Assembly (NCBI GenBank): GCA_029964075.1
Contig: CM057144.1
Location: 7,091,281-7,155,280 of the forward strand
Source: Patiria pectinifera
Taxonomy: Eukaryota > Echinodermata > Asteroidea > Valvatida > Asterinidae
Reading direction: 5' to 3'
DNA length: 64,000 nt
Shown: positions 1 through 64,000 of the stretch, in pieces
Numbering within the stretch: the stretch's first letter is position 1
Layout of the letters: each line of letters starts with the position of its first letter
Translations under genes and position numbers: made by a program
The notes under the pieces: generated by a model
Database searches by the model: none
Told to the model about the DNA's origin: nothing
Seen by the model: the letters and a program-made list of their open reading frames with translations, nothing else

Positions 1-8
1 AAATTGTA

Positions 9-234
9 ATGTCTGGTAAAAAAATTACCAGCTGGTTTAAACCTGCGCAAGCTTCTGCGGAAGAAGATGACGAGGATGAACAAACAGCTCATCCAAGCTC
101 TCAGCCTGACCCCGTACCTGCACCAAGCGAACCAAGGTCCGAAGCTCCATCGGCACCAGCCAAAAAGAAGAGGCGATCAGGATTCGACAAGAATTGGCCT
201 AAAGTGTATCCGTGGGTCCTTCAAACTGAAGACA
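9..234 (+). CDS. hAT transposase exon 1 (left arm)
   Basis: The exon opens at ATG (9) with MSGKKITSWFKP, then an acidic and proline-rich stretch, a basic KKKRR cluster that looks like a nuclear localisation signal, and the FDKNWPKVYPWV motif that precedes the zinc finger in KIAA1586/ZNF862-like proteins. The donor at 235 leaves one base. It joins the acceptor at 2318 in phase and gives a Ser codon. Without splicing, the frame ends at 251. Confidence 0.7.
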
Positions 235-1156
235 GTTTGTATAATCAATAGTCCTTTTTTTTTTTTACAGAATTGGAATCAATCCTAATTTAAGCGGGTT
301 TTTAACAAATATCTCAAATTTGATAAGCGGGATAGATCATGCAAATATAAAAAAACCGTATGTATACTGGGGGTTTATCGCAGGTGCGATTGTAGACGTG
401 AATCTTAATCTTAAACACGGCGAACGACGTTATTCTTGCCGACTCTCCGCCCTGATGGCCTCCTTAACTTTTACACATTTCACTACCAAAAGATTTGGAT
501 CATTTGGTGTTTGTTGTCAACGTAAACAAAGTTTTGAAAATGAACCCAAAATGTAAGATTTGCATGTTGGACAGTGGGCGTAGCTTCACAGCGTGCACTG
601 CGCTGGGGCTTCATGCAGGCAAAACGTCACACAGACACGCAGTATACAAAATAAAGTTCTTACAAACACGTGTCGTATGTTTGGTATATCGCGCAGAACA
701 CGGCCGGGTGTCACGTCGCCTCTGTTCAAACCACGCCCACGGTACATTGAGTAGCATTGGAAAAAACCAGGTGCTCTGGAACCGGAAGATAACGCAATGG
801 GAATGTTTTATCCAATGGGCGCTAGTATTCAGTGGCATGATGCGCGCGCATGTATGACGAAGTCACTAACGACCGACTCGACGAAGTCCGCTTTTGGTGT
901 TACGGTGTATTTTACGATACTGTGCATCAACAGTAATTATCAAGACGTAACAACTCACTAATCAAATTTTCGCTCGCAGACAGGGCCGAATCGTGCACAC
1001 ATTCGAGCCAACGATCCTTACTGTCTATGCATGCAGGGATCAAGCTCTTTGAAAATTAATAATCAAATTGAAGACACGCTGCACTGCTCAGACTCAGTTT
1101 ACTATGCACCGGACTTTTATATTTAATTTCAAAAGAAACCACAAAGAGAAACAGAT
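235..1156. other. Intron 1 of the hAT gene, upstream of the LINE (left arm)
   Basis: No recognisable protein is seen. The 120-codon ORF at 495-857 matches nothing I know and is not supported by codon use. The mirror copy at 39350-40270 differs only slightly. Confidence 0.5.
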
Positions 1157-1760
1157 ATGAACGACCCGCACACCACAGAAAAGCTTGCTCATGCGTTTAT
1201 TACTTGTCACCTAGATTTTTGCAACAGTTTACTTCAAGGGCTACCAGACTCACAAATCGCCAAACTCCAACGCATCCAAAACTCAGCTGCAAGACTAGTC
1301 ACCCTCTCGAAGCCCCATCAACCCATATCACCTATTCTGCGTAATCTGCACTGGCTCCCAGTCAACAGGAAGATAATCTACAAAACCCTTCTCCTAACAT
1401 GCAAATGTCTACATCGTCTCGCCCCTACTTACCTCCAGCAATTAATCCATAAATATGAACCTCGTAGAAATCTTTGATCATGCTCACAATCCCTACTCGC
1501 CTGCTCCTCAACATCGACAAGGTCATACGGTCAGCGAGCGTTTTCATCCTGCAGCCCCAACCCTCTGGAACAAACTACCCAATCACATCAAGGAAGCCCC
1601 AACCCTGGACATTTTCAAAGCTAATCTTAAAACCCATCTGTTCACTGCAAATGATATACAATGTTAGTGTTTTCCTCTGTTAATTGTTCAGCGCATTGGG
1701 ACCCCATGTAAAATGCGCTTTATAAGAATGGTTTATTATGATTATTATTATTATGAAAAA
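1157..1760 (+). mobile_element. CR1/L2-type LINE 3' fragment (left arm)
   Basis: The fragment encodes the extreme C-terminus of a non-LTR reverse transcriptase: FCNSLLQGLPDSQIAKLQ, then QNSAARLVT, then LHWLPVNRKIIYK. A frame change near 1470 leads to the downstream motif APTLWNKLPNHIKEAP. The 3' end has GCGCTTTATAAGAATGG followed by a TTATTATTA microsatellite, the usual tail of CR1/L2 elements. It is truncated at the 5' end, lies in intron 1 in the same orientation as the hAT gene, and cannot move by itself. Confidence 0.8.
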
Positions 1761-1769
1761 ATGGCTTCT

Positions 1770-2317
1770 AAAGATTATTACAATGTACATAAGAAAAGAA
1801 AAGATACCCGGGCCCGAAATGGAAAACGACTTTGTGGTAATCTTACAAAAACATTAAGCGGGGATGGTGTGGGGTTTTTTTGGGGGGGGGGTCGGCTTTT
1901 TTTTTTTTCCTCAAAAGGAAAGCAGTTTTGCTCGATCACGCCAAACTCAAATGAGGTATGGGTTTCGAATTTCACGGTTTTTTAAAGTATTCTTTTAAAC
2001 CCTTACTCCCTAGGGGGTGTACAAAATTGTATTGAATTTTGAGGATTCAGGACTGTTAGGGCCAGCGTATATTAACTCAAATAATTGCTAGAAAAAAAAT
2101 CATGTTTAGAAAAATGTGTTAACTTACAAATTACGGTCCGCTGAGGCGATGTACATGTACATGTACATGTAGGCCTACTTTACAAACCGAATTGTCAAAC
2201 TAGGACGCGTATGTGTATTTTTACTATTTTGCAATGTAATAAAAACTTTGAATTTCCGCTATTCTTTTTCGCATCCCGCCCCTTATTTTGTATGTTTTCC
2301 TTCAATTCTTCTTGTAG
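1770..2317. other. Rest of hAT intron 1 with homopolymer-rich tract
   Basis: This is non-coding. It holds long T and G runs (1865-1912) and a GTACAT simple repeat (about 2151-2172). The mirror region is 38191-38744. Apparent ORFs over the homopolymers are not credible. Confidence 0.6.
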
Positions 2318-2676
2318 GTGGTGGTATGATTTGTTCCTGGTGTACAAAATTCAGATTGAAAGCCAAGTCAGGTTCTGGGATTTGGACGTCCACTCCTTGC
2401 GTGTCTATGGTCAAGCAAAGCCTTGACAGACACTGGTCATCGGAAATGCATAAAACAGCTGAGCAAATGGAGGCAGCAAGAAAACAAGCTGAGGAACATG
2501 GGGGAGTTGAAGAAGCTCTTGCCGAGCAGACTAGCTTGCAAAAGATGGCCTTCGTGACTGCTCTCCGTCTCCTGTACTGGTTGGCTAAGGAGGAAATTGC
2601 GCATACAACCAAGTTTCCTTCACAAGTGGAACTTGTCCAACAATGTGGGGTGACACACCTGCAACACGTGCGAGTG
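2318..2676 (+). CDS. hAT transposase exon 2, TTF/BED-like zinc finger (left arm)
   Basis: The acceptor TTCTTGTAG precedes 2318. The exon encodes a CSWC...DRHWSSEMH zinc-finger pattern, then an amphipathic alanine/glutamate-rich helix (AEQMEAARKQAEEHGG) and the LLYWLAKEEIAHTTKFPS segment typical of this family. A donor (GTATG) follows at 2677. Bases 2638-2676 differ by several indels from the mirror copy, so the exon end and its phase into exon 3 are uncertain. Confidence 0.65.
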
Positions 2677-2849
2677 GTATGTTTTTTTGTTTGTTTTATT
2701 TGTTACTCTTTGTGTATCTACATTTTTGTTCCGTGTTCTTTTTTTTTGGGGGGGGGGGTGGTTTTAACAAGTTATTTTTCCCTTTTACATCGGATGTTTG
2801 TGGAACTGGGAAAACAGTTTAATATTAAAAAATGCTTGAATTTGACGCT

Positions 2850-4842
2850 TTTTATGTAAAAGGTGACAACGCCTTCTACAGGAGTGAGACTGCCCTCCAA
2901 GAAATGTTAGAGTCTTTGTCGAGCGTAGTAAGTGCAGACATATATGCCCGTGTAGCCGGTAGTAAGTGTTTCAGCTTACTGTGTGACGAAACAACTGATG
3001 TTGCTATTCTTAAGCAACTCATCATATATGGACGCTATATGGATGATCAAGGACAGGTAAATGTCTGCAAGATATTTTTTTCATATTCGTTCATTTGGGC
3101 CTCTAAATCTGATAGTACATTCGCACAATTTTTGAATTTTACATATTTTTACACAAAATTGTACAACAGGTGCAGACTAACTTCTTGACGATTCAGGACA
3201 TACCAGAAGGTACAGCTGAAGTGGTCACAAAGGAACTACAAAAGTTCATGGCAGACAAGAACTTGGACAAGGATAAGTTTGTTGGGTTTGGATCTGATGG
3301 TGCAAGCGTAATGGTTGGGGCACACAGTGGAGTAAGATTTTTACCTTTTCAATTTAGTTTGGTGGAGATATTCTCGTATTATAACGTAAATTTTGTTGCA
3401 AAATTGTTGCTAAACTGGTAGTTATGACAATCTGTTCATGTTATTTGTAGGTCTCAGCTCGGCTGAAACAGGAATCACCAAGCCTAATCAATATCCACTG
3501 TGTGGCTCATCGTCTCGCACTTGCTGCTGCTCAGGCTTCTAATGGAATTCCGTATCTCCAGCGTTTCAAAGTGAATCTGGCAGCAATATTCTCGTTCTAC
3601 AACAGGTCCACTAACAGATCAGCTTCACTACATGCCATCCAGGTGAAATTGTGACGTGCATATTTCAATTGCAATTTTGCATCAAAATATTAGCATTTCC
3701 ATTTGTATCATAATTTGGCAAATTACCATCACGTTTGACTAAATAAAGTCATTGTTACACTTATTCATTGTGATTCTGTGATTTGCAGCGCATAATGAAT
3801 GATCCAGAGCTGAAAATTGCTCAGGCAAAAGATGTAAGATGGCTGTCACATCAGCGCAGCCGAGACAGTGTCAGGCGATGTTTGCCTTCCTCTCTACAAG
3901 CGTTGAAGAGGAAGCAGCCAAGATGATCCCAAAGCAGTAGGAATACTTGCTTTCATGAAGTCATTCAAATTTGTGGCAACACTGATGATGCTCAGTGACG
4001 TCCTCCCGCACCTGACAAGACTTTCTCTGATTTTCCAGGTAATAACCTATCATTTTGCTTTCTGCATATAAAACAGAGTGCACTACTGTGCATCCATCCT
4101 ATTTGTTTGTACTTCAAACTTCTTAAATTCCATTTTTTTTGTGGGGTCAAGAAAGCTGATGTTGACTTTGCTCTGGTGGACGTAGAGTTGTGCACGCCAC
4201 CATCAGTGCAATTGAGCGACTGATGGACCACCGCGGCAAACATATGACCAGCCTACCAAAACAAATGGAATCTTTGGCAGAATTCAGTGTTACGATGCCC
4301 GAAGATGGGATGGAAAAATTCACCCGTGAGGTAAATTATAAATATTTGGTTTGCACTGGTTAACAATGATAATGCACATCCGATTCTGACAACTTATTTT
4401 TTCCTCAGAGAATTACCAGTGAAAATCGGAACATATTTTTTCCAATATTTGTTTGTCTACTAAACAGATCTGCAACAAGTACATCACAAATGTGGTGAAA
4501 AACATCAGGGATCGGTTCCCGGACACTGGCCTCATCAGTAAGTTCTCCTGCTTCCACTTCCAGAGTGAAGGGGAAGCACAGACAAACATGGATGATTTGC
4601 AGGTAAATGTGTAATCAATCAGACACTAATTTAAAATATTACAAAAAAGTACAGTGATTAGACATTAACCTGGAAGATAGGGTGTTTTATAAACAAATTC
4701 CACATTTGTTTAGTTCCAAAAATCTTTATTCATATTTTAGGTTCTTTGTGACCATTATCAGAACACCGTTATCACCCCACGCCGTAAAGGCTTTCGCACT
4801 AAGGCTGCAGATTCATCTCGTGCAAATACCCCTACGTTATAA
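2850..4842 (+). pseudogene. hAT transposase exons 3-9, catalytic core (left arm, broken)
   Basis: Exons with GT-AG borders lie near 2865-3056, 3170-3331, 3451-3642, 3789-4038, 4152-4330, 4468-4602 and 4741-4842. In order they carry LLCDETTD (first catalytic Asp), GFGSDGASVMVG (second Asp region), IHCVAHRLALA (CxxH motif) and DVRWLSH (the conserved Trp of the hAT fold). Exon 6 is two bases shorter than its tandem copy (5696-5947, 84 clean codons) and exon 7 two bases longer (177 in the copy), so frames are lost. The last exon ends at TAA after about 34 codons, with no hAT C-terminal dimerisation domain. This is a dead or deletion-derived transposase. Confidence 0.75.
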
Positions 4843-4864
4843 TTTCATCCTGGCTAGAACCCTG

Positions 4865-4872
4865 GTTAAAAC
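4865..4872. repeat. hAT target-site duplication (left arm)
   Basis: GTTAAAAC lies immediately after the 3' terminus of the left-arm hAT copy. Its partner would lie upstream of the window. Confidence 0.8.
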
Positions 4873-5095
4873 CCTTAGATTATTTCGCACTGCTTCTAGA
4901 CGACAGCAAGACGGTCAATCGCATCGACTTTGTCAACGAAGAAGTCGTGCAAGCACAATGGCAGCACAAGGAAGTCTTTGTGGAGACGGCGGGGAATACA
5001 AACATGGCCATTGCTGCCTACACTATGGCCCAAGCCTGGTTGAAACTTTACTCTTCTCTGGGGCATCTCGGCGATAGGGTGCTGTACGACACTAT
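4873..5095 (+). pseudogene. Polinton-type DNA polymerase B fragment (left arm, copy 1)
   Basis: After the target duplication the frame reads LDYFALLLDDSKTVNRIDFV, then EEVVQAQWQHKEVF and NTNMAIAAYTMAQAWLKLYS, all expected of the palm region of Polinton polymerases. It stops at the duplication breakpoint just before motif C. The phase differs by one base from the upstream part, so either a base was lost or the copy carries an indel. Confidence 0.75.
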
Positions 5096-6764
5096 CGATT
5101 CAGGACATACCAGAAGGTACAGCTGAAGTGGTCACAAAGGAACTACAAAAGTTCATGGCAGACAAGAACTTGGACAAGGATAAGTTTGTTGGGTTTGGAT
5201 CTGATGGTGCAAGCGTAATGGTTGGGGCACACAGTGGAGTAAGATTTTTACCTTTTCAATTTAGTTTGGTGGAGATATTCTCGTATTATAACGTAAATTT
5301 TGTTGCAAAATTGTTGCTAAACTGGTAGTTATGACAATCTGTTCATGTTATTTGTAGGTCTCAGCTCGGCTGAAACAGGAATCACCAAGCCTAATCAATA
5401 TCCACTGTGTGGCTCATCGTCTCGCACTTGCTGCTGCTCAGGCTTCTAATGGAATTCCGTATCTCCAGCGTTTCAAAGTGAATCTGGCAGCAATATTCTC
5501 GTTCTACAACAGGTCCACTAACAGATCAGCTTAGCTTCATGCCATCCAGGTGAAATTGTGACGTGCATATTTCAATTGCAATTTTGCATCAAAATATTAG
5601 CATTTCCATTTGTATCATAATTTGGCAAATTACCATCACGTTTGACTAAATAAAGTCATCGTTACACTTATTCATGGTGATTCTGTGATTTGCAGCGCAT
5701 AATGAATGATCCAGTGCTGAAAATTGCTCAGGCAAAAGATGTAAGATGGCTGTCACATCAGCCAGCTGTAGACAGTGTCAGGCGATGTTTGCCTTCCCTC
5801 TCTACAAGCGTTGAAGAGGAAGCAGCCGAAGATGATCCCAAAGCAGTAGGAATACTTGCTTTCATGAAGTCATTCAAATTTGTGGCAACACTGATGATGC
5901 TCAGTGACGTCCTCCCGCACCTGACCAGACTTTCTCTGATTTTCCAGGTAATAACCTATCATTTTGCTTTCTGCATATAAAACAGAGCGCACTACTGTGC
6001 ATCCATCCTATTTGTTTGTACTTCAAACTTCTTAAATTCCATTTTTTTTTGTGGGGTCAAGAAAGCTGATGTTGACTTTGCTCTGGTGGACGCAGTTGTG
6101 CACGCCACCATCAGTGCAATTGAGCGACTGATGGACCACCGCGGCAAACATATGACCAGCCTACCAAAACAAATGGAATCTTTGGCAGAATTCAGTGTTA
6201 CGATGCCCGAAGATGGGATGGAAAAATTCACCCGTGAGGTAAATTATAAATATTTGGTTTGCACTGGTTAACAATGATAATGCACATCCGATTCTGACAA
6301 CTTATTTTTTCCTCAGAGAATTACCAGTGAAAATCGGAACATATTTTTTCCAATATTTGTTTGTCTACTTAACAGATCTACAACAAGTACATCACAAATG
6401 TGGTGAAAACATCAGGATCGGTTCCCGGACACTGGCCTCATCAGTAGTTCTCCTGCTTCCACTTCCAGAGTGAAGGGGAAGCACAGACAAACATGGATGA
6501 TTTGCAGGTAAATGCAGTAATCAATCAGACACTAATTTAAAATATTACAAAAAAGTACAGTGATAAGACATTAACCTGGAAGATAGGGTGTTTTATAAAC
6601 AAATTCCACATTTGTTTAGCAAGCACAATGGCAGCACAAGGAAGTCTTTGTGGAGACGGCGGGGAATACAAACATGGCCATTGCTGCCTACACTATGGCC
6701 CAAGCCTGGTTGAAACTTTACTCTTCTCTGGGGCATCTCGGCGATAGGGTGCTGTACGACACTA
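5096..6764 (+). repeat. Tandem duplication, copy 2 with internal deletion (left arm)
   Basis: This is a direct copy of 3187-5095 that lacks the bases equivalent to 4713-4955. The deletion removes the last hAT exon, the hAT terminus and the start of the polymerase segment, with the join at about 6619. Its exons at 5696-5947 and 6062-6238 are cleaner than those of copy 1. Polymerase coding continues past 6764. Confidence 0.9.
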
Positions 6765-7262
6765 TCGTAAACTTTTCAGACGACAGAGTGGATCCGTACG
6801 TACCCCCTCTGGGTGACTATTTGGGAGATTTGACGGACAAGCTAGAAAAAGAGTACGGTATGGGCAGTTATATTACCAAATTTGCTTTTGGTGGGCCCAA
6901 CAATTATGGGTACACCTCAAGTTAAGGTCCATGGCATAATCCTCAAGTACTAAAACGCTTGTATTGTCAACTCTACATGGTTAAAAGGGATGGTTTAAGA
7001 GATGGTTTTAATGGACGGGGATGCAGGCAACGGAGAAGATGAGGAGGAACAGGACAAGTGGACAGTCACTGAACCCCATAAAATTGCCAGGGCAGCGTTT
7101 GGCCAAGTGATAACCAGGTGGGAGAACAAGACCTATAGGCTGGTTTTCACAAAAAGCATCAAAACCTGTGACTTCAACACACTTCCTTATGGATACTGGG
7201 CAGAATGCCCTCGATCACCATTCATCACTAATAATAATAGTAATCATGGTAATACTTACTAA
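6619..7262 (+). pseudogene. Polinton-type DNA polymerase B C-terminus (left arm)
   Basis: The frame runs NTNMAIAAYTMAQAWLKLYS, then the motif C neighbourhood, PPLGDYLGDLTDKLE, FGGPNNYGY, VKVHGIILKY, and ends in TLPYGY (7196), the usual polymerase C-terminus. The canonical DTDS of motif C is damaged (YDTIVNFSDD), there are stops near 6954 and 6987, and the normal stop after PYGY is replaced by an extension to 7262. This is a non-functional relic of a Polinton-like element. No integrase, ATPase, protease or capsid gene was seen. Confidence 0.8.
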
Positions 7263-7614
7263 AGTAGTAATAAATTCACAACCAACAAAATAATAAAAAA
7301 GCCCATTTAACAATCCAGATTGTGTATGACCGCATTGAGGTAACAAGTCAACAACGTGGCGCCTCATGCTCCATATGCCATCAACAGCGGTCTAGCATTA
7401 AAGCAAGGAACACCGCAAGCACGTACAGCTCAACATCAATCTGGCATCTCAAATACAGAGGGCGCCCTTTCAAGATGTGACACAGCTCTGTCTACCTCGT
7501 CAGTTTATCATCAAAGTTTCCGTCTAACTTTGCGACTGAATCTGCATTTGAGTGAGTTTTTAACTGACTGTTGAATCCACTGTTACCCTTATTTCACTGT
7601 TATTGCCACTCAAT
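7263..7614. other. Non-coding stretch between polymerase relic and second hAT-like gene
   Basis: This A/T-rich sequence has no recognisable product. The 72-codon ORF at 7356-7574 matches nothing I know and is broken in the mirror copy (32700-33060). Confidence 0.5.
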
Positions 7615-7748
7615 ATGCCGCCGAGAAGGGATAACAAATCTGTCACGGATACAGCATTGAGCACTGTTCCCGCAATGGCCATGCTTGCGGATGCGCTAGA
7701 TACAACAAGCCAAGACACCAGCGATGTTTGTCCTCTGGGTCAACTTGG
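7615..7748 (+). CDS. Possible first exon of the second hAT-like gene
   Basis: An ATG at 7615 opens MPPRRDNKSVTDTALSTVPA and continues for 44 codons to a good donor (GG|GTAAGT at 7749). It lies upstream of the degraded hAT-like core and on the same strand. The mirror copy is frame-shifted. The link to the downstream exons is inferred from position only. Confidence 0.35.
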
Positions 7749-7969
7749 GTAAGTATGATGTCAACCTCACAATTGCCAGAGTAAGAACTTCCTTTGATGA
7801 GTGAGCAGGTGCGAAGATAACTGATGTTGCAACCAAAAAATCATGCGTCCGACAATTGAACTGATCATGTGGTTGCCCACCTGGCACCCTTACTCCAGGC
7901 AAGGACCTACCATTAATAATTATAACAATTGTATATTCAAGCTCAAAAAGATTTGGTTTCTTTAACCCA

Positions 7970-9175
7970 CAGACAAGAGAATAATAGAAGAGGTGAGATT
8001 GTGTTCACGAGATTCTTGAACCATGAGTGTGTACCGAGACAAAATTCATATCATTGAGTCAGTCCACAAGGGAGATGCTCAACAGCTAAAGGTCTCAAAG
8101 GTACGTTGTTGAATCAGCTTAGAGAAGAAAGTCGACTGTAATGACTGGCGTGAAAAACTTGTAGGAATTTCGACAGATGGGGCAGCTGTAAACTTTTGAT
8201 GTAGAGAAGGTCTTGTTGCCAAATTGCGTACAAAAATTCCCCACCTCATTGGAATTAGATGTTGCACTCACAGATTGGAGCTGGCACTAAAGGATGCAGC
8301 TCGTAAGTCAAAATTGTGGGACACAATTGATGCTTTCCTGTCCAACTTGTACACATTTCATCACTACTCCTCCCTGAACATGGATGGTCTCATGGAAGCT
8401 GACAAGGCCCTGAAAATAACTATCAATTGACCAGGAAACATCTGGGGCACACGCTGGGTTCCCACCGACACAGAGCATTGCTGGCAGTGGACCGAGACTG
8501 GCTAGCTGTGGCTAACCATCTGTCCCAGGTAGCAATGGGTACAAATGAAACTGCTGCCAAGGCAAAAGGTCTCCATCTGACACTTGTATCAGTTTGGCTT
8601 TGAAGTTCTTCAGTATCTGTAGAACCATAAGTGAGGTTCTCCAGGACAACGACTCATCAGTGGAAACTGTGTACACCACCCTGCATGCTGCACAGCTCAA
8701 GTAAGCCTCTGACCGATTTGATGCCAAGGGAGCGCTGAAATCCTTTGTCGAAAAGGATCTTGTTGTAACAGAGACTGATGTCATGTACAGAGGCGAGAGT
8801 CTAAAGCTACAGTCAGGGGGTTCTAGGGGAAGACAACACACACTTGACACAGCTCTGGAGGATGTAGAAAAGAGCGTCAGTTGCATGGTATCTGCCACTG
8901 CAGAGGCTCTCAATCAGAGGTTTGCCTCATTTAATGACCCTGTACTAAAAGCTTTGCGAGTATTTGAGCCAACGAACTGGCCTCATGACATTAAAGTGTT
9001 AGCAGATTTTGGAACTACTGAGATTCAGACCATCAGTAACCATTTCAGTGATCTGCTGATTAGGAATGGCACTGATATAACTTCAATGGAAATTGAATTG
9101 ACCCAGCTACTACTATCATGCAGAGAGCTGAAAAGGGAACAACCCGACAAAAAAAAATTTGCCCAAAACAAATGA
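7970..9175 (+). pseudogene. Second KIAA1586-like hAT-domain gene, degraded (left arm)
   Basis: Across several frames the sequence reads KLVGISTDGAAVNF, then KIPHLIGIRCCTHRLELALK (CxxH motif), then WGTRWVPH with the conserved Trp, and finally a 130-codon ORF (8783-9175) with VSATAEALNQRFASFNDPVL and WPHDIKVLADFG. These are blocks of KIAA1586-like, hAT-derived proteins. It is distinct from the first transposase in sequence and seems intronless in this part. Stops and frameshifts between blocks make it a pseudogene. Confidence 0.7.
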
Positions 9176-9179
9176 GTGA

Positions 9180-9731
9180 ATTCTAGAGAAAAAAAATGTG
9201 GAAATGAGGCATCTCTTCTACAGACTTTCTAAATTGCCTAAACTTTAATCACAAAGGGTTTTTTGCCCAAAAGGAGGAGAGGACTCAGTCCTAGAACAGC
9301 AATAGAGAGACTGACAATTTGGAGGCACACCTTGAGTGGAAGTTCGTTTTTTTTTCATCCACATTGTTCGACTTGTTTCAGAGATGTTTTGCATGCCATT
9401 CACTGAATGTTACGACATAAGGATGAAGAGGTCATATGACACCTATGTGTCTATAACCCAGGAATGCAACACGGTGACAGTGACACGTTCATGCGGGAGA
9501 GCCAGCCAGTCTATGGCTGCAGTCCCGGCAGGTAAGTTTTAGCTTGCAGCTGCAACGTTATTTGCAGATGGGAGCTGCACCACTATGCTGCGTCCCTCAA
9601 ACTCAGGAAGTTTGCAGCCATTGGCAGAAAGGGCTTTCATAAACACTGGCCGAGTGTTTCCAAAATGTGGTGCACTTATCTCAGTGACTAAAACGGATCT
9701 TATTTTCTTTTATTCTGTGAAATTTTGACTT
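9180..9731. other. No recognisable gene (left arm)
   Basis: This is low-complexity, mixed-composition sequence. Nothing beyond short shadow ORFs is visible. The mirror region is about 30450-31030. Confidence 0.5.
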
Positions 9732-10010
9732 GTGGCAGTTATGGCCATGTCTAAAGTGCTTGAAGATGCACTTGATCTTGGGAATGAAATGCTAGTTCAA
9801 ACACTAGTCAGTGCTTTTGAAAATGCTTCTGTAGCTGAGCCCACTGTTGGGTCTCCCTTCATAAATTCGGAGGCGAATGTTGATAATCTTGTAAGGGATA
9901 TTGTAGGCATACTCACAGATAGTAATGCGTTGCTAGTCAACAGTGTAAGCTCATTAAATTTAGGGCACGTTACCTCCATCCACGGACTTCACTTCATTAC
10001 CGTAAGATGA
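9732..10010 (+). CDS. Unrecognised 92-codon ORF
   Basis: It reads MAVMAMSKVLEDALDLGNEM and continues with an acidic, aliphatic composition suggestive of helices. I recognise no family. It stands on the same strand as the P2X7-like fragment downstream and could be an exon of the same gene, but the mirror copy (30190-30440) does not keep the frame, which weakens the case. Confidence 0.25.
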   Translation: MAVMAMSKVLEDALDLGNEMLVQTLVSAFENASVAEPTVGSPFINSEANVDNLVRDIVGILTDSNALLVNSVSSLNLGHVTSIHGLHFITVR

Positions 10011-10434
10011 AATTTAGGAAAAAATGTCATACAAAACACAGCACTTGTGGCAAGTCTACTTGGGCACTGCACAAGGAAAAGAAGAGCCAGTTGTGGGCCT
10101 GGGTGACAAACAGATTTTCGTATACAGCTTATAGACAGTATAAAAGTGGCCTATGGTGGTTTTGGAGGAGATTTTGAAGTTTCTCAGAGTGGTGAATGAA
10201 GTTGCTTTTTAGAATTCTTATGCAACATATAAGTGATATAGCATAACAAGAACTAGTGGAGACAGTCTGCTTTCTTTATATTCTAAACAAAAAGAAATGG
10301 AAGATATACAGTACATATTTTTTTTATGGATAATTATTACTTGCCTTTCCCACTTCTGGTCAACTACCGAAACTAAGTCAATGAGCTGTTACATTGCATT
10401 CACACAGAATGATACAGCCAAATAAGAGGGGGAA
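10011..10434. other. No recognisable gene (left arm)
   Basis: This stretch is A/T-rich and non-coding. The mirror region is about 29640-30180. Confidence 0.5.
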
Positions 10435-10680
10435 GTGAGGTGCCTGCTCCTTCAATCTGCAGAGAGAAGCCCTGGTCTAATAATAGACATACTACACGCA
10501 CAGCAGCATCCACAACCACCACAAGCAGTGCCTCAGAATGGCTTGGAATGGTGTGTCTGCAGCAATTGTCAACAGATGCTCGCAGAACTGATGCAGAATG
10601 TATCTGCTATGGTCTGAAACCTGAAGATTGCCTTTCAAATGAACCAGTGCGTTGTTTCAACATCATAATTAAAGCGTCCA
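10435..10680 (+). pseudogene. P2X7-like cysteine-rich domain fragment (left arm)
   Basis: One frame reads NGLEWCVCSNCQQM. After a frameshift near 10575 the next frame reads ECICYGLKPEDCL. The pattern W-C-x-C-x2-C ... C-x-C ... C resembles the zinc-binding start of the P2X7 intracellular (ballast) domain, which occurs as a stand-alone module in many invertebrate proteins. The expected remainder is absent: the tyrosine-recombinase retroelement starts right after it, so the exon may have been split by that insertion. Family assignment rests on the cysteine spacing only. Confidence 0.45.
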
Positions 10681-10850
10681 CAATACGGTTTTCTCCGTGT
10701 GCTCGTCTCCGGAGAACCCCTTTGGGCACAGGGGGCGTGAGTGGCCATTCTAACAGCCTCTCTCTTTGTAGGCAAGAAATCGCTTTGGGGATCTCTGATT
10801 GGTCCGTTTTGCTGCAGCCTTGGCACACTTTCAACCATCCCTGCGGGGGA

Positions 10851-10860
10851 ACTATATAGG
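10851..10860 (+). promoter_or_regulatory. TATA-like box of the left YR retroelement
   Basis: ACTATATAGG lies upstream of the Gag-like region in a G/C-richer leader. The mirror copy near 29215 has lost the TATATA, so only this copy retains it. Use as a promoter is inferred. Confidence 0.35.
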
Positions 10861-11079
10861 CAGGCTGGCAATGTTTCATGCTTTTTCTCCCTTTTCTGCT
10901 TGCTTTGTCGAGCCTAATACACGATGCAAATTAAAAATCCTCCGTATCTTCGGCTGATAATTTTCGACTTCTTCTGACCGCCCTAAGAACCCTTGTGATT
11001 AGTGCTGGTAACAGAGGCCGGCAGCGCAAGAAACCCAAGGGACGGCGGATGAAGCGGGAAAACGCCCTCTAGGGGCCAT

Positions 11080-11900
11080 CATCCAAGCCAAACTCGAAAG
11101 CACAAGCCAGATAATGCAGACCTTGCTAAACTCCGCCATCGGGTCGGGCCAACAGCGATGCCGCAGGCTACGGTCCCGAGGAACAGCGCCTCTGTCGCTG
11201 GAGCGGAGGTCACACTAATCACGCTGCAGCCACCAGCGTGGATCACCGCTGGGACGGCCGCAACGCCGCGCCGGTCGCCCGTCCACTCCCAGATTCCGGC
11301 CAGCCAGCAACCTGCACACCACTGGCAGGGAACCGAGCGGGGCTTCCAGCTCCTTTCAACGCGCCAGCCGCCCAAGAAACGGGCCGCACACGCGCGGCAA
11401 TTTGCAGCTGGGGGCTGCGAAGATACACCACTGCCAGCAACGCCGGCGCCGTTGCTGGCACTCCCGCCGACTTCTCGCACGGCCCTCGCCCATATACACC
11501 AGCCCCACCTGCTTCTGGGCGTGAGCATCATCGCTTTCAGTGGCCATCCCTACACCGAGTGCTGCCCCCATCCTGGTGCCATGCATCCCCTCTACCAGCA
11601 GGCCTACGTCAGTGGCATGGCCTCATCATATTTCACTGGGTTTCATATGCTCCAGTGGCACATCCTTCTCGACTACACTCCATACCTGGGTCTTCCACCT
11701 CATCCGGCCAATCCTGGACAGGCCAGCCAGGGGTGGCAAAACCCCACCCACCTCGGTGAGCAGTGTCGAGTATGGCTAACATGGTTACTGTTTGTGTTAC
11801 CCTAAGTCTACAACCCTTTTGAGCACATGATATTCTCAACCTGCTCCTTCATCCAAACAGATCCCAACCATCACTGCCAACCCTGAGGAGGGGCCTTACT
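11080..11900 (+). pseudogene. Gag-like region of the YR retroelement (left arm)
   Basis: Overlapping open frames (11158-11805 and others) are rich in Pro, Ala, Gln and His. I see no zinc knuckle. The Gag label rests on position ahead of RT and on composition, and the frame is unsettled because of indels. Confidence 0.4.
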
Positions 11901-12959
11901 ATCCTACATGGGAACCCCTAGGAACACGGGGTATCACCTAACAAGAGCAATTATAAAAAGCGAGTTCAGAATCCACACTCTGGACCCCACAGACCTAGTC
12001 CCACAACTCCCAAATCCCATCTACATTGATAAGTCGGGCCAATCACGCGTGACTGACACAAAGAAAAACGCAGATAAATCTCCATTTGCATGGACCAATG
12101 CATTCCAGTTTTTGCATCTGTGTTCTCAGCAGCGCACCGGTTGCAGGAGTTACGAATACATGCGCCGTGTCCCATGGCGGCTGCACGCTCTGGCCGCGGG
12201 GTTGGCTGGAATACGACTGCAGTTTTCCGCATGCGCCAGCAATTTCACCCATCTAGGGAATGGCCCATCATTGATGGGGGAGCTGTGGGCGCTCTACATT
12301 GCTGCCCTGAGGCCTTCACGAGGGAAGCAGGCGGCAATAAAGCTCCTACCGTTTCGCACTCCAAACGAAAGGCCATAACACCCTTTTCGCTGGCCATCCC
12401 ACAACCTCCCGCACTAGTAACATCTGCTTTGCATTCAATCGGGACCCCGGGCTGCAAGGCGGTGTTAGTGCCCATTCCCCCCACAAATGCTCCGCTTGCT
12501 TCTCAACCGACATGGGGTGCCCATTGCAAAACCCTGCCAACAAGAAAAATACCACTGTCTCCTAGGGGCTCAGCCCATCTTTCCCCTCATCAGCCTTGTA
12601 CTAGTTCTCCTAACTGCGTATGTTGCCCGCGCATTCACCAGTGATTGCAGAATGTCTCTACCATGGCTAGATATTTAACTTCAACACAAGCAGTAAGACG
12701 CTCACGCCTGGGTTCACAACTGGATTCAAACAATACAACGGCCTCCGCATGTTAGACCCAATTTATCCTCCGTTAGAAAAAAACCCTGAAATAGCACTAT
12801 AAATTACATAAGGAGGTCTAGCCAAGGCACATAGCCCATTCAAACAGTCCACCAAAAACCTGACTTCCATAGGTCTAATTCCCAAACAGACCCAGGCAGC
12901 TTTAGGCTGATACATCACCTCTCCCATCCCAACTGGACTTGTCAATGACGGGCATTGAC

Positions 12960-14240
12960 AAACAATTATGTTCAGTACAATACACCACCTTTGATGACGC
13001 AGCTAGCTTAGTGGGTAAGCTCGGGAGGGGGCTCAGCACAAAGCTGATATTAAGTCAGCCTTCCGTCTTCTGCCAATCCATCCTGATGATTTGCTTATTG
13101 GGCATTTAAATGCGACAGAATCTATGTTGACAAAATACTCGATGGGAGCAGCATGCGCCCAGCTTATTTTGAAGTTTTCCACTTCATTGAGTGGGTTAGA
13201 ATAGACGCCAGGTTCTGGACACATATGCACAGATGACTTGATGGTCGGGGCAAACTTTAGGTGGCCCCTGTGCCAGAGCATGCTAACTGTTTATCTAAGT
13301 TTGTGGGGAACTAGGGAAAATACTAGTAACTAGAAAACGGTCCTTCCCTCTCCACACAACTGATATTCCTGGGTTTAGAAATTAATTTTATATCGCAAAC
13401 TGTGTCAAATCAGAGAAACTTATCAACATCACCAAAGATCCAGGAGGCAATCCATCCCTCCAAAATAACCTCTCAGAGAAATCTCCAATCACTCATTGGA
13501 TCCCTATCCTTTGTGTGTCGCTTGCAGTCTCTCCTGGACCGGAAGCCTTCCTCCAGGAGACTGATCGACGACACAAAAACGCATTAAAGCAACCCCTGGC
13601 ACCTAATTAGGCTTTCAAAGAGGCGTGAAGGAAGACCTGGGCACATGTGGTGTGTTCCTATGTAGCTTTAACGTGGAGGACAATAATTCCTGACCAGTAA
13701 TTGTGCCCCTGAGCCCTGAGACGAAGCATCTTCAAACTATTCACAGACAGCCATGAGTGGGGCATAGGGATTTGGGGGTACTTTCTGGGCCAGTGGTTTT
13801 ACCGAGAGATTTGGCCTCAATCTGCTTCCAAGGATGACAAATCCATCCATAAACAGTCATCAGGGAATTCTTCCCAGGTAGTTGTGGCTCTCACACTATG
13901 GGGGAAATCCTTCCTGGGAAGAAAATAATTATCAGGTCAGACAATGAGGCAGTGGTTTCAATAATTAACAAACAGTCATCAAATATTCGGGAAGATCATG
14001 AAACTGGTCCGATTCTTTGTCCTCCAGTGCCTCCATGACAACGTTAGCTTCATAGGCCAGACACATTTCGGAATACATAATAATAGCATACGCTGAATGC
14101 TGGCTTCTCCCTGTTCACAGCGATGAATCGATTTCGAGAGATCAGCTCCCTCAGCAGCCAAAAGTGATTTTGGCTGAAGTCCCACCATTTCTATGGAGGC
14201 TATAAACACGGAAGCCCACCGACTCCTGGGGGGCATCCTT
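12960..14240 (+). pseudogene. Reverse transcriptase/RNase H of the YR retroelement (left arm)
   Basis: In scattered frames the sequence reads VQYTTFDDAASLVGKLG, ADIKSAFRLLPIHPDD (RT domain 2-3 region), a thumb-like QRNLQSLIGSLSFVCRL, FTDSHEWGIGIWGYFLGQWF and IIIRSDNEAVVSIINKQSS (RNase H region). The catalytic YVDD is lost here: about nine bases are missing near 13227 compared with the mirror. Confidence 0.7.
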
Positions 14241-14269
14241 TGCGAGTAGTACTTTGGGGAACATATAGC

Positions 14270-15175
14270 AAGGGCGTGGAACAGTTCATCCAATTCCGGC
14301 ATCATGCTTGGCCTCCACACCCCTCTGGCCAGCTCCATGTGGCCACATTGCAGCCTTCTTATTGCCCATCTCTCTCACACTGGAAGGCCTTGCCTCTTCC
14401 ACAATCGGCACGTATACAGTCGCGACCGCTTATGTACATAAAATTAATGGAGCCCGGCACTCCCACCAGCACAGCTTCATCGTTCGGAAAATGAGGAGAG
14501 CTACGCGGTTGCCGCCCCGCCAAGGCCGCGCTGCGACCCTAGGCGCCCCATCCGCGGCAGAATTCCTCGAAAAATATGCAACATTCTGCGGCGCCAATCA
14601 CCTCATCGAATCTTGAGGCTGCACTTTCTGTGCCGCATTTTCATACCTGGCTTTTGGTTTTTCCTCCGTAGTTGGGGGAACTAACAACTGCTAGCTTAAA
14701 TCCGCCCCAGCATGAACGAACCCTCAACTTTCATGACGCTCTGGTTTGAAAGCAAATCGATCACTCTGTACTGGTGGTCAGGCTTAGGTTCTCCAAAACT
14801 GATCGCCCAAACGGGCGACTCTGTAACGAACTGCGTTTTCATAGGGATCTCCACTCCCCCACTTTTGCCCCTGGGTGAACATGGTTTCAAGTTACCTCCC
14901 TCCTGCGCCCACTTTGCAGGCCCATTTTGTTCTTCTCATGTGATACACCCTAACAACATACCAGTTCAGCCAAATGCTGCGTAGAACCCAGTGGCACTAG
15001 GGCCCCTTCCTCTGAGAGGTTTTAGCCCTACAGCTTGACTTATTGCTGATACATCCGCTGCTCTGAATGGAACCCCGGTGATTGTAGATCCAATTATTAG
15101 GCCACTGGAAATCCCAAGCCGTTAATTTGTACATCCTGGCCTGACAAAGTCCCTCTCCCTCTACAGAGCTGCCCT
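14270..15175 (+). pseudogene. Tyrosine recombinase of the YR retroelement (left arm, broken)
   Basis: It starts around the block for EQFIQFRHHA and ends with the codons for the active-site tyrosine (15130-15132). The frame changes several times between them. It keeps about 21 bases before the tyrosine block that the right arm lacks. Confidence 0.65.
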
Positions 15176-15229
15176 TAACTGTAACATGTCATTTTGCATC
15201 CCCGGTTCTGCTCTTGTTTTTGCTTAACT

Positions 15230-15866
15230 CCACAGGTGGTACAACACCGCCGCAGCCACCTGGGTGGTTGGTGACAACGACATTGTCTTCCGCGCCAATG
15301 CGAACATGCCCCCAAATGAGCCAGCATTGGGGCTGATCACCTGGCGAGGGAGTGCGAGTGCCAAAATATCATCGATGGTCCCTCTATCCGAAAGTTAACA
15401 ACTCCAACACTCCTCGGTTCCTACTCAGCCATTGTGAGTCCACCTGGGGACCAATTCGATTTGGCCTTTTCAATTCCCGTCAAAGGAGATCCGAGGCAGG
15501 TTGGAGGAGGGCTTATAGGCTAAGACACACATGCTGCCTCACACTCGAGATAGTTTGGTCGGACATCCTCCTGCGTCTGTTCTACTATGGAGAGGAGCGC
15601 CCGGGTGTTGGGTGGGCAGAGAAAAATGTCAACGCTCTGAATAAATATGCTCACAGGGTGTGTAAAAATTTGGGAAATGCTCCACGGGATCGTGCACTCC
15701 TGCACTATCAACTCTAGCCAGCTTAGTCTCTCTACAATGGCGGGACGGCCTCCATCTGTCCCTCCTGACGCAAACAACAATTCTGCAAAAATATTTCAGG
15801 CAGCCCTGCAGCCTTCTTTACACTCACACCCATCAGCCCTTCTCCATCCCCCTCGTTATTGAGTTG
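15230..15866 (+). pseudogene. SGNH/GDSL hydrolase domain of the YR retroelement (left arm)
   Basis: WVVGDND replaces the normal VGDSI block, so the serine is lost here. Later blocks (VWSDILLRLFYYGEERPGV, VNALNKYAHRVCKNLG) are in good frame, and the C-terminal part is shifted. Confidence 0.65.
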
Positions 15867-16140
15867 CTATTTCATAGCTCACCGGCTGCTCAGTTCAGTC
15901 GGTTTTATAGTTATTGGTTCTTATAACCAGCCATTCAAATAAACATTAGGTGTCTTCATGCGCTAAAAAATTGCTTGGGTCATTTACTGTAGGGTTGCTC
16001 CCGGTTCCCAGTCAACATGCTATGCACATTGGTTCACTGTCTCGAGGGGGATTGGCAAGTTCCTGTATTCAAGTAACTTGTTTGGCAGAGAAATGAGGGG
16101 AGGCGACACCTCAAGGTGGAACTAGGGGGGTTAGGAAATC

Positions 16141-19100
16141 AGAACAACTAATTTTGTATAAAACCAATCACCAGAATCTCTTAATTTAGCTAATCACCTA
16201 ATATTCTGATTACTCTATATCTTGATTATAACTTAGATCCTGTAAGTTTTCATTGCCACCGTTCACCTTTGGCTATATATTTATATATAACTACTTAAGT
16301 GTTGTTCATATCTGTGGGTTATTATTGTAGCTTGATAAACCATTGTATTAAGGGCTCGAGAGTGTAATTTATTTTAGTAGTAACTTGCCGCTACTTAGTA
16401 TACCTGTAACTTTATGCTTAATTGCATGGTTTGGTGGTTTACAACACTCATTGTCATCAAGTTATTTGATTAACAAATTCTTGCATTGCGGGGCCTCAAC
16501 ATACAGTGTAATAGTATGACAATGCAAACCACTGTATTATTGTATTGATTAATACCATGCTAGGATACATGGGACTGTATCAATCAAGAGCAATAAGCAT
16601 GCTCAGCTTATGTTAGCTAGAAGCTGACCACATTTATCCATGTCCGTGTGCTCTCTCTCGTCCTCTCTAGGGCCAATGTAACAGTTATTTCAGCACGAAA
16701 AGTTACCCCTATTTGCATATTTTGCTGTTGTAAATTGTCTTTTCTGTGGCGACTCATTGTTAACTGTCAGTACATGGCAGCAAGCCAACTTTTCATAGTG
16801 TCTTCCTTAAATGACATCACAGTAACAGTGCCAACGGCTGTCTGGAAGAGCATGGAAAACAGAAATAGCACCAGGTACGACACAGAAAGCAAACAAAAAC
16901 AAAACGTTTTCAAAAGTGATCATGTAAGCAAAGCACCTACCCAACTGATTAAATAGCTGGAAGTTGATTATAACCATACTTGAAATGGCAAAATACTAAA
17001 AGTCTCAGAGGTTATTAGGAACACACACAACATAAAGTCACATGTATGCACCCTAAATTTTGTGAAAGACCAAAATAGAAAGTAATGGCTTGAAACCAAG
17101 TTTATTAAAACAAGCTCTTCCACTACAGTGCATCCAGCCTACACAGGGATTGGCCACAGTATTTTTGCCACACTCCCCCAAAGAGAAGAAAACTTGATAA
17201 AGCAAAAAGAAAACTATGAAACTGCAATTCCAGCAGAGAGAAGAAGAATGCAAATGCAGGCTTTGACAAGTGAAGTGGAGCAAGCTCTTCCACCGTAGTG
17301 CATCCAGCCTACCTGAGGATTTGCCAGTTTCCTAAAAGAACACATAACTTGTTGTTTTGGCTCTGTACACGGTAGGAATACACATGACTGTTTGCAAGTA
17401 TGGCTTGAAAAGAGGTAGTATACCTCACAACTGTCTCTACTAATGCTGTTGTCAAATCTCCTTAGCCTTGTGAAGAATATATAGTTTCATTTTATAAGAT
17501 TGTACACACAGTGAGTCAATAAAACAGCATTGTTCTTCATGTATATTTAAAATGACGTATTTAAAATTTGTAGATAATTTTTAACCTCTTATTCTAGCGA
17601 AGCTAAAAGACCCATCGTTTCTTGCATTTTCATCTCAAATTCAAGCAATCAAAAGCAACTTTAAATTTTATAGTCTTGCCGTGCTGTAAAACAATACGGC
17701 TGAACAATATAATAAAAATGATGATTCTGTTTACTTAAACTTCTGTATATGGGACTCATGACTGTAAAGTGACTGATATGCCTAGCTATGTACAAGTCAG
17801 AATATTTTTTGAGTAATAAAAGTGCGTTGTGAAATTTGTGAGGTAGTAATACTCTGTTGCATTTTATACCACAGTCGTGCTCCAGACAGCTGCTTTTTGT
17901 GCATAACTTGTCACAGTGGTGATCATTTATGTACCTCCTTTTCATACAATAACTTTTACTGCTTATTTATCAAAAATGTTCTATGACAATTATTTATATA
18001 ATTTAGCAAAGGGACTGATTTCATCATGCCACCGCTGCTCTCTTTTGATCTCAAGTTATGAAGAACCTAGTGAAATGAACTGACTAAGGTATTCCTTAGC
18101 AAATTGTCATGCCTTGTTTGATTGTGACCTTACAGCATTACAAACTCTGTTTGAAGCCAGATAAACGATAATACGTAATATAAAAATTGCAATAAAAGTA
18201 TACTCCATGCCAATCTGATATTTAGAATAGAGTTCATACTCTTGTGCTTGGAATACTTCAGGTAAAATAACAAGACCAGAAGATCCTCCAATGTTTCTCC
18301 AACATATGGCTAGCGAAGACATGTACCATCAGATTCATCACTTGCTGGGGCTTAACCAAGCACTGATCAAAACCTTAACTTTTCAGGTACACTTCAGAAA
18401 GGCAATAACCTGGAAGTCATTCTTAAGACATTACCCTAATCTTGATCCCCAGCGGGTAGCGCATGGCTTTCTCTGGATGGTACAGACATGTTGCTCTCAT
18501 CCAAGGCAGTCTCTGGAAGCTGGGCTTGTTTAAGCTCTGGGAGGGTCAGGTCCAGTAAGGCACCAATAAGGCAATCAAGCCAAACACTAGGCAGGCCAAT
18601 TTTCTCCCCTGTATAGAATGGACGGACAGACAGAAGCACAAGGCACTTAGTATGGCTGGTGCTCCAAATACAGTTAACTACCTCCTGTTACAGCTCTTTG
18701 ACAATGTAGTAAAGGTTGTGGCGGGGATTGCAGGCACATCCCAAGTCGGGTCACAGTAAATTCACAGCCCAGCCATACCTGTGATGAACACAACAAAGGA
18801 AATGCCCTGCAGTCTATGAGTTTGAGAGTTGACTTGGCTGATGACTGTGATGTACTTAGATGTGATCACCACAATTGCAAGTATTACAAATATCCCGTAG
18901 GACAGAAGACATAGAGAACAGCAGTCTCATTGTTGTATTGAACGTATGTACATCTTTTGTTGAGAACCTACTTTTGAAATTTATAGTGTGTGTCACAATG
19001 TGTCTATGGAGAGTGTTATAGTGTAGGAACAAAGGGAAACACAATGCCTTAATCTCTATGGTGTCACAATGAATGTAGTTTTAGGTGCTCAAAGTTGATG

Positions 19101-19223
19101 GTGTGCAGAGTGGGCAACTCAACCATGAAGCGAGACAGGCGGTGCCGTCCTCCGGGAAGCAGGTTAGGTGAATCTTTGTTTGATGTACCATCAGTCTGAC
19201 AGCTGTGGCCATGACATGGGTCT
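16141..19223. other. Non-coding inner part of the left arm
   Basis: There is no convincing gene in 3 kb. A 45-bp motif (CAAGCTCTTCCAC...GTGCATCCAGCC) occurs at 17101 and 17281, 180 bases apart, and again in the mirror near 22860 and 23020. The mirror region is 20942-24000. Besides indels, the two copies show base substitutions here, more than at the outer ends. Confidence 0.6.
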
Positions 19224-19723
19224 NNNNNNNNNNNNNNNNNNNNNNNNNNNNNNNNNNNNNNNNNNNNNNNNNNNNNNNNNNNNNNNNNNNNNNNNNNNNN
19301 NNNNNNNNNNNNNNNNNNNNNNNNNNNNNNNNNNNNNNNNNNNNNNNNNNNNNNNNNNNNNNNNNNNNNNNNNNNNNNNNNNNNNNNNNNNNNNNNNNNN
19401 NNNNNNNNNNNNNNNNNNNNNNNNNNNNNNNNNNNNNNNNNNNNNNNNNNNNNNNNNNNNNNNNNNNNNNNNNNNNNNNNNNNNNNNNNNNNNNNNNNNN
19501 NNNNNNNNNNNNNNNNNNNNNNNNNNNNNNNNNNNNNNNNNNNNNNNNNNNNNNNNNNNNNNNNNNNNNNNNNNNNNNNNNNNNNNNNNNNNNNNNNNNN
19601 NNNNNNNNNNNNNNNNNNNNNNNNNNNNNNNNNNNNNNNNNNNNNNNNNNNNNNNNNNNNNNNNNNNNNNNNNNNNNNNNNNNNNNNNNNNNNNNNNNNN
19701 NNNNNNNNNNNNNNNNNNNNNNN
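19224..19723. other. Assembly gap of exactly 500 N
   Basis: The run is exactly 500 N, which looks like a placeholder size rather than a measured distance. It begins where the left arm's similarity ends, so the real spacer length and inner boundary of the palindrome are unknown. ORFs that read through the N run are meaningless. Confidence 0.98.
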
Positions 19724-20196
19724 GTCCCACCTGGCTCATACTAGAAAGCGCGCATATGCAAACAAAGCGTAACATCATTAGGACTTCTGGGTCTATTTCA
19801 TGCCACACATAAGCAAGGACTCACAAGACAAGCTGTAAATAAGTTGTGCTATTTAGAGTTTAAACACTACATCGCCTTTTTCAAAAACTCTGCGGTTACA
19901 AGAAATACAGGAGTGGGTGTGTGTTCCATGTCTGCACGCGCCTTGGCGGAGTCATCGCTCCAACCCTTCTCTTCCGCTTACAGGGCATACATTGCTCCCT
20001 TTTTCTTCATTCTTAATACTATTGCATTTAGGCAGAGTTAGAGGGCAAATATTTTTATCACTAGATAGGCATGAGTAAAACCTTGTGTGGTCCTTGTTAC
20101 CGAATTGAAATAAAAAAATTCAGGTTTTGCCCCTCATCGACGTATTTTAAACACTCAGTGTTGTCTCAAGTGATTGTGAGAAATATTCACAAACTA

Positions 20197-20249
20197 CTCG
20201 GTCGGGACTCAAACCTACTCACCCCTGCTTACTAGCGCAGACCACCGAG
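20197..20249 (-). ncRNA. tRNA-like SINE head (tentative)
   Basis: The minus strand begins CTCGGTGGTCTGCGCTAG (A-box-like) and ends with a B-box-like GGTTTGAGTCC and ACCGAG, which can pair with the 5' CTCGGT. At 53 bases it is too short for a real tRNA, so a decayed tRNA-derived SINE is more likely. Confidence 0.3.
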
Positions 20250-20550
20250 CTTCACAGAGGTCGGGCTGGGAGTGGCTGGTTCGAATCTGATATAGTAGCA
20301 AGTTAATAAAAACTTCAACTATTCATTCAGAAGGAACACCCTCATGAGACAACTACAGCACATATGTCTTTTATTTGGGGTTAAAAATATAGAGCTATAT
20401 TAAATTACACAGAGCGCTGACTCCATGTGCACACATTGATGCCTGCTGGTGCATCCATGTTAGTATAAACTGTGGAAAGCTCAAAATTTGTACATTTTGT
20501 ACGGCTATTTGCATATCTGTGTTTGTATGCAAATAGGCACGTATCTTTAA

Positions 20551-20840
20551 AGCCAAAGTACGCCCCAAAAATTGAAACGTTACTAACCAATAGAAGGAGT
20601 GTTTCATTTTGTCTCTGCAACAACACAAAGGTGTGTGCGGTATCTGCTGCAGATGATTTTTGCCATGGCATTTTCATGAAGAGCTTGTTGTTTATGATGT
20701 TGTACTTCCAGTTGTTGTATTTAGGAGTCCACATTGCAAAATCCCATTTTTATGTAATTTCATTATGTTGTACAAATACGCATATGAATTCAAATGGCTT
20801 GACTCCAGGACAGCTTCCAAAGTATCTCAGCGGAGAATGA
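20551..20840 (+). repeat. Dispersed repeat, copy in the spacer
   Basis: Shared blocks with 63761-64000 include TACGCCC-AAAA, GTTTCATTTTG-CTC, GTGTGCG and TCTGCTGCAGATG, followed by an A/T-rich part ending in AATTCAAA. The copies are diverged but collinear. Confidence 0.6.
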
Positions 20841-20941
20841 GGAGTTAGCGCCTAGTAATATAGTGCTCTCATAGGTTGAGTTTTTACCTGTAAGCCCTTT
20901 TTCAACAAATCTTGAACATTTGAAATCAATGGGAACTGCTA

Positions 20942-23900
20942 AGACCTATGTCATGGCTACAGTTGTCAGACTGAATAGTACATCAAACAAAGATTCACCT
21001 AACTCTGCTTCCTCGGAGGAAGCGGCTTTGCCGCCTGTCTCCCGCTCATGGTTGAGTTGCCCTTGCACAATTATCAACTTTGAGCACATAAAACCACACA
21101 GTCGTGATTTAAACACTACATCTGAGGTCAAGGCATTGTGTTTCCTTTGTTCTACATCGAACACTCTCCATAGACACATTGTGACATTGAATACACTTAT
21201 AAATTTCAAAGTAGGTTCTCAACAAAAGATGTACATACGTCAATACAATAATGAGACTGCTGTTCCTCTCTATGTGTCTTCCTGTCCCCGGGATGTTTGT
21301 AATACTTGCAATTGTGGTGATCACATGTCATCATAGGTACAATACAGTCATCCAGCTAAGTCAACTCACAAACTCATGAACTGCCAGGGCATTCCTTTGT
21401 TATTATTGTTCATCTTTGGTACTCTGTGACTGACTTGTGAATTTACTTGTGACCAGACTTTTGGATGTGCCTGCAATCCCTGCTACAACCTTTACTACAT
21501 TGTCAAAGGCTGTAACAGGGAGAGGTAGTTAACTGTGTAATACTTGGAGCACCAGCCATGGCTAAGCGCCTTTGCGCTCTGTCTGTCCGTCCATTCTATA
21601 CAGGGGAGAAGGGTGGCCTTACCTAGTGTTTATGGCTTGATTGCCTTATTGAGTGCCTTACTGACCTGACCCTCTCCCAGAGAGCTTAAAACAGCTTCAG
21701 GAGACTGTGATGGATAGAGAATAGCATGTTCAGGCCCACGCCCCATCCAGAGAAAGCTTTCATGCCACCTGCTGGGGATCAAGATGGGGGTAATGTCTTA
21801 AGAATGACTTCAGTTATTGCCTTCGAAGTGTCCTGAAAAGTTAAGGTTTTGATCAGTGTTGAAGTAGCAAGTGTGAGATACGACACACAGATGCATGTCG
21901 TCATCAATAGCCATACAAGCTGGAGAAACATTGAGGGATTTGGTTCTGTTATTCCATCTGAAGTATTCCGGGCAATAAGAGTATGAACTCTTTATTCTAA
22001 ATATCTTGGTTATGGAGCATACTTTCAGCAATTTTTATGGCACGGATATCGCTTATTCAGCCTCAAGAGCTGTAATGCTGTACAGTCACAATCAACAAGG
22101 CATGACACTCTGCTATGGAATACCTAGTCGTCTTACTTCACTCAGGTTCTTCATTTGATCCAGAGTGCGGTGGCAGATGAAATCAGTCCCTTTTACTAAA
22201 TTATAAATAATTGTCATTAAGAGAACATTTTTGATAACAACAGTGTGTTATTGTATGAAAAGGAGGTGACATAAATGATCACCACTGTGATAAGCAGGTA
22301 TAAAAAGCAGCTGTCTGGGGTAATACTGTATAAAATGCAACAGGTATTTACTCCACAAATTTCACAACGCACTATTACTCAAAAATATTCTGACTTTGGC
22401 ATAGCTGCATGCTCAGTCACTTTTGGTGAGTTGATCCAGTATATAGAAAGCTGGTGAATGGGAATTCAGAGAAAAGAGATACCTAGAGCAGATGTTGATA
22501 AAGTGAATGGCAGACTGGTAAAATTTTAGTTGTTTGATTTAGCTGAACAGCTGAAATGCAGACAAACGATGGTCTTTTTTAGATTTAGAATGAGTATATT
22601 AGGGTGAGTCACAAAATTTTGTATCGTCATTTTAAAATGCATACAGCTGAAGAATCAATGCTGTTTTATTGACTCGCAGGTACAATCTATAAAATGGAAA
22701 CTATATATTCACAAGGCTGAGAGATTTGACAACAGCACAGTAGAGACAGCTGTGAGGTATACTACCTCTCTTCAAGCCATACTGTGCTTCAGTCTGTGTA
22801 TTCCTACCGCATAGGCAAATGTTATGTGTTCTTTAGGAAATGTGGCAAACCCTGTGGTGGCTGGATGCACTACGTGTAAAGAGCTGTGTCAATGACTCCT
22901 GGTCGTGCAAAGCCTGCATTTGCATTCTTCTCTCAAGGAATTCAGAGTTTCAGTTTTCTTTTCTTTATCGTTTTCTTCTCTTTGGGAGTGTGGCAAAATA
23001 CTGGCCAATCCCTGTGTAGGCTGATGCACTGTAGTGGAAGATGCATCTTAAGCCAAGCTATTTTGCTTCTCTTTCTATTTCCTGGTCTTTCACAAATTTA
23101 GGGTATAATGTGACATGTTGTGTGTGTTCCTTAATACCTCTGAACTTAAGTATTCTTTGCCATTCATATGGTTAGAATCAACTTCAGTCATTTAATCAGT
23201 TGGGTAGGTGCTTTGCTTACATGATCACTTCTTGAAAACGCTTTGTTTCCTTGTTTGCTTCTGTGTCGTGATCTGGTGCTATTTCTGTTTTCCATGCTCT
23301 TCCAGACAGTCAGCTGGCACCGTTACTGTGATGTCATTTAAGGAAGACATCATGAAAAGTTGGCTTGCCGCGTACTGACAGTTAACAATGAGTCGCCACA
23401 GAAAAGACAATTTACAACAGCAAAATATGCAAATAGGGCAACTTTTCGTGCTGAAATAACTTTGTTACATTGGCCCTAGAGAGGACAGAGAGAGCACACG
23501 GACATGGATAAATGTGGTCAGCTTCGGCTAACCTTCGCCGAGCGTTTATTGCTCTTGATGATACAGTCCCATGTATCCTACATGTATTAACCAATACAAT
23601 ATTACAGTGTTTGCATTGTCTACTATTACACTGTATGTTGAGGCCCCGCAATGCAAGAATTTGTTAATCAAATAACGATGACAATGAGTGTTGTAAACCA
23701 CCAAACCATGCAATTAAGCATAAAGTTACAGGTATACTAAGCGCGGCAAGTTACACCAAATAAATTACGCTGAGTCTTAATACAATGGTTTATCAAGCTA
23801 CATGTACAATAACCCACAGATATGAACAACACTTACAGTTATATAAAATATATAGCCAAAGTGAACGGTGGCAATGAAAACTTTAGGATCAAGGGTTATA

Positions 23901-23999
23901 ATCAAGATATAAAGTAATCAGAATATTAGGTGATTAGCTAGAATTAAGATTCTGGTGATTGGTTTTATACAAAATTAGTCGTTCTGATTTCCTAACCTC
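20942..23999. other. Non-coding inner part of the right arm
   Basis: This is the mirror of 16141-19223. Short ORFs such as 20920-21336 are not conserved in frame in the other arm, so none is called. Confidence 0.6.
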
Positions 24000-24247
24000 C
24001 CTAGTTCCACCTTGGGCGTGTCCCCGCCCCCCTCATTTCTGCCAAACAAGTTACGAATACAGGAACTTGCCAACCCCCCCCCCCCCCCACACACAGTGAC
24101 CCAATGTGCATGGCATGTTTACTGGGAACCGATAACTCTAAGTGAACCAAGCAATTTTAGCACAGAAGACACCTAATGTTTATTTGAATGGCTGGTTTTT
24201 AAGACCACACGGAGGTGTTAACTGACCGGTGAGCTATGGACAGCAAC

Positions 24248-24877
24248 TTACGACGAGGGAGGATGGAGAAGGGCTGATGGGTGTGAGGTAAAGAAGGCCA
24301 GGGCTGCCGAAATATTTTTGCAGAATTGTTGGCTGCCCAGGGAGGACAGATGGAGGCCGTCCCGCCAGTAGAGAGACTGCTGGCTAGAGTTGATAGTGCA
24401 GGAGTGCACGATCCCGTGGGCATTTCCCAAGTTTTTACACACCCTATGAGCATACTTATTCAGAGCGTTGACATTTTTCTTGCCAACACCCGGGCGCTCT
24501 TCTCCATAGTAGAACAGACGCAGGAGGATGTCCGACCAAACCATGCGTGTGTGAGGCAGCATGTGTCTTAACCCCTGTAAGCCCTCCTCCAACCTGCCTC
24601 GGATCTCTTTGACGGGAATTGAAAATAAATCGTTGGTCTCCAGGTGGATCACAATGGTGGTAGGAACCGGGGAGTGTTGGAGTTGTGCTCGAATAGAGGG
24701 GACCATCGATGATATTTTGGCACCCCGCACGCCCCGCCAGGTGATCAGCCCCAATGCTGGCTCATTTGGGGCATGTTCGCCGGCACGGAAGACAATGCTG
24801 TCACCAACCACCCAGGTGCGTGTTGTACCTGTGGAGTTAAGCAAAAACAAAAGCAGAACCGGGGATACAAATGACAT
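24248..24877 (-). CDS. SGNH/GDSL hydrolase of the YR retroelement (right arm)
   Basis: The 209-codon frame shows SGNH-family blocks in order: WVVGDSIVFRAG (catalytic Ser in GDS), IVIHLETNDLF (the GxND-like block, with Thr in place of Gly/Gly), VWSDILLRLFYYGEERPGV, and WRDGLHLSSLGSQQF (the Asp and His of block V). A lipase/esterase-like activity is expected from the family, but its role in the retroelement is unknown. The ATG lies four bases after the recombinase stop. The first 15 residues look hydrophobic, but the bases there also read as a pyrimidine tract and AG acceptor, so the true start may be different. Confidence 0.7.
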   Translation of the reverse strand: MSFVSPVLLLFLLNSTGTTRTWVVGDSIVFRAGEHAPNEPALGLITWRGVRGAKISSMVPSIRAQLQHSPVPTTIVIHLETNDLFSIPVKEIRGRLEEGLQGLRHMLPHTRMVWSDILLRLFYYGEERPGVGKKNVNALNKYAHRVCKNLGNAHGIVHSCTINSSQQSLYWRDGLHLSSLGSQQFCKNISAALAFFTSHPSALLHPPSS

Positions 24878-24887
24878 GTTACAGCTG

Positions 24888-25743
24888 GGGCAGCCCTGTG
24901 TGGGAGGGAGGGAGGACTTTGTCAGGCCGGATGTACAATTTAACGGCTTGGGATTTCCAGCGGGACCGGGGTTCCATTCAGAGCAGCGGAAGTGGCCGCC
25001 CCAATGCGGAAGCTGTGGGGGCTAAAGCCTTGAGGGGGAAGGCCTAGTGCCACTAAGGATTTACGCAGCATTTGGCTGAACTGGTATGTTGTTGGGGGTG
25101 TACCGTCTACATGAACAAAAAATGGGCCTGAAAGGTGTGGGCGCAGGAGGAGGTAACTTGAAACCATGCTCACGGGGCAAGTGGGGGAGTGGTGATCCCT
25201 ATGAAAACGCAGTTCAACAGAGTCGCCCCGTTGTTCAGTTTTGGAGAACCTAAGCCTGACCACAAGTACAGAGTGATCATTGCTTTCAAACCAGACGTCA
25301 TGAAAGTTGAGGGTTCGCTCATGCCCGGCGGATTTGCTAGCAGTTGTTAGTTCCCCAACTCGGAAAAAAACAAAAAAGGCCAGTGAAAATGCAGCACAGA
25401 AAAGTGCAGCCTCAAGATCTGATGAGGTGATTGCGCGCAGAATGTTGCATATTTTTTCGAGGAGTTCTGCCGTGATGGGGCGCCTAGGGTCGCAGCGGCG
25501 GCCCTGGCGGCAGCCCTGGCGGCGGCAACCCTCCCTCATTTTCCGAACGATGAAGCTGTCAGTGAAGTCGGACCATCCGTTAATTTTATGTACATAGGCG
25601 GCCGCGGCTGTATACGTATCGATTGTGGAAGGGGCGAGGCCTTCCAGTGAGAGATGGGCAATAAAGGCTGCAATGTGGCCACATGGAGCTGGCCAGAGGG
25701 GTTGGAGGCCAGCATGATGCCGGAATTGGATGAACTGTTCCAC
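24888..25743 (-). CDS. Tyrosine recombinase of the YR retroelement (right arm)
   Basis: This enzyme would integrate the circular cDNA of the element by strand exchange. An open frame of 267 codons reads EQFIQFRHHA at the N-terminus, then FFRVGELTTAS (first catalytic Arg, codon 25360-25362) and GFSPHSFRIGAATSAA (the HxxR box). Just past the apparent stop, one frame away, WKSQAVKLYIRPDKVL holds the nucleophilic tyrosine (24933-24935). A gap of about 21 bases compared with the left arm explains the break. The proper stop lies at about 24887, only a few bases before the SGNH start. Confidence 0.75.
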
Positions 25744-25759
25744 GCCCTTGCTATATGTT

Positions 25760-27110
25760 CCCCAAGTACTACTCGCAAAGGATGCCCCCAGGAGTCGGAG
25801 GAGGCTCTCTTGGTGTTTATAGCCTCCATAGAAATGGTGGGACTTCCAGCTCCGTCATTTGGTTGAAGCTGAGGGAGCGATCTCTAAATCGAAGTTCATC
25901 TATCTGTGAACGGAGAGCGCGCCAGCGGGCAATATGTTATTATGTATTCCCGAAATGTGTCTGGCCTTTGAAGCTAACGCTGTCAGCGGAGGCACTGGAG
26001 GACAAAGAATCGGACCAGTTTCATGATCTTTTCCACATTTTGATGACTGTTTGTTAATTATTGACACCACTGCCTCATTGTCTGACTCCGATAATTATTT
26101 TCTTCCCGGCAAGGGTTTTCCACAGTGTGAGAGCCACAACTACTGGGAAGAATTCTAGCTGCAAGCTGATGTGATGGGTTGTCATCCTTGACAGATTGAG
26201 GCCAAATCCCGGTAAACCACTGGCCCAGAAAGTACCCCTCCCAAATCCTATGCTCTACTAGCGTCTGTGAATAGTTGAAGATCTTCATCTAGTGCCCAGT
26301 ACTGGTCAGGAATTATTGTCCTCCCTGCTAGTGCTACGCAGGAACACCTGCCATGTTCAGGTCTTCGCCTTCACTTTTGCAAGCTTTCCAATTAGGTGCC
26401 AAGGTTGCTTTACGCTTTTTTGTGTCGTTCGATCAGTCTCCTGAGGAAGGCTCATTCCAGAGAGAGACGGCCGGCACACAAGGATAGGGATCCAATGAGT
26501 GATTGGAGATTTCTGAGGTTATTTTGGAGGGACTTGATTGCCTCCTGAATCTTTTTGGTGATGTTGATAAGTTTCTCTGGTGGGGATTGACACAGTTTGG
26601 CCATGATATGGAATTAATTTCAACCCCAGGAATGTTGCCAGTTGTGTGGTGGGAAGGACTGTTTTTTCGTTTGCTAGTGGCACCCCTAGTTCCCTCACAA
26701 ACTTGAATGAAGCAGTCCAACATGCTGCTCTGGCATGAGGGGGCCACCTAAAGTTGCCCCCCGACCATTATCAGGAAGTCGTCCACATAATGGCATATGT
26801 GTCCAGAACCTGAGCTGTCCATTCACAGGACCCACTCAATGAAAGTGGAAAACTTCAAATATGTGCCTGAGCGCATGCTGCTCCCATCGGGAGTGTTTTG
26901 TCAACATAGATTCTGTCCCGCATTTTAATGCCCAATAAGCAAAAATCATCAGGATGGATTGGCAGAAGACGGAAGGCTGGACTTAATATCGGCTTTTGAT
27001 CAGGGCCTCTCCCTCTCGAGCTTACTACTCAAGCTAACTGCCATGCCATCAAAGGTGGTGTATTGTACTGAACATAATTGTTTGTCGATGCCGTCATTGA
27101 CAGAGTCGGA
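25760..27110 (-). pseudogene. Reverse transcriptase/RNase H of the YR retroelement (right arm)
   Basis: This is the mirror of 12960-14240. The polymerase catalytic motif HYVDDFL is encoded at about 26772-26795. The RNase H stretch IIGVRQ... is interrupted by indels near 26090. Confidence 0.7.
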
Positions 27111-28209
27111 TTTGGGATGGGAGAGGTGATGTATCAGCTCAGCTGCCTGGGTCTGTTTTGGGAACCAGACCTATGGGGGAAATTCTCAGGTTTTGAATTG
27201 ACTCTGTTTCTTCAATGGGCCCGCCATGCGCCTCCAGCTGACCTCCTTATGTAATTTATCGAGTGCTATTTCAGGGTTTTTCTAACGGAGGATAAAATCT
27301 TAGAGTCCCTAGCTAGCGCGGAGGCCGTTGTAACTCAATTTGAATCCAGTTGTGAACCCAGAGCGTAGCGTATTTGCTACCTTTGTGTTGGGGTAAATAT
27401 CTAGCCATGGTAAGAGACATTCTTGTAATCACTGGTGAATGCGCTGAGGCAACATACGCAGTTGGGAGAACTAGTACAAGGCTGATGAGGGGGAAGATGT
27501 GGGCTGGAGCCTCAGGGACGAGTGGTATTTTTCTTGTTGGCAGGGTTTTGTAAGCGGACGCCCATGTCCGGCAAGTTGAGAAGCAAGGTGCCGGAGCATT
27601 TGTGGGGGAATGGGCACTGTACCTCGTGCAGCCCGGTCCGATTGAATGCAAAGCAGATGTTACTGGTGCGGGGGTTGACGGGATGGCCAGCGAAAAGAAT
27701 TGTAAGCCTGCTTGGGTGTTAGCACGAGTGAGGGGCTCCCCCATTGCCCGCCTTGCGCCACACGTTACGAAGGCCCTGGGCAGCAATGTAGAGCGCCCCA
27801 CAGCTCCCCATCAATGATGACCATGCCCTAGATGGGTGGAAATTGCTGGCGCATGCGAAACTGCCGGTCGTATTCCAACCAACCGCGGCCAGAGAATGCA
27901 GTCCGCTCATGCAAGTAACCACGTGCGCATACGTATTTAAGTAACTTCCTGCAACTCGCTGGTGGGGCACTGAGGAACACAGATGCAAAAACTAGGAAAT
28001 GCATCGTCCATGCCAAAATGGAATTTATCTGTGTTGCTTTTTCTTTGTGTCAGTCACGCCGTAGTTGGCCCGACTTATCCAATGTGAATGTAAGGTTGGG
28101 AGGTTGTGGGTTAGTCCGTGTGGTGTCCAAGAGAGTGTCGAGTGCCCTAGGAACTCGCTTTACATAATTTTTTCCTGACCCCAGGTGATACCGTGATTCC
28201 CTAGGGGTT

Positions 28210-28990
28210 CACATATGGATAGTGGGGGCCCCTCCCCACTCAGGGTTAATGGCAGTGGTGGTTGGGTTGGTCTGGTTGGACAGAGAAGGAGCAGGTTGAG
28301 AACTCATCATGCTCAAAAAGGGGTTGTGAGTCTGGGGTAACACAAACAGTAGCCATGTTGGCCATATCGGCACTGTACTCACCCGAGGTGGATGGGTTTG
28401 TACTCCCTGGCTGGCTGTCCAAGCTGGCCGGATGAGGTGGAAGACCCAGGTATGGGTGTAGTCAAGGATGTGCCACTGGAACGCTTGAAACCCAGTGAAG
28501 TATGATGGGGCCATGCCACTGACGTAGGCCTGCTGGTAGAGGGATGCATGGCACCGATGGGGCAGCACTGGTGTAGGATGGCCACTGGCGATTTATGTAA
28601 CCACGCCGGCAGGTGGGCTGGTGTATATGGCGGGTTGAGGTCCGGCGAAGTCGGCGGGTGCCAGCAACGAACGCCGCGCGCGGCAGTGGTGTGCGTCGCA
28701 GCCTGAGCTGCAATTGCCGGGCGTGTGCGGCTGCTTTGGGCGGTTGGCCGTTGAAAGGAGCTGGAAGCCTGGCCAGTTCCCTGCCAGTGGTGGGTTGGCT
28801 GGCCGAATCTGGGGTGGACCGGCGACCGCGGCGCTACGTGCCGCGCCGCGGTCACGCTGGTGGCTGCAGCGTGATTACAGTGTGACCTCCGCCTCCCGAT
28901 CACAGAGGGCGCTGTTCCTCGGGGACTGTAGCCTGCGGCATCGCTGTTGGCGACCGATGGCGGTTTAGCAAGGTCTGCATTGCTCTGCTT
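28210..28990 (-). pseudogene. Gag-like region of the YR retroelement (right arm)
   Basis: This is the mirror of 11080-11900. The longest frame (174 codons, 28379-28903) is again rich in Pro, His and Ala. It has the same limits as the left copy. Confidence 0.4.
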
Positions 28991-29394
28991 GTGCTCGAGT
29001 TTGGCGAGGATGATGGCCTAGGAGGACGTTTTTCCCGCTGTCCGTCCCTTGGGTTCTTGCGCTTGGCCTCTGTTACCCGGCATAATGCGGGTTCTTGGGC
29101 CATTCAAGAAGTCGAAAATTGTCGAAAGGTACGGAGGATTTTAATTTGTCGTGGTGTAGCTCGGCGAAAGCAAGCAGAAAAGGGAGAAAAACGCGCGAAA
29201 CATTGCCAGCCTGCCTAGTTCCTCGCAGGGATTGCTGAAAGCGTGCAGGCTGCAGCAAACGGACTAATCAGAGATCCCAAACGATTTCTGCCTACAAGAA
29301 GGCTGTTAGAATGTCCACTCACGCCCCCTGTGTTAAAGGGGTTCTCCGGAGACGAGCACCGGAAAACCGTATTGTATGCCATGATTATGATGTT

Positions 29395-29640
29395 GAAAGA
29401 AACGCGACTGTTCGGTCATTTGAAAGGCAATTCTTCAGTGTTTCAGACCACAGGAGGATACATTCCTGCATCTGCAAGCATCTGTTGACAATTTGCTGCA
29501 GTGACACATACCCATTCCAAGCCATTCTGAGGCACTGCTTGTGGTGGTTGTGGATGTCATGTGTGTAGTATGTCTGGCTATTAGACCAGGGCTTCTCTCT
29601 GCAGAGACTTGAAGGGAGCAGGCATTTTACTTCCCCTTCT
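29395..29640 (-). pseudogene. P2X7-like cysteine-rich domain fragment (right arm)
   Basis: This is the mirror of 10435-10680, with extra frame changes. The cysteine codons are still largely present. Confidence 0.4.
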
Positions 29641-31029
29641 TCATTTATTTGGCTGTATCATTCTGTGTGAATGTAATGTAAACAGTTCATTGACTTAGTT
29701 TCGTGAAGCTTGATTCAGAAGTGGGAAAAGGCAAGTAATAATTATCCACAAAAAATATGTACTGTATATATATCTTCCATTTCTTTTGTTTAGGAATATA
29801 AAGAAAGCAGACTGTCTCTACTAGTTCTTGTTATGCTATATCACTTATATGTTGCATAAGAATTCTAAAAGCAACTTCATGCACCACCACTTCCTCTTAA
29901 CCCTACTTAGGTTATTTACTCTGAGAAATTTCAAATCTCCTCCAAAACCACATCATAGGCCACTTCTTATACTGGCTGTCTCTAAGCTGTATTACTTATA
30001 ATCTGTTACTACCCAGGCCCACAACTGGTTTCCCTCTCTCTTCTTCTTCTTTTCCTTGTGCAGCTGCCCAAGTAGACTTGCCAGCCACAAGTATCTATCA
30101 GCAGTTTTGTATGACATTTTTCTAAAATGTCATCTTACGGTAATGAAGTGAAGTCAGTGGGATGGAGGTAACGTGCCCTTAAATTCTAATTGAACTTCTT
30201 ACACTGTTGACTAGCAACGCATTACACATCTGGTGAGTATGCCTACAATATCCCCTTTACAAGATTATCAACATCTGCCCCGAATTTATGTAGAAGGAGA
30301 CTCAACAGTGGGCCTGGCAAAGCAACAGAAGCATTTCTCAAAAGCACTGACTTAGTGTTTGAACTAGCATTTCATTCCCAAGATCAAGTTCATCTTTCAC
30401 ACTTTAGACATGGCCATAACTGCTACAAGTCAAAATTTCACAGAATAAAAGAAAAAATAAAGATCCTGCTTTAGTTCACTGAGATAAGTGCACCACATTT
30501 CCTTTGGAAACACTCAGCCAGTGTTTTATAGAAAGCTCCTTTCACTAATGGCTGCAAATCTTCCTGAGTTTGAGGGGACGCAGCATAGTGGTGCAGCCCC
30601 CATCTGCAATAACGCGTTGCAGGCTGCAAACTGCAGCTTACCTGCCGGGATGCAGCCATAGACTGGCTGGGTTCTCCCACTTGACCAAACTGTCACTGTC
30701 ACATCGCAGTTGTATTCCCTGGGTTATAGACACACAGGTGTCTACAACCCTTTCCTTATTCGTGAAGATTCAGTGAGAATGGCACGCAGAAACATCCTCT
30801 GAAACAAGCTCGAACAATGTGGATGAAACCGAACTTCCACTCAAGGCGTAGCCTCCAAATTGTCAGTCTCTCTATTGCTGTCCTAGGGACTGAGTCCCTC
30901 CTCCTTTTGGGGAAAAAAAAACCCACAGATTAAAGCTTTTTTCTGGGCAATTTAGAAAGTCTGTAGAAGAGATACCCTCATTTCCACATTTTTTCTTCTC
31001 TAAGAATTCACTCATTTGTTTTGGGCAAA

Positions 31030-32330
31030 TTTTTTTGTCGGGTTGTTCCCTTTTCAGCTCTCTCTGGGCATGATAGTAGTAGCTGGGTTACATTCAATTT
31101 CCATTGAAGTTATATCAGTGCCATTCCTAATCAGCAGATCACTGGAAATGGTTTACTGATGGTCTGGATCTCAGGTGCAGTTCCAAAATCTGGTACACTT
31201 TAATGTCAGTGAGGCCAGTTCATATTGGCTCAAATACTGCAAAGCTTTGGGGGGTACAGGGTCATTAAATGTGAGGCAAACTTCTGATTGAGAGCCCTCT
31301 GCAGTGGCAGAGACACTATGCAAATCGGACACTTCTTCTTCATCCTCCAGAGCTGTGTCAAGTGTGTGTTGTCTTCCTGGAACTCCTGATCTGTAGCTTT
31401 TTAGACTTCCTCGCCTCTGGTACTTAACTAAGTATCAAGTCTCTCTGTTGGCAACAAGATCCTTTTCGACAAGCGATTCTCAGCGCCTCCTTGGCATCAA
31501 ATCGGGTCAGAGGCTAACTTGAGCTGTGCAGCATGCAGGGTGGTGTACACGGTTTCCACTGGATGAGTCGTTGTCCTGAAGACTCTCACTTATGGTTCTA
31601 CAGATACTGCAGAACTTCAAAGCCACATGCAACATGGAAAGCACAAAGTGGAACTGATACAAGTGTCAGATGGAGACCTTTTGCCTTGGCAGCAGTTTCA
31701 TTTCTACCCATTGCTACCTGGGACAGATGGTTAGCCACAGCTAGCCAGTTCCAGGGTCCGCTGCACAGCAATGTGCTCTGTGTCGGTGGGGACCAGCCGT
31801 GTGCCCCAGATGTTTCCTGGTCAATTGATAGTTATTTTCAGGGCCTTGTCAGCTTCCATGAGACCATCCATGTTCAGGGAGGAGTAGTGATGAAATGTGT
31901 ACAAGTTGGACAGGAAAGCATCAATTGTGTCCTACAATTTTGACTTACATGTACAAGCTGGGCATCCTTTTAGTGCCAGCTCCATCTGTGAGAGTGCAAA
32001 CATCTAATTCCAATGAGGTGGGGAATTTTTTGTACGCATTTGGCAACAAGCACCTTTCCTCTCACATCAAAAGTTTACAGCTGCCCCATCTGTCGTAATC
32101 CTACAAGTTTTTCACGCCAGTCAATATAGTCGTGACTCTTCTTCTCTAAAGCTGAACCTAACGTACCTTTAAGACCTTTAGCTGTTGAGCATCTCCCTTG
32201 TGGACTGACTCCAATGATATGGGAATTTCCTTGTCTCTCGGGTACACACTTCATGGTTCAAGAATCTCGTGAACACAATCTCCTCTTCTATTATTCTCTT
32301 GTCTGTGGGTTAAAACCAAAATCTTTTGAG
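31030..32330 (-). pseudogene. Second KIAA1586-like hAT-domain gene, degraded (right arm)
   Basis: This is the mirror of 7970-9175. The blocks are recognisable only in short pieces because indels are denser here. Confidence 0.65.
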
Positions 32331-33087
32331 CTTGAATATACAATTTTTATAATTATTAATGCAGGTCCTTTGTCGAGAGGTAAGGAAGCCTGTGGGTGGC
32401 AACCACAGTCAGTTCAATTGTCGGACGATGATTTTTTGGGTTGCAATCGTTATCTCGCACTCTGCTCATCCTTATCAAAGGAAGTTCTTACTCTTGGCAG
32501 CAATTGTGAGGTTGACATCATATCATCGCCTGCTTGACCCAGAGACAAACATCGCTGTGTCTGGCTGTTGTATCTTAGCGCATCCTCCAAGCATGGCTTC
32601 ATTGCGGAACAGTGCTCAGTGTTGTACCCGTGACAGATTTGTTAGTCCTTCAAGTGGCATATTGAGTGGCAATAACAGTGAAATAAGGCTAACAGTGGAT
32701 TCAAAAGTCAGTTAAAACTCACTCAAAATGCAGATTCAGTCAGCAGTTAGACAGAAATTTTGATGATAAACCGACGAGGTAGACAGAGCTGTGTCACATC
32801 TTGAAAGGGCGCCTCTGTATTCGATGATGCCCGATTGATGTTGAGCTGTAATGCGTGTTTATGCAGTGTTCCTGCTTTTAATGCTAGGACCGCTGTTAAC
32901 ATGGCATATGGAGTACATGAAGTGCCAACGTTGTTGACTTGTTACTCTCACGCGGCCGGCATACAATCTGGATTGTTAAATGGGCTTTTTATTAGTTTGT
33001 TGGTTGTGAATTTATTACAACGGCTATACATAAGTATTACTATTATTATTAGGTGGTGAATGATGCATCGAGGGGCATTCCTGCCCA

Positions 33088-33695
33088 GTATCCAAGCAGC
33101 GGAAGTGTGTTGAAGTCCCGGTTTTGACGCTGCTGTGAAAACCAGCCTATAGGTCTGTTCTCCCACCTAAGGTTATCACTTGGCCAAACGCTGTTCCGGC
33201 AATTTTATGGTGGTTCTATGACTGTCCGCTTGTACTGTTCCTCCTCATCTTTCACTCCATTGCCTCGCATCGCGCCTCGTTAAAACCATCTCTTTAAAAC
33301 TATCCCTTTTAACCATGTAGAGTTGACAATACAAGCGCTTTAGTAGCTGGGAGGATTATGCCATGGACCTATAATTTCTGAGGTGTACCTTATAATTGTT
33401 GGGCCCACCAAAAGGTATAAATTTGGCAATATAACTGCCCATACCGTATCTCTTTTTTCTAGCTTGTCCGCACAAATCTCCCAAATAGTCACCCAGAGGG
33501 GGTACGTGACGGATCCACTCTGTTGTCTGAAAGTTTACGATAGTGTCGTGACAGCACCCTATCGCCTGTGGTAGATGCCCCAGAGAAGAGTAAAGTTTCA
33601 AACTACAGGCTTGGGCCAAAGTGTAGGCAGCAATGGCCATGTTTGTATTCCCAGCCGTCTCCATAAAGTATTTCCTTGTGCTGCACATTGTGCTT
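33088..33695 (-). pseudogene. Polinton-type DNA polymerase B C-terminus (right arm)
   Basis: This is the mirror of 6619-7196. PPLGDYLGDL and GGPNNY are still readable near 33420-33520, and the C-terminal block near 33090-33160 is frame-shifted. Confidence 0.7.
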
Positions 33696-35296
33696 GCATA
33701 AACAAAATGTGGGAATTTGTTTATAAAACACCCTATCTTCTCCAGGTTAATGTCTTATCACTGTATACTTTTTGTAATATTTTAAATTAGTGTCTGATTG
33801 ATTATGAGCATTTCACCTTGCAAATCATCCATATATAAAGTTTGTCTGTGCTTCCTTCTACTCTGGTGAAGTGGAAGCAGGAGAACTTTACTGATGAGGC
33901 CAGTGTCCGGGAACCGCATCCCTGATGTTTTTCACCACATTTGTGATGTACTTGTTGTAGATCTGTTTAGTAGACAAACAAATATTGGAAAAATATGTTC
34001 CGATTTTCACTGGTAATTTCCTCTGAGGAAAAAAATAAGTTGTCAGAATCGGATGTGCATTATCATTGTTAACTGCAGTGCAAACCAAATATTTATGTAT
34101 TTAATTCACGGGTGAATTCTTTTTCCATCTCCATCTTCTCGGGCATCGTAACACTGAATTCTGCTGCAAAGATTCCATTTGTTTTGGTAGGCTGGTCAGC
34201 AGGTGTTTGCCGCGGTGGTCCATCAGTCGCTCAATTGCACTCGATGGTGGCGTGCACAACTGCGTCCACCAGAGCAAAGTCAACATCAGCTTTCTTTGAC
34301 CCCACAAAAATGGAATTTAAGAAGTTTGAAGTACAAACAATAGGATGGATGCACAGTAGTAGTGCAATTTCTGTTTTATATGCAGAAAGCAAAATGATAG
34401 GTTATTACCTGAAAATCAGAGAAAGTCTTGTCAGGTGCGGGAGGACGTCACTGAGCATCATCAGTGTTGCCACAAATTTGAATGACTTCATGAAAGCAAG
34501 TGCATTCTACTGCTTTGGGATCATCTTCGGCCGCTTCTCTTCAACGCTTGTAGAGAGGGAAGGGCAAACATCGCCTGACACTGTCTACGGCTTCTGCTGA
34601 TGTGACAGCCAATCTTACATCTTTTTGCCTGAGCAATTTCCCTAAAGCACTGGATCATTCATTATGCGTTGCAAATCACAGAATCACAATGAATAAGTGT
34701 AACAATGACTTTATTTAGTCAAACGCGGATGGTAATTTGCCAAATTATGATACACAAATGGAAATGCTAATATTTTGATGCAAAATTTGCAATTGAAATA
34801 TGCACGCCACAATTTCACTCTGGATGGCATGTAGTGAAGCTGGATCTGTTAGTGGACCTGTTGTAGAACGAGAATATTGCTGCCAGATTCACTTTGAAAC
34901 GCTGGAGATACGGAATCTGGCATTAGAAGCCTTGGGAGCAGCAGTGGGCAAGCGAGACGATGAGCCACACAGTGGATATTGATTTTCAGGCTTGGTGATT
35001 CCTGTATCAGCCGAGCTGAGACCTACAAATAACATGAACAGATTGTCAAGTAACTACCAAGTTTGGCAACAATTTTGGCAAAAAAATTTACGCTATATAA
35101 TACGAGAATATCTCCACCAAACTAAATTGAAAAGGTAAAAATCTTTACTCCACTGTGTGTGCTCCCAACCATTACGCTTGCACCATCAGATCCAAAACCC
35201 AACAAACTTATCCTTGTCCAAGTTCTTTGTCTGCCATGAATCCCTTGTAGTTCCTTTGTGACCACTTCAGCTGTACCTTCCTGGTATGTCCTGAAT
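33538..35296 (-). repeat. Tandem duplication, copy 2 (right arm)
   Basis: This is the mirror of 5096-6764 with the same internal deletion (join near 33695). The duplication therefore came before the inverted duplication of the arms. Confidence 0.85.
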
Positions 35297-35532
35297 CGAT
35301 AGTGTCGCACAGCACCCTACTCGCTCGAGATGCCCCAGAGAAGAGAGAAGTTTCAACCAGGCTTGGGCCGTAGTGCAGGCAGCAATGGCCATGTTTGTAT
35401 TCCCTACCGCCGTCTCCACAAAGACTTCCTTGTGCTGCCATTGTGCTTGCATGACTTCTTCGCTGACAAAGTCTATGCGATTGGACCGGGCTCTTGCTGT
35501 CGCTTCTAGAAGCAGTGCGAAATAATCTAAGG
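35297..35532 (-). pseudogene. Polinton-type DNA polymerase B fragment, downstream of the hAT (right arm)
   Basis: Directly beyond the target duplication the reading continues with DYFALL, a DSK block and a block around AMAAYT/AQAWLKL, as expected downstream of the part at 41668-42010. The fragment is cut by the tandem-duplication breakpoint at 35297. Several indels are present. Confidence 0.7.
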
Positions 35533-35540
35533 GTTTTAAC
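35533..35540. repeat. hAT target-site duplication, downstream copy (right arm)
   Basis: The plus strand reads GTTTTAAC, identical to 41660-41667. It lies directly outside the CAGGG terminus, and polymerase B coding sequence resumes beyond it. Confidence 0.85.
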
Positions 35541-35639
35541 CAGGGTTCTAGCCAGGATGAAATTATAGCGTAGGGGTATTTGCACGCAGATGAATCTGCG
35601 AGCGCTGAAGCGCCAAGCCTTTTACGGCGTGGGTGATAA

Positions 35640-37640
35640 CGGTGTTCTGATAATGGTCACAAAGAACCTAAAATATGAATAAAGATTTTTGGAACTAAAC
35701 AAATGTGGAATTTGTTTTATAAACACCCTATCTTCCAGGTTAATGTCTTATCACTGTACTTTTTTGTAATATTTTTAAATTAGTGTCTGATTGATTACAC
35801 ATTTACCTGCAAATCATCCATACTTGTTCTGTGTGCTTCCCCTTCACTCTGGAAGTGGAAGCAGGAGAACTCTTACTGATGAGGCCAGTGTCCGGGGAAC
35901 CGATCCCTGATGTTTTTCTACCACATTTGTGATGTACTTGTTGCAGATCTGTTTAGTAGACAAACAAATATTGGAAAAAAATATGTTCCGATTTTCACTG
36001 GTAATTCTCTGAGGAAAAATAAGTTGTCAGAATCGGATGTGCATTATCATTGTTAACCAGTGCAAACCAAATATTTATAATTTACCTCTTACGGGTGAAT
36101 TTTTCCATCCCATCTTCGGCATCGTGAACACTGAATTTCCTCTGTTAAAGATTCCATTTGTTTTGGTAGGCTGGTCATATGTTTGCCGCGGTGGTCCATC
36201 AGTCGCTCAATTGCACTGATGGTGGCGTGGCACAACCAAGCGCCCACCAGAGCAAAGTCAACATCAGCTTTCTTTGACCCCACAAAAAAATGGAATTTAA
36301 GAAGTTTGAAGTACAAACAATAGGATGGATGTACAGTAGTGCACTCTCTGTTTTATATGCAGAAAGCAAAATGATAGGTTATTACCTGAAAATCAGAGAA
36401 AGTCTTGTCAGGTGCGGGAGGACGTCACTGAGCATCATCAGTGTTGCCACAAATTTGAATGACTTCATGAAAGCAAGTATTCCTACTGCTTTGGGATCAT
36501 CTTCGGCTGCTTCCTCTTCAACGCTTGTAGAGAGGGAAGGCAAACATCGCTCTGACACTGTTCACGGCCTACAGCTGGATGTGACAGCCATCTTACATCT
36601 TTTGCCTGAGCAATCTTCTTTCTGGCCTCTGGATCATTCATTGATGCGCTTCGCAAATCACAGAATCACAATGAATATGTAATAATGACTTTATTTAGTC
36701 AAACGCGGATGGTAATTTGCCAAATTATGATACAAATGGAAATGCTAATATTTTGATGCAAAATTGCAATTGAAATATGCACGCCATAATTTCACCTGGA
36801 TGGCATGTAGTGAAGCTGATCTGTTAGTGGACCTGTTGTAGAACGAGAATATTGCTGCCAGATTCACTTTGAAACGCTGAGATACGGAATTCCATTAGAA
36901 GCCTGAGCAGCAGCAAGTGCGTAGACGATGAGCCACACAAAGTGGATATTGATTAGGCTTGGTGATTCCCTGTATCAGCCGAGCTGAGACTCCATACAAA
37001 TAATATGATGAACAGATTGTCATAAACTACCAGTTTAGCAACAATTTTGCAAAAAAATTTACATTATATAATACGAGAATATCTCCACCAAACTAAATTG
37101 AAAAGGTAAAAATCTTTACTCCACTGTGTGCCCTAAATCCGCCATTACGCTTGCACCATCAGATCCAAAACCCAACAAACTTATCCTTGTCCAAGTTCTT
37201 GTCTGCCATGAACTTGTGTAGGTTCCTTTTGTGACCACTTCAGCTGTACCTCTCTGGTATGTCCCTGGAATCGCCAAGAAGTTAGTTCAGAACCTGTTGT
37301 ACAATTTTGTAGTAAAAACATGTAAAATCTCAAAAATTGCAGCGTAATGTACTATCAGATTTAGAGGCCCAGTTTGAACTAATATGAAAAAATATCTTGC
37401 AGACATTTACCTCGTCCTTGATCAACATCCATATAGCGCTCCATATAGGCTGATGAGTTGCTTAAGAATAGCAAACATCAGTTATTTACTGGCCACACAG
37501 TAATAACATTTACTTACAATGAATAGTCGGGCAGTATATGGCGTCTGCACTTACTACGCCTCGACAAAGCACTCTAACATTTCTTGGAGGGCAGTCTCAC
37601 CTTGTAGAAGGCGTGCTGTCACCCTTACATAAAAAAGGCC
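35640..37640 (-). pseudogene. hAT transposase exons 3-9 (right arm, broken)
   Basis: This is the mirror of 2850-4842, with the same exon order and the same motifs in pieces (for example GFGSDGASVM near 37170). Small indels interrupt most exons. Downstream of the last exon the sequence passes straight into the hAT terminal region. Confidence 0.65.
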
Positions 37641-37810
37641 ACAATTCAAGCATTTTTTAATCATTAAACTGTTTTCTCCAGTTCCACAAACATCCGATGG
37701 AGTAAGGGAAAATAACTTGTTAAACCACCCCCAAAAAAAAAAAAAAAAGAACACGGAAATAAAATGTAGATACACAAAGAGTAACAAATAAAACAACAAC
37801 AAAAACATAC

Positions 37811-38190
37811 CACTTCTCGCACGGTTGCAGGTAGGTGTCAATTCCTACATTAAGATGTTGGACAAGTTCCACTAGTGAAGGAAACGTGGTTGTATGCGCA
37901 TTTCCTCCTTAGCCAACTAGTACAGAGAGACGGAGAGCAGTCACGGCGCTCGCCATCTTTTGCAAGCTAGTCTGCTCGGGCAAAGAGCTTCTCTTCAACT
38001 CCCCATGTTCCTCAGCTTGTTTTCTTGCTGCCTCCATTTGCTCAGCTGTTTTATGCATTTCCGATGACCAGTGTCTGCTGCAAGGCTTTGCTTGACCATA
38101 GACACGCAGGAGTGGACGCCCAAATCCCAGAACCTGACTTGGCTTTCAATCTGAATTTGGTACACCAGGAACAAATCATACTCACCTCAC
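37811..38190 (-). pseudogene. hAT transposase exon 2 (right arm, frame-shifted)
   Basis: This is the mirror of 2318-2676 but about 20 bases longer. The acceptor end reads with an extra purine-rich insertion, and the region before the donor has additional bases. The zinc-finger motif CSWC is still readable near 38150. Confidence 0.6.
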
Positions 38191-38744
38191 CTACAAGAAG
38201 AATTGAAGTGTTAAACATACAAATATAGGGATGATAAAAGAATAGCGGAAATTCAAAGTTTTTATTACATTGCAAAATAGTAAAAATACACATACGCGTC
38301 CTAGTTTGACAATTCGGTTTGTAAAGTAGGCCTAAATGTACATGTACATGTACATCGCCTCAGCGGACCGTAATTTGTAAGTTAACACATTTTTCTAAAC
38401 ATGATTTTTTTTCTAGCAATTATTTGAGTTAATATACGCTGGCCCTAACAGTCCTGAATCCTCAAAATTCAATACAATTTTGTACACCCCCTAGGGAGTA
38501 AGGGTTTAAAAGAATACTTTAAAAAACCGTGAAATTCGAAACCCATACCTCATTTGAGTTTGGCGTGATCGAGCAAAACTGCTTTCCTTTTGAGGAAAAA
38601 AAAAAAAGCCGACCCCCCCCCCCAAAAAAAAAACCCCACCATATCCCCGCTTAATGTTTTTGTAAGATTACCACAAAGTCGTTTTCCATTTCGGGCCCGG
38701 GTATCTTTTCTTTTCTTAGGCTATGTAATAATCTTTAGAAGCCA

Positions 38745-39349
38745 TTTTTTCATAATAATAGTAATCATAATAAACCATTCTTATAAAGCGCATTTTACAT
38801 GGGGTCCCAATGCGCTGAACAATTAACAGAGGAAAACACTAACATTGTATATCATTTGCAGTGAACAGATGGGTTTTAAGATTAGCTTTGAAAATGTCCA
38901 GGGTTGGGGCTTCCTTGATGTGATTGGGTGGTTTGTTCCAGAGGGTTGGGGCTGCAGGATGAAAACGCTCACTGACCGTATGACCTTGTCGATGTTGAGG
39001 AGCAGGCGAGCAGGGATTGTGAGCATGATCAAAGATTTCTACGAGGTTCATATTTATGGATTAATTGCTGGAGGTAAGTAGGGGCGAGACGATGTAGACA
39101 TTTGCATGTTAGGAGAAGGGTTTTGTAGATTATCTTCCTGTTGACTGGGAGCCAGTGCAGATTACGCAGAATAGGTGATATGGGTTGATGGGGCTTCGAG
39201 AGGGTGACTAGTCTTGCAGCTGAGTTTTGGATGCGTTGGAGTTTGGCGATTCGTGAGTCTGGTAGCCCTTGAAGTAAACTGTTGCAAAAATCTAGGTGAC
39301 AAGTAATAAACGCATGAGCAAGCTTTTCTGTGGTGTGCGGGTCGTTCAT
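38745..39349 (-). mobile_element. CR1/L2-type LINE 3' fragment (right arm)
   Basis: This mirror copy of 1157-1760 is almost identical (one Gln to Arg change in the first ORF). It has the same frame break and the same trinucleotide tail. Confidence 0.8.
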
Positions 39350-40270
39350 ATCTGTTTCTCTTTGTGGTTTCTTTTGAAATTAAATATAAAAGTCCGGTGC
39401 ATAGTAAACTGAGTCTGAACGCGCGGTACGCGTGTCTTCAATTTGATTATTAATTTTCAAAGAGCTTGATCCCATGCAGGCATAGACAGTAAGGATCGCT
39501 GGCTCAATGTGTGCACGATTCGCCCTGTACGCCAACGAAAATTTGATTAGTGAGTTGTTACGTCTTGATAATTACTGTTGATGCACAGTATCGCAAAAAT
39601 ACACCGTAACACCAAAACGGACTTCGCCGAGTCCGGTCGCAGTGACTTCACATACATGCGCCACATCATGCCACTGAATACTAGCGCCCATTGGATAAAA
39701 CATTCCCATTGCGTTATCTTCCGGTTCCAGAGCACGTGGTTTTTTCCAATGCTACTCAATGTACCGTGGGCGTGGTTTGAACAGAGGCGACGTGACACCC
39801 GGCCGTGTTCTGCGCGATATACCAAACATACGACACGTGTTTGTAAGAACTTTATTTTGTATACTGCGTGTCTGTGTGACGTTTTGCCTGCATGAAGCCC
39901 CAGCGCAGTGCACGCTGTGAAGCTACGCCCACTGTCCAACATGCAAATCTTACATTTTGGGTTCATTTTCAAAACTTTGTTTACGTTGACAACAAACACC
40001 AAATGATCCAAATCTTTTGGTAGTGAAATGTGTAAAAGTTCAGGAGGCCATCAGGGCGGAGAGTCGGCAAGAATAACGTCGTTCGCCGTGTTTAAGATTA
40101 AGATTCACGTCTACAATCGCACCTGCGATAAACCCCCAGTATACATACGTTTTTTTTTATATTTGCATGATCTATCCCGCTTATCAAATTTGAGATATTT
40201 GTTAAAAACCCGCTTAAATTAGGATTGATTCCAATTCTGTAAAAAAAAAAGGACTATTGATTATACAAAC

Positions 40271-40496
40271 TGTCTTCAGTTTGAAGGACCCACGGATACA
40301 CTTTAGGCCAATTCTTGTCGAATCCTGATCGCCTCTTCTTTTTGGCTGGTGCCGATGGAGCTTCGGACCTTGGTTCGCTTGGTGCAGGTACGGGGTCAGG
40401 CTGAGAGCTTGGATGAGCTGTTTGTTCATCCTCGTCATCTTCTTCCGTAGAAGCTTGCGCAGGTTTAAACCAGCTGGTAATTTTTTTACCAGACAT
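40271..40496 (-). CDS. hAT transposase exon 1 (right arm)
   Basis: This is the mirror of 9-234. It has the same length and the same product apart from one Ala to Thr change after PAQAS. Start, basic cluster and donor phase are as in the left copy. Confidence 0.7.
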
Positions 40497-40505
40497 TACA
40501 ATTTT

Positions 40506-41493
40506 CTTATTTTTGCTGTGTTGAATTCAGAAAAATCCGCTCTCGATATATAACAGCAAAGCGACGACTACCAAAGTAATACAACGTGTTCCAGTCTACA
40601 ACTATAGCTGCTCTTTCTACACTCGTCTTTTTTTATTCTACAGCTCTACCCTACGAATCCACATTCCTTTTATCGATGGGTTACTTGCTAATGGTTTTTG
40701 GCTGTATTTTAAATCACTCTACCGACCTTAAGTGGAAATTTTGTCTTGAAAATGTCCAGAAATAATTGATCAACTTTGGCAGATACGTAGACCTCCCTGT
40801 CTTGGCCTTAGCTGTCGACTAATAACTAGTTAAGATTACCATAAATCTATTAATCAGTCATTATAAGGCTGGCTCAGAAATCCCCAAAGAATATTTAGAT
40901 ACTTTGTATAGTGTTTGTTCTACTTTGTATAATTTTGTTCTAAAAAAACATTACAATACGGCGACGTAGCTTAAGCACCTTTATGTAATCAATTACAATA
41001 ACGGGAAGTCTGGAGTTTCGTCATAACTAAAACCCATCCCCCCCAAAAAACCCAAACCTAAAAGTTTCAATGGGGAAACGGTAAATTAAAAATGGGAGGG
41101 TTCGCCCGGCCCGCCGCGCCCACGTGGTCATCATGTCTTCAACGTGGCGTGGCCAATGTCGGGCAGTTTTCGGGCTGGCGGTACATATGCGGTTTGGAGC
41201 TAAGTGCATATGCTGCGCAAAGCTTCGGCATCTATGCAGCGCTCAGCGCAGCAAGCAGATCGTGGGAAACAAGTACAGACTGTACGGTAGAACTATACTG
41301 TGATCGGCGCGCTCGACCCATGCCGCCGTTGCACGTGCATGCGCTGAACTCTGTTATGTTCTGTGTGTACACACACGGCGTCAGCGGACCGGACAATCGG
41401 GTAGATGCACAATCATGTGCGTGCACTTTTCCGTTCGAGGCGTAGGGAAGGCTAAAATGGTAGAGAGGTATTATTTTCATGCAGTTAATTTTG
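40506..41493. other. 5' region of the right-arm hAT, upstream of exon 1
   Basis: No exon is recognised. The part from about 41090 to 41460 is G/C- and CpG-richer than its surroundings. As it lies between the terminal array and exon 1 on the transposase strand, it may hold the promoter. No TATA box is clear. Confidence 0.45.
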
Positions 41494-41584
41494 GTAGCGG
41501 TAGCGTAGCGGTAGCGGTAGCGGTAGCGGTAGCGTAGCGGTAGCGTAGCGGTAGCGTAGCGGTAGCGTAGCGGTAGCGTAGCGG
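41494..41584. repeat. TAGCG subterminal repeat array of the hAT
   Basis: About 16 copies of TAGCG occur as alternating GTAGCG and GTAGCGTAGCG units, starting roughly 75 bp inside the 5' terminal inverted repeat. Stray copies (AAGCGTAGCGC, AAGCGTAGCAG) fill the stretch up to the end. hAT transposases often bind repeated motifs near the ends, so this may be a binding array. It could also be an ordinary minisatellite. Confidence 0.7.
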
Positions 41585-41659
41585 CGCAATTTAAGCGTAG
41601 CGCTCATTTCCTAAAGCGTAGCAGCTGTTAGCGCTATTTGATGCCTGGCTAGAACGCTG

Positions 41660-41667
41660 GTTTTAAC
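41660..41667. repeat. hAT target-site duplication, upstream copy
   Basis: The plus strand reads GTTTTAAC, identical to 35533-35540. It falls within the polymerase B reading frame, at codons for Val-Lys-Thr. Confidence 0.85.
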
Positions 41668-42010
41668 ATACACCATCTTGGGCATGTTCTGACACTGGCC
41701 AAACTTCCCCAAAAAGCTGTTGAGCATGAGTTTGGCCACGGCCCTCGTGCCCTCGTTCTTCTTGACAGATGCAGGATCGAGTCTGATGCCCTTGTGAATT
41801 CGTAGTCCCGGATGTAGGTGCTTTTCTTTTCGTCGGTGTCGCACAACTTGAGCCATCCACTAGCCTCCTGTTTGAGCTTGAGGAAGGCGTTAATGTAATC
41901 CTTGAACAAACCCCCTCTTTTGGTCGCCGGATTGTATCGCTTTGCTTCCTCAAAGTGCAACAACTTTTCTTGTCCAATTTCGAGGATTGTGTATTCTAAA
42001 ATCTCTTTTT
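41668..42010 (-). pseudogene. Polinton-type DNA polymerase B fragment, upstream of the hAT
   Basis: The minus strand encodes GLFKDYINAFLKLKQEASGW, and in a second frame further on LAKLMLNSFLGKFGQ followed by KMVYVKT, where the hAT interrupts it. These are conserved blocks of protein-primed family B polymerases of Polinton/Maverick elements (the finger/palm region around the K-x3-NSxYG-like motif). One frameshift lies near 41795 and an in-frame TGA near 42021. No polymerase sequence is recognisable further upstream, so this is a truncated relic. Confidence 0.75.
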
Positions 42011-42254
42011 TGGCTCAGTTGTAGAAAGCTTTGTGCCTTGAAAGTGTTCACAGGGCATCTTTTAGTTTAAGTATCCATGACCGCTTATTTCCCTGCATCA
42101 AAAAACTGCTGGACCATTCAAAAAATTCCTTTCTTAAATCCCATCAAGATTTGAATATTCCGTATTTATTTCTATTTGAAGAATATTTGGACAGGGACAG
42201 TAGAGTTTGTCATGGTTTTGTACAATGCATAACCAACCACTTGTCCTAATATAT
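42011..42254. other. Unrecognised stretch upstream of the polymerase fragment
   Basis: It holds an A/T-rich 72-codon ORF on the plus strand with no recognisable family. The break between the polymerase relic and the next element lies somewhere here. Confidence 0.4.
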
Positions 42255-43245
42255 GTACATGGATGTAGTCTTTCGAAACAGCGGCTGCATCAATAGGCAA
42301 TCTTGTAGTGGTTGCCAAAGATCTCCATTTCTTCATGTAATGTTCAGGGCATTCTCTACAATGATCAGATGATTCATGTGTTCTGTTCCGTTTCTCCTTA
42401 ACACATGTCTGATGTTCTTATTTTCCTTACCTCTTAACGATTGAGGAGTTTCACAAACTCTTCTAGGAGATGATACATTGACATATGTTGGGTCAAGAGG
42501 AGCCCTCATTGTTTCAGGTTCATACGATTTTTCCAGAGTTTGATCTTTTAGGGATTGTTGACATCACAGACAGGAGACTGCGATAAACCATCGTGAACAC
42601 CACATGATTGTGACTTTGTAAATTTACTGTCATAGACCATGTATTTTGATTGTCATCAGATACTGTTCCCATACATGTATATAGCAGAAGGACTGACTGT
42701 TTTTCTTTTGTGTGGATCACCAAACATGTCATTGCCTGTCTGTGCTCTTTTGATTGGGCTACATGAAGAAACACAAACATCATCATTACTGAAGTCTGAC
42801 AAACCATTTTGTTATGACAATGTGCTTTCCCTTTTACTGGAGTAGAAGTGCCCCTTTTATCAATGCAGGTTTCTTCTTCAGATACTGCATCGCCGATTGT
42901 TTCATTGCAGGCTTCTTCAACATGTTCAATCCCATGTACTTTGGCATAAATGAGGGTGTACACGCCATCATGAGTTTGATTCACGGTAGTGCAAGTACGG
43001 TTTTGGAAACAACTCTGTAAAACCATCAAAGTTGCATACATGTTTTCCTTTTTGCAAAATGATAGATGCGTGTTTGTTTCATGGCAGTGAACCGTTCCTG
43101 TTGTGATATAGCTGCTCCAAATGAGATCAAAGTTAACATTGTCTCTTAGGTCATCAATAACTACATAGCTGTTATCAGTTTTAACAACTGAATGGAAATG
43201 ACCAGATGTTATTAATACAACTGCGGTTAGTATGTACACCTTGAA
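42255..43245 (-). pseudogene. Unrecognised coding-like region joined to the gypsy RNase H fragment
   Basis: The 3' two thirds of a 336-codon open frame (42520-43530) read GHFHSVVKTDNSYVVIDDLR and HLSFCKKENMYATLMVLQSC, then become irregular. One frame further on, LDPTYVNVSSPRRVCETPQ and RHVLRRNGTEHMNHL extend coding-like sequence to about 42255. The GHF...YVVIDD pattern hints at the histidine region of ubiquitin-hydrolase-like (C19) peptidases, but it is too short to assign. It is probably a transposon-borne or host pseudogene fused by rearrangement. Confidence 0.4.
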
Positions 43246-44069
43246 TGGGGAAGAGTCATACAGGTAATCTTGGAATTTCTCCGTTGCTGCCCATCTCAAG
43301 GCCAGAAACTCATCTGGTGGATGGGACATTCCTTGGGCTGAGGTCACTCCCTGTCCTGTGGGGGGCGACCCTCTGTCGTTTCCCTGATGTTGCTGTGTGC
43401 TCCCTTGGCGACAGTCCGGGGAAAATGATACCATCTTCCTGGCACTTCCTACTGCCCTGGCTTGTAGAGGCTCGAAGTTAGGGGAGTCGTCGTTGGGGTT
43501 GTTGGGTCGGGGCCCTTTGTAGAGATTCATTCAGGGCAGCGACCTGCATCATCAGGGAGGCAACTCTGCCATGCCAGCTTGAAATTCAGCTATCTAGGTT
43601 GTCAAGAGCCTTGGCTTTGGCTGAGGTTTCTGTGCTGGCTCACTCTCCTGCAGCTCGTTGACATTCACCAGCCTCGTAGGATGGAGTTTCTTCCACTGTT
43701 CAGCCTCCAGACTGGAGCACACATTCAACTCCTCCAACAGGGTTTCGTCTGTCGACTCAGGGTCATCCAATGTGGGCCTAGCTCCACCTTGATGTTGTCA
43801 CTCCTCAAATATGTCAGGACAGCGTGCCGGAACGTATTCTGCATTAGGGTTCAGTCATATCTTAGAGAAGACTTTGCCTCTTGACTAGCAAAGATGACCT
43901 TTTGTTTGAGGTCAAATGCCTTCAAGAGGAAGGCCTGTGATGACTTTTTCTGGTCCTGAGGTAGTTGGACAAGTTGCATGTCCAGGTTTGTGGAATCCTT
44001 TTCCTGGTAGTGGCATCAGAGAATGCGACGGAGACTTGGTATTAAAGGTAAGGTGTTTTTACACTGCAG

Positions 44070-44840
44070 ACGTCGACTGAACAATTCTAGCTTGTGTTAC
44101 CATCTCATCCATTGTCTTTGGATGTGACTTGATGACATGAGCTCTGAGGTTTGGCAGCAGTTCTTATAAACGCCTAAATTCTCTCCTCTTGTGATCGCTT
44201 TAACTGACAACACAGTTTCCCTATGTCGGTTAGGTATCTTTCAACTGCTTCATTATGCTGTTGTTACCTGTCGGCCAGCTCTGGCAATCACACCTACTGC
44301 ATGTCTTCTTGTGGCTCATATTTCTTGAGGGAAAGTTTGAGTGCCCCAAAGGTGCCTGTTGTTGCTGTAGGCAAGTCTCTGTACCAGTAACTGACAGAAC
44401 TAGCAAGGTAGAGGGGAAAATTGCTAGCTTGTTGAATGGCAGTGCATGCTTGCTGGAAAGCATATCTCTTGTACCGGTCGATTGATAACTCAGGATCCTC
44501 AGAGTTTTACCCTGTAAACTTTGGATGGATGGAATCCATATGTGCTGTACATGCCAAGGTTGATGAAAATTGTTGTTTCAACTTCGATCACGTTATTGTG
44601 AAAAACTCAGTGCTGAGAGAGGTTTCTGGATTCTCCACTGAATATAACCTGTGAGGTTATATGGACAAAGGAAGACAGTATGAGACAAAGTTGTACTTGA
44701 ACTGAAGTGGATTATTCGATTGCCTGTGATGCTCTGTCTAACAAATTCCCAAAGTTTGCAGCATTTTACAAAGCCCTGTTTTCTTCTTGTTTGTATATTT
44801 CATTACATTCTTTTACGCATCCTTCTAAACGACTTAAACT
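44070..44840 (-). pseudogene. Gypsy Gag fragment, tandem copy 2
   Basis: This is a direct copy of 44869-45620 offset by about 799 bases, diverged by a few percent and more damaged. Only NKLAIFPSTLL-type shadow frames remain open. It continues into the Gag C-terminal part at 43560-43800. Confidence 0.6.
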
Positions 44841-44868
44841 ATAACGTTCGTGGTCTACGTTGTGACTG

Positions 44869-45620
44869 ATGTCGACTGAGCAATTCTAGCTGGTGTTACC
44901 GTGTCATCCATTGTCTTTGGATAAGACTTGATGATATGGGCTCGCAGGTTGGGCAGCAGTCCTCTTATAAATGCCTTTATTCTCTCCTCTTGTGATCGCT
45001 TCAACTGACAACACAGTTTCTCTATTTCATTTAGGTATCTCTCAACTGCTTCATTAGGCTGTTGTTACCTGTCGGCCAGCTCTGACAATCAGACCAACTG
45101 CATGTCTTTGTGTGGCTCATATTTCTTGAGGAAAGTTTTAGTGCCCTAAAGGTGCCCGTTGTTGCTGTAGGCAAGTCTCTGTACAAGTAACTGACAGATC
45201 CAGCAAGGTAGAGGGGAAAATTGCTAGCTTGTTGAATGGCAGTGCATGCTTGCTGGAAAGCATATCTCTTGTACCTGTCAATCGATAACTCAGGATCCTC
45301 AGAGTTGTACTCAGTAAACTTTGGACAGATGGAATCCATATGTGATGTACGTGCCATGGTTGATGAAAAATTGTTGTTACAACGACGATCACGTTATTGT
45401 GAAAAACTCAGTGCTGAGAGAGGTACCTGGATTATCCACTGAATATAACCTGTGAGTTTATATGGACAAAGGAAGACAGTATGAGACAAAGTTGTACTTG
45501 AACTGAAGTGGATTATTCGATTGCCTGTGATGCTGTCTAATAAATTCCAAAAGTTTGCAGCATTTTACAAAGCCCTGTTTTCTTCACATTCTTTTCCGCA
45601 TCTTTCTAAATGACTTAAAA
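44869..45620 (-). pseudogene. Gypsy Gag fragment, tandem copy 1
   Basis: The ORF at 45031-45357 reads MDSICPKFTEYNSEDPELSI, DRYKRYAFQQA and ASNFPLYLAGSVSYLYRDLP, the usual Ty3/gypsy Gag matrix/capsid start. It is frame-shifted after about 85 residues. Confidence 0.65.
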
Positions 45621-46460
45621 GTCTGGCTTATGTGAAAAAACTGGGCGTTTCGGGCATGGTAGTGGGTTCTCCATATGCTTCGCGACTGTCCTATAGTGCC
45701 TATTCTGGTCTATGCTGCAACCCAATTCCCACTCTCTGTATGCCATGTCAACTATCTGCATTTGGTAATCCATCGTCTGAAAAAATATGTAAAAATATGT
45801 AGCAGGCATGATATACATGTAGTCAAATGCATACGCTGACACAATCAATTTTTACTGGTTATACACTTGTATATTTTTGCTTCAAACCAGTGAGTTTTTA
45901 TTTCGCTTCCGGTTATAAAGGGACAAGATTTCAAAGGTTGTATGCAATCTAATGCAAATATAAATATCCTCAATGGAGGATACCTATATTATAAAAAGAA
46001 AAGAAAACCCAGGGTTCTATAATTACATTAAACAAAATAATACAATTAATACAAGGAATAAAATGGGAAACTAAAGGGGGCACAAAATTCATCCTACTAC
46101 ATTATTGCCTCCTTCTGAATGTCGTCCCGTCATAGAAAAAAAATAATATCACTATTATGTCTCTCAAAAGAAATGGGTTTTGTGCCCCACAACCAACACA
46201 TTCATTTGCCAGTACCACCTTCATCAACTCTATTTTGCACGTATGATGTCAATTTATATTCCTTGTATAATGTCAATTATCGCTTCAAGACACATTTCTT
46301 TCGTTCGTTCGCATGGCTTGTCTTCCAAAATAGAAAACAGAAAATTTGCTTTTTCTTTCCATTCTGGTACATGAACGATCTGGGCATTGGAGAATCCTAA
46401 GCGATCTGGGGGTTTGAATTGTCGTCGCCACGTTGTGTGACTACTGCAGCGGTTACTCCA
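45621..46460. other. No recognisable gene
   Basis: This is A/T-rich intergenic sequence. Short ORFs such as 46119-46400 match nothing I know. Confidence 0.5.
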
Positions 46461-46669
46461 TTATGGCCCTGGTCTTGTATGTTGTGCATGATTGGGTGGG
46501 AAATTATGATGATCACAAGGGGAAGCAATGAAGAATGCTTCATAGCATATATATAGCATTGTAGACTCTTTCATCAGACTACCAACTGTCACAACATCTG
46601 TTTCACCTATTAATGGAGTTAGTGGTTTTTGAATCTCCATTGGCCATTCGTTTATCGACCTTTCTGTGC
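46461..46669 (-). pseudogene. Downstream half of an ORF split by a MITE
   Basis: The minus strand reads STERSINEWPMEIQKPLTPL, IGETDVVTVGSLMKES and so on. It has no recognised family. Together with 47706-47862 it forms a continuous frame if the MITE and one copy of the TTTGAT duplication are disregarded. Confidence 0.35.
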
Positions 46670-46675
46670 TTTGAT

Positions 46676-47699
46676 AATCCCAGGACATACCGTTATTTCG
46701 TTTTACCGTTTTGGATATCCTCAAAAACAAAAACAGTAAACGAACCAATGACCGTTTTGTCGTTTTACAGTTTTGTAAAACGGCAAACGGTATTACGATA
46801 AATACAGTTATTCTGTTTTATCAGTTTCATAAATTTCATTACAGCATAACGATCAATGATTTTTGTTTTACAGTTTTACACAAATAACTTTGAAAAACAG
46901 CAAAACGGTCAGTATTCAATACAGACTGTTTTTTCATTTACTTCAGTGTCATAGTTAACAGTCCATTGTGCATTTTGTGGCGGTACTTATGGTGGGCAAG
47001 GGGATGGAGGGGGACCATGACGGCCACGAAGAAGTGTTACCTCGGCATAATTCGTGCGTGTGTGATTCCTGGCTTGACCCTGACCCCCATCTAGATCTAC
47101 TGCGATTCAGTTGGGCTTGAAGAGTTGCAAGCAAAAAATTTCAAGGGGCAGGGGGGGGGGGGGCATTTCACAATGGATACAGGACGGTCCATGGTAAGAT
47201 GTAAAAAGAAGTTGCAGATGTGTTGGATTGCCGAGGGGATAAGCTCAATGATTTTGGTTGGAGGAAATTGATGTCCAGCGCGGCTCTTCAATAGCTAATA
47301 TTCTCAAATTCTGTTGCGAGAACTAGAACGACATAAATGTAAGGAGGGCAATTTCACAGGCAGTGACCGTCCCACGGACACGGTCACATTAACATTTCAA
47401 GGTGCATTGCTATAATTGCCAACTTAAACCTGAATTTTAAAAAATGGTCGATAAGACTATTGACCGTTTTGACATTGTCATGTTTTTGTAAAGCAACACT
47501 CTAAATACAAAGCAACTAACCGTTTATCGCTTTTTACAATTTACAAAAATAATAAAAAGATAAGTGTTTTTTGTCACTTAAAACCGTTTGACCGTTTTAC
47601 AAAACTGTAAGACGACAAAATGGTCAATGGTTCGTTTACCTTTTTTGTTTTTGAGGAAATCCAAAACGGTAAAACGAAATAACGGTATGTCCCGGGATT
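46676..47699. mobile_element. 1-kb MITE with terminal inverted repeats of about 110 bp
   Basis: The left end reads AATCCCAGGACATACCGTTA and the reverse complement of the right end reads AATCCCGGGACATACCGTTA. Similarity continues for about 110 bases, with repeated CGTTTTAC motifs. The flanks TTTGAT (46670-46675 and 47700-47705) are a probable 6-bp target duplication. There is no transposase inside. The superfamily is not assigned. Confidence 0.75.
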
Positions 47700-47705
47700 T
47701 TTGAT

Positions 47706-47862
47706 GATGCATTAATGCAGTGGCTTGAATTGTATCAGTTCCTGTTGTGAGAGAGGACCTTTTTCGGGTACCTTCCCAGCATCTTTCTGCATCTTGGCTT
47801 GTATTATACAGTTCTACACAAACCATGGAATGTAGGCAGTGCCTTGGATCAACCTTCTCCAT
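47706..47862 (-). pseudogene. Upstream half of an ORF split by a MITE
   Basis: It starts MEKVDPRHCLHSMVC at 47862 and runs in frame to the MITE border. The product is unknown. Confidence 0.35.
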
Positions 47863-48371
47863 AATGTATGAATAGGGTTTCCTTTCCGCCCCTTTCTGAT
47901 CTTGATCCCTCCTTTTTCTATAATCTCATTTCAAATTGTTTAGTTTGTCCCGATACTGTGCTGTTGTCTTCTCAGTCTCTAGCCTTTTGTCTGCTAAACA
48001 TGTGGAATTTGTAAACTGGAGGAGCAGTGATAAAAATTGAAAACAAATCAGTCCTGTCATGGAATACATTTTTGTTTGGTTTGCAATAAGCAAGCAAATT
48101 TGTATAAATTATAATAAATGTAGATATAGAAAAAGTACGGTAGATCCACATGTATGTACTTCAGCCATTTAATGGTTTTACGTAAGAAATATTTGACACA
48201 ACAGTAATTTGTTTTTGGAAAGTAAATTGTAAATAACTTGAGATATTTTTATTCATAAAACAATTTGTATATTTTTGTGAAGAAAACCGAATATTCTCAC
48301 ACAGCTACGAACAGGCAGCAGATAAAGAGTAAGGGGGCGGAGAGATTAATGCCCCCCCCTCTATTATTTTA
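47863..48371. other. No recognisable gene
   Basis: This is A/T-rich sequence with no ORF or repeat that I can support. Confidence 0.5.
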
Positions 48372-48525
48372 AATTGTCTCTCCTGAAGACGGTCAGAGCA
48401 TACTGACCGGAACGTTGAGTTTATACCTCTGGTTCTTTTCAGAACCATTCTCTTAGTTGAGAAATTATTCGCACATGGTGTTTCCGAAAACCTTTCATTA
48501 TTTAGTATCTCCACCATGCATGCAA
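48372..48525. repeat. Single arm of the CTGAAGACGGTCAGAGC foldback family
   Basis: It shares with 57941-58170 the series TCTCCTGAAGACGGTCAGAG, CTGACCGGAACGTT, CAGAACCATTCTCTTAGTTG and AACCTTTCATT. Only one arm is present here. A small stem (CGGTC with GACCG) sits at the inner end. Confidence 0.65.
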
Positions 48526-48904
48526 AGCCTCAAATCTTACTTAAATTGACTGCTACTGCTACAGGTATTTGTTGATACTGTTTGAGTTGACAGATGTGTT
48601 AAAGAGTTTACTGTTTTAAATTTTAATCCCCCCCCCCCCAAAAAAAATCATTCTGCAAATTATGCCCGAATGTTTTTTTTTTTTTAACAAAGGTTAATCA
48701 TGTGTATAACTGTGTTATACCTATTAGTTATTCACAAATGTAGATGAATGTCCTGCAACATCTTTTTTGGGGGCGGGGGGACAGAGATAAAAGTTTGTGA
48801 AAATATTATTTTTTCTCTCATAAAATCTGTAATATTTTATTATATTTCATTCTTTGATGTACTGGTACCAACCTATTCTCGCCCAGTTTCTGTTGTGGAT
48901 CCGT

Positions 48905-49084
48905 CAAATTTGAATGCATTAACCCTCCCTTTGCTTAAGAGGTCACCAATGGTCAAAATTTTCTTCCTCACCTCCTGTGTACACTGTGTACAAACCAATG
49001 GGGGGTTCTTGACCAATATTGACCTAAGTAATAAGCAGGCAGACAATGCATGTTACCATAGGAGGGTTAATGCATTCAAATTTG
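48905..49084. mobile_element. 180-bp palindromic MITE
   Basis: The left end CAAATTTGAATGCATTAACC is the exact reverse complement of the right end. TTAA next to CCCTCC/GGAGGG inside the ends is reminiscent of piggyBac-type termini. It carries no coding sequence. Confidence 0.6.
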
Positions 49085-49597
49085 TGATGCGATCAAGCTA
49101 AATGGGTCGTTTGTTGGGAATTCTTATTAGGAGATACAAGCCAAAATAGGGCCACTTCATCACATCACTTCATTGCATCTCTTGGTGTTCCAACTCTCAT
49201 AAATTTTTAACTAAGATTGGTACCAGTGACAGCAGTAATGCTGAGATTGTGCTCTTTTCAAATCTGTAATGAAAAAAAATGTTTTGACCAGGGTTGACAA
49301 ACGACTCATGTAGCTTGATTGCATCACATTTGTTTTAGAGAGGGGAGAAGGTATTTCTCTTGTTGTTAATGCCAGTTTGAAACTGCAATGTTCTTGAGTT
49401 CACAGGTTAAATATTAAAATTGTATTCCTGAGGTTCAATTAAAGCATACATTTCATTGATTGTAGAGTGCTGGGGTTTGGGTAGCTTGAGTAATCCAGCT
49501 GACATGCTCATCAGTTCACCTGTAATGCTGGAGACAAAACTACGTTGTAAATGTGAGATATGAAAATATTGATTATTTCGGTAGCTTCTTAAAAAAA
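49085..49597. other. No recognisable gene
   Basis: This is intergenic sequence without a supported feature. Confidence 0.5.
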
Positions 49598-49925
49598 AAC
49601 GTCCAGTGCCACTGTGCTGTCATGCATGGCTAGGCTGTTTGGTGTGGTTATAGACCTTTATCATGCTTCCCCCACTTCAGTCATGGTCCCTGTATCCAAG
49701 AACAGTACTGAATGATAATGTTCTTTGTGCAAAAAGGAACCAGACTATTTTTCCTTCCAGCGTCTCTTTGGTTACATTGATTTGAATGGGAAAACATGAT
49801 AATCGTCTATTGTGACGATCAGCTAATCATTCTTGATTATTCATGGAGTAATCTGATTGGCTGATCAGCACAAGCACACAATAAAGACATAGCCATGCAT
49901 GACAGTACCGGCAGCACTGGATTGT
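49598..49925. mobile_element. About 330-bp MITE with imperfect inverted ends
   Basis: TCCAGTGC...CTGTCATGCATGGCT at 49602 is matched in reverse complement by 49888-49921, with terminal repeats of about 35 bp. The target duplication is unclear. Confidence 0.5.
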
Positions 49926-52706
49926 TTTTTTGAAGAACCGACCGAAATCATTAAAATTGTTCATATTTTAGTGACTTTTGTTGTGTTTCAAGTCGATCAG
50001 AAGCTTCGTGTAGACAGAGTGCAAATTATGAGGTATGTTTAGTGGAATCTGGGTTGGGATCATAGAGGGGAAAGGATATTTTTTTCATGTTTATTGAGGC
50101 CATTTTTTAGGGTCTCTTACAATCTCACATTTACAAGGTACATGTAGGTCTGTCTCCAGCGCTATAGGTGAATTCCTAATGAGCATGTCTGCATAGGGTT
50201 TGGGCAGGGTAGGGTTTTGGGGAGGCAGTAAAGGATGATCATGATGGAATGCACTAGAATCATTCTTTAAAATGTAAACAGAGGGTCTAAAAAGTATGCA
50301 AGTCTGTTGTAAAATCGAGCATTGCTTTGCATGCAAAGTTCATGCCTCTTGATTACAAACGCAAGCATTATCCATGAAGCTTTCACTGGTGCAAGCTGTT
50401 GTGCATCACATTGCAATTTGAATGGTTTGTATTATAGTTCAACTATTTCCATTTGTCTTCCGTGTCTTAAAGTACATTTACTTCAGTGTTATGTTTTGAT
50501 AAATGTGCATCAAAAGTTCAGGTTTCATTTCTTGTGTTCTTTAATTATTTGTTTTGTACACTTTTGTCTTAAGAGAAGATACAACATTTGCAAACATCAA
50601 GAAACAAAATGGTCAAATTTTCACGTATGAACCTTACTGGGTGTTAGGGAATGACAGTCTTAGGCATCCTGTAAAATCATGGCTCCGGTGGTTGTGCTGA
50701 CATTTTCAAGAAAAATGGTATTTTCCAAAGCTGGTTAGCCGACCAACATTGGAGAAAACTGGCTTTTTTTTCAAAAACTGCTCCTATTTTCTTTATCTTA
50801 AAGTTGGGTCAGGGAACCAGACTTCAAGAACACAATTGGCTTTCTTGGTTTTCCTAGCTATCTACAGGCCCAAAACGTGAAACAAGTCAGTTTAACAATA
50901 TTTGCTACAACATACTGATCTTCTAAATCCATCTATTTTTGAAAATGGCAGCAAAAGCAAATGTTGTACATTCCCTTTAAGATTGCCAATATTTAATGTG
51001 TTATTTTTCTAAAAACACCATTTTGTTTATGCCTATATTTCCAGCAATGACTAAAGCCACCGACCTTTAAGCAAATCTGTCAACATCAGCCTGATACCGC
51101 AGAAACGTGTTACCATGCATATAATTGGCAAAAGCTATTTTATTTTCATTTTCTTCCTGAACAAGTTCCAATAATAGATAAAATTAACTTTCTACTTGTA
51201 GCACCTTGAATGTTGCTCTGACAGAAAAGACATTTACATGGCTGTGTAGTTTTAACTATTTTATTTTGAACAGGGTGTAATAAATACAGCAAGAAAGCCA
51301 ACAATGAATATTGTAAATACATGTAGCGTTATTCGTTGTCCGTCTGTTGGAGGTTTATACTAGATGGAAATCGAAACCAAATCTGAATTGATCAGAGCTT
51401 AAAGGTGATGTTCAACATCTACCAAATTATCATGAAGTACCTTAATTATCTGTATGTGAATAATAGTCTCAAGCATCCTGTGAAATCATGCCACCTGCTG
51501 TCATTTTCAAGAAAAGCAGAATTTTTGTATATATTCACTAACGATGGTTGGCCAACCATCAGAAAAATTGGTTACACATCCCTGAATGGGTGTATGCTGG
51601 CTAGTCTGGCTCCTTGACCTGACAGTTTGCTGGTTCATCTGAAGTAGGGGCAGGGAACCAGACTGCAAGAACAATTTTTCCAGCATCTATGAACACAAAA
51701 CTTTCAGTGTAACAATTGTTTTGCAATAAAATACTTAAGTACCCCTAATGTATTCTGGTTTCTCACACCATGACTTGCCTAAAACAAATCTGGTCTGAAC
51801 ATCACAGACATGAAACGATATTTCACCATTTTTCCATCTACATTTACATACAGTATAAAACAATATATTTTTAAAAGCTATTCCAGAATATAAAGCTCTA
51901 CTTGATCAGGTCTTTCACAACAGAGTTTATTAATAGGATCAATAATTGATGAACTGATTGTAAAACGTGAAGATCCGCTGTCCGCAAAAACACATTTTCA
52001 ACTCAAACATAATGACCAACAACTTAACTGGGGAGGTTTCCTAGCTCTCAGGAAATATAAGGGGTGGGGGTGGGAAATCGGTCCCCCCCCTCCCCCGGAA
52101 AAATTGGAAAGCTACACGCGAACCAGTACAGTACGCGCACGCTGTGTGTCCTGTCCAAGGAGCTCTCAAAAGTTTAAAATGTGCCCTCTTTTGTTGGTGC
52201 ATGGAGCCCACAGCAATTTGAGAATACATTTAGGAACTTTGGTATTCCATTTTACTACAAATTTTGGCGCCATTTTTCAAAGATCGTAACATTAGTCAGT
52301 TGCTGAACAGGGGATTGCGACCCCCCCCCCCCCCATTCCATCTCAGGTCGTCTGCTCTTACCAGTGAGTCATTCAAAGTTGCAAGAGAGCCACAACCAAT
52401 TCAGCAGCATACTTGTAAATATTTCAGAACAAAAATTAATCAAATTGCAGCATTTGTCATGTTTATCAAACTACAACCATTCGCTATACGAAGCCAGTAT
52501 GATGGTGTAGAAATCTCTGCAGTGGTCATTTGGAGAAAACAAATCTCTGAACTTGAATTCTTCTCAGAATTGGAATACTTCCTTTTGTCTTGGAATTTAA
52601 GTAAAAACATCAGACAAGTCTTTATGCATCTACATTTTGACCTTTTAAATGACTAAAAGCCTCCAATCATGAATCTAATAGAATGATAAACTTTGGCCAT
52701 CTACTG
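49926..52706. other. Intergenic stretch downstream of the methyltransferase gene
   Basis: No gene is seen. Two direct copies of a dispersed repeat occur at about 50650-50920 and 51463-51720; shared blocks include GCATCCTGT-AAATCATG, CATTTTCAAGAAAA and CAGGGAACCAGACT-CAAGAACA. C-rich tracts lie at 52083-52097 and 52321-52334. Confidence 0.55.
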
Positions 52707-52860
52707 TTATGATGAAGAATTGTACTTCTTGACAACTTCTGCAATTTTCTGTACATCTTCGGGCCTTGAGCCGCAGCAACCACCGACATAACGTGCCCCT
52801 AGCTCTATCCATCTGGGCACCATGCTCTCCAAGTCAGGGACTTTGTACTCCCCAAGTTTC
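52707..52860 (-). CDS. Methyltransferase last exon
   Basis: It encodes KLGEYKVPDLESMVPRW and then GARYVGGCCGSRPEDV, and ends KKYNSSS-stop (52707-52709). GGCC supplies two of the three zinc cysteines. The acceptor TTACTGCTAG precedes it. Confidence 0.9.
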
Positions 52861-55800
52861 CTAGCAGTAAGAAAAATAGATTAATTAATAGCATTGCAGG
52901 TTCGCTGTTGTCTAACAAGTGAGAAAAGTCACAAAATTTCTCAGGGACTCATAACATGGATAAAATCGTTCACATGGATACAATCTTTTACTATTCACTA
53001 CTCAATTTCTTTTGCATTTTTAGCATTCATTACACCCATCTCAAACCTAAAAACCAGCTGACATGGGCTTCATTGATGGCTATACAAGGTTTAAGTCCCA
53101 GTCCTGAGAAATATTCAAGGTTTTGCACCAGTCCTGTCTTTACCCAAGGGAAATTTTTTTTTATACAATTTCAGATTTGGCAAACATTTTGATAGTCCTT
53201 GATAACAAAATATCTGTCAGGAGGTATGCTGTGCTTGAAAATTGCAACTTAAATCTTCATGAAAAAAAGCACTAAATACCTTCCATCTAGAAATTCCTTC
53301 CTCTTATCTGGGTAGACAACAAACGGCTTGGCACCTATGAAACCCTTCGCACTCTCAAGGAGTGCTGTTACGCTATTTGGATTGCAGCAGTTGCAGCCTA
53401 CGGCGATGATCTGATCAGAATCAACGACTGCCTTGACGCCGTCAGCAAAAGTCTCACCGTGCCAAATGTGCTTGTCATCCTACAAACAATAAAATGAGTT
53501 GCCCCAAGTCATGATAAGTCAGGTCACTAGCCAGGTAAGAAGTCTTGTCATAAGTCATGTCAATTAGTCACGTCCCAATTAGTTACGTCCCAAGTAGTCA
53601 CGTCCAAAGTCAAGTCACAAGACAGGTCCCGAGTCAAGACTCAAGTCAGGTCCCGAGTCAGGTTCCGAGTCAAGTTCCGAGTCAGGTCCCGAGTCAGGTC
53701 CCGAGTCAGGTCCCGAGTCAGGTCCCGAGTCAGGTCCCGAGTCAGGTCCCGAGTCAGGTCCCGAGTCAGGTCCCAAAACAGGTCCAGAGTCAGGTCCCGA
53801 GTCAGGTCCCGAGTCAGGTCCCGAGTCAGGTCCCGAGTCAGGTCCCGAGTCAGGTCCCGAGTCAGGTCCCGAGTCAGGTCCCGAGTCAGGTCCCGAGTCA
53901 GGTCCCGAGTCAGGTCCCGAGACAGGTCCCGAGTCAGGTCCCGAGTCAGGTCCCGAGTCAGGTCCAGAGTCGGGTCCAGAGTCGGGTCCTGAGTCGGGTC
54001 CTGAGTCGGGTCCCGAGTCGGGTCCCGAGTCGGGTCTCAAGTCGGGTCCCAAGTCGGGTCCCAAGTCGGGTCCCAAGTCAGGTCCCAAGTCAGGTCCCAA
54101 GTCAGGTCCAGGCGGTGTTTTACCAGCGGTTCAAAACCACCCACATTATAGGCACTCACCAAATAGGAATGGGTAAAAGTATTTATGAATATGTGTTATT
54201 ACTATACCTCATACATATTCATGATCGAGAGCCGAACGTTCACTGGTCAATTCACCATCACGTGCCAGATGTTATTCTTGCTGTTTACCAAACGCGCGCG
54301 CGAGGATTCATGCACATTGTAAATACGCATGCGTAGTAGACTGTCGCATGGGTTACCCGTGCGACAGTCTACTACGCATGCGCTTTACAGAGCAATCGAG
54401 GAACTGTCACACGGTTGCAGTACGCACGCGCGAACATCGCCCAGGAGAGATGCATGGTTGCATGGTTCGCGTAAATGTTAATTTCCAGAGCTCAATGATG
54501 CCGTACTGGAGAAAATTTATAGACCGTGTAAAGATGTCTCCTGTACAAAAGAAAGTTGTACACATTGCAAACAACTGATATTGCAAACGAACCGAACCAG
54601 TAATTGAAGTTGAATTTTTTGGTGAGCTGTACAAGTTTCCCCGAATTTTGTTTTAGGTGCATAATAATAAAACAAAATTCGGCAACTGAATATGTATGAG
54701 GTATAGTAAAACAAATATAACATGGTTTATTTCGGGTGGACAGTCGATATTAGCTCCCCTCGGTATTGGAAGTTGACAAACTAGTTCCCTCGGCTTCGCC
54801 TCGGGAACTAGTTTGTCAACTTCCAATACCTCGGGGAGCGAATATCGACTGTCCACCCTCTAACCATGTTATATTTGTATACAGGTGCTAATGGGTTAAA
54901 GGTAGAGTAGATCATTTGCAGCTATCCACACACTAACTGACAAAATTATTGTTGAAAGGCTAAAAACTGAAGTCCCTGTTAAATTATTCTTTTTAGCATG
55001 CTGTCAGTTGTTGTTTAAACTTTGAGCACTTCTGTTGCACAAATAATATACTCTACCTTTAAAGATATAGTCCGTCATTTGTAATTTGTGCATTTTGTTC
55101 GTTTGAAGCAACAAAAGTGTTCAAAATCTAATGAAGGATACTGAACAACTAACCTGATGAAGTTTCAGCTCAGCATGCCAAAAATGACAGCATGCCAAAA
55201 AAAATAATTTCACAGGGAGTTTAGTCCACCAAGTATGTTTTCAACAATAATTACGCCAGTTACTTTTCGGACGGCTGCAAATGATGGACTCTAGCTTTAA
55301 TACATGAACCAGTGGAAACAATCAGTAGCACTGACCTTGACTGAGTAACTGAGCCATGCCTTGGTCTCAGGAAAGTCCTTGAGTAGTTCCACGAGAGCCT
55401 CTGCCTCTACTTGACATGGAATGGTTTCCATGGCAATCAGGTCCAACCCAGATTTCACCATGGCCTCCAGGTGTGGCCTGTGCCATTCTTTCAGTTCCTG
55501 ACGACCAAGTTAAACAATTGTAATTCAGTTGTAGCCATTTATAAAGATAAAAAAAAGAAAGGAGAATGAAACAAGAACAAGGAACTGTGAACACAAGGGG
55601 CTTGGGAAATGTTTCAGCATTTCTGACCCATTTCCCCTCCCCCCCGCTGGCTGAAATGCTCAGGAAACTGTTATATTTCAAAATGAACGACTTCAAGGTT
55701 TGTTGGACTATTCGAGCTAGACAACTGGTGGTGCAATGCAAGCATGATTTATTTGACCATTTTAGTGACCTTATCTATGGAGCGCCTAGTAAGGCCCAAA

Positions 55801-58800
55801 AAAAAGTCTCAGGTTTCTGGTATGGAGCTTGCCCAAAAAGTGGTGCGGCGACGCAGCTTTTTTTTTTGGCTTCAAATGTCGGCTGATGACCGCCAATGGT
55901 GCCCGACTAAACTTAGTGCAAATATATGGGAGTTCAAAGAGGCCACATAAAGCTTATTCTCGATCATACCCCCATCTAAAACATGTTAAATTGTGCTGCA
56001 GCAGTATTCCAGTCAAACCAGTGAGTTTGGCGGTTTTGAGACATCATCTTTTATTGAAAAAAAAACTTTTTCATTTTGCCAACGCGCATGGCTACGGCGA
56101 CGCGCGCGCATACCAGAAACCGGAGACTTTTTTTTTTTGCCTAATACAAAATAACACTAGTGATCTTGCATGGAATGGAATGCCTTTGATACGAAGTGAA
56201 TGGCAATGAGTACTACAGGAGCCATGCAGTTTTGTGATCATTTACTGGAAAGTCCAGCCCAGTGGAACACTGAGCCTGTGATAGTAACGTGCAAGATTAT
56301 CTACTGATTTCATCAGGAAAAATCAGCACACCAGATTGTGTACCCCAGATGCATGAAAAGACTTCCAGTGGATAGCCATTCTAGATCAACTGAACAGAAG
56401 CTTGTGTGCGTTGGGTTGCCTTATTTCACTATTCCGATCACGCATTTTGAAAGTTGTGTTGCCATGATGATGTGCAAAGCATGAAAATGCATACCTCTTT
56501 TGTTTTTGTATCTGCGTAAACACCGCTGTATTCAGAGTTGTCATGCTGACTGGCACCGTACGGGCCCAGGGAACCAGCTACGATTGGTTTCTGTCTCCCT
56601 GAAAGAGAGGACGTCATCATGACATCATTGCTGGTATGTTGCAGTCCATTTTGCAGGGAGTGAGGCGATTAACATGTACATGTACATTGTACACATTTAA
56701 ATGCATGTATACATTTAGATGTATGCATTTAACACTACTTGGCAACATTTTTAGCCACATGTATTTAAGTGAGGAAAAGTGGCACACCTCATGTTTTTGT
56801 CTGTCACCAAAAAACATGACTTGACGCACCCCTGAAGTGCCTTGCATGCACTGAATTTGTGACTGCCCTTGACTGTAACGGTAAGAATTTAATGACCAGG
56901 AAGTGACCGATAATCCATGGAAAATACGAAGATGCGTCTTTGGAAGGGGGAACCCCTCTTAATTCATCATTCGTCCCATTATTGATTTAAGAAATTTAAG
57001 ACGTGTTCCATGCATCCTGAGTTCTTTAGCAATGCTGTTAAACTTGTCTTAAGTTTGGTCTTTGAATCGTCTTATCTCATGAATTTGAGTGTTAATTTGC
57101 ATATCGTTGGGAATCACGGCACAGTCTTCTCGTTAAAGACGAGTCAGTTTAAGGTCAAAGTTTCAAGATAATTTAATGTCAGAGAAGAAAAACTGCTGTA
57201 GATATGCAAATTAACACTCAAATTCATGAGATAAGACGATTCAAAGACCAAACTTAAGACAAGTTTAACAGCATTGCTAAAGAACTCAGGATGCATGGAA
57301 CACGTCTTAAGTTTCTTAAATCAATAATGGGACGAGTGATGAATTAAGAGGGTTACCCCTTCCAAAGACGCATCTTCGTATTTTCCATGGATTATCGGTC
57401 ACTTCCTGGTCATTAAATTCTTACCATTACAGTCAAGGGCAGTCACAAATTTTCAAGATAATTTAATGTCAGAGAAGAAAAACTGCTGTAGAAACAGACT
57501 TGAAAACATTTCTGACGCCGTGGGCAGTTTTAATAACAATAAACCAACTTCTAACTTTATGCAAAATATAGTACCCTTTTAGGTCTACACCTATGGTCGA
57601 CTTGTTGAAATAAAATACTCCCGGTTCTTGAAACAAAGTGAGGAGATGAGGACCGAGTCGTTTAGTCATGTGTGTGTGAAATTCAATGAGCAGATAATTT
57701 TTGCACATTTTGCACAAACACTCTGTTTCGTCAAGGGATAAAAACAAACATGATACAGCCGCCAAACTGGCCATTTGGATGCATCTGGCTCAAGATGTAT
57801 TTAATGCAATTGGTCTTAGGATGCCTCTAAGCTAGGATCGATCTTAGAGCAGGATTCTGGTCTCAATAATAATGTGGTGCTTAAATAGCGCCTTGCACCA
57901 AAGATGTCAAAGTGCTTTACAATTATTACCCCAAATAAATGAAAGGTTTGCAGAAACACCTTGTGGGGATAATATCTCAACTAAGAGAATGGTTCTGAAA
58001 CGAACCAGAGGTATAAACTCTGGTCAGTATGCTCTGACCGTCTTCAGGAGAGTGTCAGACGGTCAGAGCACACTGACCGGAACGTTTAGTTTATACATAT
58101 GGTTTTTTTTCCAGAACCATTCTCTTAGTTGAGAAACTTACTCGCATATGGTGTTTCTGCAAACCTTTCATTTATTAGTATCTCCACCATGCAAAGCCTC
58201 AATCTTACTAATCATTACCCCTGTTCATCAGGCCACAAGAGCACTAGTATAGCAGCTCAATATCACTCAGCGCATATGGCCCGTACCTTCGCAGGTCATA
58301 CATACGTACATACATTTATTTCGATGCTGCATAAAGGACGATACATAATGTTATATAATCAAATTGGCAATACATGTGCATATATATATATTTACAATAG
58401 TGAACATTAACTAAATGGCAGCATCTAGGTCCGGGGTGAAGCATAAGCTTTTGTTCCCCAGCCTATGGACAGACAGACAAGTGACAGACATACATGGAAA
58501 GACAGAGCACAAACACCAGTGTAAGACAGTAATCAAGGCCGTTGTTATCCCTATTACATTGTTTTAGTATGCAATTAAAAATTGATTTTTTAGTTTTCTA
58601 GCAAAAATAGAGAGAGTGGGTGATGATTTAAAAGTGTTATCCAGACTATTCCAATATAGAGTGCTACGTTGGACCACACTGTTTTTGGACAATGTCGTTC
58701 TACAATAATTAACAAACAGATTTTTCCTAGTAGTACCCATCTACAATGTACTCCTGGGTGGAGAAAAGCAATGCGTGACAAAATGCCTTGCCTAAGCTAA

Positions 58801-61800
58801 CGACACATCACCATAACCCCAGACTGGGCTTGAACCCACAACCTGCAGCTTTACCTGCAGACCACGAATCCATGCCCTTAACCATGAGGTCACAGCACAA
58901 GTCCTGAGATGCCTCGGAAGATAAGATGACTTTTGTGAAATGGAAACTGACAGTTAGACATTTGCTATGTTGCTTCATTCTTACCTACCTGGGTTTTTGT
59001 CTTTGTTTTCAGCCCAGAACTCTTCCACGGCTTCTACAGCCACTCTGGTTGCTACTGCAAACAATTCAAGAGCGCCCTCTCTCGACAAGCCAACAGATTT
59101 AATGAAGCCCTGAATACTTGCCTAGATATAGTACATCAAAATACAAAATGTACAAGCATTGAAGTCAATAGGCCTATGATGAGATTCAATATCGACGTGT
59201 CCGTGAAACAAGGTCGTATCTCCTTAAATGGGTCGTACGTGAAACACGAGTTTCGGACTGTCAAAAAGGGGGTATCTCACTTAAAATAACCCAGATGTAC
59301 ACACACAGCCAATGGACGTCAAGATACGACCTTGTTGCACGGAGCATATTCATGTGAGATACGTACGACTTTGTTGCGGAATGGACCTTGTTGCATAGAA
59401 GCGACGATATACATAGCCAAAATATTTATTACACTTAGCCTAAAAAAAGCTCACTCTCACAGCATCTGGGCGAACGGCCTGGGCATTGTTGTCCTAATGA
59501 CCTCTGATGTGGGTTCAACCCATCACACTATCCACATACACACTATTAGGCAATGTGCTAAACATAATTTCAGAGGTCCACATGTATGTATGACATGAGG
59601 TTAAGTCTCAAGTCTAAATTACACTTATCAACTGATATTATGTTAATTGTAATGCATAGTATACTAAGTGCTTTTTTGAGAGCTTAGGAGACAAAAGTTG
59701 GCTCCAGTATTCTGTGATACTTCTGAGTGTTATTATAAGTGCAACTGCATGAGATCTACATTTGTAGATTAGGATATTACCTGATATGTAGCAGTAATAA
59801 TGATGTCTGATCCACTCTCAAGGAAACTTTAAAAAGAAAAGAAAAGTTGACATCAATACACATAATGAATACTGAAAGTGCAGCCCTTTAAGGAGCATCT
59901 CAAAAGTCGGAATGCTTGGAAAGTTACACCAGGGAACATCACCTGTTCCAATTAGAAACATGCCTTGTTCCTACTGGGACCAGCTAGCCCAGGAATGTCA
60001 GGTGTTCCGGCATGGGAACATCGGTCTATGTGCGTTAATGCTTTCTCGGGAATGGCCTGTTCCAGTTGGAAACATGTTGGAAACACAGCGTGTTCCCGAT
60101 ACCTGATGGGCATGATAGGAAAGCGCAGTGTTCCTAAAACTTAAAGAAACATTCCATACAAAAACAGGAACGCTCCGACTTTTGAGACGCTCCCTTGCAA
60201 TGACACAGATCAGTCAGCGACTGACTTTTCAGGATCAAGCTCTGTCTGAGCTACGACCGTCGGGAACAAACTAGTCGCCGATTAATTTTGTGATATCCGA
60301 GTGTAACTGCGACGATATTAAGACAATCGGTATCAGTCGGCGCTCAATAATCAACAGTCACAAGAGTAGAACAATTTAACTTCTGTGATGTGCTCCCAAT
60401 AGGCGGGAATCAATCACAGTTGTGTAGCCAATCTGTCACAAGACTATCTATGTCGTGGCACCGTCGTCCCGTTGTGGTAGACATGAGCATGGTTGCGATT
60501 ATTTTGTGTCGAGATGCCGCTTGTTCCACAAGAATCACATGATTTCTCAGTTTTGTGACCTGAGCACTACTTTTCTGCTTGATGCCAATGGTTCCGTCAC
60601 GGTGCAAGCAAATTGTGGGTCACCTGAGGCCGGCTTTATTCATGTACATGTATATATCTCATTAATAGGTATACAGGATTTTTCTTCCAGTCACGTGCCT
60701 CCGTAAAATCACAGAAAGGGTGGTGGGGGAAGGGGGCTGGACACCATCTTACTACAGGGTGCGCTGATCCATGCGCATGATGGACACTGTTGGAAATCCC
60801 TGTACTTTTGTAAACGGACACACAATTTTGCGAACTGGAGGATTTTGCAAACTAGAGCTGTATGTCTGTTTGAAAACAGAACACAGGGCTTTTTCGCATT
60901 TTGTAAATGTTTATGCTATGTTTGTCCTTTGCAGTCACTTTTGAGAGTGTTTAATATAGTTAAAAGGTTGTTCACAATGCTTAGAATAATTCCAAAAATA
61001 AAGCTTTATCACATGACGTCACATGCCCTGCGATGACGTCATCTTGAATACCATCCCCAATGCACATTTTGTCATTGTGGTCTTGGTTTGAACCAAGTTT
61101 ACAGTCAATCCGATGAAAGGAAGTGTGCAATTTTGGAAGCAGAATAAAATTATAAATATTTTAAAAAATTCATAAAAAATCAACCGATGACATCATCGTG
61201 ATGTCACTTCGGACTTTGCATACTAGTACCATTATCTACCTACCCACCAAGTTTCATGACGATCGGACCTTTTCTTATATGTGTTTTGAAAAATTGCATT
61301 TTTGACGACGTCATGATGACATCACACATTTTTCAAAATTTTACGCAAATACCTATTACCTAACAAACCAAATACAAAAACAATTTTGAATTTTGCATGT
61401 TGCGTTCGTGAGGTATGGCTAAAAGGTCCAAAAATTAAAATATTCATATAAAATCGCGTAATGACGTCATCATGACGTCACCTCATTTTTTATCTATAAC
61501 ACATCCCGGTCTACCCACATACAATGTACCAAGTTTCATCCCAATCAGACTTACTGTTCTGCAGATATAGGACTTCAAAATATGCACATTTGTGATGACG
61601 TCACGTGACCCCAGATGACGTAATCATGACGTCACTCTTCGGGACACAACTTTGCCATAAGGGCAAAGCATATGCTTAATTTGAATGATGTATGACAAAG
61701 TTCAATGCCAAAAGTGGCGTGTACTAAAATCGTGCACAAAGTCTATGGGATTTTTTGCACAAAATAAGAACCCCCCCCCCCCCAAAAAAAATCAGAACAA

Positions 61801-62810
61801 AAAGAAAGGCTTTTTCGCCAATTGCGAAAAAACCTACAACGACAATTAATGGGGTGTTATATCCCCAAAATTTCCCTCTGGCATGTCTGGTGACATTCAC
61901 GGGTGCATACACATTCCGAAAATTTGAACAGGTCCAGATGTTTTAAATATCCTTTTCAGAAATCGGCTACCTTTTTTCTCACAATTGTGTCCCTCCACCA
62001 CAAGGTGTTTTTTTCTGGCAGAAGATGCTAATTTGTATATATTTGTATCCAAAGTAATATCAACAATATTATTTCATCATCATCATCATCATCTTTGGTC
62101 AGCTGCAGCACAAGCGACTGTAAGCCACCTCCAGCTTGTCTTCTCACTTGTGAGGTCAACAGTCTTGCAGCCGTGATCAGACCATTTGGTTGTTCCAGCA
62201 GCTTCTGAACGTATTGAAGATAGAATGCTCGCTGACGTCCTGGCCTGTGTCTACCATGAGGTGGGTTGTAGGGTCTAGAGAGCACATGGTCTTGCCGGCT
62301 TGTCCTTCAGGCGCCCAGGAACCGTTACCGCCTCGTGCTTGCTTACTCAATCAGCGGCCTTGTTCAGTAATTTCATTGCAATCACTGGGCACAAGTTTGA
62401 TGTACACAACATAATAGTGAATGCATTGATCCTTTCTTCCAATATTTTTTCATCAGACAACAGCTCCAACTAGGTATCGATTGTCCATCACCCATTTCAT
62501 GTACAAATAGAGTGTACTGCAGGGACTAGGGGTGCATGTTTGAACAGTGCCCTCTACATGTATAGACACAGTTGGCTTCCAGTCAATGAACGTGGACATG
62601 AACATGCTGAATCTTACGAGGCAAAAAAAGCAATAGCACATACTTATGATATCCAGCATAATCGTTAGGTCACTGTCCCGAGTCTATAAAAAAAAAGTCA
62701 ATAATGGCCAATTCAGGATAAAGGTGACTGTTTTTTTGTTACCTCTTATGTACTGCCTTGATCACGTCTGGACCAGTTATTAGAGGCCGAGCACTCCAGA
62801 GCTCATCTTC
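52707..62810 (-). CDS. Homocysteine S-methyltransferase gene, 7 exons, 5' end missing
   Basis: The enzyme transfers a methyl group to homocysteine to make methionine (S-methylmethionine-type donors in the MmuM/HMT branch, acting in the cytosol). Exons at 62743-62810, 59781-59826, 58989-59121, 56495-56598, 55336-55497, 53280-53479 and 52707-52860 have GT-AG borders. They join without a frame break to 288 residues plus stop. Key blocks are LWSARPLI, FLESGSDIIITATYQ, AGSLGPYGA...SEYSGVY, IAMETIPCQVEAEA, and the zinc ligands in VGCNCCNP and VGGCCGS. The full family length is about 320-330, so one N-terminal exon with the DGG start is missing, probably beyond 62810. No stop or frameshift is seen, so this looks functional. 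It is the only likely host gene here. Confidence 0.92.
53280..53479 (-). CDS. Methyltransferase exon with GCNCC motif
   Basis: It reads DDKHIWHGETFADGV, then IAVGCNCCNPNSV, which holds the first zinc-ligand cysteine (GxNC), then GAKPFVVYPDKRKEF. It is phase 0 at the start and leaves two bases at the end. Confidence 0.9.
53586..54108. repeat. 12-bp minisatellite in a methyltransferase intron
   Basis: About 40 units of CAGGTCCCGAGT lie in tandem. The last third drifts to CGGGTCCCAAGT and related forms. It is preceded by looser AGTCA-rich degenerate units from about 53500. It is open in frame on both strands (VPSQ and GPDS repeats) only because the unit length is a multiple of three. Confidence 0.95.
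54326..54382. repeat. 57-bp near-perfect palindrome
   Basis: Two 28-base arms (CGCATGCGTAGTAGACTGTC... and its complement) surround a single central base with one mismatch. There is practically no loop, so it can extrude as a cruciform. Confidence 0.9.
54711..54878. mobile_element. 168-bp foldback (MITE-like)
   Basis: Arms of about 75 bp begin ACAAATATAACATGGTT and contain GGTGGACAGTCGATATT and GGTATTGGAAGTTGACAAAC. They are joined by a CCTCGGCTTCGCCTCGG centre. There is no coding capacity. A separate inverted pair (GAATATGTATGAGGTATAGT at 54688 and its complement near 54200) lies just outside. Confidence 0.75.
54894..55300. repeat. Pair of inverted, MITE-like repeats
   Basis: AAAGGTAGAGTAGATCATTT at 54898 is matched in reverse complement both at 55050-55065 (TACTCTACCTTTAA) and, less exactly, at 55270-55298. 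CATGCTGTCA also recurs inverted. It looks like two abutting foldback copies. Confidence 0.5.
55336..55497 (-). CDS. Methyltransferase exon with METIP motif
   Basis: Exactly 54 codons read RPHLEAMVKSGLDLIAMETI, PCQVEAEALVELL, and end WLSYSVK. This is the conserved ETIP strand of the TIM-barrel. Confidence 0.9.
56495..56598 (-). CDS. Methyltransferase exon with AGSLGPYG motif
   Basis: It reads RQKPIVAGSLGPYGASQHDN and then SEYSGVYADTKTKE, the conserved block after the first barrel strands. It joins both neighbours in phase. Confidence 0.9.
56854..57105. repeat. Left arm of a local 250-bp inverted duplication
   Basis: This is matched almost base for base in reverse complement by 57201-57450. 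It lies in a methyltransferase intron and has no coding sequence. Confidence 0.92.
57201..57450. repeat. Right arm of the local inverted duplication, flanked by a 42-bp direct repeat
   Basis: The arm lies exactly between two identical 42-base direct repeats, 57161-57202 and 57451-57492 (TTTCAAGATAATTTAATGTC and onward). This looks like an inverted copy inserted with duplication of the acceptor site. Confidence 0.9.
57941..58170. mobile_element. Foldback element, full copy
   Basis: Two arms begin AATGAAAGGTTTGCAGAAAC, contain CAACTAAGAGAATGGTTCTG and meet near 58050 at GACCGTCTTCAGGAGAG. A one-arm relative is at 48372. The sequence just before it (57868-57935) resembles a LINE/SINE tail (AGCGCCTTGCACC...CAAAGTGCTTTACAATTATT). 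Confidence 0.7.
58740..58905 (-). mobile_element. tRNA-derived SINE
   Basis: The minus strand shows an A-box-like TGGTTAAGGGCATGG (58870-58884), a B-box-like GGGTTCAAGCCC (58826-58837), and then the body GGCAAGGCATTTTGTCACGC and CTCCACCCAGGAGTAC. The 3' end is not well defined. It lies in a methyltransferase intron. Confidence 0.6.
58989..59121 (-). CDS. Methyltransferase helical exon
   Basis: It reads ASIQGFIKSVGLSREGALEL, FAVATRVAVEAVEEFWAENK and DKNP. Donor GTAGGT and acceptor TATCTAG are clear. Confidence 0.9.
59781..59826 (-). CDS. Methyltransferase 46-base microexon
   Basis: It encodes FLESGSDIIITATYQ, equivalent to the FLEAGADVI-TNTYQ block of the family. It is too short to show as an ORF but is fixed by phase and splice sites on both sides. 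Confidence 0.88.
59890..60196. mobile_element. About 300-bp MITE
   Basis: The ends AAGGAGCATCTCAAAAGTCG and, in reverse complement, AAGGGAGCGTCTCAAAAGTC form an imperfect terminal repeat of 28 bp. The interior is rich in TGTTCC/GGAACA motifs. It has no ORF of note. Confidence 0.65.
61010..61640. repeat. Cluster of TGACGTCA (CRE-like) sites
   Basis: At least eight TGACGTCA or one-mismatch variants occur, several paired as TGACGTCATCATGACGTCAC (61016, 61033, 61308, 61461, 61473, 61596, 61616, 61627). They are set in an A/T-rich degenerate repeat with recurring CCAAGTTTCATC-type blocks. This is probably a decayed tandem repeat. A role as ATF/CREB sites is possible but unproven. Confidence 0.6.
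62065..62285 (-). mobile_element. LINE ORF C-terminal fragment with ATG-repeat tail
   Basis: The minus strand reads RPGRQRAFYLQYVQKLLEQP and then LVLQLTKDDDDDD. The aspartate run is a GAT/ATG microsatellite at the 3' end, as in some RTE/Jockey-like non-LTR elements. It is only the last 75 residues and sits in a methyltransferase intron. Confidence 0.45.
62743..62810 (-). CDS. Methyltransferase most upstream exon seen
   Basis: It reads EDELWSARPLITGPDVIKAV and HK, equivalent to the D-LWSA-LL block that follows the N-terminal DGG strand. The acceptor TATTCTCAG lies upstream. Its phase 0 start demands a further upstream exon. Confidence 0.88.
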
Positions 62811-63760
62811 CTGAGAATATGACCAAAAAAAAGGGGTAAATTCAGCCAAACATACAGTCACTGTGCATGTTGCACACACTTGATGACTCGATCACCCCAT
62901 TGCAGTTATGTTATTTTGTGGGTACATGGCTCAACCTTTTCCTTATTAGCAAAATGGTAGCCACCCCCATGAAATTAGGTTACTGCATGCATGCGATCAC
63001 ATCAAGTGTGTATGCAACGTTCGTGGTGTCGAAAGGCTGTCGAGTAATAAAAAAACCCACCTTGACTCTTATTTAATTGAAACTAAACAGGGGCCCTACA
63101 CTACACAATCACCAAAATTATAGGCTGTGATAGCAATACGTGGGTATTTGCTTGTAAATTAATGGACATGATGGATTGACGGAAGTGGAAAATATCTGCC
63201 CTAAAAACGTGACCATAACCTGACCATGGTGACATCCGCATTCTAAGTAGGCCCCTATGGTCAGTAATTCCAGCTTTACTGCCACTGGCGAATTTCCCCA
63301 TATCATGAGCTTAGAAGAAAGCTGGAAATTTCAAGCTACCCTGTACTGTGTCTGTGTGTCACCTGTCCTGGTCTTTCCCCTAGAACTACATGTATATGGG
63401 GCTTGGAAAGCCTTCCCATATCTCATCTGACCCAAAGGTGCACAAACTGTTTGAGATTGGTCTGGAAATTTCTGTTTTCTTAGTAAATACTTCAATAGTT
63501 TCCCAGCTAAATTGTACTTTTTAGGACATATTATCACTTTCTGATAGCTGATAGGTCACTGAAGGGAAAAAGTAGTGATGGCCAGATATGGGGATCTTTC
63601 CCTGGACTCTGCTCGACAAGAGCCCCATACTCAGTGTTTCTGGTATGGCATGTATGTATGGTCACTAGTCATCACCACCCGGCACCCTAGCCTTGGTCAA
63701 TTAAGGCTCTCATTTTTTTTTTCTGTCCGTACACGGTAATCAATCGGCGGCATATACGCC
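62811..63760. other. Upstream of the last visible methyltransferase exon
   Basis: I searched both strands for the missing N-terminal exon (a DGG-x2-T-x-L-E type block) and did not find it. No other feature can be supported. Confidence 0.5.
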
Positions 63761-64000
63761 CTAAACCGATACGCCCAAAACGCACGATCAGCAAATGAGC
63801 GTTTCATTTTGCTCTACGCAAACAGCGTAACGTGTGCGCGTCTGCTGCAGATGCTTTTCACCGCGACGTTTTTTGAACCGTCATGACGCATGCAGGTTGA
63901 TTGTGTATCTTCTACTTGCGCATTGCATTTAGAGTACACTTTTAAAATTAAATCCATCTATTTTGATCGTGTTCTAAAAACAAGCACATAAATTCAAAAT
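63761..64000 (+). repeat. Dispersed repeat, copy at the window end
   Basis: This is collinear with 20551-20840 and probably continues beyond the window. No coding potential is seen. Confidence 0.6.

Follow-up and report, generated by a model that had tools for sequence, protein, structure and literature searches.

The giant palindrome that appears in this stretch of the Patiria pectinifera genome is, we are confident, an assembly artefact, a false duplication among scaffolded contigs probably built from long reads, and the inverted duplication, though present in the sequence, is very probably absent from the animal. The window analyzed here is the whole stretch of 64,000 nucleotides at C16:7091281-7155280, on scaffold C16 of a 613.5-Mb genome; coordinates are given as window positions, negative values lying to the left of the window start. 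We propose that two contigs (referred to as A and C) may follow one another on a single haplotype, with ends that overlap by ~28 kb and were left unmerged, i.e., a homotype duplication at a contig boundary, while the contig between them (B) would represent the second haplotype at this locus, i.e., a heterotype duplication. Contig B would have been put between A and C in reverse by a scaffolder writing 500-N gaps (a length that 3D-DNA and other scaffolders use), its reversed placement giving the appearance of a palindrome. The contig ends would be supported by few reads and have retained raw-read errors, so that the arms look only 86% identical.

The inverted match within the window

Comparison of the window with itself gives one collinear inverted match, far above chance expectation, between 1-19223 and 40504-20942 (86.0% identity, 1122 mismatches, 901 gap openings). 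Most indels in the arm-arm alignment (816 of 901) are of 1-3 bases and the longest single one is just 32 bp, so that the elements in both arms share their order and junctions, as the sequence-only reading of this DNA had stated for the nested transposons. A run of 500 N at 19224-19723 separates the arms and no contiguous sequence bridges them; this central gap, in which the same reading had seen a warning sign, is the only link between the arms. The continuity from arm through spacer to arm that a genuine palindrome would have is thus interrupted in the assembly by the gap. The match starts at base 1 because the window starts there, and stops at 19223 because the contig ends there; with a window edge at its outer end and a contig end at its inner end, neither is a breakpoint. 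The features of the window are the following:

1-19223, + strand: left arm, the right-hand end of contig A; noisy from position ~10 kb to its end and flush with the N gap
3189-6767, + strand: 1.9-kb tandem duplication of two units, forming with 33538-37264 a four-copy internal control
19224-19723: scaffold gap of 500 N, the sole link between the arms
19724-20941: "spacer", the first 1218 bases of contig B; reverse homologue of C ~162980-161769
20942-40504, - strand: right arm, in contig B; inverted homologue of 1-19223
24940-25854, - strand: open frame (304 aa) from a tyrosine-recombinase-like retroelement, uninterrupted in the right arm
40505-64000, - strand: continuation of contig B; its inverted homologue is the part of contig A that lies left of the window, so this is not a unique flank

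Contigs A, B and C in the wider locus

The stretch compared, C16:6991281-7295280 (the window plus flanks, 304 kb), is split by two gaps, each of 500 N, into three contigs:

up to 19223: contig A
19724-133363: contig B (113640 bases)
133364-133863: gap of 500 N between B and C
from 133864: contig C

The inverted homology continues outside the reported palindrome, where a query of 41000-43000 matches in reverse just left of the window (98%) and, also in reverse, at a third site lying 76 kb to the right (97%). Contig A from -53018 to 19223 is the inverted homologue of B from 98435 to 20942 in 23 aligned blocks; with one further short block counted, the inverted A-B chain comes to 63.4 kb in 24 blocks, vs. 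only 1.3 kb for the direct A-B chain taken as control. Within and just beyond the window, the continuation of B aligns with A in blocks up to 48352 and at 48541-48922, 49067-62410, 62402-62565, and 62561-64887. Identity between A and B is 93-98% at A -37.5 to -7.8 kb, 88% in the noisy stretch, and 75-93% beyond about A -38 kb, where large stretches are unaligned, and on this far side the homology fades without a single breakpoint. The arms had been described as about 19 kb long; their inverted match stands, but that length does not, as the homology continues left of the window. Since it extends beyond the window start, to about 70 kb, the interval of 45-60 kb that had been put forward as a unique flank for a depth control is duplicated too (49.1-62.4 kb has a counterpart left of the window at 95.7%), and its read depth would mislead as a control.

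A third copy, direct to the left arm, is found at window positions 133864-161768 (C16:7225144-7253048). Here A -8672 to 19223 matches C 133864 to 161768 directly over ~28 kb, from the first base of C to the last base of A, the two copies lying at contig boundaries beside a gap as in homotype duplications. We take this match between A and C to be an unmerged contig overlap of ~28 kb. The first base of B matches C 162980 (B 19724-48352 vs. C 162980-134706), and the homologue of the spacer in C (~162980-161769) falls past the point where contig A stops. Next to the gaps, the homology boundaries are the contig ends; those of a genuine palindrome would lie within contigs, at junctions between an arm and unique sequence.

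Position and nature of the differences between the copies

When A, B, and C are aligned together over ~24 kb (with C taken from 137700, so that its first 3.8 kb is left out), private insertions, deletions, and substitutions number 187, 126, and 724 in A, 306, 129, and 1097 in B, and 62, 36, and 150 in C. These private differences are local. Contig A is noisy from ~10 kb onward (10-19 kb). B is noisy from A's 2 kb inward and cleaner at A 14-17 kb; in right-arm positions, the noise reaches ~38.2 kb and lessens near 24-26 kb. In C, 31 of the 62 private insertions, i.e., half, lie in the three bins closest to its start. Insertions exceed deletions in the totals and substitutions are the commonest class; deletions exceed insertions in four kb-bins (A 12 and 18 kb, B 11 and 17 kb). 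As substitutions outnumber indels in the noisy parts and these four bins are rich in deletions, the noise is not purely of insertion type.

The copies group as A and C vs. B. In a clean zone at A -2200 to 2200, picked after the three-way count had shown all three copies to be clean there, A and C differ by 12 substitutions in 4386 (0.27%), compared with 61 in 4377 between A and B and 51 in 4372 between B and C, which places B 1.2-1.4% off. A and C look like copies of a single haplotype and B like a different version, and from this divergence we take B to be most likely the second haplotype here, and thus to represent an allele and not a paralogue. With their noise local and their divergence at 0.27% vs. 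1.2-1.4%, A and C differ in the way of sequencing error rather than of haplotypes, as homotype copies do. The 12 substitutions that remain, 10 of them transitions, speak against this account, as their number is above zero.

Gap openings and mismatches stand at 901:1122 in the arms vs. 33:171 in flank repeats (Fisher p 2e-16), the latter summed over six pairs outside the arms (46676, 48387, 54711, 56854, 57934, and the 44069/44868 tandem pair), three of which are self-inverted so that each of their differences is counted twice; this control excludes four further pairs, with 6 gap openings and 51 mismatches in all, as well as seven minisatellite rows. The minisatellite at 53596-54109 has 0% indels across 42.8 units. 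Much of the 14% divergence of the arms appears to be indel-rich noise close to the contig ends, and we read the differences as probable read noise affecting one arm here and the other arm there, resembling that of uncorrected PacBio continuous long reads. Segmenting the arms into four states resolved only clean/clean, right-noisy, and both-noisy blocks and was superseded by the three-way count. An old palindrome with 14% divergence was considered and rejected, because the outer 2.3 kb of the arms has just 1.4% mismatches (31 in 2265, with 16 indels) and the rest is noisy, with the direction of the indels in blocks (322 runs vs. 440 +/- 14 after shuffling).

Both arms carry the 1.9-kb tandem duplication, giving four copies in all. 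The left-arm pair is 98.4% alike and the right-arm pair 89.4%, with 69 gap openings. When each copy is compared with the other three, the left copies have 0 and 1 private insertions and 6 and 10 private substitutions, vs. 20 and 31 insertions and 39 and 59 substitutions in the right copies. Two observations argue against a reading of these differences as pure error, namely the 28 columns that split both left from both right copies, and the lack of a difference between the two pairs in their ratio of gaps to mismatches (10:14 left vs. 69:62 right; p 0.38).

Copy numbers and the outer part of contig B

Among the best 40 candidates scored per search, two long copies were found for A -30 to -27 kb (in the A+B stretch), three for the A/B/C overlap, and one for C 165-168 kb, besides a 500-bp repeat and shorter pieces, while B 99-102 kb, 118-121 kb, and 130-133 kb have two, three, and two long copies respectively. 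Two long copies in the sampled A+B stretch and one in C beyond the overlap are as expected of a diploid.

No long match to the outer part of B (98-133 kb) is present in A down to -100 kb; this part of B instead matches C16 6.488-6.525 Mb and 5.95-5.98 Mb. B 99-102 kb matches C16 6.515-6.518 Mb (- strand, 92-98%), B 118-121 kb matches both 5.961-5.964 Mb (+ strand, 98%) and 6.488-6.491 Mb (- strand, 99%), and B 110-113 kb matches, at 91%, places adjoining these last two. The last 3363 bases of B match C16:5972575-5975967 (+ strand) at 97% over their full length. When B is flipped, its outer part has the same orientation as C16 6.49-6.52 Mb, and its inner part the same as A and C. In addition, the segment at B 94-98 kb occurs twice in A, near -53 and -79 kb.

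A third 500-N gap lies at C16:5945108-5945607, 1.2 Mb away, and the contig that starts after it, at C16:5945608, is homologous to B right from its first base, which corresponds to B 103729. This direct match was sampled at four stretches of B from 103729 to 133363. Judging from these sampled stretches and the flush start, the right end of B appears to overlap that contig by ~30 kb, like the end of A with C. However, B 118-121 kb is nearer the 6.49-Mb copy (99%) than the overlapped contig (98%), which puts in doubt that this overlap is one of the same haplotype. Five of the six contig ends beside the three gaps lie inside duplicated sequence, with homology stopping where the contig itself stops; at the sixth end, C16:5945107, there are only short repeat matches within C16:6991281-7295280 (304 kb). 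A heterozygous inversion of ~1.1 Mb, from C16 5.94 to 7.04 Mb, was also considered and was dropped because a gap lies at 5.945 Mb and the contig overlap there is flush.

A simple allele of A should align throughout, and the failure of both B 98-133 kb and the region beyond about A -38 kb to do so argues against B being one. This outer misfit may mean either that the haplotypes differ in structure, or that further contigs are misplaced between 6.53 and 6.99 Mb, or that there is a real local duplication cluster.

Coding and RNA content

Compared with the left arm, the 304-aa frame shows 45 indels, 39 of which are not multiples of three, and a PDB search with it gave a single match, to Tre recombinase (E 0.65). 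Pfam matched 2 of 20 open frames, all under the curated cut-offs: one frame matched two integrase N-terminal domain families (E 0.0017 and E 0.046), and another matched GDSL lipase (E 3.7e-6). One of 15 open frames, at 1127-1477 in the clean outer part, has a full-length match in the opposite arm (99%). An Rfam scan (gathering threshold) and a tRNA scan of the window found nothing.

Alternative explanations

A real inverted segmental duplication of 30-70 kb with a direct third copy, in which the assembler broke inside near-identical copies, would fit the presence of three copies on a single scaffold, the 85-99% copies of parts of B 93-133 kb elsewhere on C16, and the fading of A-B homology within contigs on the far side, and assemblers do break in long repeats. 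We consider it very unlikely nonetheless, because the ends of homology coincide with contig ends beside gaps, A and C are almost identical (0.27%) and form a dovetail overlap, searches scoring the best 40 candidates give two long copies for sampled A+B and one for C past the overlap, as in a diploid, and raw-read-like noise lies close to the contig ends. There is a similarly slim chance that B is a real neighbouring inverted copy, with C16 5.9-7.3 Mb a recently expanded segmental-duplication cluster that the assembly has both falsely duplicated and broken; inverted members of such a cluster, to which we give just as little weight, would differ in TE content.

Of the two possibilities raised by the sequence-only reading, a real palindrome or an assembly or chimeric-read artefact, the flush contig-end overlaps and the N gap favor the artefact. 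A fold-back read is probably not the artefact at work, since each arm lies on a contig of its own and the two differ by 1.4% even in clean sequence. We give next to no credence to a fold-back (palindromic) long read or a missed adapter, by which a contig end would derive from both strands of one molecule: the noise of the arms is indeed indel-rich, and palindromic read artefacts have reportedly been described after whole-genome amplification (PMC6218980), but the arms belong to two contigs separated by a gap, B extends over 113.6 kb (a length that already weakens this explanation) and joins other sequence, and the difference between the clean parts (61 of 4377) is unexpected from one molecule. 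We thus retain a false duplication, arising from an unmerged overlap of A and C and a reversed second-haplotype contig, as the explanation of the palindrome.

Comparison with known systems and implications

Primate-type and sex-chromosome palindromes are continuous in single molecules, and their arms are usually >99% identical. The structure in the window resembles them in its long inverted arms around a spacer, but here the arms are unjoined and the homology beside the gap stops at contig ends.

Closer parallels are found among assembly artefacts. Long-read vertebrate assemblies are described as containing heterotype false duplications as well as homotype ones at contig boundaries, the latter about a read long and differing in consensus quality (PMC8081667; PMC9516828). 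The A-C pair is like the homotype false duplication (Rhie et al., 2021; PMC8081667) in its near-identical contig-end overlap, its unequal consensus quality, and the gap between the copies; whereas the homotype legend in that paper has tandem duplicates with a gap between them, here contig B is inserted between the overlapping ends. Contig B, in turn, is like the heterotype duplications or undercollapsed heterozygosity described in PMC8081667, PMC9516828, and PMC6421076, in that a putative second-haplotype contig is retained beside its homologue. Unlike the cases described there, B is inverted, hence the look of a palindrome, and that type is defined by read depth and k-mers, whereas our assignment is made from sequence. 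In the Aedes aegypti assembly AaegL5, contigs ordered by Hi-C are described as sharing extensive sequence overlap, in a way consistent with alternative haplotypes (PMC6421076), and a 3D-DNA assembly of red raspberry has 500-N gaps between contigs (PMC8926247).

The duplication is very probably an ordinary artefact and not a real feature. Its signature is readable from the sequence alone, as homology stopping at contig ends, indel noise at contig ends, and the grouping of copies in a three-way comparison. For this genome, a spurious palindrome is removed, and counts of genes, transposons, and copy numbers at the sampled parts of C16 (5.95-5.98, 6.49-6.53, and 7.04-7.25 Mb) are probably inflated, the likely source being unmerged overlaps together with second-haplotype contigs.

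Repeats and Coding-Like Frames in the Arms and in Contig B

In the right arm, which lies in contig B as the inverted homologue of the left arm in contig A, a tyrosine-recombinase-like frame is followed by a GDSL-hydrolase-like frame, with counterparts of both at about 14.2-15.9 kb in the left arm. The pair may resemble Ngaro/DIRS-type retroelements. A 1.9-kb tandem duplication yields peptides (including FVGFGSDGASVMVG) that we take to be reminiscent of hAT-transposase-like genes; the pieces of the unit searched against Pfam gave no match.

24940-25854, minus strand: tyrosine-recombinase-like frame (Phage_int_SAM_1, E 0.0017, under cut-off)
24248-25021, minus strand: GDSL-hydrolase-like frame (E 3.7e-6, under cut-off)
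3189-6767 and 33538-37264: 1.9-kb tandem duplication, exon-intron-like unit
53596-54109: minisatellite made of 42.8 copies of a 12-bp unit, with 0% indels
54711-54878, 56854-57451 and 57934-58176: self-inverted elements, about 170-600 bp

The 0% indels of the minisatellite are a sign that contig B is clean around it, and the self-inverted elements are probably foldback/MITE-type repeats.

Related Copies on the Scaffold

One contig A segment occurs twice, about 26 kb apart (window about -53018..-51056 and -79018..-77054, outside the window), and is also matched by contig B at 93971-98435 and by the scaffold (C16) at 6.519-6.524 Mb. The outer half of contig B is matched, mostly at 85-99%, by C16:5945608-5975967 and C16:6487781-6525280 in opposite orientations, and therefore other false palindromes, i.e., inverted duplications that are assembly artefacts, may lie between 5.9 and 7.3 Mb of C16. 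Between aligned blocks, contig B carries about 5.3 kb lacking from contig A (C16:7163061-7168360, window 71781-77080), which would be a haplotype-specific insertion if contig B is an allele.
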